Made by a program: the position numbers and the translations under genes
In this document: in pieces, positions 1 to 64,000 of the stretch
Layout of the letters: the number at the start of each line of letters is the position of its first letter
Position numbering within the stretch: the first letter of the stretch is position 1
Assembly: GCA_001792895.1 (NCBI GenBank)
Contig: MARA01000043.1
Span: 1-64,000, forward strand
Source: Lentinus brumalis
Lineage: Eukaryota; Basidiomycota; Agaricomycetes; Polyporales; Polyporaceae
DNA: 64,000 nt
Reading direction: 5' to 3'
The notes under the pieces: generated by a model
The model's database searches: none
Told to the model about the DNA's origin: nothing
What the model saw: only the letters and a program-made list of their open reading frames with translations

Positions 1-419
1 TCATGCAGATGTGTGATTGAATATCTGTGAGCACAGCTCAGCCAGCGGCGAAGCTACGTAGTAGTGTGAGCCACAGGCTCATTTTCGGGGCAAAGCCACG
101 GGTAATAAACTAGTCATATTGAAGCCACGGGCTGTCTTACTGTAACGGGTGAGATTTGGCTCGCTGCTCACTGTGCTTACAATTACTTACCGGAACCGGT
201 TGGGCGCTTGTGACCGGCGTGTATATTGGCACATACAACACCGTTCGTTAATGTTCCGCCTCTGTGGTAATTCCATTAAGTTTACTGTTAAGCCGGAGGT
301 TACTACGAGAGGCGCTCTCGCAGCGGTCAGCCGCTCCACGGCCCGGGACGAACTTATCCAAGGCATTACGAGCGGGAGAGTGCTACAAATCACACACGTA
401 CAGCACGATTGTACATCGC

Positions 420-1000
420 GAGCGGGCGCCCGCTCGTCGTCGGCCCTAGTAGACACCGTCTGTATCGTCCGAGGCAGTCGAAAGTCATACAGAGCACGTC
501 GTGACGACCCATCTACATCTTTGAAGAGACGTTTCGAGCGGCCGACCGCTCACGAACAAGGATCGGTCGTGTATCTCCTGCTGCTCGCGACGCACCGCGC
601 GATACGAGCAAAGAGGTCCCTGATACGGCTCCTGTCCTACCGACGCTACGTTTCGAGCGGCCGACCGCTCACGAACCAGGATCGGCCGTGTATCTCCTGC
701 TGCTCGCGACGCACCGCGCGATACGAGCAAAGAGGTCCCTGATGCGGCCCTGTCCTACCGACCCTACGTTTCGAGCGGCCGACGCTCACGAACAGAGATC
801 GATCACGTATCTCCGCCGCTCGCGACGCACCGCAGGGTGAGCGGGCAACCGTCATAATGAGGTGCTGCGGCCCCGCGTAAGTAGCCATTGAGCGGTCGGC
901 CGCTCATCGTCAGATGTGCTTGGAGTGATTCCAAGTGTATCACTTATTCCCTATCACTTATTCCCTATCACTGCTCCGGAGCGGTCGACCGCTCACAAGC
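420..1000. repeat. Palindrome cluster with ~116-bp repeat units upstream of the first BAH gene
   Basis: Six copies of the 16-bp palindrome family are visible, for example near 421 (GAGCGGGCGCCCGCTC), 535, 654, 772 (one base short), 890 and 979 (GAGCGGTCGACCGCTC). Those at 535, 654 and 772 lie in three degenerate tandem units of about 116 bp, which also carry the box TATCTCCTGCTGCTCGCGA (572-590, 691-709). No credible gene is seen in positions 1-1236. The open frames there are GC-rich read-throughs of the repeats. Confidence 0.85.
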
Positions 1001-1125
1001 CTGTGTGCACGAGAGCGGGCCCGTAATTGCCTGCTACAATGTGACGGGTGATTGCCTTATATAGGTGACATGGTGCTCGAGGCCAGGTGAAGGGTGCAGC
1101 TGCGGCAGCCTGGTGTCCCTGCAGG

Positions 1126-1236
1126 GTCGGCGCCAGCGTATAAGTGCGCCATGCAGCGCGCTGTCTCCTCAGACTCTCGTCTCTGTCTCCTCTCCCTCGC
1201 GAACCTCTGCTTCCATCTTAACTCGTCCACATCAAG
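1126..1236 (+). promoter_or_regulatory. Core promoter of BAH paralogue A
   Basis: A TATAAG box at 1139-1144 lies about 95 bp before the start codon and is followed by a pyrimidine-rich CTCTCGTCTC tract. The same layout (GCGCCAG, TATAA, GACTCTCGTCTC) is found before paralogue B at 4119-4223, so the promoter was duplicated with the gene. Function is inferred from conservation and position. Confidence 0.55.
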
Positions 1237-2681
1237 ATGTCGGAATCGTCGAACAACCGACTCACCATCCGCCTGCCGGCCACTCGCTCATCCAGCGTCA
1301 TGTCAACGTCGATGGCAACGTCCGCAGCGACCGTCATGTACGAACCCGATGAGGAGCAGCGCGCCCACGATGCCAAATTGGACGAGCGCGTCGGCCCCCG
1401 CGACGAAATTTCCTCGTCCTTGGGGGAGAACGCGGTCCCCATGCTCGTCCCCCACACGCGTAAGTGTACCTCACGCCGCTATCTGCGCGCCGCTCGCTGA
1501 CACCCGCGCCCTCAGATCCCGGAGGATTCGTGATTGAGACAGGCGGCCTGTGCGTACCATCTCACTGCGCCCGTTGCATGCGCTCCGTGCTGACCAAAGT
1601 TTCGGTTTTCCAGAGTCCGCGTGCGCGGACCCAGGCACCCGCGGACACTACACGTCGTCAACTACGACGCGATCGTCGTCGAGCAGCTCGAGAGCAGGAG
1701 CGAGCGCAAGGTGAGTGTGTCGCGAGCCGTAGCCGCGGTGGAATGTACTTACCTTGTCGCCCCAACAGCCCCTCGTCAAAGTACGCTCGTTGTATTCGTA
1801 CGAAGACCTCGAGACGGCGTACATCAGCCCGAAGTCGCGGCACCCCAGCATCATCCGACTGGTGCAGGGCAAGAAGCAAGTCGTCCTTGGAGATTTCGAC
1901 GAGATAGTCCTCCTAGAGAACATCATCGCCCCCCTCACCGACATCGCGCGCGTCCGCCTCGACGGCGTCAACCTGCCGTTCCTCACTCCCAGCGCAAGGT
2001 GGATCCGCGAAGACGTCACCGTCGCCCAGGCCAACAAGGTCAGGAATTGCGTCCTTTTGGGCGTCGACGACGTGAGTCTCTTCATTTTTTCGTGCGAAAC
2101 TAACCGTTCTCATAATTGATTCGGTCTTTGCAGCAAGGCGTCGCGTGCTGCAGCAGCGAGCATTGCACCTCCGGGACGTTCTACTACCCGGAGGAGCAGC
2201 CGCTCCGCTACTGCACGCACTGCGAGCGGTGGTACCATGTCCGCTGCATGCGGCAGATCGGTACCGTCGCCAGCATCCGCTCTCTCACCTACGCCCAGGG
2301 CTCCGAGCCGCCGAGCTGGATCGTTTGGAAGGCCCCCGCTAGTACCCCATCTCACGTCGCGAGCGACCTCGAACACCTCGTCACCCTCCCCATTCAGCGT
2401 GGATACCTTCTCGGACCCCCCGGTGCCCACCCGCTGCTGTCCTTCGAGATGTTTAGCATCGCGTTACGGCACGCGGTGAAGTCTCGTCGTTTCAAGGCGC
2501 CCACGACGACCACCGAGGCGGAGGTCGTCCTGCAGACTCTGCTCAAGACGACACTGCTGAGAACAACGATCTCAGCCTCCGCGAGGCGACCGCGGCCCTC
2601 CACTGGCTCGCGCGCGTGCCGATGGGGCAGCGGGCGATCTACGAGTGCCCCCGCCGCACCACCATCTTCTTTGAACCGTAA
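1237..2681 (+). CDS. BAH-like/zinc-finger protein, paralogue A (frame broken near its end)
   Basis: Five exons fit GT-AG rules: 1237-1459, 1516-1549, 1614-1710, 1769-2071 and 2134-2681. Exon 4 encodes a BAH-like fold (VKVRSLYSYEDL, GDFDEIVLLENI, RWIREDV). Exon 5 begins with a PHD-like finger, C-x4-C...YCTHC-x2-WYH-x2-C, followed by the family motif LVTLPIQRGY. BAH and PHD modules usually read chromatin, so a nuclear role is likely but inferred. Closest to paralogue B. Exon 5 is one base short near 2557 (CTGCT/GAG), so the literal frame runs to 2760, while the frame homologous to B continues to the TAA at 2679-2681 and restores the C-terminal IYECPRR motif. With that base the protein would be about 401 aa. 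The break is either sequencing error or recent decay. Confidence 0.8.
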
Positions 2682-2879
2682 CGGACCGACGAATGTATGT
2701 ACGCAAATGGTATCGCATGTATGTAGTTATAATGTACCAAAATGCTGCCGCTCGATCTGACGATGATAAGTAATAGTTCTCGAGTAACCTGTCAATGGAA
2801 ATGCATAGCACGAGTCTGATATCGCCTCGCGAGAGAGTGACAATGCGGAGGAACGGGGCGGATTATACGAAGGATGCTG

Positions 2880-3665
2880 TCGAGCGGACGTCCGCTCGCC
2901 AGCGTACATAGGGAATGTTTCTATCGCTGCTCGGTACGCCGCACACGATGCGACCAAATCTCACACCGACACTACGCCGGGGCCTTCGACACTACGTTCT
3001 GAGCGGCCGCCCGCTCAGAAACGTACTTCAGCCATCTATCTCCCGCTGCTCGCGACACGCTGTCGGACACGAGCTCGGCACACCAGCCCATCGCACATTC
3101 GCCGTCGATGCTACGTTCTGAGCGGCCGCCCGCTCAGAAGCGTACTTCAGCCATCTATCTCCCGCTGCTCGCGACACGCTGCGGACACGAGCTCGGCACA
3201 CCAGCCCATCGCACATTCGCCGTCGATGCTACGTTCTGAGCGGCCGCCCGCTCAGAAGCGTACTTCAGCCATCTATCTCCCGCTGCTCGCGACACGCTGT
3301 CGGACACGAGCTCGGCACACCAGCCCATCGCACATTCGCCGTCGATGCTACGTTCTGAGCGGCCGCCCGCTCAGAAGCGTACTTCAGCCATCTATCTCCC
3401 GCTGCTCGCGACACGCTGTCGGACACGAGCTCGGCACACCAGCCCATCGCACATTCGCCGTCGATGCTACGTTCTGAGCGGCCGCCCGCTCAGAAACGTA
3501 CTTCAGCCATCTATCTCCCGCTGCTCGCGACACGCTGTCGGACCCGAGCTCGGCACACCACCACACCGCACATTCACCGTCGATGCTACGTTCTGAGCGG
3601 TCGCCCGCCCACAAACGCACATCGGTCGCATATCTCCCGCTGCTCGCGACACGGTGCCGACCCTA
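2880..3665. repeat. 119-bp tandem array with palindrome, ~5.5 units
   Basis: Near-identical units of about 119 bp start around 2992, 3111, 3229, 3348, 3467 and 3586. Each holds GAGCGGCCGCCCGCTC about 40 bp before TATCTCCCGCTGCTCGCGA. A single palindrome (GAGCGGACGTCCGCTC) precedes the array near 2882, and two more lie near 3867 and 3954. The rest of 2682-4120 contains no gene that I can support. Confidence 0.9.
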
Positions 3666-4118
3666 GGCTGTGTGTCCTCTAATGCCGTGCGCGTACCTGA
3701 GATCCAATGACCTGACTCGTTATTTGGTTCGTTATCTCCAGCTCTTCACGCCATGCCCTTAGATGAGTGGTTAGCGAGCAGCCGCATAGCTGCCCGACTA
3801 CCCGGCCACAGGGGTTTGCGGGCAGGTGCCCTCTGAGAACACAAACATACAGAGCAATTCCACAACGCGGGCGGTCGCCCGCTCGTAGTGGACCGCGTTA
3901 ACACCGGTAGTATTCTTAGACGTATCTCTCTGTGGGGGCGATCACTGCTTCCGAGCGGTCGCCCGCTCGGAGTGCCGTGTATCTGGGAATGCACAGCAAG
4001 GCACGGGAATTCCCTTCCAGCGACAGTGTGACGAGTATATCCCTAGTATAGTCGATTGGGTTCACGAAGCCAAGTGAAGACTACCTTGCTGGGTCCCCTC
4101 GGGCCTTCCAGGGGGAGC

Positions 4119-4223
4119 GCCAGTCTATAAATGCGTGGGCGCAGTGCTGCCTCCTCCGACTCTCGTCTCTTTCTCCTCTCACTCGCGACTCGGTCGTTGC
4201 ATCTCAAGTCCTCCCGCGCCACC
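4119..4223 (+). promoter_or_regulatory. Core promoter of BAH paralogue B
   Basis: TATAAA at 4126-4131 lies about 95 bp before the ATG, with the same pyrimidine-rich segment as paralogue A. The start codon context is CACCATGTC, a good eukaryotic initiation context. Confidence 0.55.
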
Positions 4224-5636
4224 ATGTCCCGATCCTCGAACAGTCCCCTCACCATCCGCGTGCCTGCTTCGCGCGCATCCAGCTCGGTCTCTTACCCTGC
4301 CGATTACGATCCCGAGGAAGAGCAGCGCGAAATCGACGCCAAATTGGACGAACACGTCGGTGTCCGGGACGAGGTCTCTGCAAAGATGAAGCAGAACGCG
4401 GTGCGCGCCCCCGTGCCCCACACACGTACGTCGCCGCCGCGCTGGTGTTTACATGACAGCGCTCACACCTAACCGCGACAGACGCGCATGGATACGTGCT
4501 TGAGGTCGGAACGCTGTGCGTTCCTCTGCGTAGTTCTCGAGCGCGGGCAATGTGAGCTTACGCCCCGAATTTCCAGGGTCCGTGTGCGGGGTGCTAGGCA
4601 CTCGCGCACGCTCCATGTCGTCAACTACGACGCGATGGTCACGGAGGTCCTCGAGAGCAGATTCTATCGCAAGGTGAGCCTCAGTTCGATCCCACCCTGC
4701 GTTTCGATTGCTAATAAATCGGGCGCATCAGGCCCTCGTCAAAGTGCGGGCGTTATACTCGCGAGAGGACCTCGACACGCCGTACCTCGCTCTCAGCTCG
4801 CGGAACCCGAACACCATTCCCCTGGTCCAGGGCAGGCACCAGGTCGTCCTCGGAGACTACGATGATATCATCTTCATCGAGAACATTATCGCCCCACTGA
4901 CGGACGTCGCACGCGTCACCCTCGATGGCACCACTCTCCCCATCCTCACCCACAACGCGCGATGGATTCGCGAAGATGTCTGCGTTGCCCAGGGCCCGAA
5001 GGTGCAAGGATCCATTCTTTTCGCCATCGACAAGGTGAGTAACTCCCGACATCCGTGCTTGATTGATAGCACTGACCGGTTTTCACTTTGCAGCAAGGCC
5101 TCGCGTGCTGCAGCAGCGACCGCTGCGTCTCCGGGAGGTTGTACTACCCGGAAGAGCAGCAGCTCCGCTACTGTACCCACTGCCCGCGGTGGTACCACAT
5201 CCGCTGCATGCGGCAGGTCGGTACCGTCGCCAGCATCCGCGCGGCGACGTACGCCCCAGGCTCCGAACCTCCCAGTTGGATCATGTGGAGGGCCCCCGCG
5301 AACACCCCGCCGCACGTCGCCAACTACCTCGAGAGCCTCGTCACGTTGCCGATTCAGCGCGGGTACCTCGCGGGACCCCCCGGCGCGCACCCGCTTTTTT
5401 CGCTCCAGACGTTCACCATCGCCCTACGCCAGGCCGTGCGGTCCCACCGCTTCCAGGCCCCGGCCTCCCCCGGCGAGGCCGAACTCATGCTGCAGAATGT
5501 CCTGAAGTCGAACCTGCTTGAGAACCACGAGCCAAGTCTCCGCGAGGCCACCGCCGCCATCCATTGGCTGGCGCACATCCCGATGAGCGAGCGGGCCATC
5601 TACCAGTGCCCCCGCCGCGACCATCACGTTCTCTGA
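4224..5636 (+). CDS. BAH-like/zinc-finger protein, paralogue B (intact)
   Basis: This is the clearest intact member. Exons 4224-4425, 4482-4515, 4577-4673, 4732-5034 and 5094-5636 join in frame to give 392 aa. Exons 2 (34 bp), 3 (97 bp) and 4 (303 bp) are the same lengths as in A. Domain order: acidic N-terminus (DPEEEQ); BAH-like core at about residues 112-211 (VKVRALYSREDLDT, GDYDDIIFIENIIAPL, RWIREDV); PHD-like finger at about 215-250 (CCSSDRC...YCTHC-x2-WYHIRC); LVTLPIQRGY; C-terminal YQCPRRDHH, whose Cys and His could complete a zinc site. Family knowledge suggests chromatin association; no function is demonstrated. Palindrome arrays lie on both sides. Confidence 0.87.
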
Positions 5637-6500
5637 GTCGCTCGGCTTCCCTGTGTACAGGTACGCTATCAAATGTAGTTTGCGTTCAAGTTCCATAGTT
5701 GTATCTGCTCAAGCCCATGTACCCGCTCGCACGTCGTCCAATGAATTGAGTCAAAACAATGAAGTCGCTCTGACATGTGTATAAAGCCGGCCCGATGTGC
5801 CAGACTCGCCAGGTATGTTGTCGAGCGGGCGACCGCTCGCGATCGTACATGCGTCGCATCTCTCGCCGTATCTCGATGTTCTCTCTACGTGCCGCTGCAC
5901 GCGTGCGGAGAGTACCCAGATCTTGGACCGACGCCTCCATGCCTAGGTTTTGAGCGGCCGGCCGCTCGCCAATCTGCATCGGTGTCCTATGTGCGGGTGG
6001 CCGCGTCCTGAATGTAACCGCATCCTAACCCCTCGCGAGCCCGGAGTCGTGTAGAATCTGTTGCTCGCAATGCACTACTTGCCGCATGCGATGCGCACCC
6101 GGATACCTCATCTACGCGTGCGAGGCGACGTTCTGAGCGGCCGACCGCTCGCGAACGTGGTTCAGTATTCCATCTCCATCTCCGTCTGCTCGCGATCAGC
6201 CATTGGACATACTCTGCGGGCAGACACCGCACTTGCACTCCCTTATGACTACTCACATGTTGTCCGCAGGAATGTACCTCCTCTTGTCTGGGCTCGCGGG
6301 TTCGTGCACGGCTAGCGAATAGCTCCCGTCCGGCCTACCGCGATCGAGATTGTCTTTCATGAGCGCGCAGCGGACCTGAGTGGCTGACGTCTCGCCCGAG
6401 CTTCGCTCAAAATTTCCACGGGACTCCCGCCCCGCCGCCGCCGCTCTTCGCGTCCATCGAACTCATCTGGAACGACCCCAACGCAGAGCCCGCGCGCATC
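5637..6500. repeat. Spacer with three palindromes, no gene
   Basis: Palindromes of the GAGCGG-NCGN-CCGCTC family lie near 5822 (GAGCGGGCGACCGCTC), 5953 (GAGCGGCCGGCCGCTC) and 6136 (GAGCGGCCGACCGCTC). No open frame with coding character is seen before the start of paralogue C. Confidence 0.75.
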
Positions 6501-7878
6501 ATGAAGAGCTCCGGCGCACCCAAGCGTGTTCGCACATACAATACCAACCTGCGCATCGCCACTGACGCGCATCGACGCGCAAGGGTGAAAAGCGACGCAG
6601 AGCGTCGCGCGGTTCAACAACGCCTCCATGGGCACCGGGTCGACGAGATCAACGTTCAAGGTGAGTCATTGCGAATACTGTTCCGCATCCCACGCATCCT
6701 CAGCATTTTCTGGCAGCATCATGCGGGGCCCAGGTTTCCGTGCGGCAGGGACAATGGTAGCCTCCATCCGCGCGTCACTCACAGCGTGATACTCACATTT
6801 CACAGCCTTCGCATCCTATTGCGACGCTCACAGACGATAGGAACCCTCATGTCCTGGATAGGAGAGGTCGATGAGATAAACCAGGACGCAGAAGATCACG
6901 ACGTACGTCCTCATCTCGCGCGCAGTGAGACTCATCGTCGCTAACTGTAGTGTCCTCTGTGCCGTAGGTATACTATGTTGTGCTCCGCGTCCTCTATACT
7001 GCACGGGACCTGTCACTAGGCGTACAGTATACGGAGCACGCCGCGGGGGACGCTGCTGCCCTCACAGGCAAAAAGCAGTTGATTCGCAGCAATGCGATGG
7101 TTCGCTGCTACTCCACCGATATTCTCGAAGTCATTCACGTCGCACGCATGACTCTCGACGCCGCCAACTTCCCCTTCGTTGACCCTACTCAGTTCTGGCT
7201 CCGCGAAGACATTGCCGTCAACACGGCGAACGAGAAACCTCTCTCCGACGAGCCTGTCGCTATTCAGGTGAGCCCGCGCCATCCCGCACAAGGAGATGAC
7301 CAACTTCATCGCTCTACATAGGTCTCGCGCCGCTTCTGTCACGGAGACTGTGCAAAACAAGGGCTCTATCTCCCGGAGAGAGAGACGGCCCGTTTCTGTC
7401 CAGAGTGCGCACACTGGTTCCATACTCAGTGTCTCGGCACGCCCCTCGGGACTGTCCAAGGCCTTCGCTCAGGCGACAACGGATTCAAGTTGCCCTCTTG
7501 GATCACCTGGCCCGGCCCGCAGTGTAACCCTGCGCTGGTCGACCACACAACGGTCGGCGAGGCTGTGAGCATGATAACCTTGCCGATCGAACGCGGCAAT
7601 AACGACGGCACTCTCCCCGGGAGTCCGCAGTGGGCGGTATCATTGGAATCATTTCTGATCTCCCTTCGCAATGACCTGGTTGCAGGGAGATATGCGTTCT
7701 CGTTCGCGGAACCCAGTTGGTCCAATCACCTAGAGGACCGGCTCGCAGGGTGCGTCGTCCCCCCGGAGACGACGACACGTTGACTGCAGCGATGAGCTAC
7801 CTCAACGTAGCGACCAATAACCCCTTGTCCGAGCGTAAGGTTTATCTTTGCCCTTTCGATGACACGCACTATATCTAG
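6501..7878 (+). CDS. BAH-like/zinc-finger protein, paralogue C (one-base frame break)
   Basis: Exons 6501-6660, 6717-6756, 6806-6902 (97 bp as in A, B and D), 6968-7267 and 7322-7878. It is more divergent than A and B but aligns along its length: BAH-like LRVLYTARDLSLG...FWLREDIAV, then finger FCHGDC...FCPECAHWFHTQC, MITLPIERGN, and C-terminal VYLCPFDDTHYI. In a C6 run near 7760-7765 one base is missing, so the literal frame stops at TGA about 7783. One extra C restores the family C-terminus to the TAG at 7876-7878, giving about 384 aa. The start is the first ATG that leads into the conserved exon chain and is less certain than in A and B. Confidence 0.72.
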
Positions 7879-8034
7879 TCAACCGTTCTTGTCCTTGCGT
7901 CCTGTTGTACTTTAGTATACAATGAGATGAGATGTAACTTTCTTGCGCCTCCAAAAAATATGCAGCTCGACACGTCCTGTGCTGAACGCCTTTGAGTGCC
8001 GCATGTCACTCGTCTCGCGGGCGGTGTGTCCGTC

Positions 8035-8750
8035 GCGAGCGGTAGACCGCTCGAGCGGTGCTCCGGCGAAGGCGGGCGACATCCTCGCACCATCGCATTG
8101 CTTCAGACGGATGAGTCGTCGGGAGCGGGCGACCGCTCGACAACAGCGACAGCGTCTGTCGCGAGCGGTCGACCGCTCGCCCGATGCTTCGGCGACGGCT
8201 GGGGACTCCCTCGCCGGAATCCATTGCTTCAGACGGATGACTCGTATCGAGCGGTCGACCGCTCGAGAGAGGCTCCGGCGACGGCGGGCGACATCCTCGC
8301 ACCATCGCATTGCTTCAGACGGATGAGTCGTCGGGAGCGGGCGACCGCTCGACAACAGCGACAGCGTCCGTCGCGAGCGGTCGACCGCTCGCCGGATGCT
8401 TCGGCGACGGCTGGGGACTCCCTCGCCGGAATCCATTGCTTCAGACGGATGACTCGTATCGAGCGGTCGACCGCTCGAGAGATGCTCCGGCGACGGCGGG
8501 CGACATCCTCGCACCATCGCATTGCTTCAGACGGATGAGTCGTCGGGAGCGGGCGACCGCTCGACAACAGCGACAGCGTCCGTCGCGAGCGGTCGACCGC
8601 TCGCCCGATGCTCCGGCGACGACTGGGGACTCCCTCGCCGGAATCCATTGCTGCAGACGGATGAGCGGTCGACCGCTCGAGCGATGCCCCGGCGACGGTG
8701 GGCGACATCCTCGCCTCAATGCGTTGCTTCAGACAGATGACTCGTCGCGA
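8035..8750. repeat. 212-bp tandem array, ~3.3 units, with about a dozen palindromes
   Basis: The landmark GGGAGCGGGCGACCGCTC recurs at 8121, 8333 and 8545, exactly 212 bp apart. Each unit contains three palindromes (types GGGCGACC and GGTCGACC) separated by TTGCTTCAGACGGATGA segments. One unit is internally shortened near 8660. Confidence 0.92.
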
Positions 8751-9300
8751 ACAATGCCGATTCTTCCGTAGGTTGACAAGTTTATAATCAAATGCGAGGG
8801 ACCGGCAGGTACGCCCGCCCACATATCCCATGCAAACCTCGTAGGCGCCCATGGAGTTCCGGCCACTCCAGCCCGTTCTTCATGTTATCGCGATGGGCAT
8901 GAAGTGGATGAAAGTGTTACCTGGTTTAAACAGCAATGCTTCTATCACAAGTCTTTGAGCGACAGCTCAGACTTCCTTCGACATCACGGGACATCATACC
9001 AGACCCTGTACCGCTATTGAGCCTCGGTACTGCCAGTTGGCACTGCCCGGCCCCCGAATATGCCCTCTTTCCTCGCTGCTATCCTCAACTCCGCCAGCGT
9101 GTTCTGCTCTTTGCTGGAGCGGTTAGCGGTGGTGAAGGCCTCTCGACGGGACTTCCGAGGAGGATCAAACAAGTCCTGCGTCGCCAACACCGCCAGATCT
9201 CAATTCGCCAATGCTGTCGCCTTTGCCGAACTATAGATCCTATAGTCGGCGTATCACCACAGCACCAGTCGTATGGAGGTGCAGTCTGTCTGATCCTGGT
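8751..9300. other. Unassigned spacer
   Basis: No palindrome, tandem repeat or convincing gene. One plus-strand frame (8936-9448) runs 170 codons but has no intron signals, motifs or neighbouring homology. Confidence 0.5.
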
Positions 9301-9379
9301 CCTGTGCAGCTCAGACCATCCCAAAGACCTTTATTCACTGTGTCTACTGATTGTATACATGCGTAGTCCTCATTTTAAA

Positions 9380-10550
9380 GTCTTGTGTTCTCATGCGCTC
9401 CCTTGTTGTCGTCCCCACTCATGCTCGCATGTTTTCTTAGGATCATGAGCCCTGTGTAATGCTTTCTGTGTCCCGTTTTCATCTTGTACCCCACCGGGAA
9501 CCAATGATAGCCATCCTGTTAAATCTGTGCGTGCTGAGATGAGGTTCGGATGAAGTCCAGAGTTACGAAGTCCAGAAGGATGCGCACGGAGATGAGGACT
9601 TTGGGGCAAAGCTATTGAACAATGGCTTGGGGATCCACGAAGGTCTCCAATTTAGGACAGACAAGAGATCCGGATACCAGAGCAGGACAGACAAGAGATG
9701 CAGAGTTTATACCAGAGCAAGCAATGCATAAGAAGATAAGCAAGAGTTAATACCAAGCAGAAGAGTAATCAAGCCAGAGGGAAAGAGTCAAGCAGAAGTC
9801 GGAGTCAGAGGTCAGAATTCCGGTCGGAACTGAGGTCTCAGTGTGGCTACACAAAAGCTTATATAGTAAAGACTGTAAAGTCCGAGAGGCCGGAGAGGAG
9901 TAGCGAAGACATAACTAAAGGAGGTCAGGAACCATAGTCAGGTGGAAGCTAGTGATCGGCCAATACAAAGTACAGTAACTGTGGACTGGAGGCGGATACA
10001 ATCGAGGTCAGCATGGGGATGGATACAAGTGGAGTCAGAGTCAGGCAGAAAAAGAAAACACAGGCGGGTACAAGCAGGAGCAGTAAGACCAGATTCCGGG
10101 ACAAAGTAAGCAAGTAGAATGCAGAAAGGTGGTTGACAATAGAAACACTTGTAAGACGAACTGAAGTTCTGGAGTCCGATGGAGGTCTGAATGGGAGTTG
10201 GTGTCTTGGAGGCACGGGATGTAACAGCGATCGGACTATGAGAGAAGAGTGAACAGAATAGATTGAGCTGGGAGTCCTAGTTGGTGGTGTAACACGAGAT
10301 CAGGCCCGAGATCTAAGCACGACCATAAAGGTGGTCAGAAACCGGAGTCAGGCGGAAACTTATAGGTTAGGTAGAAAAGCGGTCAGGTGTGGAGATAATA
10401 GACAATAGCAACACATGTAAGACAAACGAGAGCAGTGAAGTCAGAGAGTTGGTGACTTGGAGGCATAACAGCTTTCAAGTGGGGGAGGGGTCGGCTCGAG
10501 GATAGGTCAAGCACAAGTCGAGCCCTCAGGGCGGTCCTTTAAACAGGCTC
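9380..10550 (-). mobile_element. Old dispersed repeat, LTR-like, copy 1
   Basis: Read on the minus strand this segment matches 30.1-31.4 kb on the plus strand in the same order: TTTCCACCTGACT...GGTTCCTGACCTCC, a TATATAAG/CATATAAG box, TGCTTGGT...CTCTTGCT, then TCCGGATCTCTTGTC. It is pyrimidine-rich on that strand, lower in GC than its surroundings and without coding capacity. The TATA-like box and multi-copy nature suggest a decayed LTR or another Pol II repeat. I see no clean termini or target duplication. Confidence 0.55.
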
Positions 10551-10919
10551 CTTGTTTATGGCATGGCAGCTCCTGATTTGCCTGTCAAGCCTGTGCATCA
10601 GATACAAAATGATATGCAGAATCTAAGCACTTGCCAACCATGACTTGCAGTCGTGCTGCAGTGTCCCACTCTTGAGTACGAGAACCTGCTTGCTCCCTCA
10701 GGCTCGCATACCTGGTCTCTGAAGAGAGTGTTACGTGCATTGAGAATGTTCCGTACGGGCGGGCGCTTAGCACGTAGATGCACGGATGTACAGGGCCACA
10801 TATGCGCCAGTCATGGTTCATTCGGGCATGAGACGCACGAACCCGCGGAGCGGTCAGTCGCTCGGGCAAGGCGCGGATGTCAGGAGAAGTGCACCACAAA
10901 ATGGTACTACGCCTGCTTC

Positions 10920-11700
10920 TTCGATGCTACAGTCTGAGCGGCCGGCCGCTCGCGAGAGCACATTGGTCCCGTATCTCCCGCTGCTTGCGACGCACGGCAG
11001 GACGGGTAAACAGAGCAGCGTGATACTGCGCCTAAGCCTACGACGGTATGTTCTGAGCGGTCGCCCGCCCACGAACGTATGTCGGTCAGGTATCTCCCGC
11101 CGCTCGCGACGCGGCGCCGGACGCGTGTTGAGTGTCCGGTGAAGGGTACGGGCACCATAGATGATACGCAGTGAGCGGCCGACCGCTCGCGAGAGCACAT
11201 TGGTCCCGTATCTCCCGCTGCTTGCGACGCACCGCAGGACGGGTAAACAGATCAGCGTGATACTGGGCCTACGCCTTCGACGGTACGTTCTGAGCGGTCG
11301 CCCGCCCACGAACGTATGTCGGTCAGGTATCTCCCGCCACTTGCGACACGGCGCAGGACGCGTGTTGAGTGTCCGGTGAAGGGTACGGGCACCAGAGATG
11401 ATACGCAGTGAGCGGCCGACCGCTCGCGAGAGTGCATCGCTCCCGTATCTCCCGCTGCTTGCGACGGACTGCAGGACGGGTAAACAGAGCAGCGTGATAC
11501 TTCGCCTACGCCTTCGACGGTATGTTCTGAGCGGTCGGCCGCCCACGAACGTACGTCGGTCAGGTATCTCCCGCCGCTCGCGACACGGCGCCGGACGCGT
11601 GTTGAGTGTCCGGTGAAGGGTACGGGCACCAGAGATGATACGCAGTCAGCGGCCGACCGCTCGCGAGAGTGCATCGCTCCCGTATTGTTAACGACCGCCC
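10920..11700. repeat. 237-bp tandem array, ~3.3 units
   Basis: GAGCGGCC-type palindromes recur at 10936, 11173, 11410 and, mutated, at 11647, exactly 237 bp apart. Each unit carries a second, weaker palindrome (GAGCGGTCGCCCGCCC) and two copies of a TATCTCCCGC-GCTTGCGA box. Positions 10550-10900 and 11700-11967 hold no gene that I can support. Confidence 0.9.
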
Positions 11701-11967
11701 GCTTAGCTGCCGGGGGTGTAAGGTACTTATTCAGCACAGCAGAGCCGTGCAATCACTTGGTACGCCGTACGACTGTACTGACACAAACGGCGGCTCAGGC
11801 GAGTGCAGAGCGTGCCTCAATGGGGGCTGAGAAACCCGGTGTTCTTATCGCGATGGAATGCACGTGAAACCTTATCGGATCCCGCAAGGACGCGACGAGT
11901 AAGGTCCGCGTAGGTTGTTCTATCTCCGCATCGTCTCGCTCTAGTACGAACGTCCACCTCGACTACC

Positions 11968-13284
11968 ATGCCTCCTCCGACGCTCGCAGACTATGGCCGC
12001 CACTTCGAGACGACTGTGCCGTCGATAACGAGGGTCCCGGAGAAGGTCCGCACGGCGGAGGAAGTGCCATCGGTACAACGCAAGTTTTCCTGACCGTCCG
12101 TGCATGGGTGCACACTGACCGATTATACAGACCCTGCTGGATTCGAAATCACAAAAGACATGGTGTGCGTGCTGAGGGAGTAAGCGGGGAGATGATGAGG
12201 CGATTACTGACATCGAATGCTGCAGGGTGTTGTGCAAGCAAGGGCGACATCCGCAGACGGACCACGCAATCGTGTTCTACGCCCTGGTGGAGCAACCCCT
12301 CGTACTTCGGCGGCTCCGCGAGGTGAGTACGGAATGAGAAGGGACGTCCGTGATGCTGACGGTGGATGTACTGTCAGCCGTTTCTCAAAGTGCGGCCATT
12401 CTACGTGCGCGACGATCTCGACGTGTCAAACCTGGCGGGGAGCTCGTGCCGAACGGAAACGAAGGCAGCGATTCAGGGATTGCACCAGTGCGTGCTCGCC
12501 ACGGACAGCGAACACATTCATGTGACGCAAGTCATCGGGCTTGAGCACGTACCGTTGCTCGAGGCGACCAAGATTTCGTTCCCGCTGGTCCTGGCACATA
12601 CGCGGTGGTACCGCGCGGACGTGGAGATAGAGGTTATATCGCTCAACAAGAAGACGAAAATGCTACGTGCTGCGAAGGTGAGTTAGAACGTGTGCTCGCG
12701 TTCAGATGTCGTTAAGGCTACAGCGTGCTGACGCAGATGTGTCTGAGCAGGCGGTGGCGCCGTTCTGTGCGGCGCAATGCACGAAGATGCGGGCGTACTC
12801 TGCCGCGGACGACGTTGTCCGGTGGTGCGAGGACTGCCGGCAGTGGTTCCACGAGAGCTGCTTGGAGCAGCGGAATACGGTGGAGTTCTATCGCGAGGAA
12901 CACGCGAAGGAGCCGTACACGGACTTTCCGGCATGGGTATTGTGGGACACAGAGGAACCGGTTCCCCCGCAGGTGTACCGACACTTCCTGGGGCTGATCA
13001 CGACACCGATCCGGAGATGCTATCCTGAGGTATCGCCCCACCACATATTGACGGCGGAGCTGTTTCTCAGCAAGTTGCGGGATGCGGCGAAGCGGCCGGG
13101 CTTCGCCATTCCGCCCAGCGAACGAGCATACCGAGCCTTCGTGGACTCCCTGCTGGTGCCGACACTACTGCGTCCGGACGTCCGCAGTCCGCACATCGAC
13201 CGGTTCATCGAGTACCTGACGCAGGTGAACCTTGGTGAGAAGATGCTGTACCAGTGCCCCCGTCATCCCGACCACGTCATCTAA
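11968..13284 (+). CDS. BAH-like/zinc-finger protein, paralogue D (intact)
   Basis: Exons 11968-12079, 12131-12164 (34 bp), 12226-12322 (97 bp), 12378-12677 (300 bp) and 12751-13284 join in frame to 358 aa. Intron 1 appears to use a GC donor (CAAC/GCAAGT); intron 2 uses GTGCGT as in A and B. The BAH-like part reads FLKVRPFYVRDDLDV...TRWYRADVEIEV. The finger is FCAAQC...WCEDCRQWFHESC, followed by ITTPIRRCY and the C-terminal LYQCPRHPDHVI. Sequence is far from A and B although exon lengths are identical, so the family is old rather than freshly duplicated. No break is seen. Spacer palindrome arrays flank it. Confidence 0.83.
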
Positions 13285-13464
13285 TAGCTCGGGTAGTATA
13301 GAGTTCAGGTAGGTATGGATTGCAATGTACTAGTTGGCAATTGGGCCAGGGTATGAAACGTTATAGCCGCGACGGAATGCGTGGAGAGCGGGCGGCCGCT
13401 GGGAGACGGGTCGTAACCACATGGGGAGGCGTTCAGCTAGAGGCGAATCTTTGTGTATTCGCGT

Positions 13465-14215
13465 CCGAGTCTGTTAAGAGCGGGCGACCGCTGCGAGACG
13501 AGTAGGAGATCTGAGCGGCCGTCCGCTCACAGACAAACGTCTGTATATTCGCGTCCGATTCTGTTAAGAGCGGGCGACCGCTGCGAGACGAGTAGGAGGT
13601 CTGAGCGGCCGTCCGCTCAGAGACAAACGTCCGTGTATTCGCGTCCGAATCTCTTCAGAGCGGGCGACCGCTGCGAGACGAGTAGTAGGTCTGAGCGGCC
13701 GTCCGCTCAGAGACAAACGTCCGTGTATTCGCGTCCGAATCTGTTCGGAGCGGGCGACCGCTGCGAGACGAGTAGTAGGTCTGAGCGGCCGTCCGCTCAG
13801 AGACAAACGTCCGTGTATTCGCGTCCGAATCTGTTCGGAGCGGGCGACCGCTGCGAGACGAGTAGTAGGTCTGAGCGGCCGTCCGCTCAGAGACAAACGT
13901 CCGTGTATTCGCGTCCGAATCTGTTCGGAGCGGGCGACCGCTGCGAGACGAGTAGTAGGTCTGAGCGGCCGTCCGCTCAGAGACAAACGTCCGTGTATTC
14001 GCGTCCGAATCTGTTCGGAGCGGGCGACCGCTGCGAGACGAGTAGTAGGTCTGAGCGGCCGTCCGCTCAGAGACAAACGTCCGTGTATTCGCGTCCGAAT
14101 CTGTTCGGAGCGGGCGACCGCTGCGAGACGAGTAGTTGGTCTGAGCGGCCGTCCGCTCAGAGACAAACGTCGTGTATTCGCGTCGGAATGCGTTCAGAGC
14201 GGTCGACCGCTGCGA
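13465..14215. repeat. 90-bp tandem array, ~8.3 units, two palindromes per unit
   Basis: Units begin near 13471, 13561, 13651, 13741, 13831, 13921, 14011 and 14101, an exact 90-bp period. Each carries GAGCGGGCGACCGCTG and GAGCGGCCGTCCGCTC about 41 bp apart. The four central units look identical, so homogenisation is recent. The open frames of 200-277 codons here are repeat translations, not genes. Confidence 0.95.
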
Positions 14216-14278
14216 GACGACGCAATCACGAATTATACTGCCTTCTACATGCTTGTCGAACATATATTACAAACAAAA

Positions 14279-15577
14279 CTACATGAAATGCTCGGAGCTA
14301 CGGGGACATCGGTAGAGATATCGGTCTGTCAAAGGAACCTTCATGAGCTTAATGAAGTCGTCGAGCGCGTGCCACCGAGCGAGCGGCTCCTCGGGAACCG
14401 TAAACCGTCGGACGAGGGCTTGGATGTATATGACCTGGTCATCGGCGGTGGTTGGATATGTCCAGTGGGGGTTGAGGATGTCCTGCCGGACTTGGCCGAG
14501 CAACATCTCAAATGAGACGGAGCGAGCAGGAAAGAGGTCGGGGTAGTTGCGTTGGATCGGCAGCGTGACAAGGGGCGCCAAATCGGGCCCCGTAGTACGC
14601 TCTGCGTTGGCGGGGGGTGTCCAGGTGACCCAGGCGGGCAGAGACGGGTTGTTCTGCGTGCGGTAGTGGGCAACGGTCTGCAGACGCGGCACGCAGCCGA
14701 TGTGGTACCACTTCCGGCAAAGCTCGCAGAACCTGAGCACGTCCTCCTCGAGGGCGAGGAGGTTTTGACGGCGACAGGAGCGACGACATATGCTGACCAT
14801 TTGTTCCTGGAAGGACAAGGAGTCAGAGAGTGAGGCGAGCTGCGAGGAGAAGCGTGCGGGAACTTACATGCTTGACGCTGAAGATGTGGTGGTCAACATC
14901 GACAGAGACATCCTCCCGGAGCCACAGCGTGCCAGTGGCAATGTAGGGCATGCCGAAAAGGGCAAGATCGAGGCGGACGACCTGTACGATCTCAGTGATC
15001 TGGGCTGCGTACACATGGATCTTGCTGGAGCTGCGGACGACCTGGTACTGGCCGTGGATTGCGACGGCTGTGCCGTTGTCGACGGTGGAGGGCGCGAGGA
15101 CCTCAGTGTCGAGGTCCTGGCGGGTGTACAAGAGTGAGAGCTCGGCGATTGGCTGCAGTTGTGAACAGGGTGAGCACAAGCGGCACCGGAGGCGTAACTG
15201 TGGAGGCAGCGTACCTCGTGGAGAGTATTGCTGAGCTTGACAGCGACTATTTCGCCCAAGAAGGCGAGCGCATGATGAGTGCTGCGGCTGTGAACGTGAT
15301 GGGTACACCGGACGCTGCAATAAAATGTAAGGGACATAGAGCGGTGAGACTGACAGGTGTAGTTACGGACATCATGCGCGGGCGCAGCACGAAACCTGCC
15401 GGATCTGAAGGTAAAGGGTTGATTAGTTGCGACATGAGGAAGAGATAGGGGAGGGTACCGACGTTCGACGGTGTCCTGTTGCACCGCCGTCGCGATCTTG
15501 TCAGCTCGGGGAGCACCTGCGATGTCTGCAGGGACCTCGTGATGGCCGGCGTGGTGGCGGGGCGAGGGGAAGCTCAT
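14279..15577 (-). CDS. BAH-like/zinc-finger protein, paralogue E (intact, opposite strand)
   Basis: Minus-strand exons 15577-15463, 15404-15371 (34 bp), 15314-15215 (100 bp), 15152-14868 and 14806-14279 join in frame to 353 aa. BAH-like region: IAELSLLYTRQDLDTEV...GTLWLREDVSVDV. Finger: ICRRSC...FCELCRKWYHIGC. Family motif LVTLPIQRNY and C-terminal LYRCPRSSEHFM are present. It is the only family member facing the other way; it ends about 65 bp from the 90-bp array and starts about 620 bp from the end of gene F. Role inferred from domains only. Confidence 0.83.
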
Positions 15578-16197
15578 TGCGGTGTGGGGAGGCGATAGAG
15601 GGATGACAGGGTGGAGGGAAGAGAGAAGGCGAACATAGGCGGGCGCTCTGCGTGAGACTTGGTTGCGCTCAACAAAACCACGTGAGATGACACTCGCGGT
15701 GACGGGTGACGCATCACTGTGTGAGAGGCGGCGGTGGGCGGGAGATGGAATGAGGGCATGTCAGTATCAGGCGGTCGAGCGGGACAGTGGCGACTGTTAC
15801 TACCGGTGTTATACGTGCATCGCGGGCGGGCGGAGATACATCTCCTGCAGGCAGCGACGACAAATGAATGGCGTTCCGAGCGGCCGACCGCTCAGACATG
15901 ACATTCCCAGGACACTGTAAGTGAATTTGGTGGTGGACGGGTTGTCATTAACGTAAGAAGTATATTCTGAGCGGTCGACCGCTGAGATGACACTGTTGCG
16001 CTGGTACGACCGCTTTGAACAGGGAACCTGTGCGCATGTGCAACACGCCGGATTGCACTGGATCTGTTGGATTATTCTCACAGCAATACACGCAACTGAG
16101 GGTCTGAGCGGCCGACCGCTCATACGCACGAATGGTTGAACGCGAGGGGATTGCAGTGCGTGGATTATCATTGTAAAACGGAGCGGGACACATGAGT
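15578..16197. repeat. Spacer between paralogue E and gene F with three palindromes
   Basis: Palindromes lie near 15877 (GAGCGGCCGACCGCTC), 15969 (GAGCGGTCGACCGCTG) and 16105 (GAGCGGCCGACCGCTC). No gene is visible. This is upstream DNA for paralogue E and downstream DNA for gene F. Confidence 0.8.
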
Positions 16198-19100
16198 CTA
16201 CACATAACGGCGGCGTTGAGAGGCAGGGGGTTGAGAGTCATCGTCAGAGCTCCAACTACCGGCGCGGGGACGGGTTGATGATGAGGGACCGGCTTGCAGA
16301 CGATGCGAGTACTCCGTGTTAGCGGCGCGTTGCATCTGCGATCCGAAGTGACCTCTGCCGGCCAACATCTCCGCGACGTCGTGCCCGAAGATCTTCGTGA
16401 CGATTGTGTGCGGGCCGTCGGGCTTTGTGAGCAGCGTTGTTCGGACCTCGCGGCTCCACGCGTGCAACTCGGGTACATCAAAGATGTGATAGTCCCTGTG
16501 GAGGCGAGGTGACTTGAACATGGCAGCGCCCTTGCCGTAGGCGATCCCGAGACGGATGAGGTTTACGGTGTGAAGGTACTTGGGGCCTGAACGGGATTAG
16601 CGGAGTGAGACGAGGCAAGAACAGTAGAGCTGGGCAACATGCAGGCATACCGTGTTTCTTGTTCCACTGCGCGATGGACCCGCCGTTTTGGAGGTGGGTG
16701 CGCAGAGGCGACTTGGGGTCCATCCAAGCGAGGAAAGTGATGGCGGCGATAGTGAAGAATTGGTCCTCGGATTTACTGCCCTTGTGGTCGTTCGTGTAAA
16801 CGCGCTGTGTCCAGGGGACCATGCGGAAATAGGTCACGGAGCCCTGAGGATTGGCAGTCGAGACTCGGTCGAGACCGGCCGGGCAATTCTCGGTTTCCCA
16901 AGCGACTCTGGGGAGGACCTTTGAGAGGAGAAATGCGAGAGTGAGGGCGAGCGAGCACAGGGGATCCTGGAGATTGGTGCGCATGCGTTCGTCCGCCCAC
17001 TCGTACGTCTCGAGAATCATCCCGGTTGCTTTAGCGGAGGCCCAGTTCCAAGACTGGGGAAGGACGGTGCGGTCCAAGTACTTGGGGAACTCGGAGATCT
17101 TGATGGAGACGGTGTCCCAGGAAGCACGAGGGTCCGCGTCGACGACGAGACGGGTGAACTGGGCCAGGGCAGCCTCCGCGCGGGCCTCCTGGGTCGGGAG
17201 ACGGTTTACGGCGATGGAGGGAGTTGCGCTTGTCGCGCCGAGGGTGGTCCATGCGTGAATAGAGGGAGTACGCAGAGGGGCGCCTGTGCCGTTGGGGTTA
17301 GGCAGGGTGTCCGGGATGAAATTGACGTGGCGGGTCTGCATGACGGCAACGAGGGCGCGTTTGAAGTCCTTCAGGACGTCCCTGTCGTTGCTTCCTCTGA
17401 GCATCAGCCTTGCTTGCTGAATGCAAGCGCAGGCGACGGGGCCGAATGTGCCAGCGGGGTCGATGGGTGCGCGGAAGGAGCGAGCCGTCGGCAGCTTTGT
17501 CTGACTGATGATCTCGTCTGCGAACTGGTCGAGGGACCATTCGCCGCGGGAAGACTTCTGCAGACCGCGGCCAATGTCTGCGACAGTGACAGAGGAAAAG
17601 CGGATGACTTGCTCGAGGGTGGACCGGTCGGGACCGTAGGAGAGACAATGATTAGACTTGCGCCACACGTCCCAGTTCTTCTTGCGCTCAATAGCCCTGA
17701 CGTGGTCGGGATGGTTGCGATCCTTCAAGGCATCGGCGATCTCTGTGAACAGCTGCCGCTTGACGAGAGCGAGCACATCCTCCTCGTATGCGTCCATGGC
17801 GATCTGGGCCGTGATGAGGAGCCTCTGAATCGATGCGTTATACCTGGAGGTGCCTGGCGGTTTGGGGGAGACGTTGGCCAGACGAAGCCGGAAGTCCGTG
17901 AGATATATCTGAGGGCGTTGTGAGGTCAGCGAAGGGTATGTAGCCACGGAAGTGAATCAAGAGTCTGGTCCAATATGAGCAGACCATCAACAAGACGTGC
18001 GTACGAGCGGGCGGCCGCTCGCGGAGCACTTCTGAGGGGTCTGCGCACGATGCGCGGAGGTTGCATGGCAGAGATCGAGTCTCGGGAGCGGGCGACCGCT
18101 CGAAAGCATACGTCGCACGAGCGCAGCCGGTGAGATGACCGACGGGCAGACCATCAACAAGTCGCACGTACGAGCGGGCGACCGCTCGCGAGCACCTCTG
18201 AGGGCTCTGCGCACGATGCACGGAGGTTGCATGGCAGAGATCGAGTCTCGGGAGCGGGCGACCGCTCGAAAGCATACGTCGCACGAGCGCAGCCGGTGAG
18301 ATGACCGACGAGCAGACCATCAACAAGTCGCACGTACGAGCGGGCGACCGCTCGCGAGCACCTCTGAGGGCTCTGCGCACGATGCACGGAGGTTGCATGG
18401 CAGAGATCGAGTCTCGGGAGCGGGCGACCGCTCGAAAGCATACGTCGCACGAGCGCAGCCGGTGAGATGACCGACGAGCAGACCATCAACAAGACGTGCG
18501 TACGAGCGGGCGGCCGCTCGCGAGCACTTCTGAGGGCTCTGCGCATGAAGGACGGAGGTTGCATGGCAGAGATCGAGTCTCGGGAGCGGGCGACCGCTCG
18601 AAAGCATACGTCGCACGAGCGCAGCCGGTGAGATGACCGACGAGCAGACCATCAACAAGACGTGCGTACGAGCGGGCGGCCGCTCGCGAGCACTTCTGAA
18701 CGCCCTGCGCACTACACACGGAGGTTCCGCCCACCAAACCGAAGACAGGCCACAATCAAAAGATGAGTACTTACCAAGAAGTGCGGGAGACCGTATGTGA
18801 GCTCCTGAGAGCGCTTCGACACCACGAGCGGCATATACTCCGGACGGGGGGCCAGCGGCCACTGGGAGAGCTCGACAAATGGTGCGGTTCTTGTCTCGCC
18901 GCCGATGACCAGACCAGGCCAGAACGCGGGAAAGCCATTGTCGAGAATGCCGCGGGTGACCCACATGTGCCACATCAGATTTCTATTGAGGACCTTGGCT
19001 GCGCCTGTGTGCGCGAAATTGAGGCAGCGCTCGGCCACAGAGGTGAGCTCGACGTAGACAGGATCAGGACGGCCGTTCTCAGCAGGATTCATAAGGTTTG

Positions 19101-22100
19101 GCTTGACACGCAATGTCCAGACTCGGTCGAGGAGGGTCGTGATTGGGTACGTCGTCCACTCCAGGATGCGAGGGTAGACCTGTGAGATGCCGCGCGCAGT
19201 CAGCATCATCCACGCAGATCAAAAGTAAGTGGTGCGTCGTACCGCTGGTTTGAAGATTACCGTCGAGGAACGGAGCGCGTTGTTGACCTCAGGGCTGAAG
19301 AAGATCTTGCGGAGCTTCATGAGAACGTGCTCGTAGAAACCGCCGCCAGAACGATACTCAGGCTTGATGCGCGCGATGTGGAAGATGAAGTTGTTCTCAA
19401 AGCGGAGGGCGTTCTTGTTGGCATGGTCCTCAGCGGTGCGCATCTGGCGGGCGAGGCGTTCATGGGGCAGCTGCGCAGACGCATAGCCCAACGTATCGAG
19501 AGCGGTCTTTTTGGTGGTGGCGTCGCGTGCCCAAGCACCGGCGGTAGCACCAGTGAGCGGCCCGCGCTGCGCGATGTGAGTGCGGGCCTTGTCTCGGACG
19601 TGATGGGCGACATTGTTGTATGCCTGGGACTTGAAGCCCTCAATGCAGAGGGGCCCGTCCGCAGTGACGCCTATGTCGCGGGCGAGACGGCGCAAGGGAC
19701 GCAGGAGAGGCTTGATGATGCCGTCCGCCTGCCACTGACCGATGTTCTTGGAGAAGAACTGGGGGTAGGTGAAGATGGGTGTCATGGGCTCAGACGGGTC
19801 CCCAAGGATGTCGGCGATGAAGTCCTCGTCCTGGAGATCCCTCTCCCCGTCGTCGAGCTCAGGGTCCTGAAGCGGGATGATCGAGGACTCTTGAAAGAGG
19901 GGAGGACCTTGTTGAGATCCTGGAGCAAGCCGCAGGGAGGTGTGTCCGGGTCGCGAAACCTGTCTCTGCGGAGGATTGGAAGTCCGTCCTCGGAGAAGAT
20001 GGGGATCTCGCGACCGTCACCGTCGAGGAGGTCGTAGTTTTCCAAGTCCTCGATGAGCTCGCGCGTGTTCGGATCGGCGGTCGTGTATACATGTGTGTAG
20101 CGATCGAGGATGCGCTGGGGGTCGATAGGCTCGAAGCCGCTTGCCTCAATAGCCCTACAGTCAGGATGCGTGTGGTGCAATTGATATGAGAGCATATGTA
20201 TGAGATGCAGGTGTTAACACGCACTGGGTATGCACAGCATAAGCCATGTGAATGCGGAGGATGTTGTTGAAGTCGATCATGTCGTTCCAAGTATCGCGAT
20301 CGGCCTCGAAGGTAGCTGGGGCACAGATTTTGATGTTTTGGCCATACTTGGCGAGGATGGCAACGGCTCAGCGTCGATGAACTCTGGGACTCTGTACGAG
20401 TCCGGTGCTCCCTGCCACCATTCGTCGTAATGCTCCTTGATCGCACGGTCGAGGTTCCGAAGAGTCTCGGTAGTGAACTGCCAGATGGGATTGTCGCTGA
20501 CGAAACGAGTGAGCATACATGACGTGCAACAAATGTGGAATGGGGAGAATAGGAGCGGGCGACCGCTCACAAGGCATCTTCTGCCACGGGTCAGCCGCTA
20601 TTAGTACTCGACAATCCATCTGGAGCGGGCAACCGCTTATGCGGTGTCGTCTGGCGACCTGTCGCACGCTCATGGTCATATGTCGTCTGGAGCGGGCGAC
20701 CGCTCAGAGCGACACTGATCCATGCGCTTGCTGTGATCCCAGGGTCACGGTGAGCGGTCGTACGCTCACAATAGTGGGATGTGTCGTTCGGAGCGGGCGA
20801 CCGCTCAGAGCGACACGTTGTCCGGAGCGGCGACCGCTCACCGAGGGCTCATCCATGCGCTTGCTATCATCCAAGGGTCACGGTGAGCGGTCGTACGCTC
20901 ACAATATTGGGATGTATCGTCCGGAGCGGGCGACCGCTCAGAGCGACACGTTGTCCGGAGCGGGCGACCGCTCATCCATGCGCTTGCTATCATCCAAGGG
21001 TCACGGTGAGCGGTCGTACGCTCACAATTTTGGATGTATCGTCCGGAGCGGGCGACCGCTCATCGTCAATATCCCTTGTGGTTACCCAAGGGTTAGGGTG
21101 AGCGACGAGAGTCAAGACACGCGCCTGCCTCTGATTGTGCGCGGTAGCAATGGGCGGGCGTCGCAACGACATGGGCAAGACCACATGCGGGAAATGGCAG
21201 GACTCACAAGATGTTGGTTTGCAACCGCCATTCATACTCCTTCGCGACGTCGGGATACTCTTCCGTCATGTATACCGTACCATAGCCAGCCTTGACGAGC
21301 ATGTAGGTGATCATGGAGATGGTAATGCGTGCCACAACAGAACTCATCGTCGTGGGCACGCGCGTGTGGACGGGCTCCGGGTCTGCGGCAAAGGCGTCGA
21401 CAGGCATGAGCGCGATGAACACATCAGCCTGCATCGGAGCCTGGCCAATGTATAACATCCGGTGGTCGGGCAGGAAACCAAAGACGCGCCGGTCGCCCTT
21501 GAACGTCCAATGTCTGCGGTCGAAGCGCATCGTGAACGACCAGTCCGGTTTGTCCACTGGCGGCAACACAGCACCGAAGCCGAGCTCCTTCGGGACACGT
21601 ATGTCGCAGTCCCAGCGCACCTGCACGCCAGAAAGGGCACAGGGAGCGAGAACGCACGGGTGGGATGAGACACAGTGCTGGTAACAGAGGTAGCATCATG
21701 TACACACCTCGCTCAGCTTCCAGTAGATCTTGGGATCATTGGCGGCGTACAAGTAGCGGCTGTCGACCTTGAGAAGGTTCTTGCGCTGCAGGAGCGAGAG
21801 AGCCCTCTCTTGGTTGCGGGAGTTGAAGTTCCGCTCAAGATCGGAGAGGAGGACGGTTCTGGTCGGCATCTCGACATACCTCTGCGCCAACTCGTCAAAG
21901 TGAGCGTCCGCGACGAGATGGCCGCGGGTGGCCTCCTCCTGCGAGACACTGTCCTCGGTCACCATGGTCGGCGGGACGAAGCTGATGTTGAACGGCTCGC
22001 GGAGAGGCCCGTCTTCCTCGTCATCGGTGTACGCCGCCGCGCCGAGGGGCTCGTCGAGTTCGCTATTGAGAGAGGGGGAGGGGTACGATGAGGACGGAGT

Positions 22101-22247
22101 GCGCAAAGCAGGACAGTGGCCAGATAGATAGATGCCCTCAGACACGTACTTTACGTCTTCTTCCGGCTGTTCATCTTGTTCGAAGGACGGCTCCTCTTGA
22201 GAAAACGTCGGTTGATCATCGTAGAAGGCGAAGTTGGTGTCCATCGC
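16198..22247 (-). CDS. Gene F: large unrecognised protein (~1,367 aa)
   Basis: Eight minus-strand exons fit GT-AG rules: 22247-22150, 22062-21708, 21620-21208, 20496-20225, 20154-19243, 19179-18775, 17908-16651 and 16586-16198. Their sum is two bases short of a whole frame, and comparison with the inverted copy at 38.7-41.6 kb shows exactly two missing bases (a CCC and a CCCCC run in exons 4 and 5). I do not recognise the family. The start (MDTNFAFYDD) is acidic, the middle has a D/E-rich stretch (LIEDLENYDLLDGDG), the C-terminus is basic and serine-rich (QPPASQRRRYV); no signal peptide or obvious membrane segment is seen. It lies downstream of gene G on the same strand. Introns 3 and 6 (711 and 866 bp) are filled with palindromes; the other five are 63-87 bp. 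It may work with gene G, whose end was duplicated with it, but that is inference. Confidence 0.78.
17950..18765. repeat. 166-bp palindrome array inside intron 6 of gene F
   Basis: GAGCGGGCG(G/A)CCGCTCGCG recurs at 18005, 18172, 18338, 18504 and 18670, a period of 166-167 bp. A second palindrome (GAGCGGGCGACCGCTC) lies about 80 bp after each. The array fills the 866-bp intron between exons 6 and 7. Confidence 0.93.
20550..21080. repeat. Irregular palindrome cluster inside intron 3 of gene F
   Basis: About ten copies, mainly GAGCGGGCGACCGCTC, plus a variant GAGCGGTCGTACGCTC. They are linked by CATGCGCTTGCTATCATCCAAGG-like spacers. The homologous intron of the inverted copy (39.88-40.52 kb) has a different number and order of units, so the array changes quickly. 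Confidence 0.88.
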
Positions 22248-22555
22248 GAGCAGCAGGAGATATCGCGAGCGGCGGAGATGGAGATAGAATGCTGGAGGGA
22301 GGGACGACAAGTTGGGGAGTTAGGGTAAGGGTGGGAGGGGACCGCAGACGACTTTTGACCACGCAGCAATGATTTTGCGACCCCAAGGCAGCGTAGGCTA
22401 GAAGAGCGGATCAGAGGGCTTCAAACGTTCAAGCAGCGGGAACGCTATTTGGTTGTGCGATCGGGGTGTGTCATTTCAGATGAGTCATCATTTAAAGGGC
22501 GAGAGACAATTGCATTCAATTATGGCGAGGAGAGATATACCGGAACGAGTAGGAG

Positions 22556-22925
22556 TGGTACATGGGCAGGACTATGCGACGGGAGGGAGGGAAGGATATG
22601 CGATACAAGTACAATGAGGAAGCGCGACATTCAGCGAACGACAAACAGACCGGCGGGCACAGGAGCGCGGAAGGAGAGACGGGGAAAAAGAACTCAACCG
22701 ATCATCGCGTCAGTGTCGTCGTCCTTAACCATCGCGGCATTGGTACATGGGCAGGACTATGCGACGGGAGGGAGGAAGGATATGCGATACAAGTACAATG
22801 AGGAAGCGCGACATTCAGCGAACGACAAACAGACCGGCGGGCACAGGAGCGCGGAAGGAGAGACGGGACAAAGAACTCAACCGATCATCGCGTCAGTGTC
22901 GTCGTCCTTAACCATCGCGGCATTT
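22556..22925. repeat. ~185-bp tandem duplication covering the end of gene G
   Basis: Two near-identical copies of GGTACATGGGCAGGACTATG...CCATCGCGGCAT lie at about 22556-22740 and 22741-22925. The unit includes the last dozen codons and stop of gene G plus 3' sequence. The inverted copy at 38.2-38.4 kb has only one unit, so the duplication arose at this site or was lost in the other. Confidence 0.85.
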
Positions 22926-25900
22926 GCCTTGGACTTCGCGCCGGGCTGAGGACGTTGACGAGTCCTCGCCGCGACAGGCTGCGTCGAGCTGGCGCGCCAG
23001 AGCCAGTCTTTGAGTCCTTCTTCAGGACCTTGACCGCCTATCTTCGGGCTCTGCTGTACTTGTCGCGCACGCTTGCGAGTAATGCGGCGGTGCCTTGTTG
23101 TCGCCTTCTGAGCGTGCGAGACCGGCGGGGTGACCACCATGGAACTGACGTCTGTACAATCATTGCGTGAGCTTCAATGTCGGACAGAAGGTAGTGGAGC
23201 GTGGGTGAGGATGTGTTCGAGCGGTCGACCGCTCGCGAGCATCAGCTGTCGGACAGAAGGTAGCGGATCATGCTCGCGAGCGGACGACCGCTCGCTAGCT
23301 CGCAGCGGCAGATACCGTCTGAGCGTCGACCGCTCGCTAGCTCGCAGCGGCAGATACCGTCTGAGCGCGACCGCTCACGAGCATCCATTGTCGGACAACA
23401 GGTAGTGGATCGTGGTGAGGATGCTCGCGAGCGGTCGACCGCTCGCTAGCTCGCAGCGGCAGGTACCGTCTGAGCGGTCGACCGCTCGCGAGCATCTTAG
23501 CGGCCGCACGTCAGTTGAGCGGTCGACCGCTCGAAGGCAATGTCGGGATTGCATCCACCAGAAGGGACCATGCGAGCGGTCGACCGCTCGTTCTGACGTG
23601 CGGCTGCGATCCCCTCTTGAGCGGTCGACCGCTCCGAGAATACATTTGCTGCGTCTTCACCTGTCATTTGCGTAAGACAATATGAGAGAACTCACTATGA
23701 GCGAGGTCCTCAACGCCCTGCTCAGCATCGTCGTCGAGGTCCACCATGCGGTCGGTCCTCCCGTGCTTCTTGAGACGTCGCAAAGGCTGCGGCGCGTCGT
23801 CCTCCGCATCGTCGCCGTTGTCGTCGGGACCTCAGAGGTAGGGGGCCGTCTTCGGGCTCGGAAGGACCCTTGTCATCGACCTCCATAGCGTCGCGAGGGG
23901 CGACCGCTCGCGAGGGACATCCTCGTCAGGCTGAGCCTCCTCAGGGGGACGGACTTCGCTTCGTCCGTGGCGTGCTCCGAGGCACTCTGCGTTGCCGGGG
24001 CGGTGGAAACCTCGTCGGTGTGCTCACCGCTGGGCTCATCGAGCGTGATGGGACCGACAGAGGCCCAGAGCTTCTCTTCATCGGCATCCTCCCCCTCTGC
24101 GTCGAGGTCCTCGCCGTGAGCCGACTGGTCGTTCTTGCCGTGATTGCCCTGAGGAGGCTCGTCGCTGCTTGATTGGAGCTGGTCTTCGCCGTTCTCATCG
24201 CCCTCGTCCTCGTCCCCATCCCCGTCCTCGTCGTCGTCCCCGTCGTCGTCCGCGTCCGCGTCGTCGTCCCCGTCGTCGTCGTCGTCGTCGTCCTCCTCAT
24301 CGTCGCCCTCGTCCTTGTCCTTGTCAGCGCCCTCGGACGCGCTCTGGTTGTCAGACTCCCGATCGGCCGGGTCGGTGGGCTCTCCGTGAGTCGCCGTGCT
24401 CGCACCGCTGGGTCCGCCCATCTCCATTTCGACATCCTCGACGTCCGAACGATGTTCCTCCTTCGTGAGCGCCGCCGCCGCGAGTGCGCGCGCAGGAACG
24501 CTGGCCGCATCGAGCTTCATCGCCCCCACGGGCCCGTTCCAGCCGACGAGGTCTTGCGGGAGAATGTCCGTGTCCTTGTACGGGCCCAAGAGCTGCGGCT
24601 TGGGATAACCAAGCCTCTCCAATGCGCCCTCGTACCGGTCCATCTCCTTCCGCGACCGCGCGGTCCTCTCGGCTTGGATCTGCATATAATTGAGCGACGG
24701 GTACGCGGAGCTGTCCGCCTTCGCCGCCATAGTCGGGAACTCCTCGTAGAAATGGTCCCGCCGTCCAGACGGCTCGACGTACGGAGCCGTTGTCCCGCTT
24801 GCGCGGGCCACCTGCCGGTTCGCATTCGTCCAGAGTGTCTGAAAGCACGCGATGCGCAGTGAGTACAAAGCATAGTACATCCAGACGCCGCACTCACCTT
24901 GATCAAGTCTTCGAAAGAGGTGAGCACCTCGCGGTCGAGGACCACCTGTTTCTTGGCAGCGGTGGGGCCGAAATGCGCGACCTTGGACGACCTGACGGTC
25001 TTGATGATGGTCGAGATCTCCGCGGAGAACGTAGCCCGCATGGTGGCGGACTCGAGGAATGTGTCGAGGTCGAGGTCGAGCACATCCACCGAGACAGGCA
25101 GCGGCGACGCTTGGGTCTCGTACACTTTCCCGAGCTCAGCGTCCCAGTACTTCCAGACACTGACGCGCCGCCCCTCGCGCCCGATGGACTCGAATGCACC
25201 AATCGCGCTCAGGTGTTTCGCTGCGGCCGCCCGCAGGCTTTTGAACGCCAGAGAGGCGTAGAATGGCGCGACGTGCTCAAGCTGGTACGCCCACCTGACC
25301 GGAAGTTCGACGCTCAGAGCCTTCAACGCCTTGTCCTCTCCGGCGCTGTTTGCCTTCTTCGCCACGAACGATCGGAACTCGGGAGCGGACGTGGTTACGA
25401 GCATGCGGAGCGCGGGCAGCTTGTCGAGCTGGGATGTAGTGAACCCCCCGTTCTCCGCATCTGCGTCCTTCCGCATGACGGTCAGAGCCTCCTTCATCGC
25501 CCTGTAGTACGCCTCGCAGGTCGGCTTCCACGGATCGTCCTCCGAGTTGAAGTCGATGAATGCGCCGAAGGGGGACAACTTCGCGTTGACGCCGCCCTTC
25601 CCCCACACAGCTTTGCCGATCTTCTCGAAGATGAACCGCCGAGTACCACGCAGGGCATCGGAGCCAGTTGTTGCCATTGCGTGGACCATGCGGCCTATGT
25701 CGGTAAGCTTGATGTGCTCGCGGAGCACAAACGACCACCACTGTTGGGCCGTCAGTGTATGAACTGTGAGCGTGCAGAAGGTATCCGATCAGACTTACCC
25801 AGACTGAGACACCAGGGACTTGTCGGAAAAGTGTCGCATCTGACAGGAGGGCGTTGATTTGGTCACCGAGGAGGTTATGGGGATTGCCGCCGTGGAGCGG

Positions 25901-28900
25901 ATCGAGCATGAACATGAGCTGCAGGGAGAGGTGTTAGCACAGCTGTTCACAGTGTAACTCCGCGGCCGAGCGGGCGACCGCTCGAAGTATGTATTCACCC
26001 TTTGTGCCCTATCTCTTGGCACGAGCGGGCGACCGCTCGCACCGTAACTCTAGGCCGAGCGGGCGACCGCTCGGAGCACGTCCATGGCATGAGCGGGCGA
26101 CCGCTCGCACTGTAACTCTGGGCCCGAGCGGGCGACCGCTCGGAGCACGTCCATGGCATGAGCGGGCGACCGCTCGCACCGTAACTCTAGGGCCGAGCGG
26201 GCGACCGCTCGGAGCACGTCCATGGCATGAGCGGGCGACCGCTCGCACTGTAACTCTGGGCCCGAGCGGGCGACCGCTCGGAGCACGTCCATGGCATGAG
26301 CGGGCGACCGCTCGCACCGTAACTCTAGGGCCGAGCGGGCGACCGCTCGGAGCACGTCCATGGCATGAGCGGGCGACCGCTCGCACCGTAACTCTAGGGC
26401 CGAGCGGGCGACCGCTCGGAGCACGTCCATGGCATGAGCGGGCGACCGCTCGCACCGTAACTCTAGGGCCGAGCGGGCGACCGCTCGGAGCACGTCCATG
26501 GCATGAGCGGGCGACCGCTCGCACTGTAACTCTGGGCCGAGCGGGCGACCGCTCGGAGCACGTCCATGGCATGAGCGGGCGACCGCTCGCACTGTAACTC
26601 TGGGCCCGAGCGGGCGACCGCTCGGAGCACATCCCTGGGATGAGCGGGCGACCGCTCGCATCGTAACCTCTTCGAACGAGCGGGCGGCCGCTCACGCTGC
26701 GTCTCGGCGATCGAACAGTCCGATGGACAAAGGCAATACCACTCACCGTCGCGATTCCGTCGTTGCCGCGGTCAACTTCTCCTTCAGGGCGTCCATGAAC
26801 GTCTTCGTCGGGACCGGGAGCGCGAAGGCCAGCCCGAGCCGCTGCAGCTCGAACACCCACTCCAGCTTCTGGGGTGCGTTCTCCAGCGCACGAATGGACT
26901 CCGAGTCCGGAGTCGTCGCCCGCAGCTTGTCGAGGGTCGCCGTCCAGTACTGCGCACACGACCGCCGGATCGAGGCCTGATAGCCACGCAGCGCGTCCAT
27001 CCACAGAGGCGAGTCGCTGTGCGCCATGTGCGCAAGCCGGTCCTTGAGGCACGACCGGTACGCCGCGTCGATCGTGTCCAGGAGCTCCTTCGGGAACACC
27101 TCTTGCACAACTCGTGCGGCCCGCACCGTCGCCATGACCTCCTCGTACCTATTCTGCGCCTGCCGACGGGCACCCACCGCGGTCTTCGACACCGCAGGGA
27201 GAATCGCCTCCTGGCCATTCTGCAACGCCTCCATCACCGCCGTCCGTTCCTCGGCCTCCTGGATGCTCGCGATCTGGAACGCATACACCTCGCTGCCGAG
27301 CGCAGAGGCCTGGGGATTCACCAGCTTCCCCTGCTGGTTCACCTCCGGCCACTCACAGTCACTCGCGATGAAATGCAGCGCTGCCAGCCCTGAACGCAAT
27401 ATCTCCATGTGAAGCTGACACAAGCAGGTCAGCACTCGCATCCGCATACACACAAGCCAGAAAAAAGCACGCACCCAGTCACCGTAATCGCCGTCGTCCA
27501 GGTAGTCCCCAAATGCCTTCGTGTTGACCACGGCTTCGCTCGTGTAGTATGGGAACACACTCATGAGCGACATGAGGTTCCAGGTGGACGGATTATGGAA
27601 CGGCTTCATGAAGGAGGAATACTTCCGACGCGTTTTCGGGTCGCCCATCACATCCTCCAGGAGTCGCGAACTCCACCACCCATTGCCGGGGACGAGTGTC
27701 TCCACCGGGACATTGTGCGTCTTGGCAAGCTGCGCTGCCGCGGCCTTCAGCTCGTACACCCACCGCCATGTTCGCTCTACCATCGTCTCCGAGAGCTGGG
27801 GATCGATCTTGTTCATGGAGAGATGGCGGAGGGTTGGCTCCTGCAGCTTATCTATAACATAGCGCATCATCAGTCGTGTGATCTCGTGAAGTACAATCTA
27901 AAACAGCCGCAGTGTATGGTCGGAGAAAGCGGTCACGCCCTCGCGCTCGCCACGCCTCTCGAGCGGGCGACCGCTCACATTGGCGAGGCCGCTCCTACTG
28001 ACCGAGCCTCGCGAGCGGTCGACCGCTCGAATCGCAACATCGCACACGCAGCGGGCGATGCTGGCGACACCTTTTGAGCGGTCGACCGCTCGAACTCGGT
28101 CGAGCGGTCGACCGCTCACACTGACCACGCCTCGCGAGCGGTCGACCGCTCGGACTCGGTCGAGCGGGCGACCGCTCACACTGACCACGCCTCTCGAGCG
28201 GTCGACCGCTCGCACTACAACAGCACCGGTCGAGCGGTCGACCGCTCGATATAAAACAATCTCATACATGCAACACTCACCAATGTCATACAGCTCCACC
28301 GTCCACGTCCCTATTTCGCCGAGGAGGCTCTTGATCTTCGCGAGCTTGTCCGCCATGTCCGCGAGCTCCGATCGCAGCGCGCCCTCCGCCTCCTTCTTCA
28401 CGGCCGCCTTGCCCTTCCTGGTGACGTCGCCGCCGTCGCCGATGTCGTTCAGCTTCTTCTGCTTCTTCGAGAGCGCCGTCTTCAGCTTCGCCGCCTCAAC
28501 TTCAAGCTGCTTCTTGAAGCCCTGCACGGCCGCATGTCGGTGCTGCCCGCCGAGAACGGTGACCTCGGCGCCTTGGACCTTCGACGTCCACTGCACGGCC
28601 TTCAAGTCGTTGTCGTCGGCATTCTGAACAAGACAACCGGGGTCCACCCAGTCCACCTTGACAGCAACCGGCATCGGGTGGTCCTCGTGCTGGATGCCCA
28701 TGCCGCGGAAACTGTGCACAAGGTCGGAGACGGCCTTCTTGTTCAAAGCTCGGTTGTTGTATTGACCGAACGACAGCTGGACCCCGGGGTTGAGGAGGTT
28801 AACAGTGGCGTACCCAAGTCGCGCCGCTGCCATCTCCTTCTTCAAAGCCAACTCCTTGCTCTGCTTCTCCGCCATCAGCGCCATCCGCTCAAGGGGAGGC

Positions 28901-29122
28901 GCAGCCGCGAGCTGTCCAATCCCATCCCTCAGCTCATCCGCACTCACACGCGATGCTGCATACAGTACTCACCTCATCGCGACCGGCAGGAGATATATCT
29001 CCAGATGCTCGCGGCGCGTCGCCCGCCGCCCCATCCTTCGTTTTACCAACCCCCGCCGCGGCCTGGGTCTTCGTCGCCTTCGCCTTCTTGCCAGCCTTGC
29101 TTGCCTTTGTTGCAGTACTCAT
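22877..29122 (-). CDS. Gene G: ParB-like domain protein with acidic tail region (~1,430 aa)
   Basis: Minus-strand exons: 29122-28973, 28932-28281, 27897-27475, 27414-26747, 25918-25799, 25740-24898, 24838-23696 and 23151-22877. Phase at two junctions is unresolved. The N-terminus is Lys/Ala-rich. Exon 2 has the features of the ParB/sulfiredoxin fold: NPGVQLSFGQYNNR, AVSDLVHSFRGMGI, PMPVAVKVDWV and the box VTVLGGQHRHAAV, resembling the GEHR-x2-A motif of ParB-type NTPases and nucleases. A Lys-rich helix follows. Exon 7 encodes a long Asp/Glu run (about 24190-24330). Known ParB-fold proteins bind nucleotides and partition DNA, or cut it; which applies here is unknown. Introns 2, 4 and 7 (about 380, 828 and 544 bp) carry palindrome arrays; the others are 40-60 bp. 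At least three indels in exon 7 (23700-23920) and several single-base losses in exon 8, relative to the copy at 38 kb, break the frame. Confidence 0.7.
23215..23655. repeat. Palindrome cluster in intron 7 of gene G
   Basis: About ten copies, mostly the perfect form GAGCGGTCGACCGCTC, alternate with CTAGCTCGCAGCGGCAGATACC spacers. Two are one or two bases short (near 23321 and 23364). The last exon starts at the ACAG acceptor just after the cluster in the reading direction. Confidence 0.88.
25965..26700. repeat. 69-bp palindrome array inside intron 4 of gene G
   Basis: CCATGGCAT recurs every 69 bp (26082, 26151, 26220 and onward) for about nine units. Each unit holds two palindromes of the form GAGCGGGCGACCGCTC, so over 20 sites lie in 735 bp. 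This is the densest cluster in the window. The long open frames on both strands here are repeat translations. Confidence 0.95.
27955..28250. repeat. Palindrome cluster inside intron 2 of gene G
   Basis: Eight palindromes in under 300 bp, mostly perfect GAGCGGTCGACCGCTC, separated by CACTGACCACGCCTC-type spacers. They occupy the intron right after the exon encoding the ParB-like domain. Confidence 0.9.
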
Positions 29123-29620
29123 CGTGCCAGTAAGAGAGGAGTGGAGGAGTGTCTGTAGTAGGGGAGTGCGGTCGCTCAGAGGGTGATCGCGGGGAGAGAG
29201 AGAGAGAGAGAGTCGCTCCCCCCGCTCTATCTATCTCTGCCTGCCTGCGGCCTCATGCCTGCATCGCGGCCCATCGATCGGAACAATCCCAACCTTGTCC
29301 TTTTCCGTGCAGGGATCATCTATTCTCTCGAGCACTGCGATTCCCTTTTCCGTTCGCCATCACGCTCATCCATCTCCTCATCTCCTCATCTCCGGTGTTT
29401 CGCACTTGGACGCGACATAATCTGTACCCCACCGCCCATCCCTGCACGTCCTTCCCTCTGAAGCGTTCAGCCCGTGATGTCCTCTAACCACACTTCCACA
29501 GATGATCGCGTTCCTGATTGATCGACATAAACTGTCACACTCGATCACGAATCATCATGACGTACTTGCCACGTGGCTATGCCGCCCACGTGCATCCCTC
29601 AAGTGTCAAATCACTATCTC
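29123..29620. other. Upstream region of gene G
   Basis: About 500 bp before the start codon. It contains a GA dinucleotide run near 29195-29212 and pyrimidine-rich tracts but no palindrome and no gene. It presumably holds the promoter of gene G; I see no clear TATA box. Confidence 0.5.
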
Positions 29621-29624
29621 CTCC

Positions 29625-29890
29625 TGCGCGCGGTCGCCCGATCGCGACGCGTTGTCTCTGCGTCTCCAATAGTGAACGGTCGGCCGCCCGCAGGCCTCTT
29701 TCTGCGTATGTTCGATAGCGAGCGGTCGCCCGCTCGCGGGCATCTTTCTGCATATGTTCGATAGCGAGCGGTCGCCCGCTCGCGGGCATCTTGCTGCGTA
29801 TGTTCGATAGCGAGCGGTTGGCCGCTCGCGGGCATCTTTCTGCGTATGTTCGATAGCGAGCGGTCGGCCGCTCGCGGGCATCTTTCTGCT
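29625..29890. repeat. 46-47-bp palindrome array, ~4 units
   Basis: TATGTTCGATAGCGAGCGG recurs near 29707, 29753, 29799 and 29846. Each unit carries GAGCGGTCG(C/G)CCGCTCGCGGGCATC. A diverged fifth palindrome precedes the array near 29680. Confidence 0.9.
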
Positions 29891-30030
29891 GTTGTCCGCT
29901 CGTAACCTCCTGTCGATAGTCACACACAGTTTGCGGTCACAGGTGTATTTATGCCTATCTCCACTGTAAGCGCCCACTGTGCGTGACTATCGACAGGAGA
30001 TTACGAGCGGACAACAGCAGAAAGAGGCCC
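29883..30030. repeat. Short inverted repeat, ~45-bp arms
   Basis: CTTTCTGCTGTTGTCCGCTC...GTCGATAGTCAC at 29884-29928 is repeated in inverse orientation at about 29980-30026 with one or two differences, around a loop of about 50 bp. The right arm leads into further degenerate palindrome halves (GAGCGGCGGACCACTC). Confidence 0.8.
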
Positions 30031-30104
30031 GTGAGCGGCGGACCACTCACTATCGCACACAAGAGGCCCACAAGCGGCGGAATACTTTGCATTGGCTGAT
30101 CATA

Positions 30105-31560
30105 AGTTTCCACCTGACTCTGGTTCCTGACCTCCTGTACTTCTGTCTTGGCTACTGCTCTTCGGACTTTTGGACTTTGCCATATAAGCCTCCTTGTAGC
30201 GACACTTAGTTCTCAGTTCTAATATCTCGTTACGCTCCCTGTTACAACTGTGAGATCGATCTGTTCTGTTTGCTCTCCTCTCATAGTCTGATCTTTCCAA
30301 CCAGACTTCTGATTCCTGACCTCCAACCTCTCACTCTGACTTCTGCTTAACCTCGCACCTCTGGCTTGACTTTCTTTCCACTTGGTCTTGTCTCTTGCTT
30401 AGTGATGTGCGAGCCCGGCTCGGCTGCAAAGCCGCGGCTACGGCTCGGCCTGGAGAGCTACGGCCTGCTCGAACTGCAGGCCGGGCTCTTGAAGACGGCT
30501 CGAGCTCAGCTCGGCCTGAGCCAGAGCCTGCAGGTGGTGGGTGCTACTTACCTCCTGCCCGCACCTCTGCACTGCCAGAGTGCAAAGACCCATAATGAGA
30601 CGTGTCCAACAACGTGTTTCGTTGCACTCCGCCTCTGCACCTGCCCTCCCGCGCTGCTTGACACCAGGAAGAGCAAGAAGACGTGTCCAATGACGCATCC
30701 GTCGTCGACCTCAGGCTGACGGTTCTTGCCCCGGCCTCCTGCGCTGCAAGAGCATGAAGAACGATGAGAGAACACGTCCAGTGACACTTCTCGTCGCCAT
30801 CTGCTTTGCCCTGCCCTCTGACCTTTGACCTAGCGTGCACTGCATGCTCTCAGTCCCGAGTAATTGATACACAAGAGTGACAAGACTACTTATGAGTCTT
30901 CCTGATGAAGAAAATGTGAGTACTGCAGTGCTAACGTATGTTTAAAACCCTAACCATAAATCGCAGTATCATTAGTTCAGTGATCAATATTGCTCGCCCT
31001 ATGCCAGCGTCATTGAGCCCAAGCTCGAGAGCCCAGCTCGAGCTCATTGTGGTCGTGTGCCGAGCCGTCAGGCTCCCCAGGCCGCCTCGAAAGCTCAGCT
31101 TGGCTCGGCCTGAATACGGCCGGCTTGGGGAGCCTGATGGCTCAAGACCGGGCGTTGCACATCACTACTCTTGCTTTTCTTCTTACTTGTTGCTTGCTCC
31201 TGTTATGAATTCCGGATCTCTTGTCCGTCTTACATTGAAGACACCCACGCATCCTCAAGGTGTTGATCCATAGCTTTGCTGAATCCTTCTTCCTCCGCAC
31301 ACATCCTTCCGGACTTTGTAAGTCCGTAACTCCCAACTTCACCTGGACTTTGTCCCGGTGTGGACAGTCTCAACAGTATATCAGCCTGTGATGTAACAAG
31401 CTCCACCATACACGTGGAGCCAAGGTGTCTCCGGGTGATAGAACACATAATATATAGACTGGGGTGTACCTTATGTGTTCATATCTCTGAGGAGTGGCGC
31501 TCCGAGGTCCCAGGACCAGCCAGAAGATAGGTGCTTAGGGGCCCATTATCCCTACACATA
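30105..31560 (+). mobile_element. Old dispersed repeat, LTR-like, copy 2 (interrupted by a hAT-like element)
   Basis: Collinear with the reverse complement of 9.4-10.55 kb: TTTCCACCTGACTCTGGTTC, CATATAAG, CTCTTGCT, TCCGGATCTCTTGTC and GGACTTTGTAAGTCC occur in the same order. The match is split by the element at 30400-31167. It ends around GGCCCATTATCCCTACACA near 31540. No protein is encoded. LTR-like is a guess from the TATA-like box and pyrimidine-rich sequence. Confidence 0.55.
30400..31167. mobile_element. Nonautonomous hAT-like element (768 bp) with 8-bp target duplication
   Basis: The ends are inverted repeats: TAGTGATGTGC at 30400 and GCACATCACTA ending at 31167, with partial match further in (GCCCGG/CCGGGC). 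The flanks are a perfect 8-bp direct repeat, CTCTTGCT (30392-30399 and 31168-31175). An 8-bp duplication with TAGTG-type ends is the signature of hAT transposons. The interior is GC-rich, with repeated GGCTCGG/CGAGCTC subterminal motifs and no transposase frame, so it would depend on an enzyme encoded elsewhere. The subterminal repeats may be transposase binding sites. Confidence 0.88.
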
Positions 31561-31790
31561 TGGGAAACTTCTGACACGGTCTCTCTATGTTGTTGCATCA
31601 CTGCCCAGGAGCACAGAGTGCGACTGTGTGCATGTCTGCCTCTGACTCAGATAACTCTTGTATGTAATGCTACACCCGAAGTAAGGTACCATAATTGAAC
31701 CACGCAGCTGACGGCTCCCAGCGGCGGCTCCTGTTGGGCGCTTACATGTGCCGAGGGGATATCCTGGGTGACCCTATACTCGAGTGCTTA
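31561..31790. other. Unassigned spacer
   Basis: Between the LTR-like repeat and the next palindrome cluster. I see no gene or repeat here. Confidence 0.4.
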
Positions 31791-32215
31791 TATTGTATCG
31801 TGAACAATATGAGCGGTCGACCGCTCGCACACCTCGCTGTGAGCGGTCGACCGCTCGTACCCTACTGTCCGCCCTCGCCCGCTCGTACCTCGCTGTGAGC
31901 GGTAGGCCGCTCGCTGCGATGTTCTAGGCGAGAACTGCCTGCTGCCGTGCACTGTCCAACTGCTGATCATGGAAAACGAAGGGACATCTGGTGAATGCAT
32001 CATATTGTATCGTGAACAATATGAGCGGTCGACCGCTCGCACACCTCGCTGTGAGCGGTCGACCGCTCGTACCCTGCTGTCCGCCCTCGCCCGCTCGTAC
32101 CTCGCTGTGAGCGGTCGGCCGCTCGCTGCGATGTTCTAGGTGAGAACTGCCTGCTGCCGTGCACTGTCCAACTGCTGATCATGGAAAACCAAGGGACATC
32201 TGGTGAATGCAGGCC
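31791..32215. repeat. 212-bp direct duplication with palindromes
   Basis: TATTGTATCGTGAACAATAT followed by GAGCGGTCGACCGCTC occurs at 31791 and again at 32003. The two units of 212 bp each carry three or four palindromes or halves. TATTGTATCGTGAACAATA is itself an imperfect palindrome. Confidence 0.88.
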
Positions 32216-32564
32216 GCGAGCGGTCGACCGCTCACCACGGGTGCGTCTGCCGGACATAGCGTTGGACGTGCCGGGATGCAGGCTAGTACACCGGACCTGC
32301 AACTCCAAGCGTACAATCCAAGCGGCCGACCGCTCTCGAATATGTGTTGGTGCGGTATCTCCTGTCGCTCGCGACGCGCCGCCGAGCATGTTCTGAGCAC
32401 GCCCTGATACAAGACTGATGTGTTCAACGCTTAGTGTATCGGCACGCCGCCGGACACGTCTTGAGTGCAAATACCATACTTATGCATCCCGTGCTACGTT
32501 CAGCGACCCCCATTACCCTGCCGTGAGCGGCCGACCGCTCGTGGGTGCTCACGGTATTGTATAT

Positions 32565-32647
32565 CAGCCCTCCTGGCTTAGTTGGTAGACCACTTAGAAG
32601 CTGTGCCGCTGCACGTCGTGGTCGCAGGTTCGATTCCTGCAGGGCTG
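32565..32647 (+). tRNA. tRNA-like Pol III unit, type 1
   Basis: A 7-bp acceptor pairing (CAGCCCT with AGGGCTG), an A box TGGCTTAGTTGG, and a T arm GCAGG-TTCGATT-CCTGC with a perfect B box. The anticodon arm is a GACCAC/GTGGTC stem with a 24-nt loop containing a small GTGC/GCAC hairpin, so either an intron is present or it is a tRNA-derived sequence. The D and anticodon stems compete for the same bases. I do not assign an amino acid. Confidence 0.45.
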
Positions 32648-32728
32648 TATTCGGCTTGGGAATCAGCTTTTTTGTGGCCTGGCGACGCGATGAGTGGGGT
32701 GACGCGGGGTTCTACTGATGCCGTTGTG

Positions 32729-32802
32729 GGCCCTACTGGCTTAGTGGGTAAGCCGCTCTGCGAACGCATCGAGCGGTCGCAGGTTCGATTCCTGTGGGGC
32801 TC
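32729..32802 (+). tRNA. tRNA-like Pol III unit, type 2
   Basis: Acceptor GGCCCTA pairs with TGGGGCT (two G-U pairs). The D arm is GGCT-TAGTGGGTA-AGCC; the T arm is GCAGG-TTCGATT-CCTGT. The anticodon arm is CCGCTC/GAGCGG, the same two hexamers as the ends of the palindrome, with a 12-nt loop. Related to type 1 in sequence. Probably a tRNA relic or tRNA-derived repeat. Confidence 0.4.
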
Positions 32803-32915
32803 TTATGGTCGCCTAAACACTTTTTTCTGGTTCGATTCCACCGCTCGATGCCAGTAGGGCCACCGTTCCTCATCGCGTCGCCAGGCGACAAAAACCGAGA
32901 TACCCAAGACGAATA

Positions 32916-32998
32916 CAGCCCTGCAGGAATCGAACCTGCGCCCACGACGTGCAGCGGCACAGCTTCTAAGTGGTCTACCAACTAAGCCAGGAGGGCTG
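32916..32998 (-). tRNA. tRNA-like unit, type 1, inverted copy
   Basis: Reverse-complement copy of the 32565-32647 unit, lying at the inner end of the right arm of the large inverted repeat. A and B boxes are intact; it has one substitution in the T-stem flank compared with the copy at 35730-35812. Confidence 0.45.
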
Positions 32999-32999
32999 A

Positions 33000-34370
33000 T
33001 ATACAATACCGTGAGCACCCACGAGCGGTCGGCCGCTCACGGCAGGGTAATGGGGGTCGCTGAACGTAGCACGGGATGCATAAGTATGGTATTTGCACTC
33101 AAGACGTGTCCGGCGGCGTGCCGATACACTAAGCGTTGAACACATCAGTCTTGTATCAGGGCGTGCTCAGAACATGCTCGGCGGCGCGTCGCGAGCGACA
33201 GGAGATACCGCACCAACACATATTCGAGAGCGGTCGGCCGCTTGGATTGTACGCTTGGAGTTGCAGGTCCGGTGTACTAGCCTGCATCCCGGCACGTCCA
33301 ACGCTATGTCCGGCAGACGCACCCGTGGTGAGCGGTCGACCGCTCGCGGCCTGCATTCACCAGATGTCCCTTGGTTTTCCATGATCAGCAGTTGGACAGT
33401 GCACGGCAGCAGGCAGTTCTCACCTAGAACATCGCAGCGAGCGGCCGACCGCTCACAGCGAGGCACGAGCTGCCAACCGCTCATATGGCACGGTACGAGC
33501 TGTCGACCGCTCACGGTACGGTACGAGCGGTCGACCGCTCATAGCAGTGTACGAGCAGTCGAATGCTCACGACAAGGGGTACGGTACAAGCGGGCAGCCG
33601 CTCACGGTACGGTACGAGCGGTCGACCGCTCACGGTACGGTACGGTCGACCACTCACGACAAGGTACGAGCGGTCGACCGCTCACGGTACAGTACGGTCG
33701 GCCACTGAAGGTACATAACGGGCGGTCGGCCGCTCACGGTACGGTACGAGCGGTCGTCCGCTCGTAGCAGGCGGTCAGCCGCGCACGGTACGGTACGAGC
33801 GGTCAACCGCTCACGGTACGGTACGGTCGACCACTCACGACAAGGTACGAGCGGTCGACCGCTCACGGTACAGTACGGTCGACCACTCAAGGTACAGTAC
33901 GGGCGGTCGTCCGCTCACGGTACGGTACGAGCGGTCGTCCGCTCACAGCAGGCGGTCGGCCGCTCACGACGAGGTACGAGCGGTCGTCCGCTCACGACGA
34001 GGTACGAGCGGTCGTCCGCTCACGACGAGGTACGAGCGGTCGTCCGCTCACGACGAGGTACGAGCGGTCGTCCGCTCACGATGAGGTACGAGCGGTCAAC
34101 CGCTCACGACAGCAGGTGGTCGGCCGCTTGTAACGTGCCGTGGATGGCCGACTGCTCACCATACATTCTGCAACCGTTTACCTTCTACACAGTTCTGAGC
34201 GGTTGCCCGCTCGTTCGCTACTTATACCAATCACACCCACCTCCCTGCCACCAACCGCTCCTCCGCCGCAATTTATGCTCTCCAGCAACTCGACCGCTCG
34301 CAACGTACATTCGGCCCAATAATGCTCACCCTTACCTCCCCTAACCCTAAGGGGGTTACAGAAATACCTA
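33000..34370. repeat. ~1.3-kb duplicated segment, copy 1, dense in palindromes
   Basis: Matches 35815-37130 in the same orientation. It begins next to the type 1 tRNA-like unit, includes a run of 20 or more palindromes alternating with GGTACGGTAC spacers (33440-34120), and ends at CTAACCCTAAGGGGGTT. It is about 56 bp longer than copy 2, equal to extra short array units. Confidence 0.9.
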
Positions 34371-34774
34371 TCAATTGGCTGAGCACTTTCTATGGCCAAG
34401 GATATTACTGTAGATCAGTCCCGTACGTACTATGTGAGCGGCCGACCGCTCGGAATGCACTGTTGATCCTTACGATGGTTCTGTCGCTGGCCGATCACGG
34501 TGAGCGGTCGACCGCTCATATGCTCATATCTCATTGAAGTCATCGTGAGCAGCTGGTGACTTACTATAGTCAACTGCTCACCTTCTACATGGTTCTGAGT
34601 GGTTGCCCGCTCGTTCGCTACTCATACTGATCACACCAACCTCCCTGCCACCAACCGCTCCTCCGCCGCAATTTATGCTCTCCAGCAACTCGACCGCTCG
34701 CAATATACATTCAGCCCAATAATGCTCACCCTTACCTCCCCCTAACCCTAAGGGGGTTACAAAATACCTATCAA

Positions 34775-35545
34775 TGTCTCAGCCTTGCCACCAGGATCTG
34801 ACAAGGGACTGATGAGCTGCGGCCTTTTTCCGCCCGGGAGATACCGCACAAGCGAGGGTGGCAAGGGCGTTTCTCCACGGATTCTGCACGGATTGCCATG
34901 CAACCAGATGCTATACGTAGACAAAGAGCATCCCAACAGATCTCTCAGCCTTGCCACCAGGATCCGACAAGAGGCTGAAGAGCTACGGCCTTTTGCCACC
35001 TCGGCGATACCGCAAAAACGCGAAGTGGCACAGGTGGCAAGGGATTTTCTCCGCGGGTTCTGCACGGATTGCCATCCAACCAGATGCTATACGTAGACAA
35101 GAAGCATACAAACAGATCTCTTAGCCTTGCCACCAGGATCCAATAAGCCGTACAGGAGCTACGGCCTTTTGCCACCTGGGGGACGCCGCAAAACGACCAA
35201 GTCGCGGCGGTGGCAAGGGATTTTCTCCGCGGGTTTTGCACGGATTGCCATGGAACTAAATGCTATACGTAGACAAGAAGCATACCAACAGATCTCCCAG
35301 CCTTGCCACCATGATCCAGCAAAGGGCTGAAGAGATACGGCCATTTGCCACCTGGGGGATGCCGCAAAAACGCGAAGTGGCAAAGGTGGCAAGGGATTTT
35401 CTCCGCGGATTCTGCACGGATTGCCATGCAACCAGATGCTATACGTAGACAAGAAGCATCCAAACAGATCTCCCAGCCTTGCCACCAGGATCCGACAAGC
35501 GGTTGAGGAGCTACGGCCCTTGCCACCGGCGTGATGCCATTTGCC
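34775..35545. repeat. 176-bp satellite without the palindrome, ~4.2 units
   Basis: AGCCTTGCCACCAGGAT recurs at about 34781, 34947, 35123, 35299 and 35475, mostly 176 bp apart. Each unit has facing TTGCCACC and GGTGGCAA motifs and a TGCTATACGTAGACAA block. It sits between the two copies of the 1.3-kb duplication and lacks the GAGCGG palindrome. Confidence 0.92.
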
Positions 35546-35584
35546 ACCGGCCCCATGGGCATGGGGCCCGGCATTATATAGATA

Positions 35585-35648
35585 GGAATCGAACCTGCGA
35601 CCGCTCGATGCGTTCGCAGAGCGGCTTACCCACTAAGCCAGTAGGGCC
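35585..35648 (-). tRNA. tRNA-like unit, type 2, truncated copy
   Basis: Same as 32729-32802 through the B box GGTTCGATTCC, then replaced by ATATAT sequence, so the 3' acceptor strand is missing. A dead copy at the edge of the second duplicated segment. Confidence 0.5.
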
Positions 35649-35729
35649 CACAACGGCATCAGTAGAACCCCGCGTCACCCCACTCATCGCGTCGCCAGGC
35701 CACAAAAAAGCTGATTCCCAAGCCGAATA

Positions 35730-35812
35730 CAGCCCTGCAGGAATCGAACCTGCGACCACGACGTGCAGCGGCACAGCTTCTAAGTGGTCTACCAACTAAG
35801 CCAGGAGGGCTG
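35730..35812 (-). tRNA. tRNA-like unit, type 1, third copy
   Basis: Complete copy of the type 1 unit with A and B boxes and acceptor pairing. It precedes the second 1.3-kb duplicated segment exactly as 32916-32998 precedes the first. Confidence 0.45.
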
Positions 35813-35814
35813 AT

Positions 35815-37130
35815 ATACAATACCGTGAGCACCCACGAGCGGTCGGCCGCTCACGGCAGGGTAATGGGGGTCGCTGAACGTAGCACGGGATGCATAAGTA
35901 TGGTATTTGCACTCAAGACGTGTCCGGCGGCGTGCCGATACACTAAGCGTTGAACACATCAGTCTTGTATCAGGGCGTGCTCAGAACATGCTCGGCGGCG
36001 CGTCGTGAGCGACAGGAGATACCGCACCAACACATATTCGAGAGCGGTCGGCCGCTTGGATTGTACGCTTGGAGTTGCAGGTCCGGTGTACTAGCCTGCA
36101 TCCCGGCACGTCCAACGCTATGTCCGGCAGACGCACCCGTGGTGAGCGGTCGACCGCTCGCGGCCTGCATTCACCAGATGTCCCTTGGTTTTCCATGATC
36201 AGCAGTTGGACAGTGCACGGCAGCAGGCAGTTCTCGCCTAGAACATCGCAGCGAGCGGCCGACCGCTCACAGCGAGGCACGAGCTGCCAACCGCTCATAT
36301 GGCACGGTACGAGCTGTCGACCGCTCACGGTACGGTACGAGCGGTCGACCGCTCATAGCAGTGTACGAGCAGTCGAATGCTCACGACAAGGGGTACGGTA
36401 CAAGCGGGCAGCCGCTCACGGTACGGTACGAGCGGTCGACCGCTCACGGTACGGTACGGTCGACCACTCACGACAAGGTACGAGCGGTCGACCGCTCACG
36501 GTACAGTACGGTCGGCCACTGAAGGTACAGTACGGGCGGTCGGCCGCTCACGGTACGGTACGAGTGGTCGTCCGCTCGTAGCAGGCGGTCAGCCGCGCAC
36601 GGTACGGTACGAGCGGTCAACCGCTCACGGTACGGTACGGTCGACCACTCACGACAAGGTACGAGCAGTCGACCGCTCACGGTACAGTACGGTCGACCAC
36701 TCAAGGTACAGTACGGGCGGTCGGCCGCTCACGGTACGGTACGAGCGGTCGTCCGCTCACAGCAGGCGGTCGGCTGCTCACGACGAGGTACGAGCGGTCG
36801 TCTGCTCACGACGAGGTACGAGCGGTCGTCCGCTCACGATGAGGTACGAGCGGTCAACCGCTCACGACAGCAGGTGGTCGGCCGCTTGTAACGTGCCGTG
36901 GATGGCCGACTGCTCACCATACATTCTGCAACCGTTTACCTTCTACACAGTTCTGAGCGGTTGCCCGCTCGTTCGCTACTTATACCAATCACACCCACCT
37001 CCCTGCCACCAACCGCTCCTCCGCCGCAATTTATGCTCTTCAGCAACTCGACCGCTCGCAACGTACATTTGGCCCAATAATGCTCACCCTTACCTCCCCC
37101 TAACCCTAAGGGGGTTACAGAAATACCTAT
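35815..37130. repeat. ~1.3-kb duplicated segment, copy 2, dense in palindromes
   Basis: Nearly identical to 33000-34370, offset about 2.8 kb. Differences are single substitutions and fewer short units near 36770-36860, so the duplication is recent. Confidence 0.9.
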
Positions 37131-37204
37131 CAATAAACTGCTCCTACGTCGAGTCAGATGAGGAGCAGAACCCCGCATCCTTCGGCGTGGAGAAGCGTTC
37201 TGGG

Positions 37205-37640
37205 TGTGGTCGCTGCGTCGTCCAGTAGTCGTCATCGTCATGTACTTTGCATATAGTATTTCAGCAATTTTCTTGGCAACTGCACTAGTGCGCTCGCTAC
37301 TCCCGCGGGCAGTGGTCGTCTTGGACGACCAACGCGTGCAGCATCCCTCGGCGCCCACGGCCACTGCGGCCCCTCACGCCGATGGTCGTCCTGGACGACC
37401 ATGCGCGGATAGAGGCCTCGCTGCCTGTGACATTGACCCTCCACAGCTGCGACACCGTGTATGGCGTCCCTAAGACGCCCACGACGACGCCCCCCCCCCG
37501 CGATGGTCGTCCTGGACAACCACTCCGTGGTCAGAGCCCTCGCCACCTGTGACATCAACCCCCCACAGCTGTGACAGTGGTGCTGGACCAACACCGCGTG
37601 GCTACGCCCATATGCAAGTCCTGCCGTGGTATTTTTTATG
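37205..37640. repeat. Second palindrome family (GGTCGTCCTGGACGACC) in diverged tandem units
   Basis: GTGGTCGTCTTGGACGACCA (37314), ATGGTCGTCCTGGACGACCA (37382) and ATGGTCGTCCTGGACAACCA (37502) recur within diverged units that also share CTGTGACATYRACCCYCCAC segments. No GAGCGG palindrome lies among them. A C9 run lies near 37490. CTAACCCCCTCTGGGGTTAG follows near 37656. Confidence 0.75.
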
Positions 37641-37957
37641 ACAGGTCACGTGACCTAACCCCCTCTGGGGTTAGGGTAGGGTTAGCAGACCCCGCCCTAG
37701 GGTTATATTCCTGCCTAGGTACCATCCCTGCATTTGCTGTACAAGTCTCTCATAACTCTAACCTATGCTCGCGAGCGGTCGACCGCTCAGACGGTATCTG
37801 CCGCTGCGAGCTAGCGAGCGGTCGTCCGCTCGCGAGCATGATCCGCTACCTTCTGTCTGACAGCTGATACTCGCGAGCGGTCGACCGCTCGAACACATCC
37901 TCACCCACGCTCCACTACCTTCTGTCTGACATTGAAGCTCACGCAATGATTGTACAG

Positions 37958-38238
37958 ACGTCAGTTCCATGGTGGTCACCCCGCCGGTCTCGCACGCTCA
38001 GAAGGACGACAACCAAGGCACCGCCCGCATTACTCGCAAGCGTGCCGCGACAAGTACAGCAGAGCCCGAAGATAAGGCGGTCAAGGTCCTGAAGAAGGAC
38101 CTCAAGACTGGCTCTGGCGCGACCAGCTCGACGCAGCCTGTCGCGGCGAGGACTCGTCAACGTCCTCAGCCCGGTGCAAAGTCCAAGGCAAATGCCGCGA
38201 TGGTTAAGGACGACGACACTGACGCGATGATCGGTTGA
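37958..38238 (+). pseudogene. Copied last exon of gene G (fragment)
   Basis: Begins after the same TGTACAG acceptor and reads VSSMVVTPPVSHAQK... to DAMIG and stop in one open frame, 281 bp, which joins in phase with the upstream exon of gene G. The rest of gene G is absent, so it is a fragment. It shows the undamaged reading of the last exon of G, where several homopolymers are one base shorter. Confidence 0.8.
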
Positions 38239-38693
38239 GTTCTTTGTCCCCGTCTCTCCTTCCGCGCTCCTGTGCCCGCCGGTCTGTCTGTCGTTCGCTG
38301 AATGTTGCGCTTCCTGATTGTACTTGTATCGCATATCCTTCCCTCCCTCCCGTCGCATAGTCCTGCCCATGTACCACTCCTACTCGTTCCTGTATATCTC
38401 TCCTCGCCATAATTGAATGCAATTGTCTCTCGCCCTTTAAATGATGACTCATCTGAAATGACACACCCCCGATCGCACAACCAAATAGCGTTCCCGCTGC
38501 TTGAACGTTTGAAGCCCTCTGATCCGCTCTTTCTAGCCTACCGCTGCCTTGGGGTCGCATAAATCATTGCTGCGTGGTCAAAAGTCGTCTGCGGTCCCCT
38601 CCCACCCTTACCCTAACTCCCCAACTTGTCGTCCCCTCCCTCCAGCATTCTATCTCCATCTCCCGCCGCTCGCGATATCTCCTGCTGCTCGCG

Positions 38694-41558
38694 ATGGACA
38701 CCAACTTCGCCTTCTACGATGATCAACCGACGTTTTCTCAAGAGGAGCCGTCCTTCGAACAAGATGAACAGCCGGAAGAAGACGTAAAGTACGTGTCTGA
38801 GGGCATCTATCTATCTGGCCACTGTCCTGCTTTGCGCACTCCGTCCTCATCGTACCCCTCCCCCTCTCTCAATTGATAGCGAACTCGACGAGCCCCTCGG
38901 CGCGGCGGCGTACACCGATGACGAGGAAGACGGGCCTCTCCGCGAGCCGTTCAACATCAGCTTCATCCCGCCGACCATGGTGACCGAGGACAGTGTCTCG
39001 CAGGAGGAGGTCACCCGCGGCCATCTCGTCGCGGACGCTCACTTTGACGAGTTGGCGCAGAGGTATGTCGAGATGCCGACCAGAACCGTCCTCCTCTCCG
39101 ATCTTGAGCAGAACTTCAACTCCCGCGACCAAGAGAGGGCTCTCTCGCTCCTCCAGCGCAAGAACCTTCTCAAGGTCGACAGCCGCTACTTGTACGCCGC
39201 CAATGATCCCAAGATCTACTGGAAGCTGAGCGAGGTGTGTACATGATGCTACCTCTGTTACCATCTCTGTGTCTCATCCCACCCATGCGTTCTCGCTCCC
39301 TGTGCCCTTTCTGGCGTGCAGGTGCGCTGGGACTGCGACATACGTGTCCCGAAGGAGCTCGGCTTCGGTGCTGTGTTGCCGCCAGTGGACAAACCGGACT
39401 GGTCGTTCACGATGCGCTTCGACCGCAGACATTGGACGTTCAAGGGCGACCGGCGCGTCTTTGGTTTCCTGCCCGACCACCGGATGTTATACATTGGCCA
39501 GGCTCCGATGCAGGCTGATGTGTTCATCGCGCTCATGCCTGTCGACGCCTTTGCCGCAGACCCGGAGCCTGTCCGCCACACGCGCGTGCCCACGACGATG
39601 AGTTCTGTTGTGGCACGCATTACCATCTCCATGATCACCTACATGCTCGTCAAGGCTGGCTATGGTACGGTATACATGACGGAAGAGTATCCCGACGTCG
39701 CGAAGGAGTATGAATGGCGGTTGCAAACCAACATCTTGTGAGTCCTGCCATTTCCCGCATGTGGTCTTGCCCATGTCGTTGCGACGCCCGCCCATTGCTA
39801 CCGTGCACAATCAGAGGCAGGCGCGTGTCTTGACTCTCGTCGCTCACCCTAACCCTTGGGTAACCACAAGGGATATTGACGATGAGCGGTCGCCCGCTCC
39901 GGACGATACATCCCAATATTGTGAGCGTACGACCGCTCACCGTGACCATTGGATGATAGCAAGCGCATGGATGAGCGGTCGCCCGCTCCGGACGATACAT
40001 CCCAAATATGTGAGCGTACGACCGCTCACCGTGACCCTTGGATGATAGCAAGCGCATGGATGAGCGGTCGCCCGCTCCGGACAACGTGTCGCTCTGAGCG
40101 GTCGCCCGCTCCGGACGATGTGTCGCTCTGAGCGGTCGCCCGCTCCGGACGATGTGTCGCTCTGAGCGGGCGACCGCTCAGAGCGACACATCGAGCGTAC
40201 GACCGCTCACCGTGACCCTTGGATGATAGCAAGCGCATGGATGAGCGGTCGCCCGCTCCGGACAACGTGTCGCTCTGAGCGGTCGCCCGCTCCGAACGAC
40301 ACATCCCACTATTGTGAGCGTACGACCGCTCACCGTGACCCTGGGATCACAGCAAGCGCATGGATCAGTGTCGCTCTGAGCGGTCGCCCGCTCCAGACGA
40401 CATATCACCATGAGCGTGCGACAGGTCGCCAGACGACACCGCATAAGCGGTTGCCCGCTCCAGATGGATTGTCGAGTACTAATAGCGGCTGACCCGTGGC
40501 AGAAGATGCCTTGTGAGCGGTCGCCCGCTCCTATTCTCCCCATTCCACATTTGTTGCACGTCATGTATGCTCACTCGTTTCGTCAGCGACAATCCCATCT
40601 GGCAGTTCACTACCGAGACTCTTCGGAACCTCGACCGTGCGATCAAGGAGCATTACGACGAATGGTGGCAGGGAGCACCGGACTCGTACAGAGTCCCAGA
40701 GTTCATCGACGCTGAGCCCGTTGCCATCCTCGCCAAGTATGGCCAAAACATCAAAATCTGTGCCCCAGCTACCTTCGAGGCCGATCGCGATACTTGGAAC
40801 GACATGATCGACTTCAACAACATCCTCCGCATTCACATGGCTTATGCTGTGCATACCCAGTGCGTGTTAACACCTGCATCTCATACATATGCTCTCATAT
40901 CAATTGCACCACACGCATCCTGACTGTAGGGCTATTGAGGCAAGCGGCTTCGAGCCTATCGACCCCCAGCGCATCCTCGATCGCTACACACATGTATACA
41001 CGACCGCCGATCCGAACACGCGCGAGCTCATCGAGGACTTGGAAAACTACGACCTCCTCGACGGTGACGGTCGCGAGATCCCCATCTTCTCCGAGGACGG
41101 ACTTCCAATCCTCCGCAGAGACAGGTTTCGCGACCCGGACACACCTCCCTGCGGCTTGCTCCAGGATCTCAACAAGGTCCTCCCCCTCTTTCAAGAGTCC
41201 TCGATCATCCCGCTTCAGGACCCTGAGCTCGACGACGGGGAGAGGGATCTCCAGGACGAGGACTTCATCGCCGACATCCTTGGGGACCCGTCTGAGCCCA
41301 TGACACCCATCTTCACCTACCCCCAGTTCTTCTCCAAGAACATCGGTCAGTGGCAGGCGGACGGCATCATCAAGCCTCTCCTGCGTCCCTTGCGCCGTCT
41401 CGCCCGCGACATAGGCGTCACTGCGGACGGGCCCCTCTGCATTGAGGGCTTCAAGTCCCAGGCATACAACAATGTCGCCCATCACGTCCGAGACAAGGCC
41501 CGCACTCACATCGCGCAGCGCGGGCCGCTCACTGGTGCTACGGCTGGCGCTTGGGCCC
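38694..41558 (+). pseudogene. Truncated copy of gene F (first ~600 residues)
   Basis: Starts at the same ATG as gene F and keeps exons 1-4 and part of exon 5, including introns. All these exons are open here, whereas two have one-base losses in the original. At 41558 the copy ends in mid-exon; the frame then runs by chance through unrelated DNA and antisense through the tRNA-Leu gene to 41788. About 55% of the protein is missing. It could still make a truncated protein, but I treat it as a pseudogene. Confidence 0.82.
39880..40525. repeat. Palindrome cluster in the copied intron 3 of gene F
   Basis: About a dozen sites, mainly GAGCGGTCGCCCGCTC and GAGCGTACGACCGCTC, in CGGACGATACATCCCA / GGATGATAGCAAGCGCATGG units. 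The order and number of units differ from the original at 20550-21080. This is the last dense cluster of the palindrome in the window. Confidence 0.9.
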
Positions 41559-41705
41559 ATGATGCCTCAATATACAACACTAACCCACAACACCACCACC
41601 GAGACACTTGGGAGTCACCCACCCCCTATCTGTTTACAAGTTCAATACCATGCTCCTCCCTAGACAAAAATATACAAGGTTGGCTGTTGGGCCATAACAA
41701 CCGGC

Positions 41706-41710
41706 AAAAA
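41706..41710 (-). terminator. Pol III terminator of tRNA-Leu
   Basis: A run of five T on the minus strand, 18 nt after the mature 3' end of the tRNA-Leu gene. Confidence 0.7.
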
Positions 41711-41728
41711 TGCAGACTGCTTGATTAT

Positions 41729-41807
41729 GATGAGAGTGGGATTCGAACCCACGCCCTTTCGGACCAGATCCTTAGTCTGGCGCCTTAGACCGCTCGGCCA
41801 TCTCACC
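41729..41807 (-). tRNA. tRNA-Leu (anticodon AAG)
   Basis: The full class II cloverleaf fits: acceptor GGTGAGA/TCTCATC, D arm GGCCGAGCGGTCTAAGGC, anticodon stem-loop CCAGA-CTAAGGA-TCTGG with anticodon AAG, a variable arm CCGAAAGGG, and T arm GTGGG-TTCGAAT-CCCAC. No intron. A T-run follows downstream. It stands about 170 bp from the end of the 3.8-kb inverted duplication. Confidence 0.95.
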
Positions 41808-42478
41808 ACAGTAGTAGTCTCGCATGATCCTCTCTCGTTGGCTCCCCCACGCGCAGCGGAAGTTAACCACAACCGCAACGCAAACATTCGGCGCGCAGCG
41901 AGCACATATTCAGCCGTTTACTCTAGGACACCGGCCGCGAGGTGCTCAATTCGCACTGCGGCATGAGTATAAGTATGCCGGTTCATACGAGATCCCAACT
42001 CTTGAACGCAGCAAGTCGCAAGTTGAACACTTGCCGACGACGCGTCTGCCATGACCACGGAGGTTGCCCTCCTCAGCCCACGTCCTTGCCCGTGCTCTCG
42101 TCCCCGACCGCACACAAGCCAACCAGCCATTCCGAGCCAGCCCAACGAGCGTGAGGGAACCGGAACATCAAATGCACGAGGGAAGCTGAGGGCGGAAGTG
42201 CAGTGTACAGTGAGTCCCTTCCGCGGCCTTGCTCCGAATTCGTTTGTTGTTCCTTCGTCGAGCGAGACGAGCTTTCCGATGAGGTGCGCATAGTCGGCAG
42301 AGGTCCGTCGGCCGTCCGAGGCTTGTGAGGGTAGAGCTGAACAAGGGGAGTAGAACGACACCTGAAAACACATTGCCACGGTCTTGTCTCGAGACGCAAC
42401 CCTCGAGCATGCGACGAACAGCCCACGACACGGAACGTCACGGCGGAATAACTTATACACACCACCAACAACAGGTAT
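41808..42478. other. Spacer between tRNA-Leu and ALG5
   Basis: No palindrome and no supported gene. A minus-strand frame (42460-41918) and a plus-strand frame from 42051 have some coding-like composition, but neither has splice signals or motifs that I can defend. Confidence 0.5.
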
Positions 42479-44405
42479 CTACTTACTCTTTCCACTCCCA
42501 TTCTCCACCGGCGAGGTCGTCCTCGGGACCGTCCACCGCCCCAACAACAAGTTCGCCCTCAGCACGAGCAAATCCCTCAACATCTGTAGCGAATCCGCGA
42601 AGACGTTCAGCTTGCTCCCGCCCACCTCGTGCCACTCAATCGGCACCTCCGCGACCGGCATCCGCAGCTCCTTCGCGAGCAGGAGCAGCTCGACGTCGAA
42701 GATCCACGTCGCGAGGTGCTGGTGGGGGAAGATCTGCTGTGCGGCCCGCCGCGAGAACAGCTTGAAGCCGCACTGCGTGTCGCGGATGTGCCCGACGCCG
42801 ACGACGCGCAGGATCGTGTGCAGGCCGTACATGAGCACGTTGCGGAGGAGCGAGCGCTGCGGGCAGGCGTGTCAGCGAAGGAAGTACGGGACACAGTGGA
42901 GAGCGGGTGGTCATGAACGCGCGTGGACAGCAGTCCGTGCTGACCACGGACGCTCTGTCGCGAGACAGCAGACGACACCGGCCACGCAGTAATGGATGGG
43001 CGGATGAAGCAGTAGTCCGCCGTACGCGGGACATCACTCGCACCGAGTACGCTCGTCATCGTCCGTCCACCCACCATCTCCCATGAACTCGCAGACGTCT
43101 GACTCCGGAGACGTCAAGCGGCCGCTCGAGTAACGTGTCGCGAAAGACCCGAGTTCGCGCAGAACAGGCCAGACGGTACGGCGCTGCGCTGCGGAGGTAT
43201 TGGAAGCAGTGGAGGGCGAGTGGCCGCGGACGCGCGTAAACAGCAAGCCGTGCTGGCCACGTTGCAGCAACGGGGACTACCCGGCAGAGAACACAGCAGC
43301 ACTTAGTCTGTCGTATGCGCGACCTTACTCACAGCGGATACGCTCGTCACCGTCCGTACAACACCGCACCAGATCTGACCCGAGGCACCCGAAGACTCGG
43401 GTCCGCGCATGACATCCACTCAAGCCCGAGGGCAGGGTGCGCGGTGAAGTCGTGCGCCAACGAAGCAGCAACGCAGGATGGGAGATGGGTAGCCACTAAC
43501 GAGGGCGAACCAATCGCTTAGTTCGGGCACGCAGGGCAGCGCGGATCGAGCTGTTGCGAGCTCGCGGGGAGGTAGGGGTGACAGAACGGAATAAACGCAC
43601 CTTTACGACGGCTTCCGTCTTTACTAGATGCGCGCGACTCCCAACCACGACCGCCGCCTCGCCCTTCGGGGATATCTCATCCATCGCCTTCCATAGCAGC
43701 TCCAAGTCCTCGAACCTGCTCGCGCCGTCCGCATCCACCATGAGCAGCCTCCGCCCGCGTCCGTGCAGCATGCCGTGCCTGACAGCCCCGCCCTTGCCAA
43801 CGTTCTTCTCGAGAACGACGACACGGACGTCGCTCTGAGGGTACTGCGCGCCGAGCTTGAGCGCAAGGTCGGCCGTACCGTCGCGCGAGCCGTCGTCCAC
43901 GACGAGGACTTCATACGAGCGACCTTGGGAGGTTCTTGTAGATTCTAGGTGTGCGAGCGTCGTAGAGAACATGTCCGGGAGGCGGGCAGTCTCGTTGTAG
44001 GCGGGGATGACGACAGTTAGGTCGACTGAGGGTGAGTCGCGTACGGAGGGGAGGGGAAGCTTGGCGGAGGGTTTGCGTGGGGAGCGGTACGTCTTCTCAG
44101 ATGGCTTGGGGACGATCGTGTCCGGCGACCAGAGCACGAGGAGGGTATACGCCTGCGGGAGGTGTCAGCGAGCTGAATGGGACACGGGGTGTCGGAACGC
44201 GCTCAGAAAGCGACTAAGTCGGGACCATGAAGCTCGTCACCCTCGCGGCGCGCACTCGCAAGCAAGCGGCCCGCGAGTCTTAGAACAAGGATGAACTGGT
44301 ATTCATCTTCGCGCGCTGGGAGTGAGCACAAACTTCGAGACTGACCGTGCCGAGGGTGGCGGCGACGAGGCCGAGGCCGCTGTAAAGGAGCGTCGAGTTG
44401 TCCAT
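42479..44405 (-). CDS. ALG5: Dolichyl-phosphate beta-glucosyltransferase
   Basis: Transfers glucose from UDP-glucose to dolichyl phosphate on the cytosolic face of the ER, supplying Dol-P-Glc for N-glycan precursor assembly. Exons 44405-44346, 44152-43601 and 42856-42479 join in frame to 329 aa, close to the yeast length. An N-terminal hydrophobic segment (LLYSGLGLVAATLGT...YTLLVLW) is the membrane anchor. The GT2 fold shows VVIPAYNE, VVDDGSRDGT, NVGKGGAVRHGM, the DxD-type LLMVDADGASRF, then DTQCGFKLFSR and WIFDVELL. Intron 2 is 744 bp and contains a diverged direct repeat. The gene is divergent from GCV1 with 251 bp between start codons. No frame break is seen. Confidence 0.95.
42860..43430. 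repeat. Diverged ~310-bp direct repeat inside ALG5 intron 2
   Basis: GTGGAGAGCGGGTGG...GACGCGCGTGGACAGCA around 42895-43075 resembles GTGGAGGGCGAGTGG...GACGCGCGTAAACAGCA around 43208-43370. It explains the unusual length of the intron. Unrelated to the palindrome family. Confidence 0.6.
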
Positions 44406-44656
44406 TTCGTTTGTCGCGCAGGTCACGTCGGCATGTGCGGTGGGTATCGAGAGATAGAGAGATGAGACCGAAGAAAGAGTAAGTAGCAGAGCATCGCGTC
44501 GGGGAGACGAGCTGCAGCGGACGCGCTCCTGCCACGTCTGCGCGCCTCATCTTATCAGCCCGCGAGATTAGATAGACGCCATCCCTTCGGGCTGCCTTCC
44601 GCTCCCCGTCCTCCTCTCCGTCCTCCTCCTCCTCCTCCGCATTCTCTGACTCGAAG
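44406..44656. promoter_or_regulatory. Shared upstream region of ALG5 and GCV1
   Basis: The 251 bp between the two divergent start codons must hold both promoters. It has pyrimidine-rich tracts before the GCV1 ATG and GAGATAGAGAGATGAGA on the other side. No clear TATA box. Confidence 0.6.
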
Positions 44657-46344
44657 ATGGCGACGAGGCTTGCGACCCGCGCTCTTCTATCCCGCTCCGC
44701 GACTCTCCGACACGCCCGTCTCTTTCTGCCCGCAACTTCAAGATGCATGGCGAGTACTTCGGGAGATTCGGTACGTCTGCAACATCGCGTGAGGGTCTGG
44801 AGGAGTTGGTTGAACGTGTCCGCGCAGCTCAGGAAGACACCCCTGTACGACTTTCATGTCGCTAATGGCGCGAAGATGGTGCCCTTCGCTGGTATTCCAT
44901 GCCCCTTACGTACGGCAACGTCGGCGCAGGTCCGTCTCTCACTGGTGTTCCCTCATGTCCATGTACTGACAGTTGCACGCACGCAGTCGCAAGCCATCAT
45001 CACGTACGCAACTCAGTCGGACTCTTTGACGTCGGCCACATGGTCCAATCCAAGTACGTTCTGCTCTTCACGCTTCGTTCGCAACTTAACGCATCGTACA
45101 AGCTTCCGCGGGCCGACGGTGACCGCGTTTCTCGAATGGCTCACCCCCTCCTCCCTGAAGTCCCTCGTGCCCTACTCCTCCACCCTCTCCGTCCTCCTTA
45201 ACGAGCGCGGCGGCATCATCGACGATACCGTCATCACGAAGCACGCCGAAGACGCGTACTACGTCGTCACCAACGCCGGCCGCCGCGACCGCGACCTCGC
45301 CTGGTTCAAGGAGAAGCTCGCGGAGTGGAACGCGGGAGAGAAGGCAAAGACTGAAGGCGCGGTCGAGCATGAGGTGCTCGAGGGGTGGGGCTTGCTCGCT
45401 CTACAAGGTGCGTGTCGTATCACGTTAATTGGGAGCACGACTCAAGTGCAACCCCCACGCGCAGGTCCCGAGGCTGCGCAATATCTGCAAGGCCTGACCT
45501 CCTTCGACTTGCGCGAGCTCACTTTCGGCAAGTGCGCGTTCGTACCCATCGAGGGCTTCAACCTCCACGTCGCGCGCGGCGGCTACACCGGCGAGGACGG
45601 CTTCGAGGTGCGTCCCGTGTTCCCCGCTCGCTGCTTCCCCGCACTGACAGCGCACGCAGATCTCCATTCCGCCATCCCAGACCGTCGACGTCGCCCAGTT
45701 GCTCTCGAAACCGCCCGTGCAGCTTACCGGGCTGGGCGCACGAGACAGCCTCCGCCTCGAGGCCGGCATGTGTCTGTACGGCCAGGATCTTGACGAGGAC
45801 ACCACGCCCGTCGAGGCCGGTCTCACCTGGGTCATCGGTGCGTTCTTCTCATCTTGCATAGCCAGAGCGCGTTCTGATCGTCCCGGGTGCCGCAGGCAAG
45901 GATCGCAGGGAGACTGGGGAGTTCATCGGGGCGGAGGGTGTGCGGAAACACCTGAAGGAGGGTCCGCCGAGGCGGCGAGTCGGGTTGACCGTCGAGGGCG
46001 CACCTGCACGACGTGAGTCCTCGCAGTCGCCCGTTCGAGTATCTGCTAATTCAATAACACATCCAGAGGGCGCGAAGATCTTCGCGCCTTCCAGGGACGA
46101 GCAGATCGGTACGTCCCAACCCTTTCCGTGTCCTCACGACGTTCGCTCACCCTCACCGCACCGCACAGGCGTCGTCACGTCCGGGATCCCCTCGCCGACG
46201 CTCGGGAAGAACATCGCGATGGCGTACGTTCAGAATGGGTGGCACAAGAAGGGCACCGAGGTCGCCGTCGACGTCCGCAATAAGCTGCGCAAGGCCGTCC
46301 TCACCCCCATGCCGTTCGTCCCGACCCGGTACTACCGCGGATGA
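44657..46344 (+). CDS. GCV1: Aminomethyltransferase, T protein of the glycine cleavage system (one-base frame break)
   Basis: Mitochondrial enzyme that moves the methylene group from the aminomethyl-lipoyl H protein to tetrahydrofolate and releases ammonia. Nine exons: 44657-44770, 44828-44929, 44987-45053, 45103-45407, 45465-45607, 45660-45837, 45896-46012, 46067-46108 and 46169-46344; with one base restored the product is about 414 aa. The N-terminus is Arg/Ser-rich as in a mitochondrial targeting peptide. Family signatures: [66 protein letters not shown] and the C-terminal [10 protein letters not shown]. In exon 2 near 44900, GGTATTCC lacks one T, so the literal frame goes wrong just after PFAG. 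A housekeeping gene is unlikely to be dead, so sequencing error is the likely cause. Confidence 0.93.
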
Positions 46345-48103
46345 GCGCGCTGTGACATTGAAGATCCGCAGCCGGGTTTGCGCTTCATCACGGAGAGGCC
46401 GTGTACGCTACCTCCATACCCCGGCCGCTGTCTTTGGGAGAGGTGTACCTATAGGCTACAACTGGACGCACCGGCGTTGTGCTCTGGCTCCGTTTGGGTA
46501 CGGGTACAGGCAGGTCTCGTACTCGACCCGTGCTACGCCCTACCGTGACGGTTCTTGTCTTCATCCGCGCTCTTCGTCTGCTAAGTCTCCGTCGTGTCCC
46601 TACGAGTCATCGTATCTTCTGTGTGCTGTTCGACCCCGGTTGCGGCCTCCAGATCATCATACGGCTCCGTCGAGCACAGCTCCGAGGGCTCGACGGCGAT
46701 GGTCATCCCTTGCAGTCACAGGAGGCATCTGGAAGGGTACCGCGCTGCAGGCCATGTTGTAGACCAGCCGGAGGACCTCAAGACTACGCACGTTAGTTCG
46801 CTCTTCTATGGTAGCAGCATGAGCGTGAGTCTTCGGATTCCACGAGTCGAAGCATCCTTGTTCCTCTCGTTCATGTATCGAGTGCTCTTCCTCCTGATTT
46901 CGACACGGGCATGAAGGCCAGTGACCACTTGCGCCCCGCTTCAGACACGGCCGAGGAGCCGCGGATAGCTTGGTCGTTGAATCGACCACCCATTTCACTT
47001 AGAGTCAGCAACGTACGTTCGTGCATGCACCGCGTACGCTCGTTACCGCCTTTCGTTGTACGTGTATCCGCTGTATGAGGTTTCGCTAGCCGGGCAGACC
47101 TAGGTTAGCCTTTCTCCGCCTCTCCATTCATATGCATATTTGTTTGTATGCTGACACTCTACCCTGCCTTAGGACAATATCCGGTGAAGTCGACCTCTAT
47201 CTCGTGCGTGCACCCTTACTCCTTTTCGCGCACTCGCTCGACGTCCGCGCAGTGCCAATGCCAAGGTCACGCTCGAGGCGAACGCATCGAATTTCACGGC
47301 TGCCTCGAAATAACGGCGTCCACAAAGCGGCAATCCGCGGCCTCGACCGTCTCTACATCCACGAAGCACTTTGCTCTCACCTCTCGTCGTGCCCGAATAT
47401 CGCTCGCCACATGTATTCGTGTCTTAGATCGAGTCAACCTCGGCATCTTCGAGCAGCGTTTTCGTCTCGAGCGCGCTGCTTTCCTCATCCGTGTGATCAA
47501 GACACCTTGACTATCTTCCATCCCTAACACGCTAACAGACGACAACGTAGACGAGACCTTGATCGGATGTAAGTTTCGCGGATGCATTTGACGCGGCCGA
47601 GTCGCGAGACTCACCTATGCGCACTCGATGAGATCACCGTACAGTTCAGCCCCGCCAGTCCCGTCCGTGTCGAGGACTTCGGCCCACCAAGTTGGCGGTG
47701 CTCGGCAGCCGTCGCGTCGTCCGACCAGCAATGAGGTCAACATCCCTCGCTCACTCCTGAAGGACTTTCGCCGACTCGTAGCATGCTCGGGAGACCGTGA
47801 CGGTGGCGACAGAAGGGTTTGCAGCGTCGACACGCGGCCAGGAGCGAGCAGTGAATTGGAGTGGCAGCGGAGGGAATAGATAGTTACGATGTAAGTGTCC
47901 GTCCGGCTTTGTGAACTCAAATCGAACACGGCCGGGAGTGCGTGAACGTGTGTAAAGCACCGGGGCTCGTTTCAGCTGGGCAACATTATTGACAAAGTAG
48001 GATATGTACGGATGTATACATGGGACAGTCTCTCGACGGGTAAACGGAATGGGTCTCCGTTGGAATGAACACGAGTTCGCCCTCGCGAACACACCAAGAG
48101 CGT
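46345..48103. other. No supported gene
   Basis: Contains the GCV1 3' region and short coding-like pieces on both strands around 47150-47730. For example, 47620-47720 reads plausibly in opposite frames on the two strands. I could not build a consistent exon chain and make no call. Confidence 0.4.
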
Positions 48104-48703
48104 TCAGACCGTATGCGGAACGCAGGCAGGAGGACTCGCATGCGGGTCCAAGATGAATCCAACCGCTTCAGGGGTGAGTAGCGGCATGATCGCAGCGACC
48201 AACTTGTTTGCGCGGTCGTCGCGCTCCAGTGGGTTCCTCGGATGCGAGATTCGAAGATGGTCAACACGGTTCGTCGAAACTTCCGAGAAGCCCCTACTCA
48301 CGCGCAGTTCGCAGTTGAAGTGAGCATCTATCGCAGCGGCGGCGAAATGTCCTCGGGTCGGTCGACGACTCCAAGAGAGCGGAGCGAGGCTAGGACCCTG
48401 GGGAACTCGTCGGGAATCTGCATGATCCGCCCTTTGATATCGTGAGTGATGTCCGGACGAATCGCTAGGAAGACATGGACGTACTGAGCACGCTGATGGC
48501 AGCATCAAGTCCTGCCTCCAAGTTCTCGACAGGGGCAGCGAGACTCTGGACCGGGTCGACTCCATCGCGCGCGGCAATACCCCCGCGGTCCACACTTCGA
48601 ACGCTAGGAACGCGCAGGTCACCAACGGGAGCGTTCAGAGGGTGAGGGTGAGGACGCCGAAAACCATAGTCGAGAAGATAGTCAGCGCGCTGAAGGAGGA
48701 CAT
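48104..48703 (-). CDS. Possible small secreted protein, frame broken
   Basis: Minus strand from the ATG at 48703: a signal-peptide-like start (MSSFSALTIFSTMVFGVLTLTL), then after a one-base shift NAPVGDLRVPSVRSVDRGG...VENLEAGLDAAISVL, a possible intron, RIMQIPDEFPRVLASLRSLG, a second one-base shift, AAAAIDAHFNCEL, another possible intron, and NKLVAAIMPLLTPEAVGFILDP ending at 48104. The helical Leu/Ala pattern and fungal codon choice look coding, but two shifts are needed and I do not recognise a family. Either a damaged small secreted protein gene or a sequence with base errors. Confidence 0.35.
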
Positions 48704-49322
48704 TTCGTACTGAAGCGTAACGCGAAAGCAGCGTAGAAGAACGGTGGATTCATTCGAAGTGTGATGAGGGGGAGAAGAGCGACTAGAAGCCGATGCTGAA
48801 TATTGTCGAGCTGGAGCGGCTTTATACCTGCAGAGCTCGGGGACCGCCAACCCTGCATTGCATACAATGGTGAGCACAACATCGGGACCGATTGTGCGTC
48901 GTGTCAGTCATCGATAGCTGCTCGAATCAGCTTCGCCGACTGGCAGCACAAAGCTACGTACCGAGTTGTGGGGTGTATCCGTATTATCGTACAATGATTC
49001 CCGTCCGTTACGTGGTTCGGCCGCACCCGCCAGCTGCTAACGGCGTGCATCGTGGCAGCGTCCCTGAACAAGAGCATCCAATCTATGGTGACTCGGTGGC
49101 CCGTCCGGGCTTTGATAATCGCGATGAGCACCTGCGAGTCGCGCAATATGGAATCACCTCTTAGAGTAACGGGCCATAGCAGATGGCGACCCGCCAACTC
49201 AGCATTCGCCGCCGCCAGTCTTCGCGGGTGGCAGCCACTAGCACGATGATCGATGACCGCCCGAAGGCATGAAGAGCTGCCACGATGTGTCGCAGATGAT
49301 AAGTGCGTCGCCGGTACAGACG

Positions 49323-49673
49323 CTACACTTCCAGCTTGCCCAACGTGATGACCTCCCGCTGCTGATTCACGGCGTCGTCGCAGTCGGCGAGAGTGACGAG
49401 CATCAATGTTTTGCAGACATAGCCAGAGAACGGGTCCACGGAGAGACACTTTCCGCTGTGCCATGTGCGCCATGTCAGCGGGCGACGAAGTCCGAACAAT
49501 CTGCAGAGCAGCTCACCTGACATGTACGATTCGCACCCGGGACTGCGGCGGTAGAGCGAAAGACGACTGACATACTGGATATCAGGTTACAGAGGAGCGG
49601 AGTAGGAGGGACGAGTCACAAAAGAGTAAGTTGTTGCCAAAGAAGACTCACCGCGTAGCCAGACCAACGCCAT
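49323..49673 (-). CDS. Possible 70-aa protein, three exons
   Basis: Exons 49673-49652, 49574-49517 and 49455-49323 have GTGAGT/CCAG and GTGAGC/ACAG borders and join in one frame of 71 codons including stop. The product contains RVRIVHVSGKCLSVDPFSGYVC, a little like the strand pattern of Sm-like or Gemin-type small proteins, but this is too weak to name. It could be a chance chain, or the end of a longer gene. Confidence 0.3.
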
Positions 49674-50599
49674 CGGGGACGGAAGCACGAGCTTCGAAAC
49701 AACTATTTATTGCACAGGCGCAGTATCACGACACCAGGAGATTCGGTCCCATACAGGTGACGTCCGTGCCCGTGAGGGAGTGTGTCTTCACGTACTATAT
49801 GCTCCCATACTCCCGCGCCGCGCGCATCGTCTTTGAATTGGGTTGCAGCGGGGGTGCGGGAGGAGGTGAAGGGAGACGAGACGAAGGGAGCAAGGGAGGA
49901 GACGAGGACATGAGGAAGGGCAGGAGAGGAAAGAGACACACTGCGCAGTTTCGAGTTGTTGCAAATGTCGGTGGCGCGGCGAGGAGCACGAAGGCGGGCT
50001 GGAGGACATACGGGCGACGCCCAGGAGCTGCAGATGTTTACAGTTCTGCTCGGCCAAGGGGAAGGTTCTGAAAGAGGGACGCACCATGAAGATGAAGGCG
50101 GTGAACAGAGCAGAGCGGTCATTTCCGACTTCAGATTGACTTTAAATATGCAGGAGAAGATTAAGAGGCGAAGCGACGTACTTGTGCAGTGGACGATGCA
50201 TGTGCATGGGGCAAGGTAGTCTCGAAGGTGGATGAAGACTTCCTGACGGCCGACCAACCCCCCTTCAAGATCCCACTGTGGAGCTCAACGAGGACTCGCA
50301 TCAGGATGTCATCGACAACTCGAGCACACGTCCAACCTGCTGCGTTCAAAGTGAGACGTAGTTGAACTGGGGTGAGTCAGACGCAGGGCAGTACGATTCG
50401 CAGCTGGAGACTGCAGAGGAGGACGATGACATGAGACAAGATTACAGTGACAGAGACGACGAGCAGCAGCGGTCGAAGCCAGGCGAGTGCATGCGAGGTG
50501 GTCGTAGTGCGAAGGAGAGGACGGAGAGGCGCGCGCACGACGTCATCTTGCGTCCTGCCATAACCGCCGCCCGCAACCCAACCTCGTCGTCCATGCGCG
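49674..50599. other. No supported gene
   Basis: On the minus strand, LNAAGWTCARVVDDILMRVL (about 50290-50350) and YVLQPAFVLLAAPP (about 49980-50020) look coding-like but cannot be joined without several frame changes. Left uncalled. Confidence 0.35.
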
Positions 50600-51076
50600 A
50601 TGCGTGCCTCAGTCGCCCCTAACCGTCAGTCAACTCCCCGGCTCCGTCTCCAGCGCTGCAGCCGTAGCCAAGCTGGCAGAAAAGAAGAAGGAGAGTCGAG
50701 GTCGTCGCTGCCCTCGACCGATCCAGCGCCCACTTCCTGAAGCGCATACAGGACTTGGGGGACGACTTCGACGTCATGGCGGACGCTGGCATAGGTGCGC
50801 ACCCTCTTGTACTGCTATCGGGTTCTCGCGAGTCTCAGAATCCTCGGCGACGCTCGTAGTTCACGGACAAGTACTGCAACAGTGGCCAGACATGTTCCGC
50901 GTCCTCAACATGTTCTGTACGTGTTTCTCGCGTATCCAAGCCTTCCAAGCTCACACTATTCTCTAGTGTGTCAGCGCGAACAGCGTGCAGAGGACGAAGA
51001 CGCGTCCGCGCCCACCACAGGCGAGCGGCTGCTCCGCGTCCCTATACTACTAGATGAACTCCGCCACATGGACTGA
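50600..51076 (+). CDS. DAD2: DASH complex subunit Dad2-like (frame shifts near the start)
   Basis: The DASH ring couples kinetochores to microtubule plus ends. Exons end at 50794, then 50860-50916 and 50967-51076, with clean GT-AG borders and matching phase. The product reads SSAAAVAKLAEKKKE, then (after a shift near 50696) VVAALDRSSAHFLKRIQDLGDDFDVMADAG, then VHGQVLQQWPDMFRVLNMFL, then the Asp/Glu-rich QRAEDEDASAPTTGERLLRVPILLDEL. This fits the Dad2 pattern: KKxEL heptads, L..DxxxMADG, V..VL..W..MFR. The probable ATG is at 50600; reaching the first helix from it needs one further base change near 50636. Dad2 is essential in yeasts, so base errors are more likely than loss. Family assignment is by recalled motif pattern, not by search. 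Confidence 0.7.
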
Positions 51077-53350
51077 GACCCCTGCCGCTTTGCCCGACGC
51101 GATCCCTTGTATCAATAGTCGCTTCCCCATCACTGCAAAATGCACACTGCTGGGCTGCTCAGCGCTGCACTACAATGCGAGTCGACTGTATGCGTATGCA
51201 TGCTCGCTGGACAGCTCGGAGCTCGCGGCAACTACCTCGTTGTCCACCCCGAGAGTACCCTAGGTGAGTACTTGAGTGCCTTATCCCCGCCATACCCACC
51301 CGACAGACGAGGGACGATGCCTGCCAGCTTCTCCGATCCAGCACCCACCCGATAAGATCCACAAACCATGCGCGTCGCACTCAGTACTCGTGGCTGGTGT
51401 CCCCCGGGTCGCAACACACCGCGTGGGCTTGGACGGTACGCAATATGTCTATCGCGCCATATACACGCTGACGGCGATTGGTATCTGGTCTGCGCTCGCC
51501 GTACCGTGCAGACGCACTGTTCTCAAGCTCCGCACACCCAGTCTCTCGGAGGGATTGTGCCGAGCTCCGCCTAGGACGTACAGTATGACATCTGCACCCT
51601 CCTCGTTGCGGTGCCCCGTCGAACGCCAAGTTCGCGTACGGCACTACTGCAACCAGTATGCCTCGGATGCGTGTACAGCAGTGTCTCTGCCACCGGAAGG
51701 TACATACGGCCGGTCGGTCTCACCCACCATCGCTTCCTGCGAGCGGGGGTTCCCGTACTTATGTACCTACCTACCTACCTACCTACCTACCTATCTCCGT
51801 CGGTGTCCAGTGTCCACCAACCCTCTCCTCAACACGACGGTCTCCGCAACGTGTCCGCCCCGCCGCAATCTCCGACTACAGACTGCGACGCCGCGACAGC
51901 GGTGCGGTGCAGACGACGCGCAACTTGCAAGTGGCCCTCCCGTGCACTGGCACTGGCAGGAGGACGATCGGACTCGGATCGGCGCGGGCCATATGCATAA
52001 GTATGCAGTCTCTTTCCTCTTCCTTCTCTTCTTTCTCCTCTTCCTCCGAGCGTACGTGTCCGCTGTCCACGGTTTCCGCATCTCACGAGTAAGCAAACCG
52101 CTCAGCTAGCTCCGCGACACACCCGGGCTGATGGGTCTCGCACAGGTCTGAACTCCAACCACCGCGACTCGAACCTCCATCCCCACGTCTCACGCGCACA
52201 CCTCGCCATAGGCGTCTGGAATCTGGATTGGGCCGTTGTTGCTGCGGACTTCCTGGAGACAGGGCAGCGAGCAGGAAAGCGGAGACGAGCCAGCACGATA
52301 CAGATACTGTAGATCGACGGGATACTTACGCCCTCGGGGGTCCGCCGAACGCTGGAGTACTGGTCTCTGGTCCGCCCCGCTCTGCTTCAGGATCTACATA
52401 CAGGATCCGTCGGATGCGGATGCAGATGCTCGATCTGCGGAGCGGTGACCTGTTCTATCAACATGCGCCGAGACTCTGGAGGCGAACAGCGGCCGGTGCG
52501 TGTTTTGTTCTTTGCACTGTAGAGTACAGCAGTCGGTTCCGCCCTGCTAGTGCTCGTCTTTCTCGCGCTGAACATGACATGCATGCATCCAGGGATACAG
52601 GGATACACCCGTCGACCACAATGCCCGGTCGTGCGTGCCGGCGTGCTACGTGAATGAAACAATCTTTCGTAGTACTTACCGGTACGCTCGAGTCCGCTTT
52701 GGCTGATGCACGTCTGTCGATGGTGCCGAAGAAGATCCCACAATTCATGCCAACGGCTCGGACCGCCATCTTCGACTCTCGAATCTGACTCTGAGGATCA
52801 GCGGGGGCCCGACGAAGCTACTGGTCTTACAGTACTCGTCTCGTATGAATGCACCGAAGCGGGGCTGGCGTGCACCGGCTCGATGACAGAGTCATGTATA
52901 TATGTGCGCTCGGCTTCAGACAGGCTTTCACAGTGGCTACCTCATAACGATGCATATGTACAAGGACCTCCTTGTTGCCCGGGCCGTCAACTGTTCCCGG
53001 GATCCGAGCCCTCCGCATGATATCAGACGTCTCTGATTAGCGTGCGGGCGGAGGACTGATGGTGCGTACACAGATTTCTGCTACGCCTGATAGGCCCATC
53101 CAACGATCATTAATGAAAGAACCTCCTATGTACATACGAGTCGCAATAGGCTGAGACGCGCACCTTACGAGCGGACAACCATCGGACTCCGGAGAACGGC
53201 TACGCGAGGCTCCAGCGCAGTGCCGCGAATCCTGGGAGTAAGTACAAGTGCTCGAGTATCAGACGGCAGACCTCTCGCTGTCACGGCGGGGAAACCAAAC
53301 AACGTACCAAGAAGACTGGTCACTGGGGCTCGCACTAGATTAACATCGCG
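51077..53350. other. No supported gene; contains a (TACC)n microsatellite
   Basis: A TACC microsatellite of about seven units lies at 51764-51793. A 277-codon plus-strand frame (51276-52109) runs across it, with low-complexity and Arg/Pro-rich translation, and is not credible. A short coding-like segment around 51185-51258 (AGQLGARGNYLVVHPEST followed by GTGAGT) could be an exon of a gene that I cannot complete. Confidence 0.45.
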
Positions 53351-53359
53351 TCAACGGGA

Positions 53360-54620
53360 ATGATAAGTAAGTAGCTTCCTGACCGACCGGTATGCATGCG
53401 TACCTCCGAGTCGGCAGAGCGCAGATCTGGCCCTCCGCGAAGCCAATTTGCACGGCATTCAGAGCGAGACTAGAACTTGATTCTTGAAGGTACGCGGCCG
53501 ATCTCCACATGCAACGCGCAGAATCATGAATGACGGCGCAGAGCCAAGGCCCAGCGCGCCTGTTGAGATGGCAGCGCGAGATGGCATCTGACGCGCCCCT
53601 TCGATCCGTCGCGATCGAGCCGGCAGAGCGGATGTGCTGGAGATCCAGACACGGATGCTCGATATGGAAGGCCCGCCAGTCATCAGGTCTACAGCAAGCG
53701 AAGACCGCCTCGTTAACGTTGGTTTGTGCCAGCTGACGGCGCACGGGAGCGCAGGCGGGCCACGGGTGGGTCTTCTAGTTGGTGCGGGTCGTGATGTGCC
53801 TGGAGAAGTTTTGTTGTCGTTGCCGTGTCTGAACGGCGGGAGTGTGGCGGGAGTGCCCATAACCCATAGAACAATGTGCGAAGAGTAGAAGAGGGAGAAC
53901 GGGACCCAAGGTCCGAGCGTGATCGAGTGTCGAGGATTGTAGTACAGCGTCCGAGCTCAGTGTATGCCGAGAGGCCCGAGCTTTGATTGTAACTAAAGAG
54001 AATTGAACGGCTTCCGAGAGTCGGCATATCTGCAAGAGAGCGCAGGCGAAGACAAGGCCGTCCTGTGAACAGATGCAGCGAGTCCTCAAGTCGACCACAT
54101 CGGTCGGACGGAGCCAGGCAGGACCCGACTCCCGAGCGGGGAGACGTGTAACTGTCAAGCAGTGCTGGGATCACCGCTCGGCGCAAATCCTATCACGGCC
54201 GTTGCTCCGGGTCTCCAAGAATACCTCTGCGACGGCGGAGGAGCCGCCGTGCCGGTTCAGTGCTCCTTGTTGACCTGGTCACTGAAGAGATGGTTGGAAG
54301 AAGCGAGTACTGAGGAAGGGAGGACGTCAGCAGGCTGATAGAGAAGCACTCGCGTCAAGATGAGGACCGTGTTACGACTTACGAGACGCTGACAGACAAG
54401 GGCTGACGTACATACGTCCAACAGGCCAAGCTCTGAACTCGTTTGAAGCCCACGCGACGGCCAAATTGTTCCGTGACGCAGACCCGTCTGTAATTGCAAA
54501 GCGACCAGTCGCAGGGGCCTCATTCGAGGTAACAGACATTGTAGTTTGCGCAGCAGGTGGGCGCGGGAGGTAGCCGAGGCAAGCGTGCGGATCAGTTGCA
54601 CTATTCCATCGGTGTTGGTG
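53360..54620. repeat. Degenerate dispersed repeat, copy 1
   Basis: Shares blocks in the same order with 62785-63620: TTGAGATGGCAGCGCGAGATG, GCGATCGAGCCGGC, TATGCCGAGAGGCCCG, GACTCCCGAGCGGGGAGACG, GAGAAGCACTCGCGTC. The copies are separated by insertions and deletions and diverged. No intact frame is seen, so this is an old mobile element or duplicated noncoding segment of unknown class. Confidence 0.7.
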
Positions 54621-57600
54621 CAGGGTGGACCCTCACGGACATGAGCGACGGCGAGGTTCCAGAGGCTAGAGAATGTCAGACAGACACCGTAGCTAAGGAA
54701 TCAGGCACCCGTGTGGTCGCTGAGCGCGCCGACGATCAATGCCTGGTGTCGGCGGGGAGTGAGCTCGCATTTCAGGGTGCTTTAACCGACGAGTCCAGAC
54801 GACGGCTCGGCCACAGGAAGGGTTCAATGTGTCGTCTTGACCGGGAGCAACGCGTGTCAGAGTGTGGCATTGTATTTTTCTGGGAGGCCGTGCACGGGCC
54901 TAGATCGTATCTGAAATACGAGCCAGGTGGTTACCGCAGCCAACTCGAGAGCTCTGGGCGAAGTCGATGCGTTGCAACGAGGCGACCCCGAAGTCCATGA
55001 CGACAGCTGAGCAGGGTCCCCGTCGGGGTTCTGCCCCAGCGAACGGCACAGAAGGCAAGAGTGGCGAGGGTCAACGGTCCGTGCAAGCACGGAAGGCCGT
55101 CGGAGGGCCCATATACAGCTGGATGAGTCGCGGGAGGAGGGTGTACGTGACGACGTAGCGTGCAGTAGGATAAGAGATAGTTAGCCGAGACATTGTCGTA
55201 GTAGTTGCCGACTTGTGCACAGGCGTAGTGTAAGATTGCCGGGCAGATAGACTTGCCGCCGAGAGCCAAGAGTCAAGATGAAGCGCAAGGTGAGGCTGGA
55301 GCGTCCGTAAGCGTCGAGCTTGCACCGTAGTCCGTGAGGTACCGGGACAGATCGGAGACAATGTCGGACACGTAGCTTCAGAAACAGGGCCAGAGGCGGG
55401 CTACCCCCGCACCTTCCGTCATCGTCGACGACGCGCCGGCATGCGGCCGAACAGGGTCATGTCAGAACATGCATATGTCTCTACAGCTCTGGAGAAATCG
55501 CGGTACTCACCGCGACAGTATTGGCTGATAACACATGTTCGACCGTCATGACAGCGTCGGCTATGCATGTGCGCTACGCAGTGGCGTATGTCCGTGAACT
55601 TGAGGCCAGAGGCATCGCAGATCCGAGGCGGGAGATCCGGCACGTCGCCGCTCCTTCTGTATTGTCACTTACGCTCGACTGTAGATTAATGACGGTGAGT
55701 TTCAGTATCGTGACCGGGTGGGGACCAGGAGACTCGAGAACAAGGGTAGGTTACAGTGCATAGGAAGATCTGCCAAATATGCTCAGCCGTCAGCGCAGCC
55801 CCGCCGCGGGCCGAGTGTGGGAAGTCTACACAATGCATGACTTACTGTGCAGAGAAGCATGGCCGTCGGAACCTGGAAGAGGGACAGAGCGGGCACCTGG
55901 GACCTGGGGCTGGGATGCCGTCATGTCTGATATAGGGTCGCAAGCCGTGGGTGCGTCGGTGCGACGTATGCCTCGAGAGTCGTTGACGCTGGGAGATCGG
56001 ACGTGCGCCGGAGCAGATCTTGTCGGGGATCAGAAATGGGAACAGAACAGGAAGGGGAACGCAAGCAGCGACTCGACGCGAGTGAAGGTGCGGGCGACGT
56101 GTGAGCGTGAGACGGATTGGGCGCACAAACGCCTCATCGCAGCGTATCGCAGATGCTGGGATTTGCCAGCCGCGGAGTCGGCTTCGGCCTCGGCCTCGGC
56201 GGAGGACTGCGGCTCGGCATCGGGGTCTGTACAACACAACAGGAAGACATCAATCGTTGCTTGCAAGTCGACCTGGACGAGCGCATACCGAAGGTTCGCC
56301 GGCGCGGGTGCACCGTGCACCGCGATCTATGAATCGTGCGAGCGTATTGGAAGCCTGTCAGTGTGTGAACTCAGTGTGTATATCAAACAGCTCAAGGAGC
56401 TCACGTACCGCTCGGGCCTAACTCAGCAACCCATGTGATTCTGAGCACGACGGAGTAATTCATCGCACATCGCCAGACCTTACAGATCCCTGTCGCATGC
56501 CGATCAGAGATTGGACGTTTGAACGTTCGAGCGATGGATCATTAGTGCTAATAATGCCAGCTCGGAGGGAGGGACTGACCGATAGACTCATATGGAACAA
56601 GGTCCGGGGCTACGCCGTGCGCTTCGATGGTCCGCGTGTTCGCAAGTCCACGATGGATGAGGAGATCAGCTCGTTCACCGTGCCGTGCAAGCAATTTGCA
56701 TTGAAGAGTACACTGACACTCGCAGGGAAGTTGAGACACGGTTCAACGAGGCCGATCGCTGTCTTCGTTCGGTATTGAGATGTGCACTGTGGACTCAGGA
56801 CTACTCCAAGATCCGATACTTGTGCGCGCCTATGTACGAGCGAAGAGGAAGAAGGGCCTGCCGCTGTCACGAGAAGCTTGGTCTTGCAGGGAAGAGTACA
56901 AGACTTGAGCGGCCGGGAATGACGGAGCGGTGCTGATCGCCAGGAGGGAATGGAAGGTACGTGGAGGTGAAGAGCTGACTCGTGTCGTGCAAACTGAGCG
57001 CGAGAAGATCCGGACAAGGGCAACAGCGGGGCGGCAGCAGAAGCGGCAGCTCCACACAGTATGGAGGCACGCAAGCGGTGGCTGGGGACGCATCGAGCAC
57101 AACCAGAAGAAGCACCACGGCCACCACAACAGGCCTTTGACGATGTGCAGGCATCAAGGGCAGCCGTCGCGCGGTGCCTTTCGACGCCGGTAACGATCGC
57201 AGATTGGACAACAGGAGTCCGGCCGAACTCGAGGCGGGAGGTTCGAGGATGGAGACGAGCAGCGGCGTATGCCGCTGTGACGATGATGCCAGGGTGCCTG
57301 ACTGATTGCTGTTCGCAGTTATATCTCGCGGTCTTGTCCATTCTGCAATTACTCGGACTAGAAAGCGAACTAGGAGGGCAGAGACTGCCGGACGAGGGTC
57401 GGGACTTGTCCCGCAGTCAGGAGCTGGACACGTAGTAGGATCAGAGTCATTCGTCTGTCCGCCTCTGCGACCTGTATATTACTGGCGCATAGTGACCGGA
57501 ACGACTAGAACCCCTGAGTGCAATGGACGACGAGTAAGAAGCAAGGATAAGGATGCCGGACAGGGGCGGCGGGAGGAGTCGATATGGCAAGTTGAGCGGG

Positions 57601-60191
57601 GTGAGCGGGCGTGCGCGACTCCCTCATTGGGCAGAGTACTGGAAGCAGATTGATTGAGATCGGGACGTACCTCGAGAGACTGTCTGATCGAGAGCAGTCG
57701 GCGCAGGGCAATCAGGACAGGTTAGCTCAGACTCGCTGCGTTTGTGAGCAGCACATCAGGAAAAGGGAGGTTTGCGATTTTAGGTAGTCGCGAGGCTATA
57801 CATCCATCAGAATCACAGTCACCAGCAATTGGGGCCAGTAAGTAGACGATCTGCGAAGACGAGAAGAGCTCAGAGCTTTCCCGCTGTGCGCCAGTCCTGC
57901 AGTCGGGATCGGGGGGTGCGCGGTTGCCAATAGAAGTTCGGGACGAGGAGGTAAGTAGCGCTGAAAAGTGTACGAGCACAAGTTTGTTGACGCGCGCGAC
58001 GACCCGCTTCGCCTTGTTCGGCCCGGTCATACAGACGACGCTCTCTGCCCTTGATCGTCTGCGTTGGATCTGCGTTCACCACCACGTACATCTTCCGAAT
58101 CCTAGCTATTCCTTGTGAATCCTGCTCTTTACCTCAGCTGACTCGGAAAAGACGGCAGTAGTGCCTCTCACGAGTCTCATTAGCACGAACTTTCAATTGA
58201 CTTCGTCAGACTCTTCGGGGTAGTTGAACGTTATGCCAATGTCGAGCTCGAGCATCAAATGAGCGTCGCTTACATAGCGTTATCTGCGAGCGACGCGCTT
58301 GTCGTGAGCTCAGTCCACCTACCGTCCGCTGCGCTCGCCAATTCAACCCGTGGACCTCTTGCCCCGCGATGCGCCGATCGAAGAACATACTCGCATTCAA
58401 GCTCGAAGCTCCCCTTCTCCTAAACATAGCGGTACCTGACAGAAGCTACTGTACTCGTACGAAGCCCTCTCCCAAATGACGCACCGCTGGCCCTTCCGGT
58501 CGCGTGAGGCCCACATATAGCAACCCAGCTCGCACGACCTCGCAGGTTCCTGATTCCAGCGCAACTTCCTCCGAGCCAGACGCTAGGACGTACCGGCTTG
58601 TGATACAACATACGAGCCCCGCAAACGGCGTAACCCAGTTCTATTTGGCACCTCGCCGCTGGCATAGGGTCGGAGGACTACTTGATGCGGGTAACCTCGA
58701 CCTCCGAAGTGCACCTTCGTCTTCTCCTCCGCTGCTTCGCGCCTTCTCCGGGCTGAATTGTGGTTTTTCCGTCCGCAGGGCTACGTACATCGACGCAACA
58801 GCAGACCCGTGCTCTTGTCTCCTTAATCTGACCGTGTCGAGTCCTTGTTTTGAAATGAGGGACGTCAGAGTCGGCGGCACGGGTACGTCGCCGCTCGCCG
58901 CCACCCGCCTCGACCACTTACTCACCTCGTCATCGTTTAGATGCTCGTACTTTGAGATCAGGGCCACCTACCGGAGTGGCAGCTCCGTGCGAAACGAGCA
59001 GTAAAACGGCAAACGCCACGCAATCTCACCGGAATCTCATGCATCCCATCCTCCCAATCCGGCTCCAGTTCATTGCTCCGTATGTATCCCAGACTCCCAC
59101 CCCGGCGACGGTGGGCAGATCTCTCTCACATGACGACGTGTCTGCCCCGGCGAAGCGGTCAAGTGATCCATGCCCGCCTTCTCCCATCGTCTTCCGCCCG
59201 GTGTGCCCGAGCAGCCAGCCTCGAGGCTCGCGCAAAACGAACTCTCGCTCTTGCTTCTCGACGCTGGACGCTCACGCTCCCTTCTCCAGGTACAACACGC
59301 CGAATGGGCCTAGCGTCGCGCACATCCCATCCTTCTCTTGCTCGAGTTTTGTGGCCGGGCGCCCACGACGCTCACACGACTTGCCCGGTCGATCGTCCTC
59401 ATACTCGGTGGTACGCGGGCCCGTCGCGCGACACGACCATATACAGCCTAGCGCGGCAGAGCACGAGTGAAGCCGTAGCACGACAGAACTGACAGATCAC
59501 GCGCCGTCTCAAGCCGCCGTGCATCCTTCGACTCCATGATCGTCCACGCTTTGGCGATCTCGCTTGGTCGCAAGACAGAACGCGAGTCTTCATGCTGAGC
59601 ATCAGGACAAGAAACAGCCCGTTCGGGATATTACGAGCGACAGCAACTCTTGCCTGTAGTCTCAGAACTACTGACGAGACTAGCACGTCAGAAGTCAAAG
59701 TCAACTTGAACGCCCACACCAGGAATAGAGCGAGTGCACGCACGAAGAAACACACGTGCGAAAGCAGCTGCATATCCTGTCGCAACTCGTATACGTAGTC
59801 GACCTGCCGAGGGCGCGACGGCCGGCGCCATGGCTATAAGAACTGCAAACCGGGAACAACGAGTAACAAGTAACGATTGGAAGGACCGAATGCAAGTGAG
59901 CGACCATGAGATGCAGGGAGGAACAAAGGAGCGTGTGGTCGGGGCTGCAAGCTTTGAGATTGAGTGCGGGTTTTAGAGAGCGGGCAGCGAGGGCGAGCGG
60001 TGGGAGGTGATCGTCAGAAAATGATAACGAGGGCATCACGTAGTCGCCTGCCCCCAACGATGTTTGTCCTTGTGAGAACGTCTCTCTCGAATGGAAAGAG
60101 AACGGGAATCGGTAAAGCGAGCCATGATGCGATCGAGTGTCGTTGAAAGATGCTGATTCGGGGAGGCGGGGTGAGGATACGGACCGTAGAG
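54621..60191. other. 5.6 kb without a supported gene
   Basis: Several frames of 100-240 codons exist on both strands, as expected at high GC, but they overlap each other and lack conserved motifs. Possible splice-bounded fragments occur (for example minus strand near 58900: ISKYEHLNDDE then GTGAGT) without a consistent gene. No palindromes of the left-region family and no clear tandem repeats. Confidence 0.45.
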
Positions 60192-62199
60192 TTACTTCGA
60201 GTCGCCGAGCGGCGGCGGCGAAATCTCAAGAGTCCAAACATTGAAAATCGAGGAAAATGTTAGGGCGACCTTCCATGGACACTTCGACTTGCTGGAGAAA
60301 AACGACACTTCGAAGAACTCTAGGTCCGACTCTTTGCTGCACATTTCTGGCGGGGGTGGTAGGAGGACTGTCGCAACTTCCGGCACGTCGAGATAACCAC
60401 CTCCCAAGACAGAAGTAGCGGGATATCTGGCAATCCAGTGGTTTAGAGTCGTGTAAGAGGGAGCAACCCCTGAGCCATGCGCTCCGAATCGAAGGATCGC
60501 GCAGGATCCCAGATGGTTTGCCACCACCAGAACTCCATGGTCGGTCCGATTCAAGGAACATGTTGGATCATGATAGATGCTATAGCCCCCCTTCCGTAGG
60601 GCCACCTCGCTCTGATGGGAGAGCCTGAAGACAGCTGGTTGAGGAGGTGGAGGCCAAAAGCCCCCGCGATGCCAATTGATGTATCTGGCGCTCATATAGA
60701 CACTTTTGACGAGGATGCTCGCGGAAAGCATAGAGATGGGGAAGTTATCAGCCGAGAGGACAATGAGGCGTGCAGGCTGGTGTACTTCATCAAATGTGAT
60801 CGCTGAATGCACTGAGGCGCTGTTCAGGAAGAGCTCGGACACGTCGTCGCGAGTAGACTGGAGGGCGAGCGAACTGCATAGCAAACAGCGGCGATCATGC
60901 CACGGATTGTGGGATTTTGATGATAACCGGTGGCGACCTGGCAGGCCAAGACCGCGAGATAGACATCGTCTGATAAATCGCGCTCTTGGTTGGAAGCTAT
61001 GAGATGGTTCAAAGGAATGAGCGGCATATGTGTATGTAGCCCGTAGGAGGATAGGGTGATCGATCCCGGAATTGTGGAACCCGAGAGTTGCAAGCGAGAG
61101 ATCAGTTGTTGGGGTGGAATGATAGAAACATGAACGTCCCGAGACTGTTTGAAGTGTGACGGGCTAGGGGCTAAGAAGGACGTGTTGTAGGTGTAAGGGG
61201 TTGGTTCCACTTCGAGATGTGGCAATAGATGGTTGGTGGGTAGCGGATCCTTGTAGTAGGATCCCCATGCAAAGATGCTTTGATTGGGGATTCGCCTGAG
61301 GATCTCTTCCTGTAGGCGGTGGAAAGCGCGTCTGCCCTCTCCATATAATGTCGGCATGTTGATATTGAAGATTCCCATCAACGAATAAGCCTCGTCCTCA
61401 ATCCTAGTAGTGGTCCTCTCCGAAGCCCACGACATGCGTTGCGCTACGCTAACGGCATTCAGCGGTTCGTAACCAACGAGGGCGTCCTGCTCAATCCCTG
61501 TTATGCGCTCAATCGTTGCCGCAAGGTCGTATCTAGTCCCAATCGGCTCCCAATCGCTGGATAGGAAGTCGACAGCTCGAGGAGCTATCAGCTCCTGGAG
61601 GGTCCATCCACGGGTGAACCACCGGCTTCGAGAGAAGAAAGAACCGGGGAAGCGCAGACCATCGTCGGTTGGTACATCGACGAGGTACGCGTAGCAGATG
61701 TCCGCGTCCTGGTACCACTGGAACATGGAGTTGATTGCCTCAGACAATTCCGCGCTGCTGGTCTTATCGATGCAACAGTAGTCGAGCCACAAGTACTGGT
61801 ATCCGTGAGCCCTCGCGTAGCTGCAGGCGTTGCGAATCTTGGAAGATATTCTGGGATCGTCAAGAATGGACAGATTCTCTCTGACATGGCCATCTGCCTT
61901 AACATGGGAGTGCGTTAAACGCCGTGCAGGGTTCGGAGAGGAAAGGCCAGGATGGAATCGACGATGCGACTCGTGAGCCTGCATGCATGTGCGATATTCC
62001 GGCACGAGATGCTCACCTGTACTCCTCCGCTCGCATTATAACCCCAGTCACGGCACCTGAGGGATATCTGAATCTCCCGAACTTCCGCGTAGGATTGTTC
62101 TCCGTCGGTGTCCCAGACGTGTGACAGGATAGCGTACGGCACATCCAGGGAGCTGGTGCATTCCATAAACATGCCTGTGGTAGTATCCAGAAGCCGCAT
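60192..62199 (-). CDS. HET-domain protein (vegetative incompatibility type), one frame break
   Basis: HET domains of fungi act in nonself recognition and can trigger cell death when incompatible hyphae fuse. Minus strand: exon 1 runs from the ATG at 62199 to about 62017 (MRLLDTTTGMF, VPYAILSHVWD); a GTGAGC intron follows; exon 2 starts at 61897 (DGHVRENLSI, KIRNACSYARAHGYQYLWLD, CCIDKTSSAELSEAINSMFQ, SRWFTRGWTLQELIAP, then RMSWASERTTTRIEDEAYSL and YGEGRRAFHRLQEEIL). All three classical HET blocks are present. At about 60890-60900 the frame changes in a TTT run; one extra T would continue into LLCSSLALQS...ISPPPLGDSK, ending at 60192. Product about 660 aa if continuous. The C-terminal half has no recognised effector domain. 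Confidence 0.85.
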
Positions 62200-62780
62200 G
62201 GTAGCCACGGAAGGAGAGGGATGGTCGACACTTGCTGGTTTGAGGGACGAGGAGAGAGCGAAGCAGTCACTGTCCACTGGGCTGTGATGCCTGTGGGATT
62301 GCGGGGCGTAAGAGGCCGTGTACGTCTGATGGCAGCGGGCGCGCGGCCGAGGCCGAGGGAAATGAGCATGGCTCCCTTCAGCGCTGCATGGCTTTGGGTA
62401 TTCGTATCTTTTATCGCGCGTCTGGCCGTACTGTACAAGTATACCCGTGCACTCAGCGTCACGTATATATGACACAACACCGTCAGGATTGAACTAACGA
62501 AGTTCAATAGGAAGCTTGATGCCCCGGAGACTATAATGCTGGAACAACACGGGGACAGAGGTAAGGATCGCGAGCGGCAGAAGTGGCTATGGCGGCAGAG
62601 GCAGTTCCGCGAGGTGTGGAGTAGCGCACAAATGGTGAGGACAAGAGTCGGACATACGCAATCTGCAGCAACCAAAATGTGTTCGAAGTTGAGACGCAAG
62701 AACAGTAGGGACTCGACGTTGGACAAGCCAGGTCGCCGGTGGGTGCCACGGATGCATTGGATAGGCCGGGCTGGAGAAGG
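62200..62780. other. Upstream region of the HET gene
   Basis: No gene supported. Presumed promoter of the HET gene; the minus-strand frames here continue upstream of the HET start without conserved motifs. Confidence 0.4.
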
Positions 62781-62784
62781 ATCG

Positions 62785-63620
62785 GGGGCATCAGGCTTGT
62801 TGAGATGGCAGCGCGAGATGCCATCTGACGCGCTCCCTGCCGCGATCGAGCCGGCGCACTGGACATGCCAGAGATCCGCACGCGTACGCTCGATATGGCA
62901 ACCCCGCCACGCTCGTCCGTCCATCAGGCCACAGCAAGCGGGCTCGCGATCTTCTCAAGCAGCCCAGCTGACGGCGCACGAGGCTTGAGTTGGACAGACA
63001 CGGGGTCTGCTAGTAACGTTATGCGCTCCGGCCAAGTGCCTGGCGGTTTCGGTGGCGTTGCGACGACGCGACTCGGGAGCGACGAGCTGGAGACTGTATG
63101 ATGATGGACGCGTGTCGTGCATGATCCGGCCCGTTGAGGTTTGGACTCGTCTCTCGATGTCCGCGTCCGAGGTCGGTGTATGCCGAGAGGCCCGGGAGTC
63201 GATAGAAAGAGACTCGCACAGCCTCCATCCTGGCGTCGACATTTGGAAGCATACGCGGCCTCGGACGAGACCGTCCTAGTAACCGATGCGGTGAGTCCTA
63301 AGACAGCAGCGTTGTGGCGTCGATGCAAGGGCAGAGTGACAGATCCCGACTCCCGAGCGGGGAGACGTGCAAAGCTGTGCTGAGAACAACGCTCCGCGCA
63401 GATCGTTCCTTTCCCCAGTCCCAGACGGCGGGAGGTGCGGGGCAATCAGTACTGCTCCTCTGCAACGGTGGGGAGATGTCTGCAAGAAGGCGAGGGCAAG
63501 AAGGACGTCAGCCCGCTGATCGAGAAGCACTCGCGTCGAGACGAGTACTAGTGCCCTGTTACGAGAAGCTGACGGAAGAGGGCTGTCATACTGCGTAGAC
63601 CACAGTAAGTAAGCCCAGCG
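62785..63620. repeat. Degenerate dispersed repeat, copy 2
   Basis: Counterpart of 53360-54620 in the same orientation and block order. Both copies lie in the gene-poor right region. The remainder to 64000 shows no gene that I can support. Confidence 0.7.
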
Positions 63621-64000
63621 TTTCATGTCCATGCAACGACCAGATCGTGTCCAAGACGGAGAGTGTACACACTGCGCGGCGTAGGGCGAAGAGCTGGAGA
63701 CAACAGACACCAAAGTCGAGACGAAGTTCGACTGAATGGCGACAGCGGTCGAGTGGTAGCCTAGTAGGTGATGTGGCGACTATAGACGTCGGCGAGCAGT
63801 CCCAGACGAGGCGCGCCGTCGGGTCCAGACGACAACTCTGGAGCAGGAAGGACTGCGTGCGTCGTGTTTGCCGAGGCGGGCGTGTGCATGAGCGCGGTCT
63901 TCTCCGGTTCGTAAGTCCGCGAGGAGGCGGCGGACGGGTGTGGGCCATGGCTGGTGCGGAGTCCGTAGCAGTGTTGCAAGTCTCGACGCAGTGACTGTCT

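What the first reader, a model, noticed from the sequence alone, without database searches (positions are those of the whole stretch)
420..40525. A 16-bp palindrome, GAGCGG-NCGN-CCGCTC, repeated roughly 200 times in one island and nearly absent beyond it
Perfect and near-perfect copies (GAGCGGTCGACCGCTC, GAGCGGGCGCCCGCTC, GAGCGGCCGGCCGCTC and variants at the two N positions) occur in spacers and introns from 0.4 to 40.5 kb, singly and in arrays of at least seven different unit lengths. The 23 kb after 41 kb have essentially none. Arms are conserved while spacers are not, which implies selection on, or spread of, the 16-mer itself. The count is by eye.
Basis: seen in the sequence. Interest (0 to 1): 0.9.

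Follow-up and report, generated by a model that had tools for sequence, protein, structure and literature searches.

The report
Palindrome-studded fungal chromosome-end gene block
A fungus that is likely a wood-rotting relative of Lentinus carries one 16-base DNA palindrome about 1,300 times, massed (as far as copies could be placed) near contig ends, two of them capped by telomere repeats; the palindrome is likely the docking site of a protein that binds DNA as a symmetric pair, and it would then be a new kind of chromosome-end control site.

Summary
The window has 134 exact copies of GAGCGGNCGNCCGCTC, and 192 with up to 2 mismatches against 0.93 expected. Exact copies lie at 420-40530, none from 42 kb on. 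The genome has 1314 exact copies against 2 for the reversed control. Every place the tools listed (a part of the 1314) lies within 47 kb of a contig end or in a contig under 100 kb; two such ends carry telomere repeats. The island is a recurrent block: one marker gene has 12 copies plus a fragment.

The 16-mer itself is constrained. In 10 diverged 119-bp units the fixed positions are 96% identical, the rest 52%, the two N positions 36%. Arm spacing is 4 bp in 143 of 144 cases. No arm change is compensated on the other side (46 are one-sided), so sequence is kept, not pairing. Arrays sit at fixed places but vary in site number (5-31 in one).

I read it as a dimeric protein-binding site of CGG-N4-CCG type, with arrays grown by unequal recombination. 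A Zn2Cys6-like gene family, 9 of 11 copies on contigs with palindromes, is a candidate reader, unproven. ParB and BAH readings were not confirmed.

The parts
321..994 (.). palindrome cluster 1 (6 sites with up to 2 mismatches, partly 119-bp units)
2882..3968 (.). palindrome cluster 2 (9 sites, 119-bp units)
5823..6150 (.). palindrome cluster 3 (3 sites)
8037..8678 (.). palindrome cluster 4 (10 sites, 86/126-bp units)
10848..11662 (.). palindrome cluster 5 (8 sites, 119/237-bp units)
13386..14212 (.). palindrome cluster 6 (18 sites, 90-bp units)
15878..16121 (.). palindrome cluster 7 (3 sites)
18005..18685 (.). palindrome cluster 8 (9 sites, 166-bp units)
20553..21061 (.). palindrome cluster 9 (10 sites)
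23219..23634 (.). palindrome cluster 10 (7 sites)
25968..26693 (.). palindrome cluster 11 (21 sites, 34/35-bp spacing; 5-31 sites among 11 copies)
27961..28247 (.). palindrome cluster 12 (8 sites), inside a predicted intron of the 26743-29122 gene
29628..30048 (.). palindrome cluster 13 (7 sites, 46-bp units; 7-22 sites among 12 copies)
31811..34612 (.). palindrome cluster 14 (35 sites, 28/52/181-bp units)
35837..36970 (.). palindrome cluster 15 (20 sites), duplicate of part of cluster 14
37773..37890 (.). palindrome cluster 16 (3 sites)
39884..40530 (.). palindrome cluster 17 (15 sites, 34/89-bp units)
1237..2680 (+). island gene, zinc-finger (PHD-like) family member 1; ends approximate
   Evidence: gene model; paralogue matches; PHD E 0.029, below cut-off
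4224..5636 (+). island gene, PHD-like family member 2; 94% identical to a Lentinus brumalis protein
6272..7878 (+). island gene, PHD-like family member 3 (5' end uncertain)
12160..13284 (+). island gene, PHD-like family member 4
14279..15577 (-). island gene, PHD-like family member 5
16198..17797 (-). island gene, 511 aa, no Pfam family; its 24 genome matches all lie on palindrome-bearing contigs
21204..22244 (-). island gene, 288 aa, no Pfam family above cut-off; inverted duplicate at 38694-39741
23873..25915 (-). island gene model, 641 aa with acidic stretch, no Pfam family
26743..29122 (-). island marker gene (ParB-like only by eye, not confirmed); 12 copies plus a fragment in the genome
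37124..37204 (+). fragment of the subtelomeric Zn2Cys6-like gene family (zinc cluster itself not in the window)
37098..37109 (.). CCCTAACCCTAA, interstitial telomere-like sequence at a block junction
37765..41566 (.). inverted duplicate of 19.5-23.3 kb; last island piece before ordinary genes

Best explanation
The 16-mer GAGCGG-NCGN-CCGCTC is likely the binding site of a homodimeric DNA-binding protein, predicted to be of the Gal4-type zinc-cluster class (inverted CGG triplets with a fixed 4-bp gap), and it occurs in arrays all through a recurrent block near contig ends. Shown: 14 of 16 positions are held while flanks and, to a lesser degree, the two N positions vary; spacing is rigid; sequence and not pairing is conserved; arrays stay at fixed places and change by whole units between copies; the block recurs near contig ends, at least two of them with telomere repeats. 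Inferred from gene models: the sites lie in spacers and in an intron. Inferred: a dimeric protein reads the sites; several sites per spacer allow cooperative binding that sets the chromatin or expression state of the block, or insulates gene from gene; arrays grow and shrink by unequal recombination between neighbouring sites, while binding selects units that keep the core. The candidate reader is a Zn2Cys6-like protein family found mostly on the same contigs; no binding was tested.
For: 134 exact and 192 near copies against 0.93 expected; 1314 in the genome against 2 for the control. Ten representatives of 19 units of the 119-bp family (43-72% identical to each other): fixed positions 96%, rest 51.5%, N 36%; the best other 16-column block is 79% (the units were found by a 71-base similarity that includes the core, plus one that I added). 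27 flank families: 1.3-2.0 bits at the 14 fixed positions, 0.35 at N, at most 0.37 outside (cores with up to 3 mismatches were searched for, which raises core values). GAGCGG-Nx-CCGCTC in the island for x 0-20: 143 at x=4, 1 at x=3, none elsewhere. No symmetric compensated single-step arm variant against 46 one-sided changes; N1 pairs with N2 in 40 of 134, below the shuffle mean of 48.7. CGG-N4-CCG 193 in 41.6 kb of island, 9 in 42-64 kb; other spacings 0-15 in the island 9-62. Among near-identical copies mismatch is 1.30% at fixed positions, 2.12% in flanks, 4.18% at N. Arrays at fixed places with 5-31 or 7-22 sites. Zn2Cys6-like family: 11 copies of its first exon, 9 on contigs with palindromes, one about 1.5 kb from a telomere; motif C-x2-C-x6-C-x8-C-x2-C-x6-C.
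Against: No protein has been shown to bind the site. The zinc-cluster match is below Pfam's cut-off (E 0.014, 15.9 bits against 21); that gene is only a fragment in the window, and 2 of its 11 copies (C57, C61) lie on contigs that appear in none of my palindrome lists. Fixed positions differ more between copies (1.30%) than other non-coding island DNA (0.32%), so the constraint is relative to their own fast-changing arrays. The N positions are not wholly free: N1 is T 62, G 44, C 26, A 2 of 134. A simple operator model does not explain 21-31 sites in one array or an array inside an intron. A second conserved block in the 119-bp units shows that the 16-mer is not the only conserved motif.
Confidence: 0.55

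Rival explanations
1. The palindrome is a recombination or breakage hotspot: it founds minisatellites because it is cut, stalls forks or recombines, and it is common only because it multiplies itself, without host function.
For: Most longer-period tandem arrays in the island have the 16-mer in their unit; arrays differ by whole units between copies; interstitial telomere-like junctions and inverted duplications show a recombining region.
Against: Fixed positions are kept in units that have diverged to about half identity, while N positions drift; pure spread does not explain that. Some sites are single, and two arrays lack the 16-mer (22556-22924, 34857-35538).
Confidence: 0.2
2. Ordinary promoter operator of an island-specific transcription factor that co-regulates the gene family, multiplied by tandem duplication without further role.
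For: By gene models the sites lie in spacers next to genes; the site has the inverted-CGG form used by fungal zinc-cluster factors (established knowledge, recalled); island genes look maintained (dN/dS 0.23 in one exon pair of PHD-like genes 1 and 2; exon divergence 0.12% against 0.32% in other non-coding DNA).
Against: Sites are also in a predicted intron and in spacers on both sides of genes; 17 clusters come every 1.4-3.4 kb whatever the gene strand (no null model was run for the spacing).
Confidence: 0.25
3. A methylation or RIP-like target that marks heterochromatin (the core has three CpG).
For: Three CpG in 16 bp, one at the centre; 134 of 143 GAGCGG-N4-CCGCTC have CG at the centre.
Against: CpG is not depleted in the island (observed/expected 1.145 against 1.128 in 42-64 kb), and CpG transitions make up 47 of 129 changes at fixed positions, 6 of 14 of which are CpG, so there is no clear excess.
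Confidence: 0.07
4. A mobile mini-element: the 16-mer (or it plus a small target duplication) inserts as a unit.
For: Same core in unrelated flanks with borders at 16 bp.
Against: None of the 9 gaps of 10 or more bases in aligned blocks is 16 long: 10, 14 (2), 24, 28 (3), 30 (2) (blastn breaks at larger gaps, so the test is limited). I know of no element that short that moves alone (recalled).
Confidence: 0.06

Closest known systems
Y' elements of Saccharomyces subtelomeres (PMC13177704, abstract and outline read)
   Same: Multi-copy blocks at chromosome ends, with interstitial telomere sequences, conserved ORFs and (section heading) a 36-bp repeat that makes length vary.
   Different: The block here is about 40 kb in the window, holds many unrelated predicted genes, and one 16-bp palindrome runs all through it; no helicase was seen among the window proteins scanned.
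CENP-B-box-like motifs shared by divergent satellites in Meloidogyne (PMC3694981, abstract and outline read)
   Same: A short motif conserved across satellites of low identity, proposed there as a promoter of array rearrangement.
   Different: Here a two-fold palindrome with two variable positions, in a gene-bearing block near contig ends, not in bulk satellite DNA.
Gal4-type Zn2Cys6 sites, inverted CGG triplets (recalled)
   Same: CGG-Nx-CCG inverted repeat with one fixed spacing.
   Different: Spacing 4 with GAG/CTC flanks and central CG; more than 1,300 sites massed near contig ends.
bacterial parS/ParB arrays (parS as a 16-bp palindrome recalled)
   Same: 16-bp palindromes in arrays, next to a gene whose product looked ParB-like by eye.
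   Different: ParB domain not found by Pfam, PHROGs or PDB sequence search; structure model uninformative; a eukaryotic genome.

Membership tests
Y'-type subtelomeric element | lies next to telomeres at several chromosome ends | tested here: met
   All places listed (capped lists for 49 and 77) lie within 47 kb of a contig end or in contigs under 100 kb (lengths); C79 and C55 start with telomere repeats. Contigs may also break in the repeats, so the other ends are not proven telomeric.
Y'-type subtelomeric element | multi-copy, homogenised between ends | tested here: met
   12 marker-gene copies plus a fragment (one stretch is interrupted in C67 and C54); aligned pieces mostly 94-99.9% identical, lowest 83%.
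Y'-type subtelomeric element | interstitial telomere sequences | tested here: met
   C50:17336 and C21:25702; 12-base matches at window 34339, 34740, 37098.
Y'-type subtelomeric element | encodes a helicase (Y'-Help1) | tested here: inconclusive
   None among the 20 window ORFs and models scanned; an SNF2-type gene lies on C123; other blocks were not scanned.
Zn2Cys6 binding site | inverted CGG triplets at one fixed spacing | tested here: met
Zn2Cys6 binding site | bound by a Zn2Cys6 protein | not testable with these tools
   Candidate gene family found, below the Pfam cut-off.
ParB-parS system | ParB-domain protein | tested here: not met
   No ParB hit in Pfam, PHROGs or PDB sequences; AlphaFold model of the exon mean pLDDT 49.3.
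ParB-parS system | arrays of 16-bp palindromes | tested here: met
Mobile mini-element | empty/filled sites with target duplication | tested here: inconclusive
   No 16-bp gap among 9 gaps of 10 or more bases; larger gaps not visible to that test.
CENP-B-box-type satellite motif | short motif conserved across otherwise dissimilar repeat units | tested here: met
CENP-B-box-type satellite motif | CENP-B/pogo protein and centromere location | not tested
   Listed places are near contig ends; centromeres were not located.

The most novel reading that the evidence does not exclude
A self-perpetuating chromosome-end element in a mushroom genome that carries its own reader: a subtelomere-encoded dimeric zinc-cluster protein binds the 16-bp palindrome arrays, and the array-bound block works as a parS- or centromere-like landmark (telomere clustering, silencing border or segregation aid), so that arrays and reader spread together from end to end.
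Probability: 0.15. Interest if true: 0.85.

Novelty: new variant of a known kind. Interest (0 to 1): 0.62.

Why it matters
Short conserved cores inside otherwise dissimilar satellites (CENP-B boxes and the like) raise an old question: are they kept because a protein reads them or because they drive array turnover? This genome offers 1314 exact copies of one 16-mer, in at least seven array types, around 12 copies of one marker gene, plus single sites. That makes selection, turnover and spread separable, and the reader protein identifiable by one pull-down. If true, it also describes a large gene-bearing chromosome-end element in a Lentinus-like fungus.

Tried and rejected
ParB-parS membership: suggested by eye from a GGQHRHAA stretch in the gene at 26743-29122, then not supported by Pfam, PHROGs, PDB sequences or a structure model; kept only as an analogy inside the novel case. 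BAH domain in the PHD-like family: my reading by eye; no Pfam BAH match; AlphaFold on two sequences gave mean pLDDT 29.9. The zinc finger itself is uncertain: PHD best E 0.00099, RING-like zf-RING_11 E 0.00062 and Rubicon-homology E 0.0081 in single members, all below cut-off. No fold search was run, since both models were poor. Hairpin/structure selection: rejected. CpG-decay marking: not supported. Homologues (word-based searches, limited reach): the 609-aa marker gene gave one protein, only the 7998 best candidates being scored; its residues 78-190 none; the PHD-like protein two, named Lentinus brumalis and Polyporus arcularius. DNA of those species was not available, so the motif was not tested in relatives. 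Close pairs of sites: 0 in viral contigs, 6 stretches in prokaryote genomes, not followed up. A telomere-next-to-half-site pattern gave 0. Codon test of two Zn2Cys6-like copies: first exon 5.5 synonymous and 11.5 non-synonymous changes, dN/dS 0.78; the zinc-cluster exon and a 500-bp stretch identical: uninformative for function. One comparison (a BAH-region exon pair) took a wrong reading frame and is discarded. In one search one of the seven array regions (23.2-23.7 kb) could be anchored only in the window. Papers: ten full-text searches; by the listed titles and abstract starts none describes this palindrome; the full 16-mer with TCGA centre occurs in none of the 20 listed papers, and lists put papers with more terms first. 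Only the held PMC library was searched. PMC3694981 and PMC13177704: abstract and outline seen; PMC10817607: passages found by term (no 'palindrom' in it); all others only as search listings.
Full report
Observation. The window holds 134 exact GAGCGGNCGNCCGCTC and 143 GAGCGG-N4-CCGCTC, and 192 places with up to two mismatches against 0.93 expected in dinucleotide shuffles. Exact copies lie at 420-40530, none in 42-64 kb. The sites form 17 clusters, 1.4-3.4 kb apart centre to centre (mean 2.47 kb, CV 0.20; no null model run), and many tandem arrays with TRF periods from 26 to 237 bp. GC content is similar on both sides of 42 kb.

Whole genome. The window is the start of contig C75 (324 kb) of a 53.4-Mb, 136-contig assembly. 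There are 1314 exact copies against 2 for the pattern read backwards. The tool lists only the first places, so I listed variants: all 57 places of one variant, all 11 sites of another, 100 of 173 places of a third, and 50 of 114 close pairs. Each listed place is within 47 kb of a contig end or in a contig under 100 kb (with lengths); in the 11 large contigs concerned such end zones make up 13% of the length. The list starts at C21 and lists run in ascending order, so C1 and C2 (3.84 and 1.43 Mb) and the telomere-bearing C4 are inferred to have none; not every end carries the block. C79 and C55 begin with telomere repeats and carry sites at 12.9-42.3 kb and 1.7-3.4 kb. Other contig ends may be breaks caused by the repeats themselves.

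The block. A marker gene at 26743-29122 has 12 copies plus a fragment; the stretch 387-604 is unbroken in 10 of the 12 and interrupted in C67 and C54. The 18 stretches fetched from 12 contigs align to the window as rearranged pieces, mostly 94-99.9% identical, lowest 83%. The exception is the first 10 kb of C21, which shares only one piece of about 400 bp yet has sites, so the motif also lives outside this block. Telomere-like sequences sit inside or at junctions. A zinc-finger (PHD-like, below cut-off) family fills much of the first 15.6 kb; its 68 genome matches all lie on palindrome-bearing contigs, the weak one at C54:36155 away from listed sites. In a word-based search of 5.8 billion proteins it has two relatives, named Lentinus brumalis (94%) and Polyporus arcularius (66%), hence the inferred host. 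Exons differ by 0.12% between copies, other non-coding DNA by 0.32%, and dN/dS is 0.23 in one paralogous exon pair, so the genes look maintained.

Constraint on the 16-mer. Nineteen 119-bp units (18 by a 71-base similarity that includes the core, one added) reduce to ten representatives 43-72% identical to each other; fixed positions are 96% identical, the rest 51.5%, the two N positions 36%. Across 27 flank families information drops from 1.3-2.0 bits to at most 0.37 at the border (cores with at most 3 mismatches were searched for, which raises core values, and single linkage lumps 163 of 239 sites in one family). Arm spacing is 4 in 143 of 144 cases for gaps of 0-20 in the island. Selection is on sequence and not on pairing: no symmetric compensated single-step variant occurs, against 46 one-sided changes, and N1 and N2 pair less often (40 of 134) than in shuffles (48.7). 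N is not wholly free: N1 is A in only 2 of 134. Between near-identical copies fixed positions differ by 1.30%, flanks by 2.12%, N by 4.18%; fixed positions still differ more than non-array spacers, since arrays turn over fast and can misalign.

Turnover. Array places are fixed but the number of sites varies: 5-31 in the 34/35-bp array (11 copies), 7-22 in the 46-bp array (12 copies), 8-10 in the intron array (12 copies), 9 in each of 4 copies of the 166-bp array. None of the 9 gaps of 10 or more bases in aligned blocks is 16 long (blind to larger gaps). This fits unequal exchange or slippage better than insertion of single cores.

Mechanism. A rigid two-fold site with conserved half-sites is what a homodimer leaves (inference). 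The half-sites CGG and CCG at fixed distance match the form used by Gal4-type Zn2Cys6 proteins (recalled knowledge); CGG-N4-CCG occurs 193 times in 41.6 kb of island and 9 times in 42-64 kb. In the window and the 18 fetched stretches only two places encode a Zn2Cys6-spaced motif, both of one gene family: Pfam Zn_clus E 0.014, below cut-off. Its first exon has 11 copies, on C84, C45 (2), C60 (2), C50, C123, C57, C61, C116 and C107; nine lie on contigs with palindromes, and the C61 copy lies about 1.5 kb from telomere repeats. It is a candidate, not a proven reader. What binding would do (silencing, insulation, co-regulation, clustering of ends) is not shown by any search.

Limits. Gene models come from a small home-made finder with the 16-mers masked; unmasked models place 30 of 192 sites inside called exons, likely misreadings of arrays. 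Structure models failed.

Verdict. The kind of thing, a multi-copy block near chromosome ends with a conserved short site in its repeats, is known; one 16-bp palindrome shared by many dissimilar array types all through a large gene-bearing block is a new variant.

Noticed in passing
572-38694, 25 places: A second conserved 19-bp motif, TATCTCCNGCNGCTCGCGA, 25 matches with up to 3 mismatches against 0.40 expected; in many 119-bp units and directly at the predicted start of the 288-aa gene (22244).
   Followed up: partly
19519-23325 and 37784-41566: A 3.8-kb inverted duplication, 96-100% identical in its longer pieces, whose outer end stops about 160 bp before a tRNA-Leu gene (41727-41808).
   Followed up: partly
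34857-35538 and 22556-22924: Tandem arrays (176 and 184 bp) inside the island without the palindrome.
   Followed up: no
L028 (C84:13.1-16.9 kb) and L039 (C123): On C84 a LINE-like reverse transcriptase (by eye, in a run-on gene model) beside the Zn2Cys6-like gene, with CCCTAACCCTAA about 1 kb before it; on C123 an SNF2-type gene.
   Followed up: partly
L041 (first 10 kb of C21, a 29-kb contig): A 170-bp palindrome minisatellite; one site variant recurs along C21 at intervals of about 4.2 and 8.1 kb, with interstitial telomere repeats at 25.7 kb.
   Followed up: partly
42479-46344 and 60824-62035: Ordinary genes beyond the island: a family-2 glycosyltransferase, a GCV_T folate-binding protein and a HET-domain protein.
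   Followed up: no
L029 (C107:19.4-21.7 kb): In one copy the intron array is split by an extra stretch: two neighbouring palindromes lie 2360 bp apart.
   Followed up: no
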